From Bidens hawaiensis (taxonomy: Eukaryota; Streptophyta; Magnoliopsida; Asterales; Asteraceae), in NCBI GenBank assembly GCA_021521415.1, contig JAIQDT010000677.1, positions 310,001 to 374,000 of the forward strand: 64,000 nucleotides of DNA. The letters are read 5' to 3'. Under the pieces are notes generated by a model. That model made no database searches, was not told where the DNA came from, and saw only the letters and a list, made by a program, of their open reading frames with translations. Position numbers and translations under genes: made by a program. This document shows, one piece after another, positions 1 through 64,000 of the stretch. Positions within the stretch are counted from its first letter, which is position 1. The number at the start of each line of letters is the position of its first letter.

Positions 1-1480
1 AAGAAAAAGTCAACTCAAGCTTCACAGAAGTCAACTCAAGCTTCACAAAGGTCAAAGGGAAGGCCAAAGGGAATGATGCTTGATCCTTTGAATGTTTTTT
101 TCACTGTTTGATGTTTGAAACTTATGTTTTTTGAACCTTTGAATGATGTTAAACTTAGCTTTTGAAACAATATGTATGATGGTAAACTTGTTTGTTTGTT
201 TGATGTTTGAAACTTTTGAAATTGTGTATGTGTATTTTGCAGTCTCTTATTCATGTATTTTGCAGTCTCCTATTCATGATTGTTTGTTAGTTGTTTAGAC
301 AGTAGCCTGTTTAGGGAGGTAAAATGGTCAATAGGGGCATAATGGTTATTAGGGGTAAAATTATCATTAGGGGCAACATGTGAATAGGGGTAAAATGGTC
401 AGTATGGGCATAATGGTCATTAGGTGTAAAATGGTCATTATGGGCAACATGTGAATAGGGGTAAAATGGTCAGTATGGGCATAATGGTCATTAGGGGTAC
501 AATGGTCATTAGGGGTAAAAATGGTCATTAAGGGGATTAAAGTTAAAATGTATCAGTTGTGATTGGTCACAACATGTGCAGCAGCCTATGATTAGTGCCA
601 AAATGTCATTAGGGGCAAAATTGTCATTAGGGGCAAAATGGTCATTAGGGAGGTAACATGTGCAGCAGCTTGTTTAGAGATCAAAATGTATCAGTTGTGA
701 TTGGTCACAACATGTGCAGCAGCCTATGATTAGGGCCAAAATGTCATTAGGGGTAAAATTGTCATTAGGGGCAAAATGGTCATTAGGGAGGTAACATGTG
801 CAGCAGCTTGTTTAGAGGTCAAAATGTATCAGTTGTGATTGGTCACAACATGTGCAACAGCATGTTTAGAGGTCAAAATGTATCAGTTGTGATTTGTCAC
901 AACATGTGCAGCAGCATGTTTAGAGGTCACAGCCTGTTAAGATGTGCAGCAGCACCTGTTAAAAATGGTCAATATGGTTGGTCAATATGTTGCACCATGT
1001 ATCAAATGGTTGAGTTGACTGTTGTGTAACAAAAATGGTCAAAATGTATCAATATGATAAGTCAGCATGTATCAATATGGTTGGTCAATATGTTGCAGCA
1101 TGTATCAAATGGTTGAGTTGACTGTTGTGCAACAAAAATGGTCAAAAATGTATCAATATGGTCAGCATGTATCAATATGGTTGGTCAATATGTTGCAGTC
1201 AACTCAAGTTCCCCAACATTCAACTCAAGTTGCATCAGCCTGTTAAAAATGGTCAATATGTTGCAGCATGTATCAAATGCTCATTTATAACATATGGTTG
1301 GTCAAAATGGTCAATATGGGCATAATGGTCATTAGGGGTAAAATTTTCAGTAGGGGCAAGATGTGCAGCAACTTGTTTAGAGATCACAGATGGTCTCTAG
1401 GGGTAAAATGGTCAATATGGGCATAATGGTCAATCGGGGTCAAATTGTCATAAGGGGCAACAAGTGCAGTAATCAAAGAC
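1..1480. repeat. Complex tandem minisatellite (GGTCATTAGGGG-type units)
   Basis: The stretch is built from short related units: variants of 'aaaatggtcattaggggt', 'ggtcagtatgggcataat', and a longer unit of about 120 bp around 'catgtgcagcagc' seen near 560-680 and 690-800. From 960 to 1300 the units shift to 'ggtcaatatgttgcagcatg' variants. Short open frames inside are by-products of the repeats. On the minus strand the block lies downstream of the GRF-type gene remnant. I recognise no conserved protein in it. Confidence 0.85.
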
Positions 1481-1816
1481 TATGTATCAAACACTAACAA
1501 TCAAAATTCCAAAACAAAGATTAACAAACAAACATTCCATTACTTAATTAACAACTAACATTACATAACAAGGTTTCATACATAACATTACCAACACAGA
1601 TTCAATTGATTGCCATTAACATAATTAACATTACACATGTAATATCCACCACGTTGCTATGAGAAAGACCACTAAACCTAAAACACATTTATTCTTTCAA
1701 TTGGACTTCATTGACAACTGTTGTTTCAGGTTTTTGTTCTCTTCTTGCAAGATAATATTGTGCAACTTCAAATTCTCTATTTTTATATCTTCAAATTCTT
1801 GATATTTTCTTGCATT

Positions 1817-2138
1817 TCAGTTGCATACTCCACGTTGCTTCAAGAATTCATCAATTTCTTTTTTCCACATGAAGAACTTACAATCTTCATTCTACTCATA
1901 AAATCAATTAACCTAATTAGATTTGTAAATAAAAACATGAAACTTAGATAAGTGTACGTACCGGCCATAAAGGGCAACCATAATACCCATCCCCAATTCG
2001 AATACTTCTACGCCCAGCAATCCTTGGAATGGCAAGGATATCATGATTGCAGTAAACGTTTCCATCGAAATCAAGCTTAAACCTTTTAGGGTTTTTCTTG
2101 GCACGAGATGAAGACACGGTGGATGAGCTCATTTCCAT
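1817..2138 (-). pseudogene. GRF-type zinc-finger gene, two exons, probably decayed
   Basis: Exon 1 is 2138-1962 (59 codons, start MEMSSSTVSS) and stops at a GTACGT donor. Exon 2 begins at 1891 after a TAG acceptor, and the junction is in phase 0. The joined product has the GRF pattern: Cys30 and His32, then GYYGCPLWP (Cys55) at the end of exon 1, then an EDCKFFMW block from exon 2 with the last Cys and the FF.W core split off by the intron. GRF zinc fingers bind nucleic acid and occur in plant nuclear and transposon-associated proteins. After 24 codons exon 2 meets TGA at 1819-1817. Coiled-coil-like coding potential (ENLKLHNIILQEENKNLKQQ) continues beyond the stop, reachable only past stops or in another frame. 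That suggests a truncated or frameshifted copy. The function of the intact relative is unknown to me. Confidence 0.6.
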
Positions 2139-2222
2139 CTATCGATTGTTGTTCAATTGATTAATTTCGTATTTTAGGGTTCTTCAATTGAACAAAATTA
2201 GTGTTTTAGGGTTCAAAAATCG

Positions 2223-2231
2223 TTATATAAA
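2223..2231 (-). promoter_or_regulatory. TATA-like box upstream of the GRF-type gene
   Basis: The minus strand reads TTATATAAC about 86 bp upstream of the ATG at 2138, a normal distance for a plant core promoter with a short leader. Positional inference only. Confidence 0.35.
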
Positions 2232-2789
2232 GTGAGCCGGCCACGTAATGTTACACATATCTGTTATACACAGTCAGCAGGCCACGTAGACGTCCACATA
2301 ATTTAATTATTGACAGTTCGGATGGCCACGTCAGCAAAAGACTAACGGAGTTAACATCCGTTAGTCGCAGCCGGTTTAAAACAACTGCATATGTAGTTGG
2401 TACTGCCAGCAGGCAAGTGTAAAATTGGGAGGGATATTTACCAATAGGCCATAGTTTGGATTATTTATAACCAATTTTCCATTTTGAAAAGAAGTCTAAC
2501 ACCGACGTGGTATGTAATTATTTTAAATTTATCTTTTTATTTTATTTTTCTGAATTATAGTTTTATCATTTTTTTTATTACTTGAAAGATTGAAATTTCA
2601 TAACAATAGCTGCTTACAAGTGGCGATTGTCGATCCGAAGACATCGTCGACAACAACGTTTTGAAACCCTTTAACACTATTTTTATTTCTTAATATCTAT
2701 GTAATCCAACAACCATCTTTATTATAAATTTATCTTTCACATGAATTTATATCAATCACCGGTGAGAATAGCATAACTCCAATTTCAAA
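2232..2789. other. Non-coding flank; small hairpin near 2340-2366
   Basis: AT-rich sequence with no coding signal. A short inverted repeat (actaacgga / tccgttagt) lies near 2340-2366. I see no recognisable gene or element. Confidence 0.5.
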
Positions 2790-2830
2790 ATGGAGAAACA
2801 CACCGTCAAAGTTCTCCACCATCCGATTTA

Positions 2831-2953
2831 AAGAGGAAACTTGGAGATATCCATGACATTGATGATATTGATGATGATGTTGTTGCAAATTGGACTAATA
2901 AATCCAAGGAAAAACAGGTTTCGTGTGACGTTTCTGGAGATAACAATCATTAA
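2831..2953 (+). pseudogene. Replication-protein-A-like C-terminal remnant
   Basis: A short frame opens with KRKLGDIHDIDDIDDDV and ends at TAA 2951-2953. The KRKLGD-plus-acidic pattern resembles the C-terminal tail of plant RPA1-like OB-fold proteins that are frequently carried by Helitrons. Just upstream, a separate ATG at 2790 in another frame closes at TAA 2829-2831. No OB fold is present, so at most this is a last-exon scrap. Its position 400 bp before a Helitron-like 3' end supports, without proving, Helitron cargo. Confidence 0.3.
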
Positions 2954-3186
2954 TTCCAAAAAAGGAAAAATAGATGTGTTGTCATCACTTTAAAAACAAT
3001 ATTTATGGTTCTTTGGTTTTGATTTTTCCGGTAATGTTTTACCGGTAAATAAATTTGCATTTGTATTTTTTTATTACGTTTCATGATTGATACTTTAGTT
3101 GGTTGGACATTAGAGAACTTTTATTGTTTTATGAACAAAATTTGACTTTGTTTTATTCGCGTTTTCCAGCAATGCTTTGTGAGAAA

Positions 3187-3187
<1 letters not shown>

Positions 3188-3234
<47 letters not shown>

Positions 3235-3235
3235 G
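3188..3235. repeat. (ATT)n microsatellite
   Basis: About fifteen uninterrupted ATT units. Confidence 0.95.
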
Positions 3236-3334
3236 TAGTTTGATTGGTTGGGTTTGCAATTATAATCTTTATTACTTTTATCTTGAAATGAATAAAACAT
3301 TTGTTTACATTATATTTCTACTTTTGTTCACCAA

Positions 3335-3363
3335 ACTCGTGTGTTACACGGGTTCTAACCTGG
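3335..3363 (+). mobile_element. Helitron-like 3' terminus (hairpin plus CTGG)
   Basis: A short stem, ctcgtgt / acacggg with loop gtt, is followed nine bases later by CTGG and then T. That is the layout expected for a Helitron 3' end (hairpin, then CTRR, with insertion before T). The base after CTGG is exactly where homology to the copia LTR begins. The matching 5' TC end is not recognised and may lie left of the window; if so, the GRF and RPA-like fragments would be cargo. Confidence 0.45.
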
Positions 3364-3426
3364 TTTGTATTATATATTGAGATGAATGAGAAAGGGATAA
3401 TTAAGAGAAAATATAATACTCTATCA
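3364..3426 (+). repeat. Copia 5' LTR, only the last 63 bp
   Basis: Aligns with 8029-8092 with a few substitutions and one 1-bp indel. It ends CTATCA immediately before the primer-binding site. About 106 bp of its 5' part are absent and replaced by the Helitron-like end. Confidence 0.85.
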
Positions 3427-3440
3427 TGGTATCATATGCC
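3427..3440 (+). other. Primer-binding site (initiator-Met tRNA type)
   Basis: TGGTATCATATGCC directly follows the LTR end and matches the usual TGGTATCAGAGCC with two changes. Confidence 0.8.
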
Positions 3441-3544
3441 TCCTAAACCCTAGCCGTCCCTCTCAACAAAACTCATGGCTTCCTCCTATCTTCTTCTTCA
3501 ATCGATCCTGTCATAATCTTGCATCCCTTCTGTCATCTCCCACC

Positions 3545-4186
3545 ATGGACACCAAACTTCACCCTGCTATCACAGTCACAAACATTAAACACTTCATCCT
3601 CATTACTTTGGAGATGGAATCTGCTCAATACACCACCTGGTCAGAACTATTCATCATTCATGGCAAAGCCTACATGGTGTATGACCATCTTATTTCACCA
3701 ACCCCACCTGTCTGAACATCATCCTCTAGCAAGGAAACAACTCTAACAACTACCGATTCATGGGAAATAATCAACTCCATAGTCCTTCAATGGATTTATG
3801 GTACTATTTCCATGGATCTCCTAAACACCATCTTGAATAAAAACACAACCGCCTTCGCCGCATGGAAAGCCCTTGCCTATATATTCACCGAAAACAAATC
3901 TTCCCGGGCAATGCATCTCAAAAACAAGTTTGCAACAACTCGCCTTGAAAACTTCCCGAACATGAATGCATATTGTCAAGAATTAAAAGTCCTAGCCGAT
4001 CAACTTGCCAACGTTGATAACCCGGTTGAAGATGATGACCTCGTTGTCCAACTTATTACTGGACTCAACGAGCAATATGAATCGATTGGCATGTTTTTAC
4101 AAAACATGGAACCCTTTCCGTCTTTTTATGCCGCTCGTTCCACATTAATGCGAGAGGAAACCCGCCGCGGCCGCTATCACTGCTAG
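3545..4186 (+). pseudogene. Copia gag polyprotein, interrupted
   Basis: Starts MDTKLHPAITVTNIKHF, the usual copia gag opening, and continues in the same frame through one TGA stop at 3713-3715. The frame then runs through the typical helical gag region (DSWEIINSIVLQWI, AWKALAYIF, LKVLADQLANVD, LVVQLITGLNEQY) to a stop at 4186. A Gly/Arg-rich tail follows in shifted frames (about 4260-4340). I see no intact CCHC knuckle. The family forms the virus-like particle that packages element RNA. This copy cannot make a full product. Confidence 0.85.
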
Positions 4187-4604
4187 CACCGCCTTACACA
4201 CCGCCACTAATAAAACAGAAACCGGCTCCAACATCTGTAATGAATACCGACCCGAAGCTTCAGATCGGGGTCGCGGTCGGCGTGGTCGCTATCGTGGTGG
4301 TAGGGGTCGAGGGTGTAATTAATTTGGTCGTGGCAGAGGCACGCCTTCTAACCCACAAGGTTATCTTGGTAACCAACACCAAACTTACTGGAATTCACAA
4401 ATGTCGTGGACAATTCACCAAACTCAACAATGCCAATCACCAAATTATCATTGGCCTAGCCCACCTTGCCCATACCTAACAGTCCCACGAACCAATTCAT
4501 TCAATCAAGGGTAGCCATCTGGAATCGGGTTGCTTGGGCCACGGCCCAATTAGGCACACACAACAGCATATACTCCAACGAATATCGAGCAGACGCTTTA
4601 CACT

Positions 4605-7600
4605 ATGTCTCTAAACCCACCGAATCATTGGCTTATGGATACTGGGGCAATCTCTCACATGACTAATAGTTCGGGTAATTTCCAGTCTCTTTTTAATAAC
4701 GGCATTTTACATAACATTACAGTTGGAAATGGTACAACTATTCCGGTCACCGGACAAGGCACTAAATACCTACCACCTCCCTACCCACCCTTCAAATTAA
4801 ACAATGTCCTCCTTGCCCTTAAACTAATCCAAAAAATCTTATTTATGTTCGTTGTCTCACTATAGATAATTGGATTTTCATATAATTTGACCCGTTTGGT
4901 TTTCTTGTGAAGAATTTCAAGACCTGGATTCCTATCCTTCGATGCAACAGCAGCGGTGATCTCTATCCTTTGCTTCCACCGGAGTCTACACACTACACTT
5001 CACCATCTACCTTTGTTGCTTTATCTCATCAACTATGGCACCAACGGCTCGGACATCCCGGACCGTCTTTATTGCGTTCCTTAAATCATTCCAATGTTAT
5101 TTCCTTTAATAAGTTAAATAAGATTGTTTGCCAATCTTGTGTACTTGGAAAAAGTATTAAATTACCGTTTACTCCATCTAATACTTGCATTACTTCACCA
5201 TTTGATATTATTCACAGCGACCTGTGGACATCTCCATTCATTAGCACTAGAGGCCATCGTTACTACATACTATTTCTTGACGATTTAACAGATTTCTTAT
5301 GGACATTTCCATTGGCCAAAAAGACTAGTGTTTTCCCTATTTTTAACAACTTTTCTAAACAAATCGAAACTCAATTTGAGAGGAAAATAGAAACGTTCCA
5401 ATGCGACAATGGGACTGAATATATAAACACTTCGTTTAAGCAATTTTGTAATCAACATGGCATGATTTTTCGCCTATCTTGCCCTCATACCTCATCTCAA
5501 AATGGGAAAGCCAAACGTAAAATAAGATCTATTAACAACGTTATTCACACACTCCTTGCACATGCCTCCTTACCTCCATCTTTTTGGCACCATGCCCTTT
5601 ACATGGCCACTTACCTTCTTAATATTCTTTCTAGTAAACAACATAATTTTAAAACACCAACCGAACTCCTTTATCATTGTAGCCCTGCTTATAACCATCT
5701 CCGAGTCTTTGGGTCACTCTGTTACCCTCTACACTCGTCCACCCTAACCAACAAACTCGCTCACAGATCTTCTCCATGTGTTTTTCTCGGATACCCACAA
5801 CATCATCGTGGGTACAAGTGCTTCAATTTGAGAACTAGTCAAGTCATAATTTCTAGACATGTTGTCTTCGACGAGACAGTCTTTCCTTTTGCCCAACACC
5901 ATACCATCTCGTCATCTTCCATCCCACTATCATATGACTTCCTTTCCACTCCTCCTCATCCACACCTTTGGACACATATTAATTCATCTTCCAATTCTCT
6001 AAATAATCAATCAACCTCACCACAAACTCCTTCACCAAATTTAAATATTGATCAAATGTTGCCAGACCCTACCTCACCATTAACCAATTCTCCTTTAGTA
6101 CACACCCACCATAGTACCACCACCCCAATCTCTTTACACCCAAACAACCCCAATTTGGCCCAAACTACCACCACCCCCTCTACAAACATTCCCGACCCCC
6201 ACATATATCATCACCCTCACCTAACTCTAACATAAATGTACATGTCACCACACCTCATACCGTGTAACCCGCACCTACACAAACTGACCCACCTAATATG
6301 ACTCGTACAATGCGCATTCATGCCATGGACGGGATATTAAAACCAAAAAAATATTTAACCTACCAGCCACTTATATAATTCCAATTCCCAAAAACCCACC
6401 CATGCCTTGTCCATTCTATAATAGCACACGACCATGACCAACGAATTTAATGCCTTATTAAAAAACGAGAATTGGGAACTGGTTCCACGTCACCCACAAA
6501 TGAATGTGATTCGTAGTGTGTGGCTTTTTAAACATAAATATAATTCGGACGGAACCCTTGAACGTTACAAAGCTCGTTTGGTATGTGATGGACATTTACA
6601 ACAGATTGGCATCGACATTAGGGAGACTTTTAGCATATATTCAAACCGGCAATCATTCGAACGGTTTTATCAATAGCGTTATCTTGGTCATGGCATGTAC
6701 ATCAGCTAGATGTTACTAACGTATTCTTACATGGGAAGTTGAATGAGACAGTGTATATGTATCAACCAATGGGGTTCCATAACTCCGTTTTCCCGAATCA
6801 TGTATGTCGGCTTAAAAGATCTCTATACGGGTTAAAACAGGCGCCCAGTGCCTGGTATCAACGGTACACTGATTATGTTATGACGTTGGGATTCCGACAA
6901 AGTGGGTGTGACAACTCTTTGTTTTTTTTACACTCTGGGTCCGAAACTGCTTACTTACTCTTATATGTCGATGATATACTCCTGACCACTTCATCGGACA
7001 CCTAGCGCAAACGGGTAATGGCTAAGTTGGCTTCTGAGTTTTCCATGAAAGATCTTGGGCAACTCAGCTTCTTTTTAGGGATATCGGTGACTCGATTTGA
7101 AGATACTATGTTCCATCCACAGAGCTCTTATGCTAGTGATATCATCAAACGAGCTGGCATGCAGTATTGTAAACCCGCTGCCACCCCAGTTGATACTAAT
7201 AGTGAAATGAGTGCCACTTCGGGGACACCATTTCGTGATACGACACTTTACCGAAGCATGGTCGGGGCACTTAAGTACCTTACCTTTACTCCCCCCGACA
7301 TCAGCTACACAATACGACAAATTTGCATGCACATGCATGCACCAACGACCACCCATTGGGATGCCTTAAAGCGTATTATTCGGTATATTAAAGGGACATT
7401 AAACCTTGGACTCACACTCACCAAATCTTCGAATGCTTCTCTTCTTGCCTATACTGAGCTGACTGGGCGGGGTGTCCGGATACCCAACGCTCCACTTCAG
7501 GTTACTGCGTGTACTACGGATCCAATCTCGTCTCATGGTCCTCCAAACGCCAACCCACGATTTCTAAATCGAGTGCCGAGGCCGAATATAGAGGGGTTGC

Positions 7601-7967
7601 GAATGTCGTTGCCGAGATTTGTTGGCTTCGGAATCTTTTATTGGAGCTTCACCAACCGTTATCCCGAGCTACCCTTGTCTACTGTGATAATGTAAGTGCC
7701 ATCTACCTATCTGGTAATCCGATACAACATCAACGAATGAAGCACATCGAGCTCGATATCCACTTCGTCAGCGAATAGGTGCAACGGGGTCAGGTCCGCA
7801 TTCTACATGCCCCTTCTCCGTATCAGATGGCTGATGTTTTTACTAAAGGTCTCCCGCGCAATTTGTTTGAAGATTTTCGTTCCAGTCTCAGCATCCGCTC
7901 GCCTCCCGCTTCGAATGCGGGGTGTAATAGACGTATATGTAGCATGTATTTATTTCCATATATCTAG
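4605..7967 (+). pseudogene. Copia pol: protease, integrase, RT, RNase H (broken)
   Basis: Protease: LMDTGAISHM near 4620-4660, the DTGA aspartyl-protease site. Integrase (4907-6235): zinc-binding HQRLGH and CQSC, then catalytic Asp in HSDLW and CDNGTE; the third position reads NGKAKRK where NGxAER is expected, so Glu is replaced by Lys. RT (6434-7005): NWELVP, VWLFKHKYNSDG, LYGLKQAP, and the YVDD active site near 6965. RNase H (7018-7967): SSAEAEYRG, YCDN and the terminal ADVFTKGLP. Stops or frameshifts separate protease/integrase, integrase/RT, the two RT halves, and RNase H near 7460 and 7776. Inactive by inspection. Confidence 0.88.
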
Positions 7968-8092
7968 TATTATTATTGAAATCATTATCCCTTTATAAAG
8001 GATTGTATCTTGCATGTGAAGTTTGTAATTTGTATTATATATTGAGATGAATGAGAAAGAGGCAATTAAGCAGAATATATAATATTCTATCA
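7923..8092 (+). repeat. Copia 3' LTR (170 bp) after a polypurine tract
   Basis: Begins TGTAATAGAC immediately after the purine run atgcgggg (7915-7922) and ends TTCTATCA. Its last 64 bp match the 5' LTR remnant. Confidence 0.85.
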
Positions 8093-8359
8093 ACTATGCT
8101 GAAGTAATTTACCCTTACGCACTGTTTAAAAATTATCAAAAATCACACAATCTAACCATGAACCTGAACTTTTTATCAAACTGTTATATCACACAAGTCT
8201 AGTCGATGGATCACAATGTTATTCTCATCGGTTGGAGCCAGCAACGTTTCCTAAGAACAACAACCCGAGTGTATTCCCAAAACTCAACCCACCCATGAAA
8301 TCAACTGCAAGCATAAAAAGGAACACTGAACACACAAATAGATTGAACATATATGCATA
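8093..8359. other. Non-coding spacer
   Basis: AT-rich; a 64-codon minus-strand open frame at 8225-8419 overlaps the neighbouring hairpin and shows no family signature. Nothing supportable. Confidence 0.5.
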
Positions 8360-8612
8360 ATAGTATGAGGGGTTTGGATAAAATACAAATGAAATTAACG
8401 TGCTAAACATGAGAATCAAGTAGAGTAGTTATATATACAAGTAGAGTAATTATGTAATTACTTACATAATTACTCTACTTGTATATATAACTACTCTACT
8501 TGATTATCATGTTTCTTACATAATTACTCTACTTGTATATATAACTACTCTACTTGATTCTCATGTTTAGCACGTTAATTTCATTTGTATTTGATCAAAC
8601 CCATAATATGAT
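8360..8612. repeat. Long hairpin / foldback MITE with duplicated right arm
   Basis: The left arm (about 8360-8457) is the reverse complement of the right arm (about 8512-8612); the central 75 bp (acaaatgaaattaacg ... attatgtaa) match perfectly. Between them the inner part of the right arm (ttacataattactctacttg to tcatgttt) is present a second time at about 8462-8515. The structure is therefore one left arm against 1.7 right arms. I found no convincing target duplication. Confidence 0.8.
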
Positions 8613-9464
8613 TTGATTGTTTTACTTCACTAATTTCAAGGTTTGTGTAATTACAATTATTTAATGAAAGTATAGTTGAGATGCGATTAATGTTATTCAG
8701 AGCTGAGACTCAAATTAGCTCTCTGTCATTGTTTTTACAAAGTTAAAATTTTTATGTGCAATTTGTGTTGTTGGTCTTACATGAACAAGTGTCGTAAGTC
8801 GTATATGTAATTCAATTCGATCCTATACAGCCCATTTGAAGCCCAAATAGTTATATTTGAGAAGCAGGCCTGGTTAAACAAAAACACATTACAAATTTAC
8901 ACATGTATACAATTTTATTCTTTCTTTTTTGCTTTTCTTTTTCACTTGCTTAGATTTTCTTACATTCTTTTTATAATAATCTTTAAACATAAATTTTAAT
9001 AGTATAATTATTTTGATTATTTAATAGACTAAGGTTTGAAATGAGAAATTTGGGTTGGTCACGGATTTATCTTTAGATAAATTAATAGTTTACAACATTT
9101 AAAACGAAACCATCACAATACTGTACGATTTTCTTTACGTACTCTATCGTTGTCGTAACATGTGGTCGTCACTACCTAGATAGTACTTTCAAATCTAAAA
9201 GCTATAAGTGATTATGTAGCACCCCAAATAAAATGAGTATATATTCAAGTATTCATGACGTATCATAGGTACATGAATAACTCGTTTTGGTGTTAAAAGT
9301 CAAAAGGACCAAAATTTCAAGTAGTGCAAAGATAGCTTTGAGAATCAAACAAATATGTTAGAGTTGATTGCATTCCTCTGGTATTCTAGAGGATGATACG
9401 ATTATACATAATAGGAATTAGAAGGCCCAAAAGGGTAAAAGAAAGTTGAGTGTTGAGGGACCAA
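8613..9464. other. Non-coding spacer
   Basis: AT-rich sequence with no ORF, repeat or family that I can name. Confidence 0.5.
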
Positions 9465-9665
9465 AACCAGGGGTGCAAATTAATGACCCGAGCTACGCTC
9501 GCGGGCTACTCGAGATTGGTTTGTGAAAAAGCTCTATTGACCCGGGCTTGAACGAGCGAGGGCCCAAGCTCGAGCCTAAAAGTAAGTTTGCTTAATAAAC
9601 AAGCCCAAGCTTAATTTATCGAGCTCGAGCCAGCTCGCAAGCTTAAACGAGTGTCATTTATATAA
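9465..9665. mobile_element. hAT-like element fragment (GAGCTCGAGC-rich)
   Basis: Starts near 'ggggtgcaaattaatgacccgagc' and carries the block 'gcctaaaagtaagtttgctta' that recurs at 58431-58451. Also homologous in style to 54420-54520 and 55243-55575. One end only is clear, so it is a truncated copy. Confidence 0.6.
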
Positions 9666-10197
9666 TTTTTATAATATATAATAGTTATTATCAGTTAATA
9701 TTATATATGTGTGTATATATATTATTGTTAAAAAATAACTAAATAATACATATTTTTGTGCATCCATTAACCCTTAACCGAACAAACAATCGAACACAAT
9801 AAAATGAAAGGAGTTTTATTGTGCGTGTTCATTCGCTAAGAAAATGAGTGTAGCCATGCTCATTTATGTTACGGTTGTTTAAAGTATAAATGAACGGTTC
9901 ACGTAAATGAACCAACATAGTGAAATAGTTAAACAAACATAAATACTAATTAGTGAACACCTATTAAAATAAGCATCAATATGTGAGGCCTTAAGTTAAC
10001 AAATCAAGACTAAATTGTAACGGCAACAATAGACTGACGAATGACCCACAAAATAACACATTGTGACACCATGTAAGTGGATGTTTTTACCGGATATATA
10101 TGTGAAATTGTGAATGCCAATGGGAAACTAGCTAAGAAAACCAATCTCAAGTCTCAACCATTCACTTAATTAACTAGCTAAGAAATTAACTTTCCTA
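9666..10197. other. Non-coding; 3' flank of the WD40 gene
   Basis: AT-rich, no coding signal. The last 100 bp or so probably include the 3' UTR of the minus-strand WD40 gene; no clear polyadenylation signal was singled out. Confidence 0.45.
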
Positions 10198-11810
10198 CTA
10201 CACTCTCCATACCTTCACCGACTTATCCAAACTACCACTATACACCACCCATTTGCCACCATACCCCGCCTCCTTCTCCGCCGCCACGCACTTCACCGGC
10301 CCTACATGTCCAGTCAGAACCGACACCCACGTGTGAACCGACCCCTCCCTCCTCCACACACATATCGTTTTATCAGCCGATCCACTAAAAACCAAATCCC
10401 CACCAACAGCAAGGCACAAAACCGCCAGCTTATGCCCCTTGAGAACACCACTATGTGACAATTGTTTATCCAACTCCCAAAAGTTCACATTCCCATCAGA
10501 CGTGCCGCAGTACACCGAGCCATCTGGTGACACCACTAAGGCTGTCACCGCGTATTCTTGATCTAGCAGTGTTTGAACATACCTATGCTTCATGTTCTTC
10601 CCTCGCCCTTCTCGCTTCCATACCTTCACGGTCCCCTCAGCCGATCCGGTAAATACCAGACCGTTGACCGTGGAAACAGAGTTGACTGCGTCGTCATGGG
10701 CCTTTACTGACTCTAGACATTTTGAGTTTGATATTTTCCATACCTTAAATGTTCTATCCCATGATCCTGAATATAACAGACCCTCTTCTTCGTCGATTCC
10801 TAGGCAGGAAACCGCGTCGTAGTGCTTGATCCATAATGCCGTACGATGGCGCTTCACCTAGATAATGTATATAAAAGTATAAAAGAGATTCATAAGTTCA
10901 TGTTGTATAAAAGTGAATATTTGCATACAAAGAAGATTAATAACGTTAATTTTTTTTGTAAGTTCAACTACACCATCCGATCTGATTTCACATCATCAAA
11001 ATGTCGTCCACAAAACACTTAAACCGTCGTTCTGACTAAAAAAGTCAAGCTCGAAAAATTATTGGTCAGAATACCCGTTTGTACAATATTCAGATGGTGG
11101 GGTCAAAATTTGAAAATTATTGGCTAGAACGACGTTTGTCAATATCTAGACCACAGTTATAACCGCAGACGGTCAAACTTTTAATTTTTTGTTCAAAACA
11201 GTCATCTAACCTTTATCTGAACGGCCGTTAAAAATGCTATGAAATTAGATGTCAAAACATATATGAAAAGTAGGCCCGATTTTAATATGAAAGCAAAAAA
11301 TTAAAACTTGTTTGTCATGTATACCTCAACATAATTCTTGGACTTCATCGAGTTCTTTAGGATGTCAAAAAACGTCGGAAAAGTATCGACACGTTTATGA
11401 ATTCTCGGGTCCTTGGTGTTCGATTTCCAAACTCGAACCTTACCGTCTTGATGTCCGGTGAAAATCTTGTCACCAGAAATAATAACAGCCTTGACCAGAC
11501 CACTGTTTGACTTGAATGTGGAGAACAGGTTCATGTTCTTCCACACATGTATATTCTTGCTGTCGGATCCGGTGTAGAGTAAGCCTTCGGCTGCGGCAAG
11601 GGAGTAAATGTGGCCTTCCTCCCGAACCAAGGAGCCGATGAGACCATCCTCAGGACTGGCAGTAGTTGACCCTAGAGATGGTTGGTTCCATGGTGACATC
11701 ATCATGGGTGAACCGTCATCACTCGTATGGTTAGATTCGTAACCGTTGTCATGGGTGTTGTAGCCGTAGGAGGTGGCTGTCTGAAGGTTATATGTTTGAT
11801 CGGAATGCAT
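10198..11810 (-). CDS. WD40-repeat protein, JINGUBANG (JGB) type
   Basis: Two exons: 11810-11325 (162 codons) and 10857-10198 (219 codons plus stop). The 467-bp intron has GTATAC donor and CTAG acceptor, and the junction is in phase 0 (...NYVE / VKRHRTALW). The 381-aa product has a Ser/Asn-rich N-terminus (1-60) and seven WD blades, ending near Trp90 and Trp128 in exon 1 and at FKVWK, VKVWK, VNFWE, ICVWR and VKVWR in exon 2. The linker with NYVEV and [12 protein letters not shown] is the signature I associate with JINGUBANG. In Arabidopsis that protein restrains pollen germination, working with TCP4 on jasmonate synthesis (known for the family). Several paralogues exist, so the exact orthologue is uncertain. 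All splice sites and blades look intact. Confidence 0.9.
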
Positions 11811-12060
11811 ATTAATATATTTATATTTTTAATCTCCAAATTGGGTTGATAATTACTTAGTAGTTACAATTATGCTCAGTTTATAAATGGGATACAAAAT
11901 GTGGACATATAGCTTAATCATAAGACTCAAGAATTAAGATTCATGGGTGTAAATCAGAGAAAGTTAGAAGGAAATATGAAGAACATTATTGTGTTGGGAG
12001 GGTTTCGTGTTTTGTGATGGATGGTGCAAAAGTGAATATTGTTTTGATAGGAGAGGGGGT

Positions 12061-12068
12061 TATAAATA
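12061..12068 (-). promoter_or_regulatory. Possible TATA box of the WD40 gene
   Basis: The minus strand reads CCTATTTATAACC about 250 bp upstream of the ATG at 11810. The sequence between is AT-rich with no other obvious core promoter. Positional inference. Confidence 0.35.
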
Positions 12069-12190
12069 GGGTAATGGGTTGAGCAAATGATGACATGTGT
12101 AAGGGTGCGTGAAGAATGATTTTAAGTGGGTTACTTTAGTATCTTGTATTGCCTATGTTGTATTGTAAGTTGTATTTTGTATTTTGTAAT

Positions 12191-13388
12191 GGGTTGTCTT
12201 TTATCTTTGTACCAAATTTCAGTGGTTGTTTTTTATCTTTAAAGGTAACATAATTTATACTTTACGTTTCGAAATTTCACACCGTTTGTCCTTTTGGCCT
12301 AACCCAGTTAGTTTTTCTCGTTAAGTAAGGTCATGTGCGTTGCACATTCGGGAAAATTCGTCAATTTACCTACTTAATTATAAACATTATAATTAAAAAA
12401 CAAACTAAATAACTTAACCAAACCCACCCCGTCTCCCCCTTCTTCCTCTGCCTGCGTCTTCTCCGGCGAGCCACCGCCGCCGCCGCCGACGACGAACACC
12501 ATCTCCACTACCACAACAAACCACAACCATGGACGCAGATCCCGTTCTCTTACGATCCGGCCACCGTTTCGTTCGATTCCAACGGCATGGACGTTGGAGA
12601 CAGGACGATTCCGGCGTTCACGACGACGAAAAAGAACACAACTTTGTTCCGTCACACGTCGTCGCCGTCTTCCCTGCCGGCGCCGGCGTAGCCTTTATTT
12701 CGTCACACGTAACCCTAATCGGCACCTTTATTCCGTCACACTTGTTGCTGCAGATCCTCCTAAACCATCCGATAATCTTAGAAACCCCACAGCCACCCAT
12801 CGTTCTAGGGTTTGTGAAACTCTAACTGTACCGGCGGTGGTCTCAGATCCGCTTAATTTCCCGTTGGATTTTTCTTTCTTTCAGGAGCGGCATTTTTGTC
12901 AACATCCTTTGCTCACCAATACTTAAGTGAATGAATCAACCTCGCCTTTCTGGTTACTCACCGGAGATGAGTAACAGGTGTTGAAAGTGACAGTGGGGTG
13001 AGGGTTGACGGTGACAGCGGTGGTAAGTGTTAATGGTGGTGGTGGTGGTGGTTGTGTGGATTCATGGAGGCAGAACTCAGAAGAAAGAAAGAAAGAGGGA
13101 TGAAGGAGAGAGAGAGAGAGAGAGTTGTATATTTTATATTTAATTTTTTATTATATATTCTTTATAAATAAATATAATAATTATTATTAAAATGTTTTTT
13201 AAATAAAATGTGTAGAATGACCAATTTGCCCTCATGTGCAAGGCACATGATCAGAGTTAATGAGAAAAACAAACTGGGTTAGGCCATAAGGACAAACCGT
13301 GTGACATTTCGAAACGTAAAGTATAAATTATGTTACTTTTAAAGATAAAGGACAACCACTGAAATTTGGTACAAACATAAAAGACAAT
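12191..13388. mobile_element. Non-autonomous Mutator-like element with GC-rich interior
   Basis: Terminal inverted repeats of roughly 180 bp (12191-12370 and about 13208-13388) share blocks such as ttaggcc, cgaaacgtaaagtataaatta and accactgaaatttggtac. The element is flanked by a perfect 9-bp direct repeat TTTTGTAAT (12182-12190, 13389-13397), the target duplication size of Mutator elements. The interior (12420-13060) is markedly GC-rich, with CCG/CGG repeats, ATG-initiated frames and gene-like composition, then GGT and GA microsatellites. That is what a captured genic fragment (Pack-MULE) looks like, but I recognise no protein family in it. Confidence 0.88.
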
Positions 13389-13397
13389 TTTTGTAAT

Positions 13398-13827
13398 TCT
13401 GTCTAAATTTAACTACTCGCTAGAACCTTTTTGTATCTTCCATTCATATATTTTAATTTGCTTAGTTGGTATTAGCATCAGGATATATGATCTCTTCAGA
13501 AGTTTCCATCAAGGCAATAAAAAATAAATCCGTGAGTTTTCAGATAGGCTATCTATTGAGAGCATAACGGACAATATATTGACGATACGATGGGCTTACA
13601 TTACAATAGTTGTTCTTAACTAATACGAACCCAATCGTAAGGAAATAGTCATTCTTAATTCATGGACTGTTCACCACAATGATGTCCGACCATTGCCTAG
13701 TGTACCCTCTTGCCTCTCCTCTCTCATGAACCTTGTTGTCGTTTCTGTCTCCTCCCATTCTCACACACAAACAATCGAGCTCTCCCCCAAACTAATAACT
13801 CACCATCTCTTTTCTACATTTGTAACC

Positions 13828-13830
<3 letters not shown>
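13398..13830. other. Non-coding spacer
   Basis: No coding signal; pyrimidine-rich near 13700-13830. Confidence 0.5.

Positions 13831-13870
<40 letters not shown>
13825..13870. repeat. (CT)n(TA)n microsatellite, LTR insertion site
   Basis: A CT run grades into about 17 TA units; the next base begins the solo LTR. TA repeats resume at 19273 on the other side. Confidence 0.9.
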
Positions 13871-13874
<4 letters not shown>

Positions 13875-14374
13875 AGGCCCTGTTCCCGGTGCCTTACTTT
13901 GGTGTTGGATTTACTCATAAACACAGTTCTATTTATCAGAGTTAATTAAAACTTTCGCGAAATAATAAAACTTCAATCATTCGCTACAAAACATTCAAAA
14001 CTTGTCTTTAAAACATAACATAAAATAGTTTATTAAAACATCATGACAAATCTTCTTTGGATGTCAGTCCCTTCAAATCATGTCATGTGTCTTTCCCTCA
14101 AGCCAGCTGCTTCAATCTATTCACATGCGTGCATACTAAAAGTCAATTACGCTGAGTAAGTTCTAGTTAATCAGTTAACATACCATACATTCATATACTT
14201 ATACATACGCATCCGAAGATACATATTATATAATTAACATACTTTCCTTTCTTTCGTACATACATAAGTATATACCTCTTTCTTTCTTTCATTTTTTCTT
14301 TATTTCGTACTTTTATATTTAATCTTACTTTACATATTTATATGTTTTAAAGAGCATTGCGCCCTACTTCCTCA

Positions 14375-14605
14375 AGTATTATTAGGGCTCGGTCCCTTTT
14401 TTTCCTCGGATATGATTAGGGTCCGGTCCCTTCTTCCTCGATTATTATTAAGGCTCGGTCCCTTTCTTCCTCGAGTATTATTAGGGTCCGGTCCCTTCTT
14501 CCTTGAGTATTATTAGGGCTCGGTCCCTTCTTCCTCGAGTATTATTAAGGCTTGGTCCCTTTCTTCCTCGAGTATTATTAGGACCCGGTCCCCTTCTTTC
14601 CATAC
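14375..14605. repeat. Tandem repeat inside the LTR (about 36-bp unit)
   Basis: Five to six copies of 'ttattagggctcggtccctt' plus 'cttcctcgagta'. The equivalent place in the related LTR at 37140-38150 holds a different repeat. Confidence 0.85.
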
Positions 14606-15064
14606 AACCATACTGTATCTTTCCTTTATATTTATTTTTATACACTTTCATACATACTATTAATCATTCATATAACATACATTTATAATTCATGCATCAT
14701 ATATAAAACTCACATTTCCTGGCGATACGTGAAATATCCGAAGATCGTTCACGTACCGACAAGCATTCACATAAATCATATAAGGCATACACTTACCACT
14801 TAAGGTAAGTGTATTAACTAATCACATCGAGTATGCACACAACCCTGAAAACATAACAAGGAAATGGGCTAGAAACTCACCTGAAAACGATTCCTTTCTG
14901 AATTTACTGTTATGCCCTTCTTGAGTTGTGCACGGCTAACTGTGTATTAATTAACAAACATCAATTAACTACTCCTTATAAATTAATTACTTATCTTTAC
15001 TTCATATATCGTATAAGTCCATGTCTATCGTTTATGAACGTATATGTTGTTTATCCTTCGTTTA

Positions 15065-15215
15065 TTTTATAAAATAATTTAATCTAGCGTATAAGTTATT
15101 ATTGGCGTATAAGTCTTTATTAGCGTGTAAGTCTTCCCAGCGTATAAGTTATCTAGCGCATAAGTCCTATAACGTGTAAGTTCCTTAGCGTATAAGTCAT
15201 ACATACACGTCCACA
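15065..15215. repeat. GCGTATAAGT tandem repeats, interrupted by the inner LTR
   Basis: Ten or so degenerate copies of 'agcgtataagt'. After the nested LTR the pattern reappears at about 18710-18800 as 'acttatacg', partly in inverted sense. Confidence 0.75.
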
Positions 15216-15346
15216 TACATACATGTTACATGCATTCATATACGTTTATATACATACACGGTACATACATACATAAACGTCCATATACATGCACGTTACA
15301 TGCATACATATACGTTTCATACTTATAAGTTTGTATACACACACGG

Positions 15347-18300
15347 TGTCACACCCCGAAAATCTTAATTTAAACAGCGGAAGACTTTGACCAAGTCTTT
15401 CAGGTGGTGACAGACGCTGTTTCAGCCAATCACATTTAAGTATACATTTCAAACAAAGGTTGAACTTTATTTAATCATCAGAGTTATTACACGTGTCATA
15501 TTACACGATTGTTATTCAAATTACAAGTTCTACATAAATTCAACATTTTTCATTCAAACACACGTCACCGTTTTCCCGCGTTCTTCGCGAAGCTTCCATA
15601 CTTCATTTAATTACCTGAAAAACATATTAAAATAACGGTCAACACAATGTGTTGGTGAGTTTCCCTTTATAACAAAACAGTCCATATATATATATATATG
15701 AATCGAAAACAACATCCATATAATGATCTTCTGTCATTACACTCCGAATTATATCCAAAATATCCAGTATATAATGGTCTACCACCATTATATCACCAAT
15801 CCCTGTGTAACGATCTATCGTCATTACATCACAAAACAATAGCCATTTTACTTTTTAAACAAATCGTGTTGTTGTAGACTAACTAAGAATACAACATTAC
15901 GTATAACTATCATAGTTGATAACACGATACATACCAGACTCAAAATATTCTCACTTTTAACCCAACGCGATTGGAAGTGGGGGGCGTCACCCCAATAGAT
16001 CTACCCATATTTATGTGCCCTTACGAATTCGGTCAACAGTTATTTAGCCAACTAGACTCATCCCGCATTAGACACAGTTTGTAAAATAAAATGCCCTTAT
16101 GAAATCAATGGGTTTCATATGAAATGAATAGTATGCTTATCCTCCAAAACACAATTAAATATCGATTTAAAACAATTCCAGTTAAAAACGAAGGGGGTTC
16201 GATAGAGAAACTCACGGTTTGTAACTTTTCGTTACAAAATCCCGTGTCCTATATTAGTACACGTTTCGTTAATAAAAACTTGGTTTTAGTTTTTATATAA
16301 AACCCTTTTTAGTTTATTAGTCCTAATCTAGTGTCCACATAAGCACATAAGCAAATAAGCGAGTGCACATAGTTCGGTTTTCCGTTAACTATTATTTAAT
16401 TAATTGAATTAATTAATAAACAATTAAATATATAATCTATTTTAAGTTTCAGTTGCTGGAAAGTTTTAAGAAAATATTAATATTTTATTTTTCATAATTC
16501 TTGTCGGTTTCGTCGGTTTTTAAGTTTAAAAACGAACCGTTTCGGTTATTCGTGAAAAATGTAACTTTGAAAAGTATTTATATATATATTATCCAAGTTT
16601 TATAAGTTACTTTGTAAAAATATATTATTTTCATTTTTGTTAATATTTTCTTAAAATGGCAACTTTTTAACGTTTTCGTGTCGGTTTTCACACGAACCGT
16701 TTAGGACTAAGTTTTGTCATCTTGTCCTTTTCCCATATATTAACTTATGTTATATATGAGTATTTTACCACTTTAGGGGCTGTTCTAAAACAATTCCTAA
16801 TAGTCGTGTTGGTTTCGTTCAAAAAGCCAATTTTTCGACCGTTAACGCTACCGACAAGTCAATTAAATTGAACAAGTCTATACTAATCATCTAATGCACT
16901 AATCACACATATAAGGACACATAATTCACCATAAATTTCAGTTTTGATCAAATCATTTTGCAAGACACGTTTAACCCAATTTTCAAGTTTCTAGTTCATA
17001 TTCTAAGTTTATTAATAATGTTACAAATCAAGTTTTGTTATTTTTATATGAAAAAATATCATATTAATACCTAAATGTCCAGGTTCAAATCATCATATCA
17101 TTTATGTATAAGTTCAAGTAGTTCATTAACCAATTAAATTATGAATTTCTCAAGTGTTTAACTAACAAAGTTTCCTATTATAGTAAGTTGTTGTCCATTT
17201 TAACCAATGTGTTAACTAATCCATACTTCTAATCATGCACCCTATCTTAGTTCAAAGTTGCTATTAATAACATATTGATCACATTCATCACAAGTATTCG
17301 CATCGAAATCCAAATTTCAACTTTTCTTAAATTAAAGTTTCCTTAATTAGCAACTTTAACAATCTTTGTTAATCTTCAAGTACCAACTATTGATTCTATC
17401 ATATATCCTATCTTATTTTCAATTAGCTTATTCAATATCATTTCTTAATTCAACAATCCATCCAAAATCCCTAATTAATCCAAAACCCAAAAATCCCCAA
17501 ATTTACAATTATGAACATATCCTTGTTTTGTTCATCTCTAACAACAATTTTCCATTAATCTAAGTCATTACTACCAAGCTAATAATCAATAATCAATTTA
17601 CATTTCATTCCAACAACTAACCCTAACATCAAGTTCTTTCAAGTTCATCTCAAATATTCAAGCGATTAACAACACCTGATATCAAACTTAACAATCAATG
17701 TAGGATCTTTATGATGTATGTATGCATGTGTAAATGAGCTTAATCTTCCTTCTTACACATACATACATACCTACGGTCCATATATATACACACACATTAT
17801 CCATATTTTCATCTTTCAAGCTTCAAACAACCTCAAGAACAACAAACCTTATGCATCCATATCTAAAAATCAATCAATCATATCTTTAAAACTTACTTGT
17901 TCTTTGAGGGTTTGAAAGATGAAGATATTGATGAGTGAGAGTGATGTGCCTCCTAGCTTCCTAGTAGCTTAATCTTCTATCTCTTGATCTAAACCTCCAT
18001 GTTTCTTGATCTTGATTAATATGTGTGTGTGTTTTGAATGTGAGTATGTGATGGTGTGTTTGTGATGTGTGTGTGGGCATGTATATATAGGAAGATGAGC
18101 ACATGTTTTTTCAAGTAAAACCATGGCTTGGAGACATGGTTTAAGTAAAACAATGGGTTAAATCAATGGGTAGTGGCACATGGGTTTGGGTTAGTGAGTA
18201 GGTGTTTAAACAATAATCTTAAGTTTTCGTTTTAACGTATAACGAACTTTAGCTAATCAATCAAAATCTGTTTCGATTAATTTTTATCAGATTTGATCCG

Positions 18301-18685
18301 ATATTGAATTCCTGATAATACAAGCCTAAGAAACTAATTTTTGAGAATAGTTGACGTTGGGTCCTTACCAGGTCGTCCACCGACACTCGGTTACTTATTT
18401 TGCAATTTTTGCGTTTCGAGCCTTCTAAAATTAAGTTTATATATTGTCTCGACTACTTTGATATGTATTTTAATTTTTCGAGATCATTTAGCCCCTTTAA
18501 GGATTTATTTACTTTTTGACTCGTTACCCGAGGTTATTCTACGTCAGGCTCGTTACGTGGCGATTTTTGCACCTTTTGTTGACTTTGAAACGTCTAGATC
18601 GCTAATAAAGAAGATTGTTTTCAAAATGACAAAATTTTATTGCTAATTGAGATTATCTTAGTGAAAATTTTTGGCAGATGTCACA
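15347..18685 (-). mobile_element. Nested solo LTR (TGTGACAT ... GTGTGACA)
   Basis: Plus-strand ends are TGTCACACCCCG (15347) and GATGTCACA (18685). The flanks CACGG / CACGA agree in 4 of 5 bases, a likely target duplication. Length 3.34 kb with no coding domain. Minus-strand orientation is inferred from the promoter-like block near 18085 and from similarity of the end motifs to the 58878-61297 LTR. Confidence 0.7.
18080..18090 (-). promoter_or_regulatory. LTR promoter: TATA box and leader
   Basis: The minus strand reads CTATATATAC, then a C/A-rich leader, and an AACAAGTAAG donor-like site near 17895. This resembles a Pol II promoter with a spliced leader. Confidence 0.4.
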
Positions 18686-19269
18686 CACGACACATACATA
18701 CACGGCTTACTTATACGCTGCTGCTTATACTTATATGGCTACTCAGACTTATACGTTGTGTGAACTTATACGGCGTATATACTTATACGCGGTAACGTAC
18801 TGTTCATCTTTTCGTTTTGCGTTTTTAAGGTTTTCTTCGATTCCGGCGCCGTCGACCACCATGGTTGGTCCGGGTTTGATCGTTTATGACCCAGGTAGCT
18901 TCGGGTGTCAGATCTGAGCTAAGGTGGTCCTTAAGCTCGTTTTTAGGTTGAATAAACATCCGAATAAAGCTAGATCTAGATCCAAACGGCTCATACGACA
19001 TCACGGGGCTGCGGTGTCGGGTTCTAATATGTTAGGTCAAGTGAGATAAATAATTTCTTACCTTCGGTTGGTCTTTGGTCTTGGTATATATATCATTGGC
19101 TCATGGACCTTTGGCTCATCTTTCCTATCTAAGTCCATAATCAATTCTATCTATTAAAGCCCACCATCCTTTTATCTTATTATTATTTTAGTGTTTCTCT
19201 ACTAACTCAAATTAATTCCTCCGACGCAATTAATATATTAAATATAATTTATAGAAATTTCGGGATGTT

Positions 19270-19303
<34 letters not shown>

Positions 19304-20129
19304 ATTGGGTTTATTTTAGAAGTTTTCTTAGTGTGAGAAGTGCGAGAAGTGATTATAACCAATCATATTTTTTTCTTTAATATTATCTTTATTAAATTTA
19401 GAAGGGTATAAATGTAATCTCTACACATTTATGAATTTAGTAACTAATAATTGCAGAAGTTTCAAATAATATTCTTGTTTATTTTTTTTTAACATTTGCA
19501 TAAGTTACCATGATCCACCCTAGTTCTGAATCCCTAGTTTTAAGCACCACCGTCGACAACGTTTTCACTATTCCAGATTTCTTGCAACGCCATCACAAAT
19601 AATATCTACCACAATTCGTGTATTGAATCAAAAATTAGGGCATTTGACTTTTGCAACACCAACCCTAATTTTCTCAGCATGATGATTCATCGAATCAAAC
19701 TCACCAATGGGGTATTGATATTCACCTGGTAATCCTTATCATCTTTTATTTTTTTCGTTGTTTGATTATAGCAATTTGTATATTATTTGCATTACCTTTA
19801 TGTTGATTATCATATTGTATTATCAATTGTTATTCCATTGATCTTTATTGAAGTCCTGATGTTTAAGTAGTAGAGTATGTGATAGATTTATCTTTATGTG
19901 TTAATTGAAAAATCAAATTCAATAACTTCTAGATGTACAACTGTAAAATACAACCATTATGGTATTAATTTCATTATAAACTCTTGATTTTCCTTAACTC
20001 ATCAACCTCAACCTTTTGTTTTTTTATCATATTTTCCACAAAACAGGTAACGATTATATTCTGATTATTTCATCGCTTTAATTTGATGATCACTCAAGTT
20101 TTTTTTGTTCATATTGATTTCTAAATAGG

Positions 20130-20626
20130 TGCAACGGATAATCACTCCACTACAATTAATACCCACACGAGGTCTAGGAGTGCGGATCCTCCTAGACTCG
20201 TTTACGGTGTTATAGACGATGAACACGATTACATATAAACAAACACACGAATGGGATAAACGAATCTGCAGATCCTTTATAATATAACCAAAACACCTTA
20301 CATACCAAACAAAAACAAATGACACGGCCGACCTGAGCTGAGCTCTACCTCGGATCTGCCCACTAGACTCGCCCTCTCTTCTTCTCTCTAAACAATTTAA
20401 CTGAACACAAAATACTCTCACTTTCTGGATTCTAAACCCTAAACATGACACACATATATATAGATAAACCAACTTCGCGGGCTTGAGCCTGGGCCTTGTG
20501 GCAAAGTTGTTCTAACTTCGCCACTTCGTCTCTGCTAACTTCACCAACACGTGAGGTTGTGCTAACTTCACCAACACGTCCCATCTAGTCAGAATTGCAT
20601 AGCGACGGTCACAAAATGCACCAACA
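20130..20626 (-). mobile_element. LTR-like insertion, about 0.5 kb
   Basis: Minus-strand ends TGTTGGTGCATTTTG and TATCCGTTGCA, with a TATATATAG box near 20455-20463 followed by a leader. Flanking pentamers do not match, so solo-LTR status is tentative. Confidence 0.45.
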
Positions 20627-21540
20627 ATTATTATGATCTTTGTGTGTACTTAATACTGGTACACTGCGCCCTTTAATTCAGTCTCACACAACTATCGATA
20701 ACTTATCAGGTAGTGTTTATAACACTTGTTTGTGTAGTAAATGATTTTATTTATAATCTTGTGTAGTAATTATGTTGTTTTGTACATAATATTGTACCCA
20801 CATGATCCAACTCATGTTTATATTTATTTTGTAGTTAGCTTTCAATTTACAGCTAAAGGAGGAGTTGAAGCGTAATAAAAACATCAAGATCGTGTTCAAA
20901 AACTAGTCTGGAACGTATTCATAAAATCAGAGACATTTAAGTAAAGATGGTAGGAGTTGATTAAAAGAACAAATGGTTAAATGGCATATTTTCAATTAAG
21001 GAGCACTGGGTTTCTTCTTACTTTAGAGACTTGCCTATGTGTTGTTTGATGAAAAGAACATCGAGATGCGAGAGTTCGAATTCACAGTTCAAAGTACATT
21101 GTAGCCCGGGAAACACTCTTGTGCAATTCATGAATTGTTCCAAAAAAACATACAATGCTCATGCAAGAGTTTGATTAGAGTTCGGATAACTAAAGTTGTA
21201 TCGAGTGTTCTAAATTATTTTTCCCATTAATTAAGTTGTGTTTCTTTGTTTTTGTATTCTATGATGGTTTTTATAATATAATCATCCATTTGTTCCTGTT
21301 AACTCTTGTGCCACATAATTCTTTAATTTTATGTTTTTTAGGCTGTTACTGGTAAACTAGTTTGTGTATCATGAATAAGCACTACATATCATACATAACA
21401 ACATAATATGTTTTACCTGCACATTCCATGGACACGAGCGTGCATGCTTTTTACATATGTTCATCATAATCCTTCAAACATACTTTTATACAACCAAAAC
21501 TTATATCACCCGAATTACTTAGCTTGGCCAGCTTCTTTAT

Positions 21541-22050
21541 GTGAAGGTATGCATATATGTATGTACATAGGTATGTCGTACTGTGTAGGTATGTATGAAT
21601 ATAGGTATGTGGTATGTGTAGGTATGTGTGCAGGCCAGCTGCTTGTATTTATGTGAAGGTATGCATATATGTTGTACATCGGTACAGACTGTGTATGTAT
21701 CTATGAATATAGGTATGTGGTGTGTGAACCTTATATGCAGGTATGTGTAGGTACGTAGGTATATACGTGTATGTATGTAGGTATGTGTAGGTACATAGGT
21801 ATGTACGTGTATGTATGCAGATATGTGTATGTACATGTATGCACATAGGCATGCACATGTAGATGTATGTACGTATGTAGGTACGGGTGTGTATGTAGGT
21901 ACAGGTTTGTGTATGTATGTATGTATGTAAGTAGGTATGCACGTATGTATTTAGGTATGTATGTATGCACTTACGAAGGTATGTATGTTTATATGTGTGT
22001 TTGTAGGGTGGGGTGTATGCTTGTTTTGTGTGTATGTGTATGAATGTATT
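21541..22050. repeat. GTATGT / GTAGGTAC tandem repeat
   Basis: About 500 bp of degenerate 4-bp-based repeats (tatg, gtag, gtac). Two larger copies start 'tttatgtgaaggtatgcatat' at 21537 and 21649. Minus-strand Thr/His/Tyr-rich frames here are repeat artefacts. Confidence 0.9.
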
Positions 22051-22509
22051 TATGTTTGATAATAAATGCTTTAGGTGACTAACAAATTATAATAAATTTT
22101 TTTGGTGATGAGCAAATTTAGAGTTGCACCGAACTCAAAAAAACAAGTTTCCAATGTAAACCAAGTTTAAAGCACAAGACTTTTCCCAAGGAGTTACTAT
22201 GATACATACATGGAACTCTATTTTATTTCACAACTATATAGTGGTACCTAATGTCAAGATTTTACGACTAGTCATCAAACATTTTTTTAACATTATTTTA
22301 ACTCTATTTCACAACTATATCACTTCCTTTTTAACATATATACATTTACCTAATTCTAAATTTACATTTTTGAAAGCATATGCATGTACCCATTACTAAT
22401 ATAAGGATAAAGCAACATCGAAATAATAAAATTGGGAACATAGTAAACATGTACATTATTATCTGTAAAGTAAGGCTATAACAAACTGGATAAAAAAAAT
22501 ACGATTGGC

Positions 22510-22860
22510 AACATCAAAAAGTGTAACAAATACGCTCATTTTAATCCCTATTGCATTAAAACTTTCAAAATTAACCGAACCCCATCTCCTTTATGCACTC
22601 CTTCTGCGCATCAGACAACTTTAAATTGCTTTACACAATGAATGTGGCGATGACCTTGTCCTTAGACCTGGAACATCGTAGTCTTCATATTTAGGCTTTC
22701 TCTTGAACTTCTCTTTTTAGGTCTCAGTATTTCAGCATCATCCACCATTATATCAAGCTTCTCATTAACGATCAACGTCCAATAATTTTTTAACCACCCA
22801 ACAACTACATTTGATCCACCTTCGCCGTGTTGTAAATCCCCTACATTTAGTTTCAACATA
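22510..22860 (-). pseudogene. Decayed cargo gene, possibly Ulp1-type transposon gene
   Basis: The minus-strand frame from 22859 contains KLDIMVDDAEILRPKKRS. Downstream (about 22620-22575) lies SDAQKECIKEMGFG. After a 1-base shift the coding sense continues as NFESFNAIGIKMSVF. The 'AQKE..KEMGFG' pattern resembles the segment before the cysteine-protease domain in plant Ulp1-like genes carried by Mutator-like elements, recalled from memory only. The catalytic domain itself is not seen. Stops and frame changes make it non-functional. Confidence 0.3.
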
Positions 22861-24300
22861 TATTAACAACTATATGCAAGTTCATTACTAAAAAACATGC
22901 TAGAATAAACTCATACAAAACCTAATTACCTCTGTGTTTCTTCTTAACTGGTAACTTTATTCCTTTCTTCACTGTTTTTGTTGTACACCTGCTATGAACA
23001 TTTGTTACATACACCACAACAATGAGAAAATGTTACCACATAAACCTTATTAAATAAACGCAACGACCAAAAGGGATTTAAAGCACACACCATTTTTTGT
23101 ATGCGTACTCTCGTCTTCAACATCTACATAAACTGGATATGACACATCATTAACAAACCTGGAATAATCGATATTCGTCGCGCTCCTTTCACTTTTCCTC
23201 TCTATCCAACAATTAAAAATATTTGAAGTACAACACAATATATTGAACAAACACTCAGATTCATCATAAAAAAAACTTACTAGTGGACATTATGAATGAA
23301 ATTATTTGTGATTTTCACCTGCAAATTCAAATCAAATGAAAGATTTAATGCTTGTAGTAACTACAAATAACTACATATTGTGATGATATGTAGAGCCTTA
23401 CACGGAACGCGTACCATGTGTATATGTATAAACTAATACAACATTTCCAAATATTATAATACTACTAACTAAAATAATAATAATAAATTAATATACTACG
23501 CAAGTTTGAACTAAAACATTACACTCCAAGGACGCTGCAGGACACAACAGCGTATTACTCAACTACAACTCATACACATCACTTACACTTATCTAAAAAT
23601 ATGCACAACCACTTACAGCAATGTGTAACACTCAATTATTAACGATTATATAATCAAACACGAGTTGTAATACTATTGTATGCTCAAATAATTAAATTAC
23701 ACCACAGGATTGTTCTTCAATAACAAACAATCCACAACACATACCATTTACAACCCAACACAATTAGACCTTTTCAATCTCACTATAACCAAATTCATGA
23801 GTGTTATCAACTAATTTTTATCAAAATTAACTATTTCTATAACAAACACAAACTAATTCGGCGAATTATGTTCTGTAGGGCACTATGATGGACTACATAT
23901 CAATTAGTTATGATAGTATACATTATTTACCTTATAAGTTACTTTCATTGACAACACACAACACAATCTGCACAACATACCTTCAATTTCTTGTCTAGGT
24001 TTTCGGTTAGTGTAGCTCCTCATAGAACCCCAATTAAGCCCTAAAAGACAATTTGTACAAATCAAAGAAGTCTTATTGCTCTTATAGCAACACAAACTGA
24101 ATCAAACGTCTTCCACCTTCTGACATCTGTGTATCAAATCTCATATTGTAAGAGGATTTCGCAGGACGAGTTTAGGGGAGCCGTTTAGGAGTGAAGCCAG
24201 GGATTCTAAAGAAGAAACTTATTTTAAGCTACACAAAAATGATCTTACTACCCTTTTTGGCAGAAAACATGTGTTGAAAGTTCAATGTAGTTACAAAACT
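22861..24300. other. Interior of the Mutator-like element, no clear gene
   Basis: AT-rich with short exon-like frames on the minus strand (23250-23050, 24095-23904) and possible splice signals. No recognisable domain. Confidence 0.4.
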
Positions 24301-24590
24301 TCCATTGTGTATCATTGACCATTGATTTTTGTAATTAACGGTTGAGATTCACTTCTCGCACTTCTCGCTATAAGATCACTTCTCGTATGAACCATTGATG
24401 GCCGGGTATTTTGTATATATATTAGTGTATTAATTATGTAGTTTTATTGAGTATTTTGTTAGAACTTTTGTACTTCATACGAGCTTATGTTTTACAGGTC
24501 ATCGATTGATAATGATGCTAATTTGGGACTTATATGAGCACGGAGCGGAGGAAAAAGCAAAACGTTACAGCAGCCTAGAGCGGAGGAATA

Positions 24591-24760
24591 GGAGCAGAGA
24601 AATAGACCGGAGGAAAAGGACCGGATGGTAATAGGAGCAGAGAAATAGACCGGAGGAAAAGGACCGGATGGTGATAGGAGCAGAGAAATAGACCGGAGGA
24701 AAAGGACCGTGATAGGAGCAGAGAAATAGACCGAAGGAAAAGGACCGGATGATGAAGAGA
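24591..24760. repeat. 43-bp purine-rich tandem repeat, four copies
   Basis: Units begin 'ggagcagagaaatagaccg' at 24591, 24633, 24677 and 24717; the third lacks a few bases. Related 'agcggaggaaaa' motifs extend from 24540 to 24908. Because 43 is not a multiple of three, all three minus-strand frames stay open across the array. Confidence 0.9.
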
Positions 24761-24908
24761 CAAAAGAAGAGCGGTGGAAAACAAAGAGCAGAGGAAAACA
24801 AAGCGCGGAGGAAAATAAAGAAGACTGGAGGAAAAGGAAGGCCAGAGACAAAAGAAACAGCATAGGAAACTATAGAAGACCGGAGGAAAATAAAGAAGAG
24901 CGGAGGAT

Positions 24909-25802
24909 TTACATGGGTTTTTCTTAACAGCCCATTAATGATTGGAGATTAAAAAGAAAATGAGGGTTTTGGAAAAGGGGGATTATTATCTTTTGACGGC
25001 AGGAGGAGTTCACGCAATTAGAGAGAGAGGTCAAGCCATTTTCATTCATCCATTCATCATATCCATGGCCTACCATACACCAAGTGAAGACCAAATCATC
25101 ACCATGAGCGGCTAGTCTCCTCGAGTCATACCCGGGATGTAGAGTTTGTATCATTCAGTTTTCTCATGTGTTTAAGAACAAATGATTTTGTAATTGTTTA
25201 TGATTGATCTATGAGTATTGATGTTTGGTATTACTGTGCATTCAGTCAGTTTAGGTTTATTTCGATCGGAACGATTAGTTTGCCAGTTGCTATGATAATT
25301 GCTTATAGGGTTGTTTTGACTAGTTTAAATATGATGAAGCATACAATTGCCCTTAGTTGAGTCACACTGGCAGGGACTGTTTGATAACCAGTGCCGTGTG
25401 TTAGCGATTGTTGATGCCTATGGTTTGCCTAGTTAGTCAATCTGATTTGATCTTTGACAATTTATCTAGTTAAGTGAACATGAGATTACTGTATATTTGC
25501 TTACTTGAAACCCGGGTGTGATTTGTCTTTGTTAATTATTTGAAAGTTGCTATTTGCTTTATTATTATTAAAACCAACCTATTTGCTTGTGTGATCAGCA
25601 CTACACTCTGTCACTTCATAATATTAATTCTGTACACGATTTGCATTGACCACATACTCCTGGTGGATATGATACCTTACTTATCCTATCTATATAGTTT
25701 AACTAGGTTTTTGATTGACTCAAACGATGGTCATCAACCATCCCCTATATATATATATATATATATATCTTCTCCCTTCCACGTTTGTGTTTGTGGGGCC
25801 GA
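24909..25802. other. Non-coding; (TA)n near 25748-25768
   Basis: Mixed composition with no recognisable gene. The right edge (gtttgtggggccga) is the insertion site of the next solo LTR. Confidence 0.5.
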
Positions 25803-27760
25803 TGTCACACCCCCTTCTTAGGCCTAGGCGTGTGACCAAAAGTTGGTACAATGTTTGTATATAAATCAGAGTTACGGTTGTTAGCGGAAGTCTTAGAAAA
25901 ACCTAAGGATCAAAGTTGTAAATATTTACATTACAAAAGATGGAACGAAAGTTCCATATACGTTTACTTGTTTATAGTTTACAAAACCACCATATTTAAT
26001 ATTTTAAGTTTAACAAAAATATCCGAGCCATCGGATGCTTGAGCCCTTCGTCTTCACAAGCTCTATTCTTGATTACCTGCAAAATGTTAAAAATACGTCA
26101 GCAACGAATGCTGGTGAATATACGCTAAAATATTTTCTTTTTCTTTACTAGATCACCCCTCGAGACCATGTAAGCCTCGGCCCATCTTGGCTTAGGAATA
26201 ATCTAGTTAAAACAACATCATTATAAACTCGAGTCTCTACACTAGGTCACCCCAGCAAAACACCGCAACGTTTCGACATTACTTAGGTACCATAAATATA
26301 CACATGATCAGTCTCACTCGAACGTACTTAGGTCCAGCCCATTGTGGCTGGAGGTCGTGACCAAGCGTGGTGCAATGTGCCCACTGCATTTTACCACATA
26401 TGTAAGGATCCAGACAAACGTATACTACAGCCTGAAGGCTAGGCTTTTACTCTTATTTACAATGTTTTTAGAGACACTTAGTCTCATGTAAAGTTTTACA
26501 CATAACAAGTTGACTCGTTTTGAAAACAAGTTTTGTAAAAGTTGGGGCGTATTCACCTTTTGATTGGGATCGGCTTCAAACACCGTCCGTGGGTCTTTCC
26601 CTTGCTATCTCGCACCTATAGTACGAGTATAATCTTTTGTTAGTCGGATATACAATCCGGCTTAAGACCTTTAGTCTTAGTTTTGTAATCGCCACCTCGA
26701 TTTACTTTAAAAACCTTTTGTTTATAAAGAAATTTCTTTTTCTTTTCTTTTTAAACCTTTAGTTTAAAATATCTTTCTTTATAAGATAGCATATAGATAT
26801 CTTATTCATAAAACCCTATGTTTCTTCTTTAAGAAACGTATATTTTTCTTCTTTATTATTTAAGAATACTCATTATACTTAAATAATATTTATAACAAAG
26901 ATTTTTATATATATCCTCACATGTATTTGAGTATACATTTATATTTCTTTCTTTTCTTTGTTATTTCTTCTTTTATTTATCGAGGTATCGAGTATTTACT
27001 CGACCTTAGGTTTTAAGCATTTTCAATATTTTATTCGGGCATTATGTCTACCTTTTACTCGGCTTATAAACCCTACACAATTGAGCAGCACTTCAATGCC
27101 GCTTCACTTTTCTTTATCTTCTTGTTCAATTCCTACACCTTATTTCTTGCACGCAAATCGAGACACCAACGCTTTACGGCACGCACTTCAAGATGGTCGT
27201 CGGGACGTCAAAACGGCACCACCTTCTTGTTTGGAATATCGTCGTGGAGTGGTACGAATATCAAACTATGGCACGGAAATCGCGGAATTGGGCACGCTTA
27301 TCGAGGTAGATCGAGGGCACGAACTTCGAGGTGTAAAGAGATGTTAGAGAGAGAGAGTTGTAGGTGTGTTTTTGGTGTGAGATATGAAGACCCCGGACCT
27401 TCTATTTATAGGCATTTCTCGGAAGCCCGTCGCGGTACGCGACGACCTCCTTGGCATTCGTCGCGTATCGCGACGTAGGCCAGGTGAGTCACTTCGTAGA
27501 CCTGCCACGTGGCGACACGTGGCAAGCGTTGCGCCGCGTGACGGCACATTGTGCCACCGTCTGCCACGTGGCACACGTGTCAAAACGTGTCAGACAACCC
27601 ATTGCGCTACGCGATGGGTCTCTCTTCTGATCCATCACGTATCGCGATGGGTCAGGAAAACAGATTTTACAAATTTAACCCTTGGGTTTGGAAATTGACA
27701 GATTTGGTCCTTTGACTTTGGATTTTGGCATTTTTGGCTCGAATTTTCCGTAATGTTACA
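25803..27760 (-). mobile_element. Solo LTR, 1958 bp, perfect GCCGA target duplication
   Basis: Plus-strand ends TGTCACACCCCC and GTAATGTTACA; the minus strand reads TGTAACATTACGG ... GGGTGTGACA. Both flanks are GCCGA (25798-25802 and 27761-27765), a clean 5-bp target duplication. No internal domain is present, so this is a product of LTR-LTR recombination. A CG-rich stretch (27420-27660) has palindromic motifs such as cgcgtatcgcgacg and repeated gccacgtggc. Confidence 0.9.
27402..27412 (-). promoter_or_regulatory. LTR promoter TATA box (CCTATAAATAG)
   Basis: The minus strand reads CCTATAAATAGAAGG about 350 bp into the LTR. It is followed by a C/A-rich leader and a CT run, a classical plant core promoter for this solo LTR. 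Confidence 0.55.
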
Positions 27761-27823
27761 GCCGACTACCCCCATTGGTGATGCTTTAACCTCGTGTGAT
27801 TATGTTTGTATGTGTGCTCCATC

Positions 27824-28512
27824 TAGGGTTGACCAAACTTCTCGACGCTCGCTCAAAAAATGCTCATTTGATTTTCGCTTGATTTGGAAATGAGCCAATC
27901 AGATCAGTTCGATTTGAAAACAAGCCAATCACGTCGGTTCGGTTTGTTTTGCTCGAATTAGTTTTTAGTTTAAAACTTATATATATAATATGAATTTATA
28001 TAGAAATATACAAAAATTTAAGGATTTATAATTTTTTCACATTTGTGTTGACTTCAAAGTCTAATTTAAACCCTAACCTTGTTCAACACTTCCACAATTC
28101 CACTTTTCCACAAACTTTCCTGCCATTCTGTCGTTTAGTACTTCGATTACAACTTTCAAAAACTAGCTACTGGTTCTCATCACACTTGCACACATATTGT
28201 TAGGAGAAAATATCGATCATGTATCTTCGTTGAACTTGTTATGTATGTTTTCTTGCTAACTTTGAGTTTTAGACATTTTAGAGTTGGAACTCTATATATT
28301 TTTTTAGTTAAAAGTCTTGAATTAATGACATTTTGGAGTTTTAAAGTTTTAAAATTGAAAACTTCATACGAAACCAAGCAAAACCAAGCCGCTCGATTTA
28401 AAACCAAACCAAGTTCAAGCATAAACATAGTGCTTGTTTCTTTAAATATAAGCCGTTCGGTTCGACTCGGTTTCGTATGCGTTTGATTCAACTCGGTTCG
28501 TGAATAGCCCTA
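27824..28512. mobile_element. hAT-type non-autonomous element, 689 bp
   Basis: Starts TAGGGTTGACC and ends GAATAGCCCTA (inverted TAGGG termini). Flanked by a perfect 8-bp duplication GCTCCATC (27816-27823, 28513-28520). The interior has subterminal TCGGTT/AACCGA-type motifs and no transposase. Confidence 0.9.
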
Positions 28513-28520
28513 GCTCCATC

Positions 28521-29182
28521 CATCTATCATTGGTCAAAAGTCGTAATAAGGGAACAATTTGTACCGTGATTTATACATATTACTATTATTACGTAGTAAG
28601 AAGAATGTTGAAATTACTATTTCATTGTTTCATATTTTATTTGAAGGTACAAAACTCCAAGAAACAAGATTAACAAAAAGTGAAGACATGATGCAAAATA
28701 TCAAATATATAAAGAACTCACATAACGAAAGGAAATATATTTCTGTAAGAAAAATATATACCAAAAAAAAAAAACTAGAGTAATTATTTTCAACTGAGTG
28801 ATTACTATTAAGTTACTTTAAGGCTGTAGCACAAAAATAATTACTTTAGTTCAGTAATTATTAGTGTAGTTATTTATACAAGATTTGTATGTTGGCCCTA
28901 TTTGTATCATATATATGTAATCCCCAGTCAAAAACGTTACAACGTACAAAACCCATGGAATACCATCATTCATTCTGTCTCACCAAAGGGATGTTAAGTC
29001 CTTAGCTTCAATACTGACTTCTTCATTTATAACACTACATAACATGTTGATTTTATATAATTTACTAAGCTATATAATTGTATTTATGCGTGTATGTGCA
29101 AGAATATAAAAAGAATACGATGGTTTATAGATATATAGTTAGATTATGTAAATGTAATTTATAATTTTATGGTGTATATATA
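28521..29182. other. Non-coding spacer up to the inverted duplication
   Basis: AT-rich, no gene. Homology with the right arm starts abruptly at 29183. Confidence 0.5.
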
Positions 29183-29831
29183 TTTATACAATCGTTAAAA
29201 ATTTCTTGCCAATGACTTCTTTTTTTTTCAATTTGTTTGAACAACGACAATTGGAGTAATAAGTAGTATTTTTGTCTCTTTTTAAATGTGGTGGTGTAGA
29301 GTTGTATGGTATGGGTTGTACCCAGAAAACTTGAAACTTATCAAAAACACAAGATAAAATATCTAAATCACGTATCTAACATTATATTGATTAGACATTC
29401 TTTAACAAATATGTTTTAATACTTTCTATGAATATTTTTAAAAGTAGTAATTGTAGTGTGATATACATTTGATGTTATTACAAGACAATTTTACACGTAT
29501 AGATGTTATTGATGGTCACGCGTATGCTTGTTTTACTCGTCTAAATCCTTAATATTATCATTCAGTACACGAATAATAACAATACACATGTGAATGATAA
29601 TACATACATGTATGTATGTATACGTGATATGGTGTTGTATATTACATTAGTTTAACTGAAAAGATTTTTGCTAAAAGAAAAGTTCACATACATGAATAAA
29701 ATTATATACCAGCACTACGTGACTAAACAAATAAGTTAATCTAACTCTGAAAGCATGCCGAACTTGAAGGACGATCTACCTACATCTGCTCTCATCTTCT
29801 ACCTTTTCATTGAATACTCTCTCTCTCTCTC

Positions 29832-30093
29832 TTTCATATCATCGTTTTTCACCGCCAATGTAGGCATGCCATCCGCCGAAAGTCGTTTCTCTCCTATACA
29901 GCCTTTCGAGAGGGCGATTACAAAGTAGGTCTCGGACAGCCTCCAAGTAACCTATAATTCTCTCTCTCTTTCATATCATCGTTTTTCACCGCCAATGTAG
30001 GCATGCCATCCGCCCAAAGTCGTTTCTCTCCTATACAGCCCTTCGAGAGGGCGATTACAAAGTAGGTCTCGGACAGCCTCCAAGTAACCTATC
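29832..30093. repeat. 137-bp tandem duplication (left arm)
   Basis: Two copies begin 'tttcatatcatcgtttttca' at 29832 and 29969 and end 'ctccaagtaacctat'. The mirror copy is at 52600-52858, so the tandem event preceded the large inversion. Confidence 0.9.
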
Positions 30094-31057
30094 ATGATTT
30101 CCATTTAGATTTCCATTTATTTTTTATTCATTTTAAACTATAATTTAGTACACCAAAAAGAGAGCGTATTGATTGGTTGAGAGACAAAAGGACAAAACAA
30201 AATCACAAGGATTCACACAAGCAAACCCGCTAACTGCACGTTCCACTTTTTGATTCCTCTTTTGACCCGTTAAATTCCGACACGTAAAAAACCGTCCGAT
30301 GACATCTTTCACCACGTGGCCGGTTCACCTGCTTTGCTTTAATATTCCCAGTGCCCCCCCCCCCCCACCAAGATCTTCCACAACACTTTTAGTACTACTC
30401 CTCCAACTACTCGCCTTTCGCCACGTATATACCCTTTTTTCGACCAATGATGTGATTAAACAAAACTTTCCATTTTAAAATAATATAAAAAAAGGTCTAC
30501 TTTTGATGCGTGTAAAAAATCTAAACCGATGACTTGAGGACAGGTCTCATCACACAACTTATGGTATAGTCTTGGGGTATATGAGATTAAAATTTTGCCG
30601 TTTCTGGTTAGACCGCAAATGATAACAATTGCAGAAACCAAACTTAGACGGGCCGGTCATCTTCATCGGTTCGTTGCAATATAATGTGTTGTGTGACAAT
30701 TTAGATGTAACGTGTCTATTTGGTAGTTCAGTCTTTCATGACCACACCTAGGTCATGTAGATAACATTCATTTTCTTAGTAAATTTTATACGTATTCACT
30801 CAACAAATGATCATATCATTCATATATTTACATGAGTTGTTCACGGCTCTAAAAGCTTTTATACTGATCTAGGCTACATGTATATCATTCTTAATCATTA
30901 TTTTGCAAATAATGCATTAGACTAGTCATGTTTTTAATGATATTTACTGTAATCTAAAAATTATTTGTATGTAATAAATATTTAACTCTACACACACCAC
31001 CAAATACACACACACACATACAATATTAGAAAGCTAGCTAATAGAGTAAAAATGTCC

Positions 31058-31215
31058 TTAAGGGAACATCCGGGTGGTAAAGTGGTGCGCTTTCCAATCA
31101 ATTGGTTGTGGTTTGAAATCCCACGGAGTGCATATGTAGTAATTTTAAGAGTATAGTTGATTGTAGGGTTGAGTGTGTGTTCTTCGATTAAAAAGCTAAT
31201 CGAGAAAATTGTGTG
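31058..31215 (+). mobile_element. tRNA-derived SINE (left arm)
   Basis: Pol III box A TGGTAAAGTGG at 31075-31085 and box B GGTTTGAAATCCC at 31110-31122 (one extra A versus consensus) in a tRNA-like head. The body ends near a GT/GC simple repeat. Length about 160 bp; ends not precisely defined. Confidence 0.65.
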
Positions 31216-33220
31216 TGCGCGCACACACACACACAAATCAATCATCATTTTATCAATTTTAAAAGGTTTTAAAATGCATGTAAATGGTTGAAATGCAATG
31301 TTTATTCATATCTTATAATATTCTAAATAAATATACAAAAAAAGTCCGTTTTCTACAAAAACCAACATTTATATATAGGCTATACCTACACATGCGTATA
31401 TAAACGCTTAAAAAACAAAAACAACATATGAACCAATTAATTTAATGGTTTTTTTATGTATATAACATAAACTTTTGTATGAAAGATGTCTCACCCTACT
31501 TTTTCGTACAATAGTGTAATTTTTCAAAAAATTATATGCATTTAGTTCGGCGCATTCAAAGTACTGTTCAAGATCCTCCGGATCACCCATGTTATTTGTT
31601 CATATACATAAGTAAATTACGATAATCAACCCTGTGGTATGTAAAAATTCACCTTTGGTATAGCTAAGTGAATAACAGGAATTACATACTTAAGAAAGAA
31701 ATATATAAATTTTTTACATACGATAGAACACCAATTTACCCTTTTTAATATGATTCGAAACCGAACATTTTTTTCAATTATTTCTTCAAAGGGTTTGGTG
31801 CGTGGAGGACGTAAACCAACTTTAATTATCATACATGTGGTCGACGTAACCGGGCTTCTATTTATGTTACATGAATGACTTTAGAATTAAAGAATGTTTT
31901 ACCAAGAGAGAAACTTGTTATATTTGGGCGATAACAAACTAAAGGTTAAAACACGTAACGATTATAATAGAGATAGTTCCTTTTGGCAATATGGGCCCTA
32001 TGTACGGCATTTTTGTTCTATAATTTAACAAAAGTTATCGGACTAAGGCATGATAAAATTACTATTTATCAACTTGACCAATCATCAATTTAGAATGCAT
32101 GAATTCATGGAAAATTTTGTGTTTATGTAACAAGTTTTAGTGGTTAAAAAAATCTTATTTAACTAGCGATGTAAACAAGTCAAATTTCAATTATCTATTT
32201 GAAATCAACTTACTAAAGTTTTGAATTAACATGAGCTTAAAAGAGCACCTACTATATTGGGTCTCCTTTGATAAATGAACTAAGTAAGAGTTATAAATCG
32301 AGCTTGATTAGCTAATTAGCCTATTACTAATCCAAATCTCAAATTCGATCGTAAAATCATATATCACACCAATTGGGTACCCGATACTACCGTCACGTTT
32401 GCAAGTTGTCTAATGGGTATCAGTTATACCATTTTATGTTCTTATATGGTTAAAAGTTAGACGTTAATGTTCACATTACAAAAAAACTTATTTGAATTAC
32501 ACATCTAAAAAACTTGTACTTTAATAATTTAAGCTTTTAACAAGTTTAAGATATCATTTATTTTATTTGTTTATACAATATATTAATATATTCGATTTTA
32601 ATGTGAACTAGTGGCAACAATAGTTAACATCATACTCATCACCACCCCACGAATTGTTTTATATCCCATAACTAGTTTCATATTCAAATATCTATCTCGT
32701 TATTATTTCAAAATTAAGGTTTCATGTAAGATTCAAGTGTTTATGGTATCTCTAAGAAATTTCATAAGATAATGGTGTACCTAGGTTGTAGAGATGGGGT
32801 GCGAGTGTAGCCAATGATCTTTTTTAGTATATATACTATTTAATCCCCATAAATCTCCAAGAATTTTTTACATGAAACTTTAAAATCAATCATGAAATAT
32901 TGACGTTGGCTCTTAGGAAAAAGAATTTATCATTTTAGAACTATACAAGTATGATTATATAAGCTTATTATAAACCAATTAACAAATATAAATCAACTAA
33001 GTCCATTTTATACAATTAAACAAATGAGCCAATTTTAAACTAAACTTGTTAACCATTAAATCAAAATACCTAGTAATTAACAGTCTTAAACAATTAAATC
33101 TATATACCATATTACTCACTTATTTTTAACAATGAATAAGTTAACCTACTAAAAAAGTGACATTTATTAGCCGCTCCCACCCTTAAGTAGACTTTATAAA
33201 CTAAAAACTCAATCGATAAT

Positions 33221-33460
33221 TTGCCAAGACGTGTAACATAACACCCTAAACCTGGGGAAGATACATAGGTTGAGTTTACATATGCAATATAGTTTTAAAC
33301 TTTAACAATTATTACTATATATAAAGAAGAACTTTGGTGTTGCCAAGACGTGTAACATAACACCCTAAACCTGGGGAAGTTACATAGGTTGAGTTTACAT
33401 ATGTAATATAGTTTTTAAACTTTAACAATTATTACTATATGTAAATAAGAACTTTGGTGT
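33221..33460. repeat. 119-bp tandem duplication (left arm)
   Basis: Copies begin 'ttgccaagacgtgtaaca' at 33221 and 33340. The mirror copy is at 49207-49455. Confidence 0.9.
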
Positions 33461-34656
33461 TGCTAGTGGTCTATTGAGTTACTTGACGGCACTGTATTGG
33501 TTAGTGAAATTTGTTTAATTAGTTTAGTTATCATAATAAACGTAATAAAAACGACCATGCACTTTTTTAGTACAGTTATCATAATAAACGTAATGGAAAC
33601 CGACCAAACGTCAACTTTTTTTGTTTCGTCCGATACCATATTAAACCGACCGAGTTCGCGCAGAATATCGGTCTTATTTAAAGCCCACGGCCGACAACGC
33701 TCGGGTTTTACCAATGCGCAAGTTTACCGACCCCCCCCCCAATTGGTCGTTGGTCCACCTCAATTTTTAAAACAATTTTGTTTTAAAGTTTCGATACCGT
33801 AACGTACGTAAAAACCGACCGAATTTGTGTCAAGTTACCGCCTCAATTCTCGGGTCCGACAACGCTTGAGTTTTACCACCGCCCAGGTTTGCCAACCAAA
33901 TAAACATCGTCTTAAATATTTTATTTTCTTATATGTTAATGTTTTTATATGTTAAATTGATGAATTAAATTTTTGGGTTTTAACGCTCAAATTTTACCAA
34001 TGGTGTCTAAATCGTAACGAACGCAGCCAGTACTGGCTGAATTCGTATCAACTCATCGTCGTAATTCTTAGGTTTTACCAACGCCCGGGTTTCAACGATG
34101 GAGTTTTGCCAACTGCCCCAACGTAACGCGCTAGGTAGAAAAACTACTAAAACCAATGGAAATACTTCGTTACAAAGACTTGCACATCGAATGGGTCATA
34201 GATCTTTAACTAAAATGGCAAAACTAAACATAAACTGAATGCCAGCCTTGGAGGGTAGCCTTGACCAAAATCTGACAAGTAAACCCTTTTAACTGTATAA
34301 ATACATTTTACCGAATAGAAACTGAAAACCTAGAGGAGACACAGGCGACTATAGAAGCCTATAGACAAACTTTGGAGACTGTAACCCCCCCCCCCCCCTA
34401 GCATCAATCAACGCTAGGAAGCTGGAGAGTCAATGATCTAATCATTTGGTTGCGTGAGAGGCGAGAGCTATGTTAAACAATTTAATCCTTTGCCATCCAA
34501 GCAAACCAAACATTTATACACTTTTTTTTTCTTAGTCTTTGGTGTTTTGAACTTTAGAATGGTTGGCTAACAGCTTTTGTAAATGGTTTGGCGTGTTGAA
34601 TTTTAAGTGTTATGATTTTGGATCTTTCATTGTGATAGTCTTATTTAAAAACTTTA

Positions 34657-35106
34657 GAGTGAACTGTGGTTTTCGTTTATGTGATTTGTCCAAATATACG
34701 GTTTTAGTCCAATAGTTTCAAATTTGCGATTTTCGTCCTTGTGATTTCATTTCACTTACAATTAAACCCGAATTCATTAACCTCGTTAAGTATGGTCGTT
34801 AAACCCATCAACGTATCCCTCATGTGAGGGGCATTTTTCTCCTTTTTCTCCCCAAATAAACCCTAGTCGTAATTCGCAAGCCCCCTCACGTGAGGGGCTG
34901 AGGTGCATTTGGGGGGGGGAGGACAAAACTGCCCCTCACGTGAAGGGTGCGCTAATGGGTTTAACGACCAAACTTAACGGGGTTAATGAATTCGGGTTTA
35001 ATTGCAAGTGAAATGAAACCACAGGGACGAAAATCGCAAATTTGAAACTATTGGACTAAAACCGTATATTTGGACAAACCACAGAGACGAAAACCGCTGT
35101 TTAATC
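34657..35106. mobile_element. Mutator-type MITE with 9-bp target duplication (left arm)
   Basis: Terminal inverted repeats of about 190 bp begin GAGTGAACTGTGGTTTTCG and (reverse) GATTAAACAGCGGTTTTCG. The flanks are both AAAACTTTA (34648-34656, 35107-35115). The interior contains cacgtgagggg palindromes and a G run. No coding capacity. Confidence 0.85.
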
Positions 35107-35994
35107 AAAACTTTATTATCTTGATTTTGTGAAGTATTCGGTTGCATGCTATATATTGATCTTTTGGCTTGTTTGTGTGGTTGAATTTGATCTTTCGATG
35201 ATAATTTTACAAATCACCGAGTCAGATTCAGATTTATTCTTTTCTAGGTTATATATGGGGCTGAAAACCTTAAAAGAAGATAAAAAAAAAATAATGATTG
35301 GTTGGTTTTGTATATGAACTTAACTACAATTTAAAAAATAAAATAAAAAATAGAATTTCATTACTAATTCAATGTTCAAAGTATTAAAAATCAAATGCGA
35401 GTTGGCAAGTTTACGTGAGTTAATGAGTGTATGCTTTTATTTGTGTTAAAAATGATTTTGTCTGTTTCTTTTTTTATTTTATACATTACAATATGCGGGC
35501 TTTACTGTTCTTTAACCGGGTCACAGTAACCTCCAGAGCTAGCTTTTAAAATTTTTATAGACTTATCATCAATTTTGTTGAAATGTGATTTCAGTTGACA
35601 GGGAGAAGAGAACGAGAAAGAGGTTTAATGGTGAGGACGATTTCAATTTTGTTGTAATATGTATGTAGTTTCGTAGGAGGCTTTAAAAATTGTTAAAGCT
35701 GAGCAGAGAAACGTGTTACTTTTATAGCATGTGGGACAACCATAACATATTTAATATATATTAAAATTTAAATTACTTTTTATTATTTGGTTTTTAAATC
35801 TAATTCGACTAATCTGAAATCTACCTTAATCACAAATACGCTCACGTACCCAACATAACACACATGTCCATAATACTAGTTTGCTAATAAGATATTTTTT
35901 AAAGTATTCACACCATATCCTCTATATTTATGCGAGTAACTTCTCTATATTGCATGGATATGGTTGTAAGTGGTTGTGTAGAGATAGTGTTGAG

Positions 35995-36811
35995 TAGGGG
36001 TGTGCAGAATTAGGGTCGGGTTGAAAAGACCCGAAAAACCAGCCCGAAAAAACTCGGTATCGGACCGACCCGAATTTTATACATATGGCTTCGGTCCTTA
36101 GTTACTGTTCCAGTCGATTTCGGGTCGGGTTCGGGGATCTGCCCCTGAAGACCCTTACAAATCCGAATAACCGATACATGAAAAAATTAGTACGCAATAA
36201 ACTAAAATAACACGCATGTGTGTAGCTGCTTCTAATTGAATGCAATACAGTTCAATCTTCTAATAAACTGCCATTGTTAATCTGCTATCGCTTCAGTTCT
36301 CGTGGATTTTGGTTCTCCATCTTCACTCTGTCAAACTGTTACTAGTTCATGGAGACATTTTATCGAACACTTGGAGGGCATACTGAATCAAACTGTAAAT
36401 TAAGTTTATATTGATGAATGAAGCACCAAAAATGAACAATTATATCACACTCTTCAATATAATCTGAAGATTCATGGATCTAATTGAACATATACTTCAA
36501 AATAACAACGAAATTGCTAAACGATCACAAAGAAAATTGCAATAAAAACGTGAAAAATTACCCGTTTGATTGTGGATTGCTCTTTTAGGTTCAAATGATG
36601 CATTTGAAACGCATCCACATCAATTTATGCAGTTCAGACCCTATTATTTTCTGCAATTCAGATCTACAGGAGCGGAAATTTCCGGTCTCGGTTCAATTGC
36701 AGAAAACCGATGAACCGACCATTGCTAGGACCGAACCTGATTGTCCCTTAGAGGTTCAGTTTTCGGTCTTCATAATCCACACATGTCGGTTATTGGTTCG
36801 GGTCAGGTTTC
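35995..36811. mobile_element. hAT-like element fragment (left arm)
   Basis: Starts TAGGGGTGTGCAG and is rich in GGGTCGGGTT / AACCCGACCC subterminal motifs. It runs up to the Cassandra LTR at 36812; its other end is not seen. Confidence 0.6.
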
Positions 36812-37067
36812 TGTAACAACCCAGCTACCACCGCACCATAATATTGTCCGCTTTGGCCGGGACGTACCACCATCGCCTCACGGATTTGCTTTTGGTTGCC
36901 CAGGTGGTCACCCATCCTCATACTTCTCCCACCTGAGCACGCTTAACTGTGGAATTCTCCAGTAATCCACTACCATTAAGCGCCCAAAACGCGTTATGAT
37001 GGGGAAGGTATCCACCTCCTTATAAAGAAGGCTTAGTTCTCCTTCCCAATAGATGTGGGATGTCACA
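36812..37067 (-). mobile_element. Cassandra-type LTR with 5S rRNA-like core (left arm)
   Basis: 256 bp, minus strand TGTGACATCCCACATC ... GGGTTGTTACA. The middle carries 5S rRNA-like sequence with the internal Pol III promoter motifs AGTTAAGCGTGCT and GGATGGGTGACC. LTRs carrying 5S rRNA are the hallmark of Cassandra TRIM retrotransposons (established knowledge). The mirror copy is at 45596-45851. Confidence 0.85.
36883..36998 (-). other. 5S rRNA-derived segment within the LTR (left arm)
   Basis: Diverged 5S-like block; strongest over the stretch with AGTTAAGCGTGCT and GGATGGGTGACCACCTGGG. Not a genuine ribosomal gene because it is embedded in the LTR and altered in its 5' half. Confidence 0.75.
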
Positions 37068-37132
37068 ATCCACCCCCCTTAGGGTCCAGCGTCCTCGCTG
37101 GCACCACCGGTCCGGCCCTTGCTTTGATACCA
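37068..37132 (-). other. Cassandra internal domain: PBS to PPT, 65 bp (left arm)
   Basis: Read on the minus strand: TGGTATCAAAGC primer-binding site (37132-37121), then a short spacer with ccagcgaggacgctgg, then the purine tract aaggggggtgga just before the LTR. The order PBS-PPT-LTR identifies this Cassandra LTR as the 3' LTR. Confidence 0.75.
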
Positions 37133-37559
37133 CGGGGCCCCGTTACCGGTAACCCTACTTTAACGTCGGATTTACTCATAAACACAGTTCTTACAAATCA
37201 GAGTTTATTAAAACTTTCGCTGAATATAAAACTTTAACCGTTTATTACAAAACATTTAATCTTTTCTTTAGAACCATAACATGAACATCATATTTTAAAC
37301 ATCGTTTCTTCCATCTTCGGATGCCAGCCGTTCAATCCGTGCCATGTGTCATCCTCATGCCTTCTCGATAAACATATATACCTGCGTGCATACTAAAAGT
37401 CAGCTACGCAGAGTGAGTTCTAATTAATCAGGCGACATACAATACATACACATATCTTACATACATATATATCTTGACCTTGTATAAATATCCATAAGAG
37501 GACGTCACATAATATCTATTAAAAGAACTATTACTATTATCCTACTATCTGTATTCTCC

Positions 37560-37800
37560 ATAGAAGGACACTCTATATATATATATTCTTCATAGAAGGA
37601 GCATCATATATACTTCCATAGAAGGAACACTATGTTTTCCATTAAAGGAACACTACGCTTTCCATCAAAGGAACATTGGGCTTTCCATTAAAGGAACACT
37701 ATGCTTTCCATCGAAGGAACACGGGGCTTTCCATTAAAGGAACACGAGGCTTTCCATTAATGGAACACTATAATTTCCGTTTAAGCAACACTCTATATAT
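37560..37800. repeat. TTCCATTAAAGGAACAC tandem repeat (left arm LTR)
   Basis: About ten copies of a 22-23-bp unit, at the place where the related LTR at 13871 carries a different 36-bp repeat. Mirror at about 44870-45100. Confidence 0.85.
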
Positions 37801-38429
37801 TATCCATATAGGGAACTCTATATATAAGTTATCATTTAATATCCATATAAGGAGACCATCATCATTATTCTTGGCAATACATGCAATATCCGAAGATCGT
37901 TCACGTATCGACAAGTAATCATCCCTGCATTACATACAATATCCATATGTTTATTTATAACCTAACGGTACATGCAATATCCGAAGATCGTTCACGTACC
38001 GACAAGCAATCAATCATTTCTAACACATATATCATACATGGCATACACTTACCATTTAAGTTAAGTGTATTAACTGTCACATCGAGTATGCACACAGCCC
38101 CGAAAACATAACAAGGAAGTGGGGCTAGAAACTCACCTGAACTCGGTTACTTCTTCCGTTAATGGTTACTCCTTTCTTTGGCTGAGCACGGCTAGCTGTA
38201 TAACAATTAGGCGTAATGATTACTATCACTCTTCATAACGTGTTTCTAGTTAAACTATCACCCTCAACGAACGGGGGTTCGGGGGCAGCGCCCCTGGCAG
38301 CAGGGTTCTAGGGGCGGCAGCCCCTGGAAGGGTCAAAGGGGCAGAGCTCCTGGCTGGGGTCGAGCTGCCAGGTCAGCTTGGAAAAATTTTATTTCCATTA
38401 ACTGTCTTAACACATTTTCCATTAGGATT

Positions 38430-38830
38430 TTTAATTACTATCTAACTCGTTAACTCATTTTCTATAACGAATTGAGCCTATTTCGTTGGCTAATTCGTTA
38501 TGAATTTACAGTCTAATTCGTTACAAAATCCTCCTTCATTCGCTATAACGAATGGCCTATTCGTTATCTCAATTATAACGAATTGAGTCTGATTCGCTAA
38601 CTGATTCGTTACCTTACCTTCATCTGATTCGTTACCCAGACACAAATTAATTCGTTATCTTGCAAGATCTGGTTCGCTGGTTGATTCGCTAACGAATTAG
38701 GTGGTTACCTGATCTTAACGAACTGGAGGGCTGATTCGTTAATTGGACATAACGAATTGGTGAACTAATTCGTTATCTTGCCATGACGAATTGGTTTACT
38801 AATTCGTTATCTCTTTATAACGATTTGTTC
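38430..38830. repeat. TAACGAATT short tandem repeats (left arm LTR)
   Basis: More than twenty 'attcgtta / taacgaat' motifs in both orientations. The right-arm copy (about 43835-44240) has 19 bp more at one place. Confidence 0.85.
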
Positions 38831-39060
38831 AATCTTATCCAGACTTTGGCTCATGGGGTCAAAGTCAAAATCGTCAAGAACACCCACAGTCCACCTAAGC
38901 CAGATCTGCAATTAAACCCTCAAATCTTAACGAAAAATCACGATTTAGGTGTCAACGGATTCGTCTAACCAGCGCCTACATACCCTAACCATCCAATCGT
39001 TCAAACACAGGGTTTTAAAGGGTGCGATTTGATTTAAGCATCCTACATGCTTAGACTCGA

Positions 39061-39419
39061 ACAAAAAATGGTACTTAATTAATAACAGAAAGAAGATGCC
39101 AGTTCAAGATAGCCATGTGTCACTCAAGCAAGCCCGGTAAAGGTAAAAGTGCATGATTACATGGTGCATGATAACTTTAGCTTAATTATTAAAAGAAAAA
39201 AATATGTGCAGGATAGGGATAGGATTAATTGGTTATTTGATTGATTAATTGTTTAAAAGTAGAAATTAGCACAAGTGAAATCATAAAGGGAAGTATGTAG
39301 AACCTAAGGAGTAGTGAAAATAGTTAATTACACTTAGGCACTGTCATTAACTACTTACTTTACGAATCATGTGCTAAATAATTCCTGGAGTGATGACGTT
39401 TGTGTTTTCCTTTTAGAAT
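39061..39419. other. Leader of the gag element (left arm)
   Basis: Non-coding; ends with the acceptor-like tract gtgttttccttttag immediately before the first gag ATG. Confidence 0.45.
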
Positions 39420-39998
39420 ATGATGACTGGAACACGAAGGTTTGTTGGTAAGGGAGGTCACACTGGACGTCCTTGTGGGCCACGTGTTGTCCGGGAACCT
39501 TCTGAAGAACCAATTACTACCACGAGGAAAGAGAAAAGTGAAAACCTGTAGGGACCAAGCAGCGATGAAGGGTATCAGCTGGATCATGTTGTTCAATATG
39601 CCATTTCCTATGTTGTGGCTGCTGCTGCAAAGAAATTCCGTCCTGACAAGTCTGCCGAAAGCCATGCAAGGGCCACTGAGAGGGCAGGGGAAGACGGTGA
39701 GAAAGTTGATGATAATAAGAGAGGGACGAAAGGAACCAAACGACCTGCAGATGTCGTGGAGTATGCGGAGAAGAAGACACCAAAGATGGCGGCCAAGGAA
39801 ACACGCAAGGTGTGCGGAAAAACGCACCTGGGAGAATGCAGGACTGGGTCGGACATGTGCTATCGGTGCGGAAGGAGTGGACATTACTCTCGAGAATGCC
39901 CTGATCGCCCAAAATACTTCATATGCGGTAAAACGGATCACATGGAAAGGGAGTGCAAAGGAACGAAGGCGGGAGGCGCGAAAGTGATAGTAGCATAG
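39420..39998 (+). pseudogene. Gag-like gene 1, internally deleted (left arm)
   Basis: Starts MMTGTRRFVGKGGHTGRP, paralogous to the start of gag 2 (MVGARDIVGTGGRTGRR). The frame crosses one TAG at 39549-39551 and resumes as SSDEGYQLDHVVQYAI, parallel to NNEGVQLDPVIQAAIV of gag 2. The central retrotransposon-gag domain is missing; the frame jumps to a basic linker and zinc knuckles. The first knuckle, CYRCGRSGHYSREC, is complete. The second, FICGKTDHMEREC, lacks its first Cys (Tyr-Phe instead). The product would be a small nucleic-acid-binding protein if translated, but the stop argues against it. The mirror copy looks identical. Confidence 0.75.
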
Positions 39999-40258
39999 GC
40001 CAAGGAAGACTACTGAGATGAACGCTCGATGGAGGAATAATTGCTTAGACAATAGTTTGATTTTGTTTTAAGTATGATTGCCTAAGAACTTGTTTTGTGT
40101 TAAGGTTTAAAACTTATGCTTATCTATGACGTGTAAAATTTTGAGTTTGGTTATGAATGATATTTATGTTATGATAAAATGACGTACTAGACAGTGGTGT
40201 TAAATGGTAGGATGAGCGTCGTAATAGACACCGTTTGTGTTTTTCCTTTTAGAATACG

Positions 40259-40565
40259 ATGGTTGGCGCAAGAGATATCGTTGGCACTGGAGGTCGCACT
40301 GGGCGTCGAGACAGGCCTCGTATTGTCCGACAACCCTTGGTAGAAGCAGCTTCCAACACCGGAGACGAAGGAAGCGCAGCTGGAGGAAACCCGAGCAACA
40401 ACGAAGGGGTTCAACTTGACCCTGTGATTCAAGCAGCCATTGTCCACGCCATAGCCGTTGCTGTGAAAAACCAGAATCCCGAGAAATCTGCTGGAAGCCA
40501 TGGGAGAACTGCTGAAGGGTCAAAGGGGAATGGTAGGAAAGATGTCGAAGGAGAGAATGGTGACT
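40259..40565 (+). pseudogene. Gag-like gene 2, truncated at the inversion junction (left arm)
   Basis: Same N-terminus as the right-side gag 2: codons 1-102, ending KDVEGENGD. It differs by a few substitutions (Leu for Ser at codon 28, Val for Ala at codon 67). After 40565 the sequence switches to LTR and the frame ends 12 codons later. An acceptor-like tttccttttag precedes the ATG. Confidence 0.85.
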
Positions 40566-40750
40566 ACTTAGCCTACTTAGCCTACTTGATGACGTTATAA
40601 TAGAGAAATTTCCATAATTAGTTCCATCTACTTAGCCTACTTGAACCATCTTATTATAACGTCATCATTTCTCTACCAATCCTAGTAAACTTTTCCATCG
40701 TTAACGAATAGTACATTAAATATTATTCTTGGAAATTTCGGGATGTTACA
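40566..40750 (-). mobile_element. Truncated 3' LTR of the gag element (spacer)
   Basis: Minus strand begins TGTAACATCCCGAAATTTCC at 40750, directly after a polypurine tract, and breaks off after 185 bp at the inner junction. It belongs to the same end-family as the LTR at 13871-19272. Confidence 0.75.
40588..40666. repeat. Short inverted repeat within the truncated LTR
   Basis: GATGACGTTATAATA (40588-40602) and its perfect reverse complement (40652-40666) enclose 49 bp. A cttagcctactt motif is repeated beside and within it. Possibly a tiny foldback insertion. Confidence 0.6.
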
Positions 40751-40790
40751 AGTCTTCCCTCCTTATAGAGGTTTCGTCCCCGAAACCTAG
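40751..40790 (-). other. Polypurine tract
   Basis: The minus strand reads ggggacgaaacctctataaggagggaagact-type purine-rich sequence ending at the LTR start, the usual PPT position in gypsy elements. Confidence 0.65.
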
Positions 40791-41202
40791 CTTATTCATT
40801 GTGAAAGGAACACTTCCTAATCTTCTTTGCTTTCTGGGTTATCCTTCTTACTCCCGACTTGCAGTCATCGAGTGGTGATCATGTCTTTTAGCTATTAAGG
40901 TAGCTTGTCCATGAGGCCCTCGATGTACCAAGTCTCGTCTCGTCCTTCCAAGGGACCATGTTTCGTTCTACTTAACACTATTGTCTAAGATAACATTTAT
41001 CACAACACAACAATCATTCATAACCATAATCAACTCATAACAGTTTCTTAGCATAATTAATTTAGACAACTCCAGTCTAACTTTAAGATAGTACATAAAA
41101 CACACGTTAAGTCATTAATAAATCAAACACAGATTAAACTTATGGCTAGTAACTAGCCTTCTTGAACAGCTTTTCTAAGCGTACGGAGGAAACTGTTAAA
41201 CC
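40791..41202. other. Non-coding region between gag and PPT
   Basis: About 410 bp with no pol coding sequence. Contains 'ttagacaatag' also found after gag 1, suggesting the gag unit plus its 3' part was duplicated in tandem. Confidence 0.5.
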
Positions 41203-42385
41203 TCAAGCACTCCTCTCTGCTTCATGTCCTTCCTTCGGCTTCTTGCAATCCCTTGCTAAGTGCCCACGTCCTCCACAGTTGTGACACCTATGGTAATCAT
41301 TACATTCCCAAGAGGAATGTCCTGCTCTTCCACACCTGTTCTGCACTCTCCCGGGTGTCTCTTCCCACATTTTTCACAAGCGGTGAACTCCTCATGTCTT
41401 GCCTTTTTCTTACGTGGATCCACCTCAATGGCTTCATTTGGTTCTGGGGTTGGGTTCTTCTTCTTCGGTTCCATCTTCTGCTCTTCACAGATGGCAAGGT
41501 CCTCATAAATCATCTCGGCCAGTCCACGGCCGAGTCAAATGTTGCCGAGTCAAATGTTGCGGGCTTACTAGACTTAACCAAAGTGCGAACATTCCGTGGA
41601 AGTCCCCTCACGTAACACTTGATCCTCTTAGCTTCGGTGTTCACCATGTCAGGTACCAACCTAGACATGCGGTTGAATTCAATAGTATACTCCTGCTGTG
41701 TCATCTTTCCTGCCTTCAAGTTCAGAAACTTCATCTCCACTCTTTCAACATCGGTATCAGCGCAGAACCTCTTCATCACCAACTCCTTTAGATCATTCCA
41801 TCTCATTGCCTTAACCTCTTCCTGACCCCTCTGCTCAACCGCCTCCCACCAGTACATCGCCTCATCTTCAAACGATTGGGTGGCATAACCGACAGCTTGA
41901 TCAGGACGACACTCGCTAATGCGGATAATTTTATCCATGGCGGTTATCCATTGAAGAGTGGCAATTGCGTCTTCCAAACCAGTTAGCTTCGGTGGGTCAC
42001 ATCCTTTGAAGGACTTGTAGTTACACCCACCTCGGTCTCTCTTTCCATCATCAACCCTCACCGATCCAGCTTCACCCGAGTCACCATTCTCTCCCTCGAC
42101 ATCTTTCCTGCCATTCCCCTTTGACCCTTCAGCAGTTCTCCCATGGCTTCCAGCAGATTTCTCGGGATTCTGGTTCTTCACGGCAGCGGCTATGGCGTGG
42201 ACAATGGCTGCTTGAATCACAGGGTCAAGTTGAACCCCTTCGTTGTTGCTCGGGTTTCCTCCAGCTGCGCTTCCTTCGTCTCCGGTGTTGGAAGCTGCTT
42301 CTACCGAGGGTTGTCGGACAATACGAGGCCTGTCTCGACGCCCAGTGCGACCTCCAGTGCCAACGATATCTCTTGCGCCAACCAT
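41203..42385 (-). pseudogene. Gag-like gene 2, nearly full, Ty3/gypsy type
   Basis: Starts MVGARDIVGTGGRTGRR at 42385 and stays open to 41510. The gypsy gag domain lies roughly at residues 120-280, with landmarks GLEDAIATLQWITAMDKI, EDEAMYWWEAV, WNDLKELVMKRFC, GKMTQQEYTIEFNRMSRLV and CYVRGLPRNVR. Near 41525 a 15-bp duplication (gccgagtcaaatgtt) and a 1-base loss shift the frame. Coding sense continues in other frames as MIYEDLAICEEQK, CEKCGKRHPGEC and the CCHC knuckle CHNCGGRGHLARDC, to TGA at 41205-41203. At least one more shift lies near 41335. Gag packages element RNA. No protease or polymerase follows, so the element depended on others. Confidence 0.85.
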
Positions 42386-42645
42386 CGTATTCTAAAAGGA
42401 AAAACACAAACGGTGTCTATTACGACGCTCATCCTACCATTTAACACCACTGTCTAGTACGTCATTTTATCATAACATAAATATCATTCATAACCAAACT
42501 CAATATTTTACACGTCATAGATAAGCATAAGTTTTAAACCTTAACACAAAACAAGTTCTTAGGCAATCATACTTAAAACAAAATCAAACTATTGTCTAAG
42601 CAATTATTCCTCCATCGAGCGTTCATCTCAGTAGTCTTCCTTGGC

Positions 42646-43224
42646 CTATGCTACTATCACTTTCGCGCCTCCCGCCTTCGTTCCTTTGCACTCCCTTTCC
42701 ATGTGATCCGTTTTACCGCATATGAAGTATTTTGGGCGATCAGGGCATTCTCGAGAGTAATGTCCACTCCTTCCGCACCGATAGCACATGTCCGACCCAG
42801 TCCTGCATTCTCCCAGGTGCGTTTTTCCGCACACCTTGCGTGTTTCCTTGGCCGCCATCTTTGGTGTCTTCTTCTCCGCATACTCCACGACATCTGCAGG
42901 TCGTTTGGTTCCTTTCGTCCCTCTCTTATTATCATCAACTTTCTCACCGTCTTCCCCTGCCCTCTCAGTGGCCCTTGCATGGCTTTCGGCAGACTTGTCA
43001 GGACGGAATTTCTTTGCAGCAGCAGCCACAACATAGGAAATGGCATATTGAACAACATGATCCAGCTGATACCCTTCATCGCTGCTTGGTCCCTACAGGT
43101 TTTCACTTTTCTCTTTCCTCGTGGTAGTAATTGGTTCTTCAGAAGGTTCCCGGACAACACGTGGCCCACAAGGACGTCCAGTGTGACCTCCCTTACCAAC
43201 AAACCTTCGTGTTCCAGTCATCAT
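42646..43224 (-). pseudogene. Gag-like gene 1 (right arm copy)
   Basis: Mirror of 39420-39998 with the same internal TAG, the same knuckles and no amino-acid difference that I could find. Confidence 0.75.
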
Positions 43225-43583
43225 ATTCTAAAAGGAAAACACAAACGTCATCACTCCAGGAATTATTTAGCACATGATTCGTAAAGTAAGTAGTTAATGA
43301 CAGTGCCTAAGTGTAATTAACTATTTTCACTACTCCTTAGGTTCTACATACTTCCCTTTATGATTTCACTTGTGCTAATTTCTACTTTTAAACAATTAAT
43401 CAATCAAATAACCAATTAATCCTATCCCTATCCTGCACATATTTTTTTCTTTTAATAATTAAGCTAAAGTTATCATGCACCATGTAATCATGCACTTTTA
43501 CCTTTACCGGGCTTGCTTGAGTGACACATGGCTATCTTGAACTGGCATCTTCTTTCTGTTATTAATTAAGTACCATTTTTTGT

Positions 43584-45530
43584 TCGAGTCTAAGCATGTA
43601 GGATGCTTAAATCAAATCGCACCCTTTAAAACCCTGTGTTTGAACGATTGGATGGTTAGGGTATGTAGGCGCTGGTTAGACGAATCCGTTGACACCTAAA
43701 TCGTGATTTTTCGTTAAGATTTGAGGGTTTAATTGCAGATCTGGCTTAGGTGGACTGTGGGTGTTCTTGACGATTTTGACTTTGACCCCATGAGCCAAAG
43801 TCTGGATAAGATTGAACAAATCGTTATAAAGAGATAACGAATTAGTAAACCAATTCGTCATGGCAAGATAACGAATTAGTTCACCAATTCGTTATGTCCA
43901 ATTAACGAATCAGCCCTCCAGTTCGTTAAGATCAGGTAACGAATCAAGTGATTCGTTACCACCTAATTCGTTAGCGAATCAACCAGCGAACCAGATCTTG
44001 CAAGATAACGAATTAATTTGTGTCTGGGTAACGAATCAGATGAAGGTAAGGTAACGAATCAGTTAGCGAATCAGACTCAATTCGTTATAATTGAGATAAC
44101 GAATAGGCCATTCGTTATAGCGAATGAAGGAGGATTTTGTAACGAATTAGACTGTAAATTCATAACGAATTAGCCAACGAAATAGGCTCAATTCGTTATA
44201 GAAAATGAGTTAACGAGTTAGATAGTAATTAAAAATCCTAATGGAAAATGTGTTAAGACAGTTAATGGAAATAAAATTTTTCCAAGCTGACCTGGCAGCT
44301 CGACCCCAGCCAGGAGCTCTGCCCCTTTGACCCTTCCAGGGGCTGCCGCCCCTAGAACCTTGCTGTCAGGGGCGCTGCCCCCGAACCCTCGTTCGTTGAG
44401 GGTGATAGTTTAACTAGAAACACGTTATGAAGAGTGATAGTAATCATTACGCCTAATTGTTATACAGCTAGCCGTGCTCAGCCAAAGAAAGGAGTAACCA
44501 TTAACGGAAGAAGTAACCGAGTTCAGGTGAGTTTCTAGCCCCACTTCCTTGTTATGTTTTCGGGGCTGTGTGCATACTCGATGTGACAGTTAATACACTT
44601 AACTTAAATGGTAAGTGTATGCCATGTATGATATATGTGTTAGAAATGATTGATTTCTTGTCGGTACGTGAACGATCTTCGGATATTGCATGTACCGTTA
44701 GGTTATAAATAAACATATGGATATTGTATGTAATGCAGGGATGATTACTTGTCGATACGTGAACGATCTTCGGATATTGCATGTATTGCCAAGAATAATG
44801 ATGATTGTCTCCTTATATGGATATTAAATGATAACATATATATAGAGTTCCCTATATGGATAATATATAGAGTGTTGCTTAAATGGAAATTATAGTGTTC
44901 CATTAATGGAAAGCCTCGTGTTCCTTTAATGGAAAGCCCCGTGTTCCTTCGATGGAAAGCATAGTGTTCCTTTAATGGAAAGCCCAATGTTCCTTTGATG
45001 GAAAGCGTAGTGTTCCTTTAATGGAAAACATAGTGTTCCTTCTATGGAAGTATATAGGATGCTCCTTCTATGAAGAATATATATATATATAGTGTCCTTC
45101 TATGGAGAATACAGATAGTAGGATAATAGTAATAGTTCTTTTAATAGATATTATGTGACGTCCTCTTATGGATATTTATACAAGGTCAAGATATATATGT
45201 ATGTAAGATATGTGTATGTATTGTATGTCGCCTGATTAATTAGAACTCACTCAGCGTAGCTGACTTTTAGTATGCACGCAGGTATATATGTTTATCGAGA
45301 AGGCATGAGGATGACACATGGCACGGATTGAACGGCTGGCATCCGAAGATGGAAGAAACGATGTTTAAAATATGATGTTCATGTTATGGTTCTAAAGAAA
45401 AGATTAAATGTTTTGTAATAAACGGTTAAAGTTTTATATTCAGCGAAAGTTTTAATAAACTCTGATTTGTAAGAACTGTGTTTATGAGTAAATCCGACGT
45501 TAAAGTAGGGTTACCGGTAACGGGGCCCCG
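43584..45530 (+). mobile_element. Truncated long LTR fused to the Cassandra PBS (right arm)
   Basis: Mirror of 37133-39060. Plus-strand order is LTR remnant, CGGGGCCCCG, then PBS at 45531. It contains the TAACGAATT repeats (about 43835-44240) and the GGAAAGC...GTGTTCC repeats (about 44870-45100). Confidence 0.6.
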
Positions 45531-45595
45531 TGGTATCAAAGCAAGGGCCGGACCGGTGGTGCCAGCGAGGACGCTGGACCCTAAGGGGGGTGGAT
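45531..45595 (+). other. Cassandra PBS-PPT internal domain (right arm)
   Basis: TGGTATCAAAGC at 45531, purine tract at 45583-45594, total 65 bp; mirror of 37068-37132. Confidence 0.75.
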
Positions 45596-45851
45596 TGTGA
45601 CATCCCACATCTATTGGGAAGGAGAACTAAGCCTTCTTTATAAGGAGGTGGATACCTTCCCCATCATAACGCGTTTTGGGCGCTTAATGGTAGTGGATTA
45701 CTGGAGAATTCCACAGTTAAGCGTGCTCAGGTGGGAGAAGTATGAGGATGGGTGACCACCTGGGCAACCAAAAGCAAATCCGTGAGGCGATGGTGGTACG
45801 TCCCGGCCAAAGCGGACAATATTATGGTGCGGTGGTAGCTGGGTTGTTACA
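45596..45851 (+). mobile_element. Cassandra-type LTR with 5S-like core (right arm)
   Basis: TGTGACATCCCACATC ... GCTGGGTTGTTACA, 256 bp, 5S-like part about 45665-45780. Mirror of 36812-37067. Confidence 0.85.
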
Positions 45852-46668
45852 GAAACCTGACCCGAACCAATAACCGACATGTGTGGATTATGAAGACCGA
45901 AAACTGAACCTCTAAGGGACAATCAGGTTCGGTCCTAGCAATGGTCGGTTCATCGGTTTTCTGCAATTGAACCGAGACCGGAAATTTCCGCTCCTGTAGA
46001 TCTGAATTGCAGAAAATAATAGGGTCTGAACTGCATAAATTGATGTGGATGCGTTTCAAATGCATCATTTGAACCTAAAAGAGCAATCCACAATCAAACG
46101 GGTAATTTTTCACGTTTTTATTGCAATTTTCTTTGTGATCGTTTAGCAATTTCGTTGTTATTTTGAAGTATATGTTCAATTAGATCCATGAATCTTCAGA
46201 TTATATTGAAGAGTGTGATATAATTGTTCATTTTTGGTGCTTCATTCATCAATATAAACTTAATTTACAGTTTGATTCAGTATGCCCTCCAAGTGTTCGA
46301 TAAAATGTCTCCATGAACTAGTAACAGTTTGACAGAGTGAAGATGGAGAACCAAAATCCACGAGAACTGAAGCGATAGCAGATTAACAATGGCAGTTTAT
46401 TAGAAGATTGAACTGTATTGCATTCAATTAGAAGCAGCTACACACATGCGTGTTATTTTAGTTTATTGCGTACTAATTTTTTCATGTATCGGTTATTCGG
46501 ATTTGTAAGGGTCTTCAGGGGCAGATCCCCGAACCCGACCCGAAATCGACTGGAACAGTAATTAAGGACCGAAGCCATATGTATAAAATTCGGGTCGGTC
46601 CGATACCAAGTTTTTTCGGGCTGGTTTTTCGGGTCTTTTCAACCCGACCCTAATTCTGCACACCCCTA
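45852..46668. mobile_element. hAT-like element fragment (right arm)
   Basis: Mirror of 35995-36811; ends CACCCCTA at 46668. Confidence 0.6.
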
Positions 46669-47558
46669 CTCAACACTATCTCTACACAATCACTTACAAC
46701 CATATCCATGCAATATAGAGAAGTTACTCGCATAAATATAGAGGATATGGTGTGAATACTTTAAAAAATATCTTATTAGCAAACTAGTATTATGGACATG
46801 TGTGTTATGTTGGGTACGTGAGCGTATTTGTGATTAAGGTAGATTTCAGATTAGTCGAATTAGATTTAAAAACCAAATAATAAAAAGTAATTTAAATTTT
46901 AATATATATTAAATATGTTATGGTTGTCCCACATGCTATAAAAGTAACACGTTTCTCTGCTCAGCTTTAACAATTTTTAAAGCCTCCTACGAAACTACAT
47001 ACATATTACAACAAAATTGAAATCGTCCTCACCATTAAACCTCTTTCTCGTTCTCTTCTCCCTGTCAACTGAAATCACATTTCAACAAAATTGATGATAA
47101 GTCTATAAAAATTTTAAAAGCTAGCTCTGGAGGTTACTGTGACCCGGTTAAAGAACAGTAAAGCCCGCATATTGTAATGTATAAAATAAAAAAAGAAACA
47201 GACAAAATCATTTTTAACACAAATAAAAGCATACACTCATTAACTCACGTAAACTTGCCAACTCGCATTTGATTTTTAAGACTACTTTGAACATTGAATT
47301 AGTAATGAAATTCTATTTTTTATTTTATTTTTTTAAAATGTAGTTAAGTTCATATACAAAACCAACCAATCATTATTTTTTTTATCTTCTTTTAAGGTTT
47401 TCAGCCCCATATATAACCTAGAAAAGAATAAATCTGAATCTGACTCGGTGACTTGTAAAATTATCATCGAAAGATCAAATTCAACCACACAAACAAGCCA
47501 AAAGATCAATATATAGCATGCAACCGAATACTTCACAAAATCAAGATAATAAATTTTT

Positions 47559-48014
47559 GATTAAACAGCGGTTTTCGTCCCTGTGGTTTGTCCAAATATA
47601 CGGTTTTAGTCCAATAGTTTCAAATTTGCGATTTTCGTCCCTGTGGTTTCATTTCACTTGCAATTAAACCCGAATTCATTAACCCCGTTAAGTTTGGTCG
47701 TTAAACCCATTAGCGCACCCTTCACGTGAGGGGCAGTTTTGTCCTCCCCCCCCACCCCCCAAATACACCTCAGCCCCTCACGTGAGGGGGCTTGCGAATT
47801 ACAACTAGGGTTTATTTGGGGAGAAAAAGGAGAAAAATGCCCCTCACATGAGGGATACGTTGATGGGTTTAACGACCATACTTAACGAGGTTAATGAATT
47901 CGGGTTTAATTGTAAGTGAAATGAAATCACAAGGACGAAAATCGCAAATTTGAAACTATTGGACTAAAACCGTATATTTGGACAAATCACATAAACGAAA
48001 ACCACAGTTCACTC
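47559..48014. mobile_element. Mutator-type MITE (right arm)
   Basis: Mirror of 34657-35106. Here the flanks are TAAATTTTT and TAAAGTTTT, so one target-duplication copy has a substitution. Confidence 0.8.
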
Positions 48015-49206
48015 TAAAGTTTTTAAATAAGACTATCACAATGAAAGATCCAAAATCATAACACTTAAAATTCAACACGCCAAACCATTTACAAAAGCTG
48101 TTAGCCAACCATTCTAAAGTTCAAAACACCAAAGACTAAGAAAAAAAAAGTGTATAAATGTTTGGTTTGCTTGGATGGCAAAGGATTAAATTGTTTAACA
48201 TAGCTCTCGCCTCTCACGCAACCAAATGATTAGATCATTGACTCTCCAGCTTCCTAGCGTTGATTGATGCTGGGGGGGGGGGGGGGGGGGGTTACAGTCT
48301 CCAAAGTTTGTCTATAGGCTTCTATAGTCGCCTGTGTCTCCTCTAGGTTTTCAGTTTCTATTCGGTAAAATGTATTTATACAGTTAAAAGGGTTTACTTG
48401 TCAGATTTTGGTCAAGGCTACCCTCCAAGGCTGGCATTCAGTTTATGTTTAGTTTTGCCATTTTAGTTAAAGATCTATGACCCATTCGATGTGCAAGTCT
48501 TTGTAACGAAGTATTTCCATTGGTTTTAGTAGTTTTTCTACCTAGCGCGTTACGTTGGGGCAGTTGGCAAAACTCCATCGTTGAAACCCGGGCGTTGGTA
48601 AAACCCAAGAATTACGACGATGAGTTGACACGAATTCAGCCAGTACTGGCTGCGTTCGTTACGATATAGACACCATTGGTAAAATTTGAGCGTTAAAACC
48701 CAAAAATTTAATTCATCAATTTAACATATAAAAACATTAACATATAAGAAAATAAAATATTTAAGACGATGTTTATTTGTTTGGCAAACCTGGGCGGTGG
48801 TAAAACTCAAGCGTTGTCGGACCCGAGAATTGAGGCGGTAACTTGACACAAATTCGGTCGGTTTTGATTACGTACGTTACGGTATCGAAACTTAAAAACA
48901 AAAATGTTTAAAAATTGAGGTGGACCAACGACCAATTGGGGGGGGGGGGTCGGTAAACTTGCACATTGGTAAAACCCGAGCGTTGTCGGCCGTGGGCTTT
49001 AAATAAGACCGCTATTCTGCGCGAACTCGGTCGGTTTGTTATGGTATCGGACGAAACAAAAAAAGTTGACGTTTGGTCGGTTTCCATTACGTTTATTATG
49101 ATAACTGTACTAAAAAAGTTCATGGTCGTTTTTATTACGTTTATTATGATAACTAAACTAATTAAACAAAATTCACTAACCAATACAGTGCCGTCAAGTA
49201 ACTCAA

Positions 49207-49455
49207 TAGACCACTAGCAACACCAAAGTTCTTATTTACATATAGTAATAATTGTTAAAGTTTAAAAACTATATTACATATGTAAACTCAACGTATGTAA
49301 CTTCCCCAGGTTTAGGGTGTTATGTTACACGTCTTGGCAACACCAAAGTTCTTCTTTATATATAGTAATAATTGTTAAAGTTTAAAACTATATTGCATAT
49401 GTAAACTCAACCTATGTATCTTCCCCAGGTTTAGGGTGTTATGTTACACGTCTTG
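49207..49455. repeat. 119-bp tandem duplication (right arm)
   Basis: Mirror of 33221-33460. Confidence 0.9.
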
Positions 49456-51464
49456 GCAAATTATCGATTGAGTTTTTAGTTTATAAAGTCTACTTAAGGG
49501 TGGGAGCGGCTAATAAATGTCACTTTTTTAGTAGGTTAACTTATTCATTGTTAAAAATAAGTGAGTAATATGGTATATAGATTTAATTGTTTAAGACTGT
49601 TAATTACTAGGTATTTTGATTTAATGGTTAACAAGTTTAGTTTAAAATTGGCTCATTTGTTTAATTGTATAAAATGGACTTAGTTGATTTATATTTGTTA
49701 ATTGGTTTATAATAAGCTTATATAATCATACTTGTATAGTTCTAAAATGATAAATTCTTTTTCCTAAGAGCCAACGTCAATATTTCATGATTGATTTTAA
49801 AGTTTCATGTAAAAAATTCTTGGAGATTTATGGGGATTAAATAGTATATATACTAAAAAAGATCATTGGCTACACTCGCACCCCATCTCTACAACCTAGG
49901 TACACCATTATCTTATGAAATTTCTTAGAGATACCATAAACACTTGAATCTTACATGAAACCTTAATTTTGAAATAATAACGAGATAGATATTTGAATAT
50001 GAAACTAGTTATGGGATATAAAACAATTCGTGGGGTGGTGATGAGTATGATGTTAACTATTGTTGCCACTAGTTCACATTAAAATCGAATATATTAATAT
50101 ATTGTATAAACAAATAAAATAAATGATATCTTAAACTTGTTAAAAGCTTAAATTATTAAAGTACAAGTTTTTTAGATGTGTAATTCAAATAAGTTTTTTT
50201 GTAATGTGAACATTAACGTCTAACTTTTAACCATATAAGAACATAAAATGGTATAACTGATACCCATTAGACAACTTGCAAACGTGACGGTAGTATCGGG
50301 TACCCAATTGGTGTGATATATGATTTTACGATCGAATTTGAGATTTGGATTAGTAATAGGCTAATTAGCTAATCAAGCTCGATTTATAACTCTTACTTAG
50401 TTCATTTATCAAAGGAGACCCAATATAGTAGGTGCTCTTTTAAGCTCATGTTAATTCAAAACTTTAGTAAGTTGATTTCAAATAGATAATTGAAATTTGA
50501 CTTGTTTACATCGCTAGTTAAATAAGATTTTTTTAACCACTAAAACTTGTTACATAAACACAAAATTTTCCATGAATTCATGCATTCTAAATTGATGATT
50601 GGTCAAGTTGATAAATAGTAATTTTATCATGCCTTAGTCCGATAACTTTTGTTAAATTATAGAACAAAAATGCCGTACATAGGGCCCATATTGCCAAAAG
50701 GAACTATCTCTATTATAATCGTTACGTGTTTCAACCTTTAGTTTGTTATCGCCCAAATATAACAAGTTTCTCTCTTGGTAAAACATTCTTTAATTCTAAA
50801 GTCATTCATGTAACATAAATAGAAGCCCGGTTACGTCGACCACATGTATGATAATTAAAGTTGGTTTACGTCCTCTACGCACCAAACCCTTTGAAGAAAT
50901 AATTGAAAAAAATGTTCGGTTTCGAATCATATTAAAAAGGGTAAATTGGTGTTCTATCGTATGTAAAAAATTTATATATTTCTTTCTTAAGTATGTAATT
51001 CCTGTTATTCACTTAGCTATACCAAAGGTGAATTTTTACATACCACAGGGTTGATTATCATAATTTACTTATGTATATGAACAAATAACATGGGTGATCC
51101 GGAGGATCTTGAACAGTACTTTGAATGCGCCGAACTAAATGCATATAATTTATTGAAAAATTACACTATTGTACGAAAAAGTAGGGTGAGACATCTTTCA
51201 TACAAAAGTTTATGTTATATACATAAAAAAACCATTAAATTAATTGGTTCATATGTTGTTTTTGTTTTTTAAGCGTTTATATACGCATGTGTAGGTATAG
51301 CCTATATATAAATGTTGGTTTTTGTAGAAAACGGACTTTCTTTGTATATTTATTTAGAATATTATAAGATATGAATAAACATTGCATTTCAACCATTTAC
51401 ATGCATTTTAAAACCTTTTAAAATTGATAAAATGATGATTGATTTGTGTGTGTGTGTGCGCGCA

Positions 51465-51622
51465 CACACAATTTTCTCGATTAGCTTTTTAATCGAAGAA
51501 CACACACTCAACCCTACAATCAACTATACTCTTAAAATTACTACATATGCACTCCGTGGGATTTCAAACCACAACCAATTGATTGGAAAGCGCACCACTT
51601 TACCACCCGGATGTTCCCTTAA
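51465..51622 (-). mobile_element. tRNA-derived SINE (right arm)
   Basis: Mirror of 31058-31215: box A at 51605-51595, box B at about 51570-51558. Confidence 0.65.
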
Positions 51623-52599
51623 GGACATTTTTACTCTATTAGCTAGCTTTCTAATATTGTATGTGTGTGTGTGTGTGTATTTGGTGGTGTGTGTAGAGTT
51701 AAATATTTATTACATACAAATAATTTTTAGATTACAGTAAATATCATTAAAAACATGACTAGTCTAATGCATTATTTGCAAAATAATGATTAAGAATGAT
51801 ATACATGTAGCCTAGATCAGTATAAAAGCTTTTAGAGCCGTGAACAACTCATGTAAATATATGAATGATATGATCATTTGTTGAGTGAATACGTATAAAA
51901 TTTACTAAGAAAATGAATGTTATCTACATGACCTAGGTGTGGTCATGAAAGACTGAACTACCAAATAGACACGTTACATCTAAATTGTCACACAACACAT
52001 TATATTGCAACGAACCGATGAAGATGACCGGCCCGTCTAAGTTTGGTTTCTGCAATTGTTATCATTTGCGGTCTAACCAGAAACGGCAAAATTTTAATCT
52101 CATATACCCCAAGACTATACCATAAGTTGTGTGATGAGACCTGTCCTCAAGTCATCGGTTTAGGTTTTTTACACGCATAAAAAGTAGACCTTTTTTTATA
52201 TTATTTTAAAATGGAAAGTTTTGTTTAATCACATCATTGGTCGAAAAAAGGGTATATACGTGGCGAAAGGCGAGTAGTTGGAGGAGTAGTACTAAAAGTG
52301 TTGTGGAAGATCTTGGTGGGGGGGGGGGGCCACTGGGAATATTAAAGCAAAGCAGGTGAACCGGCCACGTGGTGAAAGATGTCATCGGACGGTTTTTTAC
52401 GTGTCGGAATTTAACGGGTCAAAAGAGGAATCAAAAAGTGGAACGTGCAGTTAGCGGGTTTGCTTGTGTGAATCCTTGTGATTTTGTTTTGTCCTTTTGT
52501 CTCTCAACCAATCAATACGCTCTCTTTTTGGTGTACTAAATTATAGTTTAAAATGAATAAAAAATAAATGGAAATCTAAATGGAAATCATGATAGGTTA

Positions 52600-52858
52600 C
52601 TTGGAGGCTGTCCGAGACCTACTTTGTAATCGCCCTCTCGAAGGGCTGTATAGGAGAGAAACGACTTTGGGCGGATGGCATGCCAACATTGGCGGTGAAA
52701 AACGATGATATGAAAGAGAGAGAGAATTATATGTTACTTGGAGGCTGTCCGAGACATACTTTGTAATCGCCCTCTCGAAAGGCTGTATAGGAGAGAAACG
52801 ACTTTCGGCGGATGGCATGCCTACATTGGCGGTGAAAAACGATGATATGAAAGAGAGA
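52600..52858. repeat. 137-bp tandem duplication (right arm)
   Basis: Mirror of 29832-30093 with several substitutions. Confidence 0.9.
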
Positions 52859-53447
52859 GACAGAGTATTCAATGAAAAGGTAGAAGATGAGAGCAGAGGT
52901 AGGTAGATCGTCCTTCAAGTTCGGCATGCTTTCAGAGTTAGATTAACTTATTTGTTTAGTAACGTAGTGCTGGTATATAATTTTATTCATGTATGTGAAC
53001 TTTTCTTTTAGAAAAATCTTTTCAGTTAAACTAATGTAATATACAGCACCATATCACGTATACATACATACATGTATGTATTATCATTCACATGTGTATT
53101 GTTATTATTCGTGTACTGAATGATAATATTAAGGATTTAGACGAGTAAAACAAGCATACGCGTGACCATCAATAACATCTATACGTGTAAAATTGTCTTG
53201 TAGTAACATCAAATGTATATCACACTACAATTACTACTTTTAAAAATATTCATAGAAAGTATTAAAACATATTTGTTAAAGAATGTCTAATCAATATAAT
53301 GTTAGATACGTGATTTAGATATTTTATCTTGTGTTTTTGATAAGTTTCAAGTTTTCTGGGTACAACCCATACCATACAACTCTACAACACCACATTTAAA
53401 AAGAGACAAAAATACTACTTATTACTCCAATCGTCGTTGTTCAAACA

Positions 53448-53538
53448 AATTGAAAAAAAAAGAAGTCATTGGCAAGAAATTTTTAACGATTGTATAAACA
53501 AATTGAAAAAAAAAAAGAAGAAGTCATTGGCAGGAAAT
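53448..53538. repeat. Small tandem duplication at the outer right edge
   Basis: 'caaattgaaaaaaaaagaag' through 'ttggcaagaaat' at 53448-53480 recurs at 53499-53538. The second copy starts exactly one base after the homology with the left arm ends. Confidence 0.8.
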
Positions 53539-53575
53539 CTGGTGACTCCAAAAAATGGGAGAACGACCATATTGT

Positions 53576-53797
53576 GACACTCTGGGGACTCCAAGAAAAG
53601 AGGAAGCGACCATATCGCAACACCTAAGATTTTTACGTCTCGTTTATATATATTATAGATATAGATTATATAAAAAAGACATAAAATTTGACACTCTGGG
53701 GACTCGAAGAAAAGAGGAAGCGACCATATCGCAACATCTAATATCTCTACGTCTCGTTTGTATATATTATAGATATAGATTATATAAAAAAAGACAA
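53576..53797. repeat. 114-bp tandem repeat, two copies
   Basis: Copies start 'gacactctggggactc' at 53576 and 53690 and share gaagcgaccatatcgcaaca and the tail 'atagattatataaaa'. A degenerate partial copy precedes them. Confidence 0.9.
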
Positions 53798-53839
53798 GTA
53801 AACGGAGGTTTTTAGGGTTTTAGGGATTTGGGGGTTATC

Positions 53840-53922
53840 AATCCAAATCCAAATCCAAATCCAAATCCAAATCCAAATCCAATTCCAATTCCAATTCCAA
53901 TTCCAATTCCAATTCCAATTCC
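53840..53922. repeat. (AAATCC)n(AATTCC)n hexamer repeat
   Basis: About six AAATCC units followed by about seven AATTCC units, ending just before the upstream ORF. Probably in the 5' UTR or core promoter of the membrane-protein gene. A telobox-like tagggttttaggg lies upstream near 53812-53824. Confidence 0.9.
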
Positions 53923-53970
53923 ATGCTGCCTAAAACCCTTCATTCCACCATACCCAACTCTTCACTATAA
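53923..53970 (+). CDS. Upstream ORF, 15 codons
   Basis: ATG at 53923, MLPKTLHSTIPNSSL, stop TAA 53968-53970, ending 18 bp before the main ATG at 53989. If transcription starts upstream of 53923 it could lower translation of the main ORF. No conservation can be judged here. Confidence 0.35.
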   Translation: MLPKTLHSTIPNSSL

Positions 53971-53988
53971 TAATAACATCAACAATCA

Positions 53989-56357
53989 ATGACAACCCTT
54001 GCAACCAATCTTCACAATCTTCCTTCCGTCGTAACTCCGTCTCAAAATCGACGTCTGTTCGCCGTCCACACTGTAATTGTCTTATCTTTCCCTAAATTCA
54101 AATTGTGGTTATTTCATTCATTAATTTTAACTTATGCAAACTTGTGTCTGCAGGTGCCATCTTCATCTACAATATGGAACAAAGCTTCCGTTCGACTTCA
54201 CAGAACGTCAAATGGTAATAATTTCATTCTTTGGAGAGTATAATTGAACCCCCAAATTAAAGCTGCCTTGTTTTAAAGTTTAAATTAAAGCCCCAAATTT
54301 TAATATATGTGAATCATAAATTATGTAGTTTATAAATTCTGCATTATGTTAAAATCTTATATTTGCTTTTCACATATATCAATATGTATAAAAATAAAAA
54401 TACAAAATTAAAACTTTTTAAGAGTAACGAGCTGGCTCAAACTCTTGACGAGGTTAAGCTAAACGAGCCGAGCCCAAGCCCAATCTGTCTTCTAGGCTCG
54501 GCTCGTTTACAGCGTTACATACAGAACATATTTCAAGGTTTGACCAGGAAAGTGTTATATAAATGACTCCTAAGTTAGTAATATGTGTAGCAGAGTTAAA
54601 GATTATGAGAGACAAACTGTTAATATCTGCATTCTTGAGCAATTGAATTGTCAAAATTGATAATCAAAATGCAATGTGCTATTACTGTAAACTAATTTGA
54701 ATTCTGTTTAGTTTTTTCTTGGTCGAGCAGAGGGAATGTCGTGTGTGCTGTATGCGATAATACCAAATCTAAGGGTGACTCGAATGTTGTTAAGGATCAA
54801 AAGGTTACTAGTTTTGATGGTGTTGAACCATTTGCGGGTAAATCAGGCTCGGTTTCATTCATTGGGTTGACTCACCAGTTGGTTGAAGAAGGGAAATTGG
54901 TATCAACACCGTTTCAAGAAAGCCGGTCTTTGCTCTGGGTTGTTGCTCCAATTGCATTAATCTCATCGGTTTTGATCCCTCCATTTTTTGGGATGATAAG
55001 TAATGAGCTTGTTCAAGATGTGGTTCTCACAGGTACCAAAAATGTTTTCCTAATGTTCCTCGTGTGTATAACTAGCTTAGTGGTTCACATAAAGTAACCA
55101 TCTTTGTTGTGTAAAAATTAGCTTGCAAACCTTAAAGAGGTCTCATGTTTGAATCCAACTTCCACTGATTTTCCGTGTTTAGCCCTCTTGAAGATCACTT
55201 GTGAGCGTAAGCTGCGTTTTACCTGTTACTATTGGGTAGCAGGTAGGGGTATATACGAGCAGATCCCGGGCTTGACTTGGCTTAGAGTTCAGATCGTTTA
55301 ACTTACGAGAGTTCGAGCTTATGATTAGATTTTCAAGTTCGAGCTTGGCTCGTTATTTATTAATTAATATACATTTATAGTTATTTTTTCGTATAAATAT
55401 ATTTAATATATTAAATAGAGGTTATATAAATAATAGGTTTGTTTAGGGTCGCGAGCTGGCTCTAGCTCGATAAGTGAAGCTCATGCTCATTTATTAAACA
55501 AGCTTAATTTTAGGTTTGGGCTTGAGCTCGGCTCGTGAGTAGTTTTTCAAGCTAGAGCTCGGTTCGTTTGTTATTTATTACTTAATTATATACGTTGATA
55601 TATTTTTTTTCATCATATAAAATTTGTTCGTTTGCAAAAACTTGCCATGCTTGAAAGTTTTTTTTAATAGTATTCTTGCAAGAAAGATATCTATTTACAA
55701 CAAATAAATTTTGTGCAGAGATCGCGTTTACGGTTTCTTCTGAGGTTATGTTTTACATAGGTTTAGCAACGTTTCTTTTTGTAACTGACCGAGTACAAAG
55801 ACCCTATTTACAATACAGTGCAAAAAGATGGAGTTTAATAACCGGCCTTCGTGGATACATGACATCTGCCTATTTCATAATGGGGTTCAAAGTTATTGCA
55901 CCAGTCTTAGCTGCATTCGTTACCTGGCCACTTCTAGGTGTAGCTGGTGTGGTTTCTGTCGGGCCCTACTTAATGGGCTGTTTGGTTCAGTTCATATTTG
56001 AAAAGGTCCTTGAGAAACGACAGTCATCTTGTTGGCCTCTTGTTCCTATAGTTTTTGAGGTTTGTAACTTGTAGATTTCATATATTATATAAGTTTATTA
56101 AAACGTGAGTACGTGACATGATGTTTGATGTTTTGCAGGTTTATAGGTTGTATCAGTTGAGTAAAGCTATGCATTTTATGGAGAAGTTGATGTTTCAAAT
56201 GAGGGGTCTGCCAAAGACGCCAGAACTTATGGAGAAGAGCGGTGCGCTGGCGGCAATGATTGTTACTTTCGAAGTTCTTGCGCTGGTTTGTATATGGTCG
56301 TTTTTGACCTTTATACAAAGGCTTTTTCCTTCTAGACCAGTTGCTGAGAATTATTGA
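53989..56357 (+). CDS. Plastid-targeted polytopic membrane protein, unknown function
   Basis: Five exons: 53989-54072, 54154-54214, 54733-55032, 55719-56059 and 56139-56357, with GT-AG introns and frame kept throughout (334 aa). The acceptor AG at 54731-54732 is chosen over the AG at 54729-54730 because only it keeps the frame. The N-terminus (1-50) is rich in Ser/Thr/Asn/Arg and poor in acids, like a chloroplast transit peptide. Hydrophobic segments lie near 115-137, 155-175, 200-250 (probably two helices) and 297-322. Motifs include YLQYSAKRWSLITGLRGYMTSAYFIMGFK and a C-terminal FLTFIQRLF. From memory it resembles the conserved plant family of Arabidopsis At1g48460/At5g63040, which has no established role. 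Introns 2 and 3 contain hAT fragments that leave splice sites intact. Confidence 0.85.
54420..54520. mobile_element. hAT-like fragment in intron 2
   Basis: GAGCTGGCTC / GAGCCGAGCCC-rich stretch related to the elements at 9465, 55243 and 58329. Confidence 0.5.
55243..55575. mobile_element. hAT-like element in intron 3
   Basis: Begins 'taggggtatatacgagc' and shows internal inverted GAGCTCGGCTCGT motifs; the right end is eroded. Confidence 0.6.
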
Positions 56358-56478
56358 GCTGGTTTTTGTAGAGGTTATTGTAAACTTGGAACTCTTTAAT
56401 ATTCAATTTTAAGTTGCTTAAGAAATAACTCACCCCGATCTTGTAATTACAGTACTTGTTTTTACCTTTTCAAATTAT

Positions 56479-56748
56479 GTGATGCAAATGATTACGTGGT
56501 GCACTGGTGCTGGTAGTATTGAGGCAACGTGTGAATATAAACTCGTAATGTGCTACGCTAGTAAAAGGGTATCTGATGTTCGACTTAATTATACAATTGC
56601 AAAGGAGCTACTAGCAATAGTATATTGTGGTAAGATATTCAATGAAAAGAAAGATGCTAACCCAGGGGTAAATCATTTATTTCATAGTGTGGTAAGATAT
56701 TTGATACATTGGAATATGTTGTTACAAGAGTGTTATATTGATACGTGA
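56479..56748 (+). pseudogene. Ty3/gypsy RT-RNase H fragment
   Basis: The frame contains LVMCYASKRVSDVRLNYT and AKELLAIVY, matching the junction between gypsy reverse transcriptase and RNase H (usual form CYASK...NYTTTEKELLAVV). One residue is missing before KELL. Sequence before and after is unrelated, so this is a small relic downstream of the membrane-protein gene. Confidence 0.6.
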
Positions 56749-56850
56749 TAATAAGGGTTGTGAAAATAAAATATAGTTGTGGATCATCTCACTGATTTAT
56801 TTGAGTAATGATGGATCCAAGTAATAAATCATTAAATCCTAAATGGTTAA

Positions 56851-57214
56851 GAGCATTCTAAACCCATTCTCTAAAGTTGTCAAACTCATATAATTTAAGG
56901 TAAATTTTAAGAAAACCATCAAAATCACTTCTCCAATCCATTCCCTATTATATGGATTAGTTATATGGTAACTAAAGTAAATCCCTAAATATAGAGACTC
57001 ATTTTTTATCCATACCATATAATATATCACATTTTACCCAATCACCATTTATTATATAATAAGACAAAAGAGAAAAAAATAATAAAGAATTAATTTATGG
57101 ATATGAGTAGGGAATAGAATGTGGAAGAATTTTGAAAAATAATAGATAAATTTATGGAATTGTGTTTTTTATCTAAATTATAGGGAAAATATATGGAATG
57201 GGATGTGAATGCTC
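56851..57214. mobile_element. PIF/Harbinger-type MITE, 364 bp, TAA target duplication
   Basis: Ends GAGCATTC ... GAATGCTC with longer imperfect inverted repeats (gagcattcacatcccattcc type). Flanked by TAA on both sides (56848-56850, 57215-57217). Confidence 0.85.
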
Positions 57215-57217
57215 TAA

Positions 57218-57768
57218 GTGAGTCAAAACAGGTTCACGCTAAAACTGGCCATAAATAGGTTCAGGTTAAACCGGGTAAAAAAAATACAAAACAACATAAC
57301 GTAAGTAACATGTAGAAATGGTTTTGTAACATAATAACGGTACATGGATTCACAATTCCATTTAAAATCCCCTTTGAAATCATGTATTGATGTTGAACTT
57401 TATGTGCATCCGAACATATAATGCAAAAACGACATGTTTCATTGTTTAACGTGATATTGTGAGGTTTAGTAACTGTCATTATTTCTACAAACTCGTCGCA
57501 ACGCACGAGTCTTAAATACTAGTCTATTATAAAGCACAAATATTATGCTGATAGAAAATAATATATTAAAGTAGAAATATGCATTTTTAATATCCAACTA
57601 ACTTTCTATTATATTATTATTATTATTATTATTATTTTACCTTTTTAGTAAATTCTATTCGTTTTTTAACTATGGTAATTTTATTTAGTAATTTGTCTAA
57701 TTTGCATCTTAATTTTTTTTTTATTTTTTTTTATTTATTTTTATATTTCATAGAAACATTCAAACGAT
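57218..57768. other. Non-coding; first of a pair of direct repeats
   Basis: About 57590-57715 ('taatttgtctaatttgcatc') is repeated imperfectly at about 57979-58095 ('taatttgtctagtttgtatc'), bracketing the fragment below. (ATT)n near 57612-57635. Confidence 0.5.
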
Positions 57769-57969
57769 TTACAATGAAGTGGCAGGTAAGCGGGCAACAA
57801 GCTGCGCCGCAACCCCCTTTTGGATAGCAAACCCAATCCAATTAAAAACAAAATTTTGATTCTTATGGGCTGATACGTTACTATACACAACTTTCTGAAC
57901 CCTATTCAAAAGGTCCACGGCATCCGGAGCTAAGAAACCAAAAGTGTCAAAGACGAAGGGGATAAACAC
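57769..57969 (-). pseudogene. Transposon-associated ORF fragment
   Basis: The frame includes FDTFGFLAPDAVDLLNRVQK and IGFAIQKGVAAQLVARLP. I recall this as the C-terminal segment of a repeat-associated plant ORF annotated in varied ways, sometimes next to reverse transcriptase. Only the end is present. Identity uncertain. Confidence 0.4.
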
Positions 57970-58139
57970 GTGTTGATTAACATTATTATTATATTTAGAA
58001 ATTTACTTTTTTTTCATAATAAAATCTATTCTTTTTTCTCAACTAACTATTGTAATTCAGTTTAGTAATTTGTCTAGTTTGTATCCTAATCTTGATTTAA
58101 CTTGATTCTATTGTTTTTAGTTCATCCTTAGAGATCCTT

Positions 58140-58225
58140 TCATAATTAAAGATAGCTTGACGCACCAAGAAAAACCATTCTCGTAACACACCAGGTCTCG
58201 TAGCTTTCTCGTTTTTAAACTCCAT
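58140..58225 (-). pseudogene. HECT E3 ubiquitin-ligase fragment (UPL5-like)
   Basis: From ATG at 58225 the minus strand encodes MEFKNEKATRPGVLREW then FFLVRQAIFN. This matches the start of the HECT domain in plant UPL5-type ligases (EFKNEEATGPGVLREWF pattern). Homology stops after IFN and the frame ends 15 codons later. There is no catalytic Cys region, so it is a captured or left-over scrap. Confidence 0.6.
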
Positions 58226-58877
58226 AAATAACTCTATATTATAGTCAAACCTACTTAATGTTATAGAGTAGGGTGTAAATGAAAGATAGAGTGGGGTGTA
58301 ATTAGAAAAATACTTAATTAGTTTATGGTAGGGGTGCAAACGAGCTGAGCCGCTCATGAGCTACTCGAGATCGGCTCGTTAAAAAGCTCGATCGAACCGA
58401 GCTAAATCGAGCCCGAGCCCGAGCTCGAGCCTAAAAGTAAGTTTGCTTAATAAACGAGCCCGAGCTCGAACCGGCTCGCAAGCCTAAACGAGTCTGTCTA
58501 CATTTAAGAATTATTAATTAATATATATAATGTTATGAAAAAATAAATAAAAATAACTAAATTATATACTTTATTTTATACATAAAATATTAAAATAGAA
58601 GAAAATATATAAAAATAATTATAATTATATAAACAATAATTGATAAATAGTAAACGAGCCGAGCTCGAGCTTGAAAATCTATTCATGAGCTGAGCTCGAT
58701 CTTTGAAAATAGAGCTCGAAACGAGCCGATCTCGAGCTTTGTATAAGTTAAACGAGCCGAGCTCGAGCCTAGTCGAGCATAGGGATAACAATGGGTCAGG
58801 TTTGAGACGGGTTTAGGTAATCCCAAACCCATACCCGATAATTAAACTCCGTCCCAAACCCGTCGGGTATTTATCTG

Positions 58878-61297
58878 TGTGACATTCGTCAAATTTGAGT
58901 CTCGATTTATATTCGTTTTGTCAACTTTCATATTGTAAACCCGACTCAATCCTTCAAAACCTTATTTAATTATTGTATGATATTATTATATACCTCGATC
59001 ATCAATAAATCGACGTTTTGTCATATTATAGTGTCGTTAAGAAAAACATAGGGATTCAAACTAATTTTCGTTAGGTTGTTATAAGCTTTTGGAAACTTTT
59101 AAACTCACATTAAACATTGTTTAGAACTTCAGGGGCCAAAAATGTAACATCTATACACCATCCATATAAATAGAATAAACCCTAAACCTAATTCACAAAA
59201 CCACAGCCGCCATCTCTCTTCTTCTCTCCTTTCCGGTCGGCCGCCGCCTCCGACGAGCACCACCAAAATCCGGCCACCATCCTCACTACCACCTCCGACG
59301 CACCACCCACTCCCCTGCCGTTTTTCCGGCGACCTCGGAACTTTCCGGCGAGAATCCAGCACTGCAGCTCCGCCTCTCTCTCTCTGCCTCACTCTCTTTC
59401 CCGCAGATCTCTCTCTCTCTCTTTCTCGTATCTCTCTCTCCCTCTACGTCACTCTCTCTCTCTCACTCTATCTCTCTCCGATTCATTTTCTTTTCCGGCG
59501 AACCCGTGCTTCTCTCCTCTCCGGCTTCGAGTAGGTAATGTTAATTTACGGTTTTTGCTCGTCTTAACAGAATACATGATGTTGTATTTTAAGATTTCAT
59601 TATCGAGTTCGTTTTCGGATTTAATTTAATGGATTAAGGAAAGGGTTATCGGGTGTTTATTGTTGTGGGAAAGAGTTGGTTTTATTTTGTTATTTAAATT
59701 ATTGAATTGGTTTGTTAACATATTGTGTTTCGGGATTTGGATTGTTGAGTCGTCTCGTCAAGACCCGAGTTCGAGTCCCACGTTAAAACCAATTTTGTGT
59801 TATCGTTGTTAAAAGACGTATAATTAATATAAAACTATTCAAATATATAAAACTCATTATTTTTAACAATTATTATTGTTATTATTATTAACTCTTTATA
59901 AAAATATGTATATCCTTATTTATTTCTAATTATTAGTACTAAATGTTCTATTTATTAATAGATCTTTAATATGGAGAACTCGTTTAGAAACCGAATCAAA
60001 ACTTAGTATGGTATCATTATTTTACTATCAATATTAATTGTTATTATTATTATTTCTATCAACGACACTTTAATTAATACCAAGACCTTTATTCTGTAAC
60101 TATTATTATTGGTATTGTAGAAAATAATTATTGTTATTATTATTATCATTATTATCATATATATATATATATATCTAACATATCTTTTTAGAAGTATTAT
60201 TATCATTACTATTATTATCATTAATAATATTATTATAAACTTTAATATCAATTCATTCTTATAAAACCGAACTCTTGATTTAAAACCCGTCTCGTTGCTA
60301 TTTAATATTGGTTTAGTTATTTAAAAGCCCAATAAAATAATATTATTTTCATATTAATTATCATTTAAGTACGAGTCTCTAATTAATAACAAACTAACCG
60401 CTAACCCGATTAACAACCGAACATTCTTACTTAATGTTTCCAATATAGTTTCATCATGGTTTCAAGTTCATTAATATATTACATTATTTATTTTTAGCTA
60501 AGGTGTTTATCGTTTTAAGCGGATTCGTTCGTTTTGTTCACAAGCTTTCTATATGTCCATCATTAATTAATTCTCAATTCATCAATCGAGGTGAGTACTT
60601 TCATACCCCTTTTTCCATCTTCCGTTTTGGGGTGACATTTCATACTTATCAAACTAAATGCTTTATTTACTTGAATCTTAAACCCACAAACGTGATTGTA
60701 TACATTACTTAAATACTTACTTGATTTTGTGTTCTATGCTATATGTCGATGTGTTTATCGCTTTCGGTTGGTTGAATCTATAAATCCTAGACTACTTGGC
60801 ATCCCCTTGTAGCAAGGTGTCGTTAACGTAATGCAATTAACGATATTCTATTAAATCCTAGACTACTTGGAAACCCCTTGTAGCTAGGTGGCGCTAACGT
60901 AATTCTATTAGCGATTGTCAATTTATCCAAGTTGTTGATTTTATTTATCGTTTTGTATACAAGTTTTGTGGCTTTTTATTACTATATACTTATATGCTCA
61001 AACTTATGAATTGCTCACCAACCTTTGTGTTGACAAACTTTATTTTATGAAATATTACAGGTTTGACTTTTGTTGACTCGAGGACTTGATGAAAACGTTA
61101 CCAAGACTATTAGGATATTAGTAAAACGAACAACATAATTGCTACTTGTATTCAACTTGTTTGTGTGGACGAGATGTGTTGTTTATTGATTTGTTGAAAT
61201 AAAATGAGTTGTTTAAATATTGTCACTTTAAATAGTGTCTTTATTTGTCCAATCACGTTGCACCCCTGCATGTTCCGCCTTTGGTCGGGGTATGACA
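58878..61297 (+). mobile_element. Solo LTR, about 2.4 kb, innermost insertion
   Basis: TGTGACATTCGTC ... GGTCGGGGTATGACA with flanks ATCTG / ATCGG (4 of 5). No internal domain. It contains a promoter near 59165, a pyrimidine-rich CT-repeat leader (59210-59530), then an AT-rich part with a donor-like GAGTAGGTAATG near 59530. Confidence 0.7.
59162..59172 (+). promoter_or_regulatory. LTR promoter TATA box (CCATATAAATAG)
   Basis: About 290 bp into the LTR, followed by a leader with a CCGCC-rich stretch and CT repeats. A plausible Pol II start at about 59195-59200. Confidence 0.5.
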
Positions 61298-61586
61298 ATC
61301 GGGTAATTACTCGTCGAGTTTTGGAGATACCCATCGGGTATCGGGTTTTGATAAAACTTCTATAATTGCTGCCAAGTGAAAAAGATGCGATCGAGCCCAC
61401 CTGATGTGAATTTGAGAAACAAAAGATCGCTGGGTTATAGAAACAATAATAAGATGAGATGGGCTTTGTAAATGTAATTAACTAATAATAATTTGTTATG
61501 TTGGCAGGAAAACCCAACATTCGGGTTTTTCCATTAGATTCGGGTTTCATTGTCATCCCTAGTCGAGCTCGGGCTTTACACCCCTA

Positions 61587-61933
61587 GTTTATGATATATT
61601 TTAACAAGATATAAACTGTACCCAAGTCTAACTGGTTTGCTATGGTCAAACCTAATTAATGTTTTAAAGTAGATTGTAAATGAAAAAAAAGAGTGGAGCA
61701 ATCGGAAAAATCCAAAATAATAAATAATCATCATAACTCTCAAGCTCATAAAAATATAATTTAATTTAAGTTGTTATAGATTGAACAGATGAGTTATTAT
61801 TTTTATAAAAATAAACTAAAAAATGTCTAGTCTCTATCTCTATCTTGTTGTTACTCTCTTCCTCATCCCGAATGTTTCATACGGTTACACAACTAATTTT
61901 GTAGAAAATTGTTTTTTTGCTTTATAATGGTAT
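61587..61933. other. Non-coding; second copy of a 75-bp repeat
   Basis: 61642-61715 repeats 58241-58314 imperfectly (ggtcaaacctaattaatg versus agtcaaacctacttaatg). Otherwise AT-rich with no gene. Confidence 0.5.
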
Positions 61934-63872
61934 ATGATCGTGACTAATGCCATCCGTGATGATATCAAAATTCATCTCCATGTAGATGATATGGAGCAAG
62001 ATCTTGTTCTTTCTTTTGAAAATTTTTATGGTTGTTACTTTTGTCCATCTAGTCGTCCGTATATAGGCAAGTTTACTTGGGGTTCAAAGAATGTCACTTT
62101 GGATTTGTATATTAATCATCATATCACGAAATTATGTTATCATTATAAATTTATATTAGGTACACAACATTGTTATTGGTTACTAATAACGGATGAATTT
62201 TATGTGTCTAAACATAATTCACCGTTGTTGGAAATCAGGCCCAAGAACACAATATTTGATCTCAACAAAGATCGACTTTTTCTCTGTTTTATTATAATTC
62301 TTGACTCTTACAAATTACATAAACCCTAACCATCTATTTATACTAAACTAACAACTTGCAAAACAAGACAACTCATTCTAGGAAACTAAATAATTAGTTT
62401 ATTATTACCATAATAAATAAACGTACTAAAATAAACTTACTTAAATTATTTCACTTAGCCCCTTCAACTTTCTTGATGAACCGTTTCAAGATTAACTTTC
62501 AATATTCTCCCTTAATCTTGAAACCGACAAGTTCTCTTCCTTTCTTGCTTCTTGCTCATTCTTATCGTTCTTTCTTCCCTTCTTACTTAAATTTCGTTCT
62601 TTCTTGTTGAGATCTTTCTTTCTTTCTTACTTTTTTCTTTTGATGAATTCTTGCTAAACTTTCTTGCTTTGAGGTTTCTTGTTTTGTTCTTTCTTTCTTG
62701 CTAATGATCTTGCTTTAACTCGAAAACGAGTTTCTTTCTCTTGCTTAAATTCTTGTGAATTTAATATTGTTCTTGCTATAACCCGAACAGGGTTTCTTGC
62801 TCTTGCTTCTGATTATAGCATCAGATTACTTGCATCGAACTTGCTCTGGCCAACTTGCTAACCAGTTTTTCTTGCTCCTGACCCACTTGCTAATCAGGTT
62901 TTCTTGCTAAAGACCTACTTGCTGATCTGACTGACCTACTTGCTAATTAGATTTTTCTTGCTACTTGCTGAAACGGACTTGCTTTCTAAAACATGGATTC
63001 AAAACGAACCCGCACCCTTCTTGCAACTGCTACTTTGTTAAAAGAAAAGAACAAAAACAAAGAAAACTACTTTCTTCTCGGCGTGCTTCACTTTTCACAC
63101 AAACCTTAATTAATTAATTGAGGTGTGTGGTACTTACTTCTATGGAAACTAATTCACCATGTAGGTTGAGTCTAATCTTAGACGTGCTTTCATAGTAGTT
63201 GCATGCTAGTTTCAATTTCACCAACTTTCATGCATGTGTGCTTCGATCTTTCGTGATAGTGACTCTAAATTAACCAAGATTTGTTTCACCTAGTTGCTTG
63301 CTTCTACTTGTACTTTTTTTTCATCGATCACCTTTTGCTTTTTATTTTTATTGTTCTTACTTGCTTGATTAATTTATTCAACCTTAAACTCTTCATTCAC
63401 ATGATGATCTTGCTTCTCGCCTACTATAACACCCGAACACATTCTTGCATGCTCTCTCTTTTCAGCCCCCACCGCAACTAACGGGGCTGCACCCCTTTCT
63501 CATAAACGACTCTCAAAACTGTTTTCTTGTCAAACCGCTATGATATCAATTGTTGGAAATCAGGCCCAAGAACACAATATTTGATCTCAACCAAGATTGA
63601 CTTTTTCTCTGTTTTATTATAATTCTTGACTCTTACAAATTACATAAACCCTAACCATCTATTTATACTAAACTAACAACTTGCAAACAAGACAACTCAT
63701 TCTAGGAAACTAAATAATTAGTTTATTCACCATAATAAATAAACGTACTAAAATAAACTTACTTAAATTATTTCACTTAGCCCCTTCAACTTTCTTGATG
63801 AACCGTTTTAAGATTAACTTTCAATAACCGTTTCTGAATTCTGATTGGCATCTAGAGGCAGTTTGGAATTAG
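61934..63872 (+). pseudogene. Unrecognised ORF interrupted by a short LTR element
   Basis: Coding sense opens at ATG 61934 (MIVTNAIRDDIKIHLHVDD) and runs 97 codons to the insertion at 62226. It resumes in a compatible frame after the element and ends at TAG 63870-63872. Features: an acidic start, LSFENFYGCYF, then an aromatic-rich stretch (CYHYKFILGTQHCYWLLITD). No signal peptide, membrane segment or known motif. The length with the element removed is about 110 residues. The frame compatibility shows the ORF was open when the element inserted; I do not know the family. Confidence 0.5.
62226..63826 (-). mobile_element. TRIM-like non-autonomous LTR retrotransposon, 1.6 kb
   Basis: Two LTRs (62226-62506, 281 bp; 63551-63826, 276 bp) are nearly identical. 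The target duplication ACCGT is perfect (62221-62225, 63827-63831). On the minus strand, a PBS-like TTGATATCATAGC (63548-63536) follows the LTR at 63551, and a polypurine tract aagattaagggagaa (62521-62507) precedes the other LTR. The 1.04-kb interior has no gag or pol but many ttcttgc repeats. Mobility would need enzymes in trans. Confidence 0.88.
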
Positions 63873-64000
63873 ATATTAAGTGGTATCAACTAAACTCAGT
63901 GAAGTTTATTCTAAACATTTTACTATATGCATGGGTTGTATTATTTATGAGCTTGTGGTTGACATGTTTTGACTTTTAATAGATTTAATTAGCATATTAG
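63873..64000. other. Window end, nothing recognised
   Basis: AT-rich sequence without a coding signal. Confidence 0.5.

What the first reader, a model, noticed from the sequence alone, without database searches (positions are those of the whole stretch)
29183..53498. Giant inverted duplication: two 11.4-kb arms around a 1.5-kb spacer
The arms match in inverse order from edge to edge, including the same SINE, MITE, hAT fragment, Cassandra LTR, LTR fragment and gag genes. Divergence of about 1-2% in compared blocks argues against a single read folded on itself with perfect copies, but two haplotypes joined head-to-head could look like this. If real, it is a very large potential hairpin-RNA and small-RNA source and a site of structural instability.
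Basis: seen in the sequence. Interest (0 to 1): 0.9.

Follow-up and report, generated by a model that had tools for sequence, protein, structure and literature searches.

The report
Recent 11-kb inverted duplication between genes
In the Hawaiian plant Bidens hawaiensis, a stretch of about 11,400 bases beside a gene was copied backwards next to itself, and the joins look like a record of faulty DNA repair; it appears real but of a known kind, and whether it makes RNA hairpins is unknown.

Summary
In detail: 29183-40565 and 42079-53498 are inverted copies with 58 substitutions and 12 gap openings over 11,426 columns, 1,513 bp apart. The window lies in a 991-kb contig of the Bidens hawaiensis HiFi assembly. 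Two haplotypes joined head to head is unlikely: likeness ends at both outer edges, and the inner join has about 50 nt of filler readable as five chained copies of DNA within 175 bp. A ~49-bp back-copy of the arm's end marks the outer right join, with weaker support (25 of 1987 controls score as high). Contig C103, taken as a homeolog, gives the order left flank - arm sequence - downstream gene in one orientation, and near-allelic contig C7529 runs unbroken through the left edge. So the left arm's outer 6.7 kb is in its old place, and the right arm is a later inverted copy about 0.5 kb from an AT1G48460-like gene. Best reading: one break repaired by template switching, a known kind. No reads were available, and hairpin-RNA function is untested.

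The parts
29183..40565 (+). Left arm, 11,383 bp. Its outer 6.7 kb lies in the ancestral place and orientation; its inner ~1.5 kb (39031-40565) is element interior ending abruptly at 40565
   Evidence: Self-comparison; contig C7529 and homeolog C103 run through 29183
42079..53498 (-). Right arm, 11,420 bp, inverted copy; its outer 6.7 kb is the derived copy
   Evidence: matches to C7529 and C103 stop at 53498 and 53508, at looser settings at 53516 and 53508
40566..42078 (.). Spacer: filler, then LTR end and gag region continuous with the right arm
40564..40614 (.). Inner join filler, readable as five chained short copies: direct 40628-40642 and 40628-40644, inverted 40652-40667, 40667-40675 and 40730-40739, overlapping by 2-6 nt
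   Evidence: longest shared word 17; 0 of 497 control 46-mers reach it (longest control 14). The 9- and 10-mers alone are not significant (85 of 497 controls reach 9 or more)
40611..40750 (-). LTR start (TGTAACATCCC on the minus strand) of a gag-only LTR element, cut off at about 40611
   Evidence: Alignment to relatives; the rows L010-L019 that match here begin at 40611-40622, seven others (L003-L008, L020) at 40678-40733. Polypurine tract beside it: motif recalled
41510..42391 (-). gag reading frame running from the spacer into the right arm; the left-arm counterpart 40253-40600 is cut at 40565 and runs into filler
   Evidence: Retrotrans_gag 1.7e-15, Ty3_capsid 2.2e-13
39030..39031 (.). Junction J1 (left arm): LTR fragment joined to element interior in opposite orientation, with a repeated GATTT (by eye); same join at 43613-43614 in the right arm
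   Evidence: 2 of 40 scored matches (3,464 candidates) span it, both in this locus; the other 38 break at query base 180-182
53490..53538 (+). Outer right join: ~49-bp back-copy of the arm's own end (49 columns, 88% to the allele's arm end)
   Evidence: control: 25 of 1987 random places score as high
34657..35106 (.). Palindromic MITE-like insertion in the arm, flanked by AAAACTTTA (9 nt), absent from homeolog C103
53989..56357 (+). AT1G48460-like gene (LOC143532011); start codon as I read it 0.49 kb from the right-arm edge
   Evidence: P0121, 98% identity over 100% of my conceptual protein; the AT1G48460 name is from row P0235
10198..11828 (-). JINGUBANG-like WD40 gene, the ancestral upstream neighbour

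Best explanation
This is a real, fairly recent interstitial inverted duplication. The chromosome broke, or a replication fork collapsed, inside an old LTR-element patch between a JINGUBANG-like gene and an AT1G48460-like gene. The free end copied short neighbouring stretches several times (the filler), then settled on the opposite-orientation strand about 1.5 kb further on. It copied back some 13 kb through the element and the flanking DNA as far as 29183, probably slipped back about 50 bp, and was joined to the downstream gene's side. Shown: the two arms, the order and orientation in a homeolog, the filler's match to nearby DNA, differences fallen in both arms since. Inferred: that C103 is a homeolog, the template-switching or Pol-theta-like chemistry, that it was one event, and that junction J1 was already there. 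The confidence given is for the duplication and its polarity; for this exact repair path I would say about 0.65.
For: Arms. Left edge native: C7529 crosses 29183 at 99% over 203 columns, C103 at 74% over 200. Inner join: templated filler. Outer join: ~49-bp back-copy, 25 of 1987 controls as good. Differences in both arms: of 18 in the outer stretch covered by C7529 it equals L at 11, R at 5, 2 unreadable; C103 equals L at 9, R at 6, neither at 3, 40 of 58 unreadable. In the LTR/gag part, 12 element copies favour L at 8, R at 8, 1 tie, of 17 (one search had counted one copy twice and gave 9 and 8). Human inverted duplications have spacers of 766-70,466 bp, 2-8 nt microhomology at 13 junctions and inserts usually from within 1 kb (PMC3907307, abstract and passages).
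Against: No read data, so no single molecule was seen to span the joins. The spacer is continuous with the right arm, not the left, so a plain fold-back of the left end does not give it without a symmetrical dicentric or a switch ahead of the break. No contig of the same subgenome lacking the duplication was found; the search meant for it (window 35400-36800) did not complete. J1 is found only in this locus among scored matches, so a two-step history is possible. The outer back-copy is only modestly beyond chance.
Confidence: 0.85

Rival explanations
1. Assembly artefact: two haplotypes, or a read folded on itself, joined head to head.
For: A hexaploid assembled at about 15x per monoploid genome and then purged of duplicates (PMC9113482, passages and sections 10 and 15); a near-allelic contig C7529 persists.
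Against: Joined haplotypes would stay alike beyond the arms; left flank and right flank share only three short matches of 29-133 columns. A folded read would have no 1.5-kb spacer and no 58 substitutions. The arms differ less from each other (18 sites over the outer 2.8 kb) than either does from C7529 (29 of 2802 and 34 of 2800 sites). The inner join carries a templated filler.
Confidence: 0.05
2. Breakage-fusion-bridge: sister chromatids fused at the inner join, and the dicentric broke and was rejoined.
For: Asymmetric spacer and microhomology-type filler fit sister fusion (PMC10622511, abstract opening and passages).
Against: Both flanking genes keep their ancestral order and orientation, so the distal piece would have had to rejoin at nearly the same place.
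Confidence: 0.2
3. The arms are long terminal inverted repeats of one mobile element (foldback or TIR type).
For: Overall shape: long inverted ends round a short centre.
Against: The left edge is not an insertion edge: C7529 and C103 run through it. No target-site duplication was seen at the outer edges, by eye. The arm holds sequence shared with C103 plus later insertions.
Confidence: 0.02
4. The inverted repeat makes long hairpin RNA that silences related elements or the neighbouring gene, as at the soybean I locus (this does not exclude the best explanation).
For: 11,223 nt lie in 57 perfect paired stretches of at least 21 nt; the soybean I locus has two 10.91-kb inverted repeats 5.87 kb apart that give siRNAs (PMC3804491, abstract and passages); arm content includes multicopy gag and LTR sequence.
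Against: No transcript or small-RNA data; among frames of 75 aa or more in the left arm only gag pieces were recognised, and only some frames were scanned; selection was not tested.
Confidence: 0.1

Closest known systems
Human inverted duplications formed by a fold-back mechanism (PMC3907307; abstract and passages seen)
   Same: Inverted arms, short single-copy spacer, microhomology and inserts from nearby DNA at the joins
   Different: Here interstitial with both flanks in place, only 11 kb, in a plant, no terminal deletion, and spacer geometry that a plain fold-back does not give
Polymerase-theta end joining with templated inserts (PMC5068794; abstract opening and passages seen)
   Same: Short inserts copied from DNA close to the break
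   Different: Here a chain of up to five copies and a 13-kb copied tract; the enzyme is not tested
Soybean I locus, CHS inverted repeat (PMC3804491; abstract and passages seen)
   Same: Two arms of about 11 kb with a few-kb spacer in a plant genome
   Different: Soybean arms hold CHS genes, are described as perfect repeats and are reported to give siRNAs; here the arms are intergenic DNA and elements, 0.5% diverged, RNA untested

Membership tests
Fold-back / template-switch inverted duplication | Two inverted arms with a short single-copy spacer | tested here: met
Fold-back / template-switch inverted duplication | Microhomology or inserts copied from nearby at the joins | tested here: met
   Inner join; outer join weaker
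Fold-back / template-switch inverted duplication | Ancestral state known, one arm derived | tested here: met
   C103 and C7529, for the outer 6.7 kb (C103) and 2.8 kb (C7529)
Fold-back inverted duplication in the strict sense | Spacer continuous with the non-inverted (original) arm | tested here: not met
   Spacer runs on into the derived right arm; reconcilable only through a symmetrical dicentric
Inverted duplication with terminal deletion (dicentric route) | Loss of the distal chromosome part | tested here: not met
   Downstream gene and the main further matches keep C103 order to window 63998
Endogenous hairpin siRNA locus (soybean I type) | Long arms of high identity | tested here: met
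Endogenous hairpin siRNA locus (soybean I type) | siRNAs produced from the arms | not testable with these tools
   No small-RNA data
Endogenous hairpin siRNA locus (soybean I type) | Arms contain a gene that is silenced in trans | tested here: inconclusive
   Frames of 75 aa or more listed; only gag pieces scanned positive; not all frames scanned
TIR / foldback transposon | Both outer edges are insertion edges with target-site duplication | tested here: not met
   Left edge continuous in C7529 and C103
Assembly artefact | Likeness extends beyond the arms, or no spacer and no divergence | tested here: not met
   read depth and spanning reads not tested

The most novel reading that the evidence does not exclude
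A young long-hairpin locus, arisen within the Hawaiian Bidens radiation and still variable between haplotypes, whose transcripts feed siRNAs against its LTR/gag family and alter expression of the AT1G48460-like gene 0.5 kb away.
Probability: 0.07. Interest if true: 0.65.

Novelty: new member of a known kind. Interest (0 to 1): 0.4.

Why it matters
The inverted duplications in the papers I saw come from patients, cancers or yeast. Here a plant example keeps its joins readable, and a homeolog in the same assembly gives the ancestral order, so the repair path can be read almost base by base. If the duplication is confined to some haplotypes or species it would be a dated marker within the Hawaiian Bidens radiation (crown age 1.32 Mya, 0.66-2.10, as quoted in PMC9113482). 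Arm divergence of 0.51% gives roughly 0.2-0.4 My at assumed rates of 1.3e-8 and 7e-9 per site and year (rates recalled), older if arm-to-arm conversion occurred.

Tried and rejected
Rejected: head-to-head haplotypes and folded read; transposon with giant terminal repeats; my first reading that the right arm was the original because gag runs unbroken from it into the spacer. The homeolog overturned that for the outer arm: only the element part is fuller on the right. I also considered that J1 arose in the same event; it is identical in both arms (100% over 351 bases) and found only in this locus among 40 scored matches, which fits either an older join or a two-step event.

Literature searches gave little of use; of one search I saw the listing only. 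One search counted one element copy twice; one search repeats it without that copy.
Full report
WHAT IS THERE. The window is C677:310001-374000 of a 3,474,515,312-base, 15,902-contig plant assembly. Its WD40 gene matches a Bidens hawaiensis protein from a contig of the same length, 991,242 bp (P0001), and size and contig number are close to the published HiCanu assembly of that hexaploid (15,904 contigs, 3,475,153,191 bases; PMC9113482, abstract, passages and sections 10 and 15). That assembly is of PacBio HiFi reads from a library averaging 16 kb; the word 'scaffold' does not occur in the main text.

NOT A MISJOIN, BY SEQUENCE. If two haplotypes had been joined head to head, likeness would run on past the arms. 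Left flank against right flank shows only three matches of 29-133 columns at 76-93% identity. The arms differ from each other at 18 sites in the outer 2.8 kb, but from the near-allelic contig C7529 at 29 of 2802 (left) and 34 of 2800 (right). In 180 kb of seven other stretches, not a random sample, the longest inverted match was 638 columns, a self-palindrome. No read evidence was available.

WHICH ARM IS OLD. Contig C103, whose main matches are 11-26% different, I take as a homeologous locus. Read on its minus strand it has in order the JINGUBANG-like gene (window 10152-12167), the arm sequence 28911-35888 in pieces, and the AT1G48460-like gene (53922-54217, 54270-56419), all in one direction, with about 0.8 kb between arm sequence and gene; some small repeat-like matches lie out of order, and C103 has about 12 kb more inside the arm sequence. 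In Tagetes erecta the proteins matching the two genes have consecutive locus tags. At the left edge C7529 (99% over 203 columns) and C103 (74% over 200 columns, with a gap close by) run through 29183; at the right edge both stop at 53498-53516. So the outer 6.7 kb of the left arm lies where it did before, and the right arm is the copy. A search with the downstream flank found the gene side again only in C103 (81% and 75% pieces) and C306 (75%) among 46 listed matches, most of them to a short repeat at 53581-53680; no near-allelic copy of that flank was listed (40 of 1,502 candidates were scored).

THE ELEMENT IN THE MIDDLE. C186 and C3298 show an element with two direct LTRs of 2.27-2.53 kb; C1529 and C72 are less complete. 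A primer site fitting tRNA-Met (recalled) lies beside the LTR. In the window copy, gag frames hit Retrotrans_gag, Ty3_capsid and zinc knuckle, and the lists of frames show no pol-like frame that I recognised; relatives were not scanned for pol. In the window, 40611-43613 is LTR end and interior, continuous with the right arm. At 43613/43614 and, mirrored, at 39030/39031, an LTR fragment meets the interior in the opposite orientation (J1). A genome search over J1 found the whole span only in the two arms; the other 38 of 40 scored matches (3,464 candidates) break at query base 180-182. J1 is therefore older than, or part of, the duplication.

THE JOINS. At the inner join the left-arm gag stops at 40565. 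The relatives L010-L019 resume at 40611-40622, and seven others only at 40678-40733. Between them the sequence can be read as five short copies: a 15-mer of 40628-40642; a 17-mer of 40628-40644; an inverted 16-mer of 40652-40667; an inverted 9-mer of 40667-40675; an inverted 10-mer of 40730-40739, each overlapping the next by 2-6 nt. None of 497 control 46-mers shares a word of 15 or more with the same target; 85 of 497 reach 9, so the two short copies prove nothing alone. At the outer right join, sequence after 53490 repeats the arm's own end (49 columns, 88% to the C7529 arm end). A control gave 25 of 1987 random places with as good a local back-copy, so this scar is suggestive, not proven.

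MECHANISM. A break or stalled fork in the LTR patch, serial short template switches, one long switch onto the opposite strand about 1.5 kb ahead, about 13 kb of copying back, and a second switch to the downstream side explains the joins other than J1 with one event. The geometry (spacer joined to the derived right arm) does not suit a simple fold-back of the left end unless a symmetrical dicentric formed. Preserved order on both sides speaks for local template switching over breakage-fusion-bridge. Enzymes are not tested.

AFTER THE EVENT. Differences have fallen in both arms (C7529 equals L at 11 and R at 5, 2 unreadable, of the 18 it covers; C103 equals L at 9, R at 6, neither at 3, 40 of 58 unreadable; 12 element copies favour L at 8, R at 8, 1 tie of 17 inner differences). 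Differences are clustered, which may mean arm-to-arm conversion or uneven mutation. The duplication seems younger than the split from C7529, but conversion between arms would give the same picture.

FUNCTION. None is shown. A transcript through both arms could pair almost throughout, and the soybean I locus is a precedent of the same size. The copied end lies about 0.49 kb from the start codon, as I read it, of an AT1G48460-like gene with a matching predicted protein of 341 residues.

Mended: number of flank matches (three), the inner polarity count, LTR end at 40750, which relatives are complete, and a control for the outer back-copy was added.

Noticed in passing
window 39030/39031 and 43613/43614: LTR fragment joined to element interior in opposite orientation with a repeated GATTT; found only in this locus among 40 scored matches. 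Origin open.
   Followed up: partly
window 34657-35106: MITE-like palindrome flanked by a 9-nt direct repeat AAAACTTTA and absent from homeolog C103, as expected for a Mutator-type insertion (type recalled).
   Followed up: partly
window 33335-34146: About 0.8-kb insertion relative to homeolog C103; not identified.
   Followed up: no
L021-L028: Gag-only LTR element family with LTRs over 2.2 kb and two gag-like frames, many copies in this genome.
   Followed up: partly
L041 1-1424: Near-allelic contig C7529 leaves the window at 32005 for other sequence, an insertion or other haplotype structure inside the arm.
   Followed up: partly
window 53571-53796: 114-bp tandem repeat next to the outer join; part of it (53581-53680) is a multicopy repeat in the genome.
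   Followed up: no
window 13866-14971 and 19099-19273: Pieces of a related LTR in the left flank.
   Followed up: no
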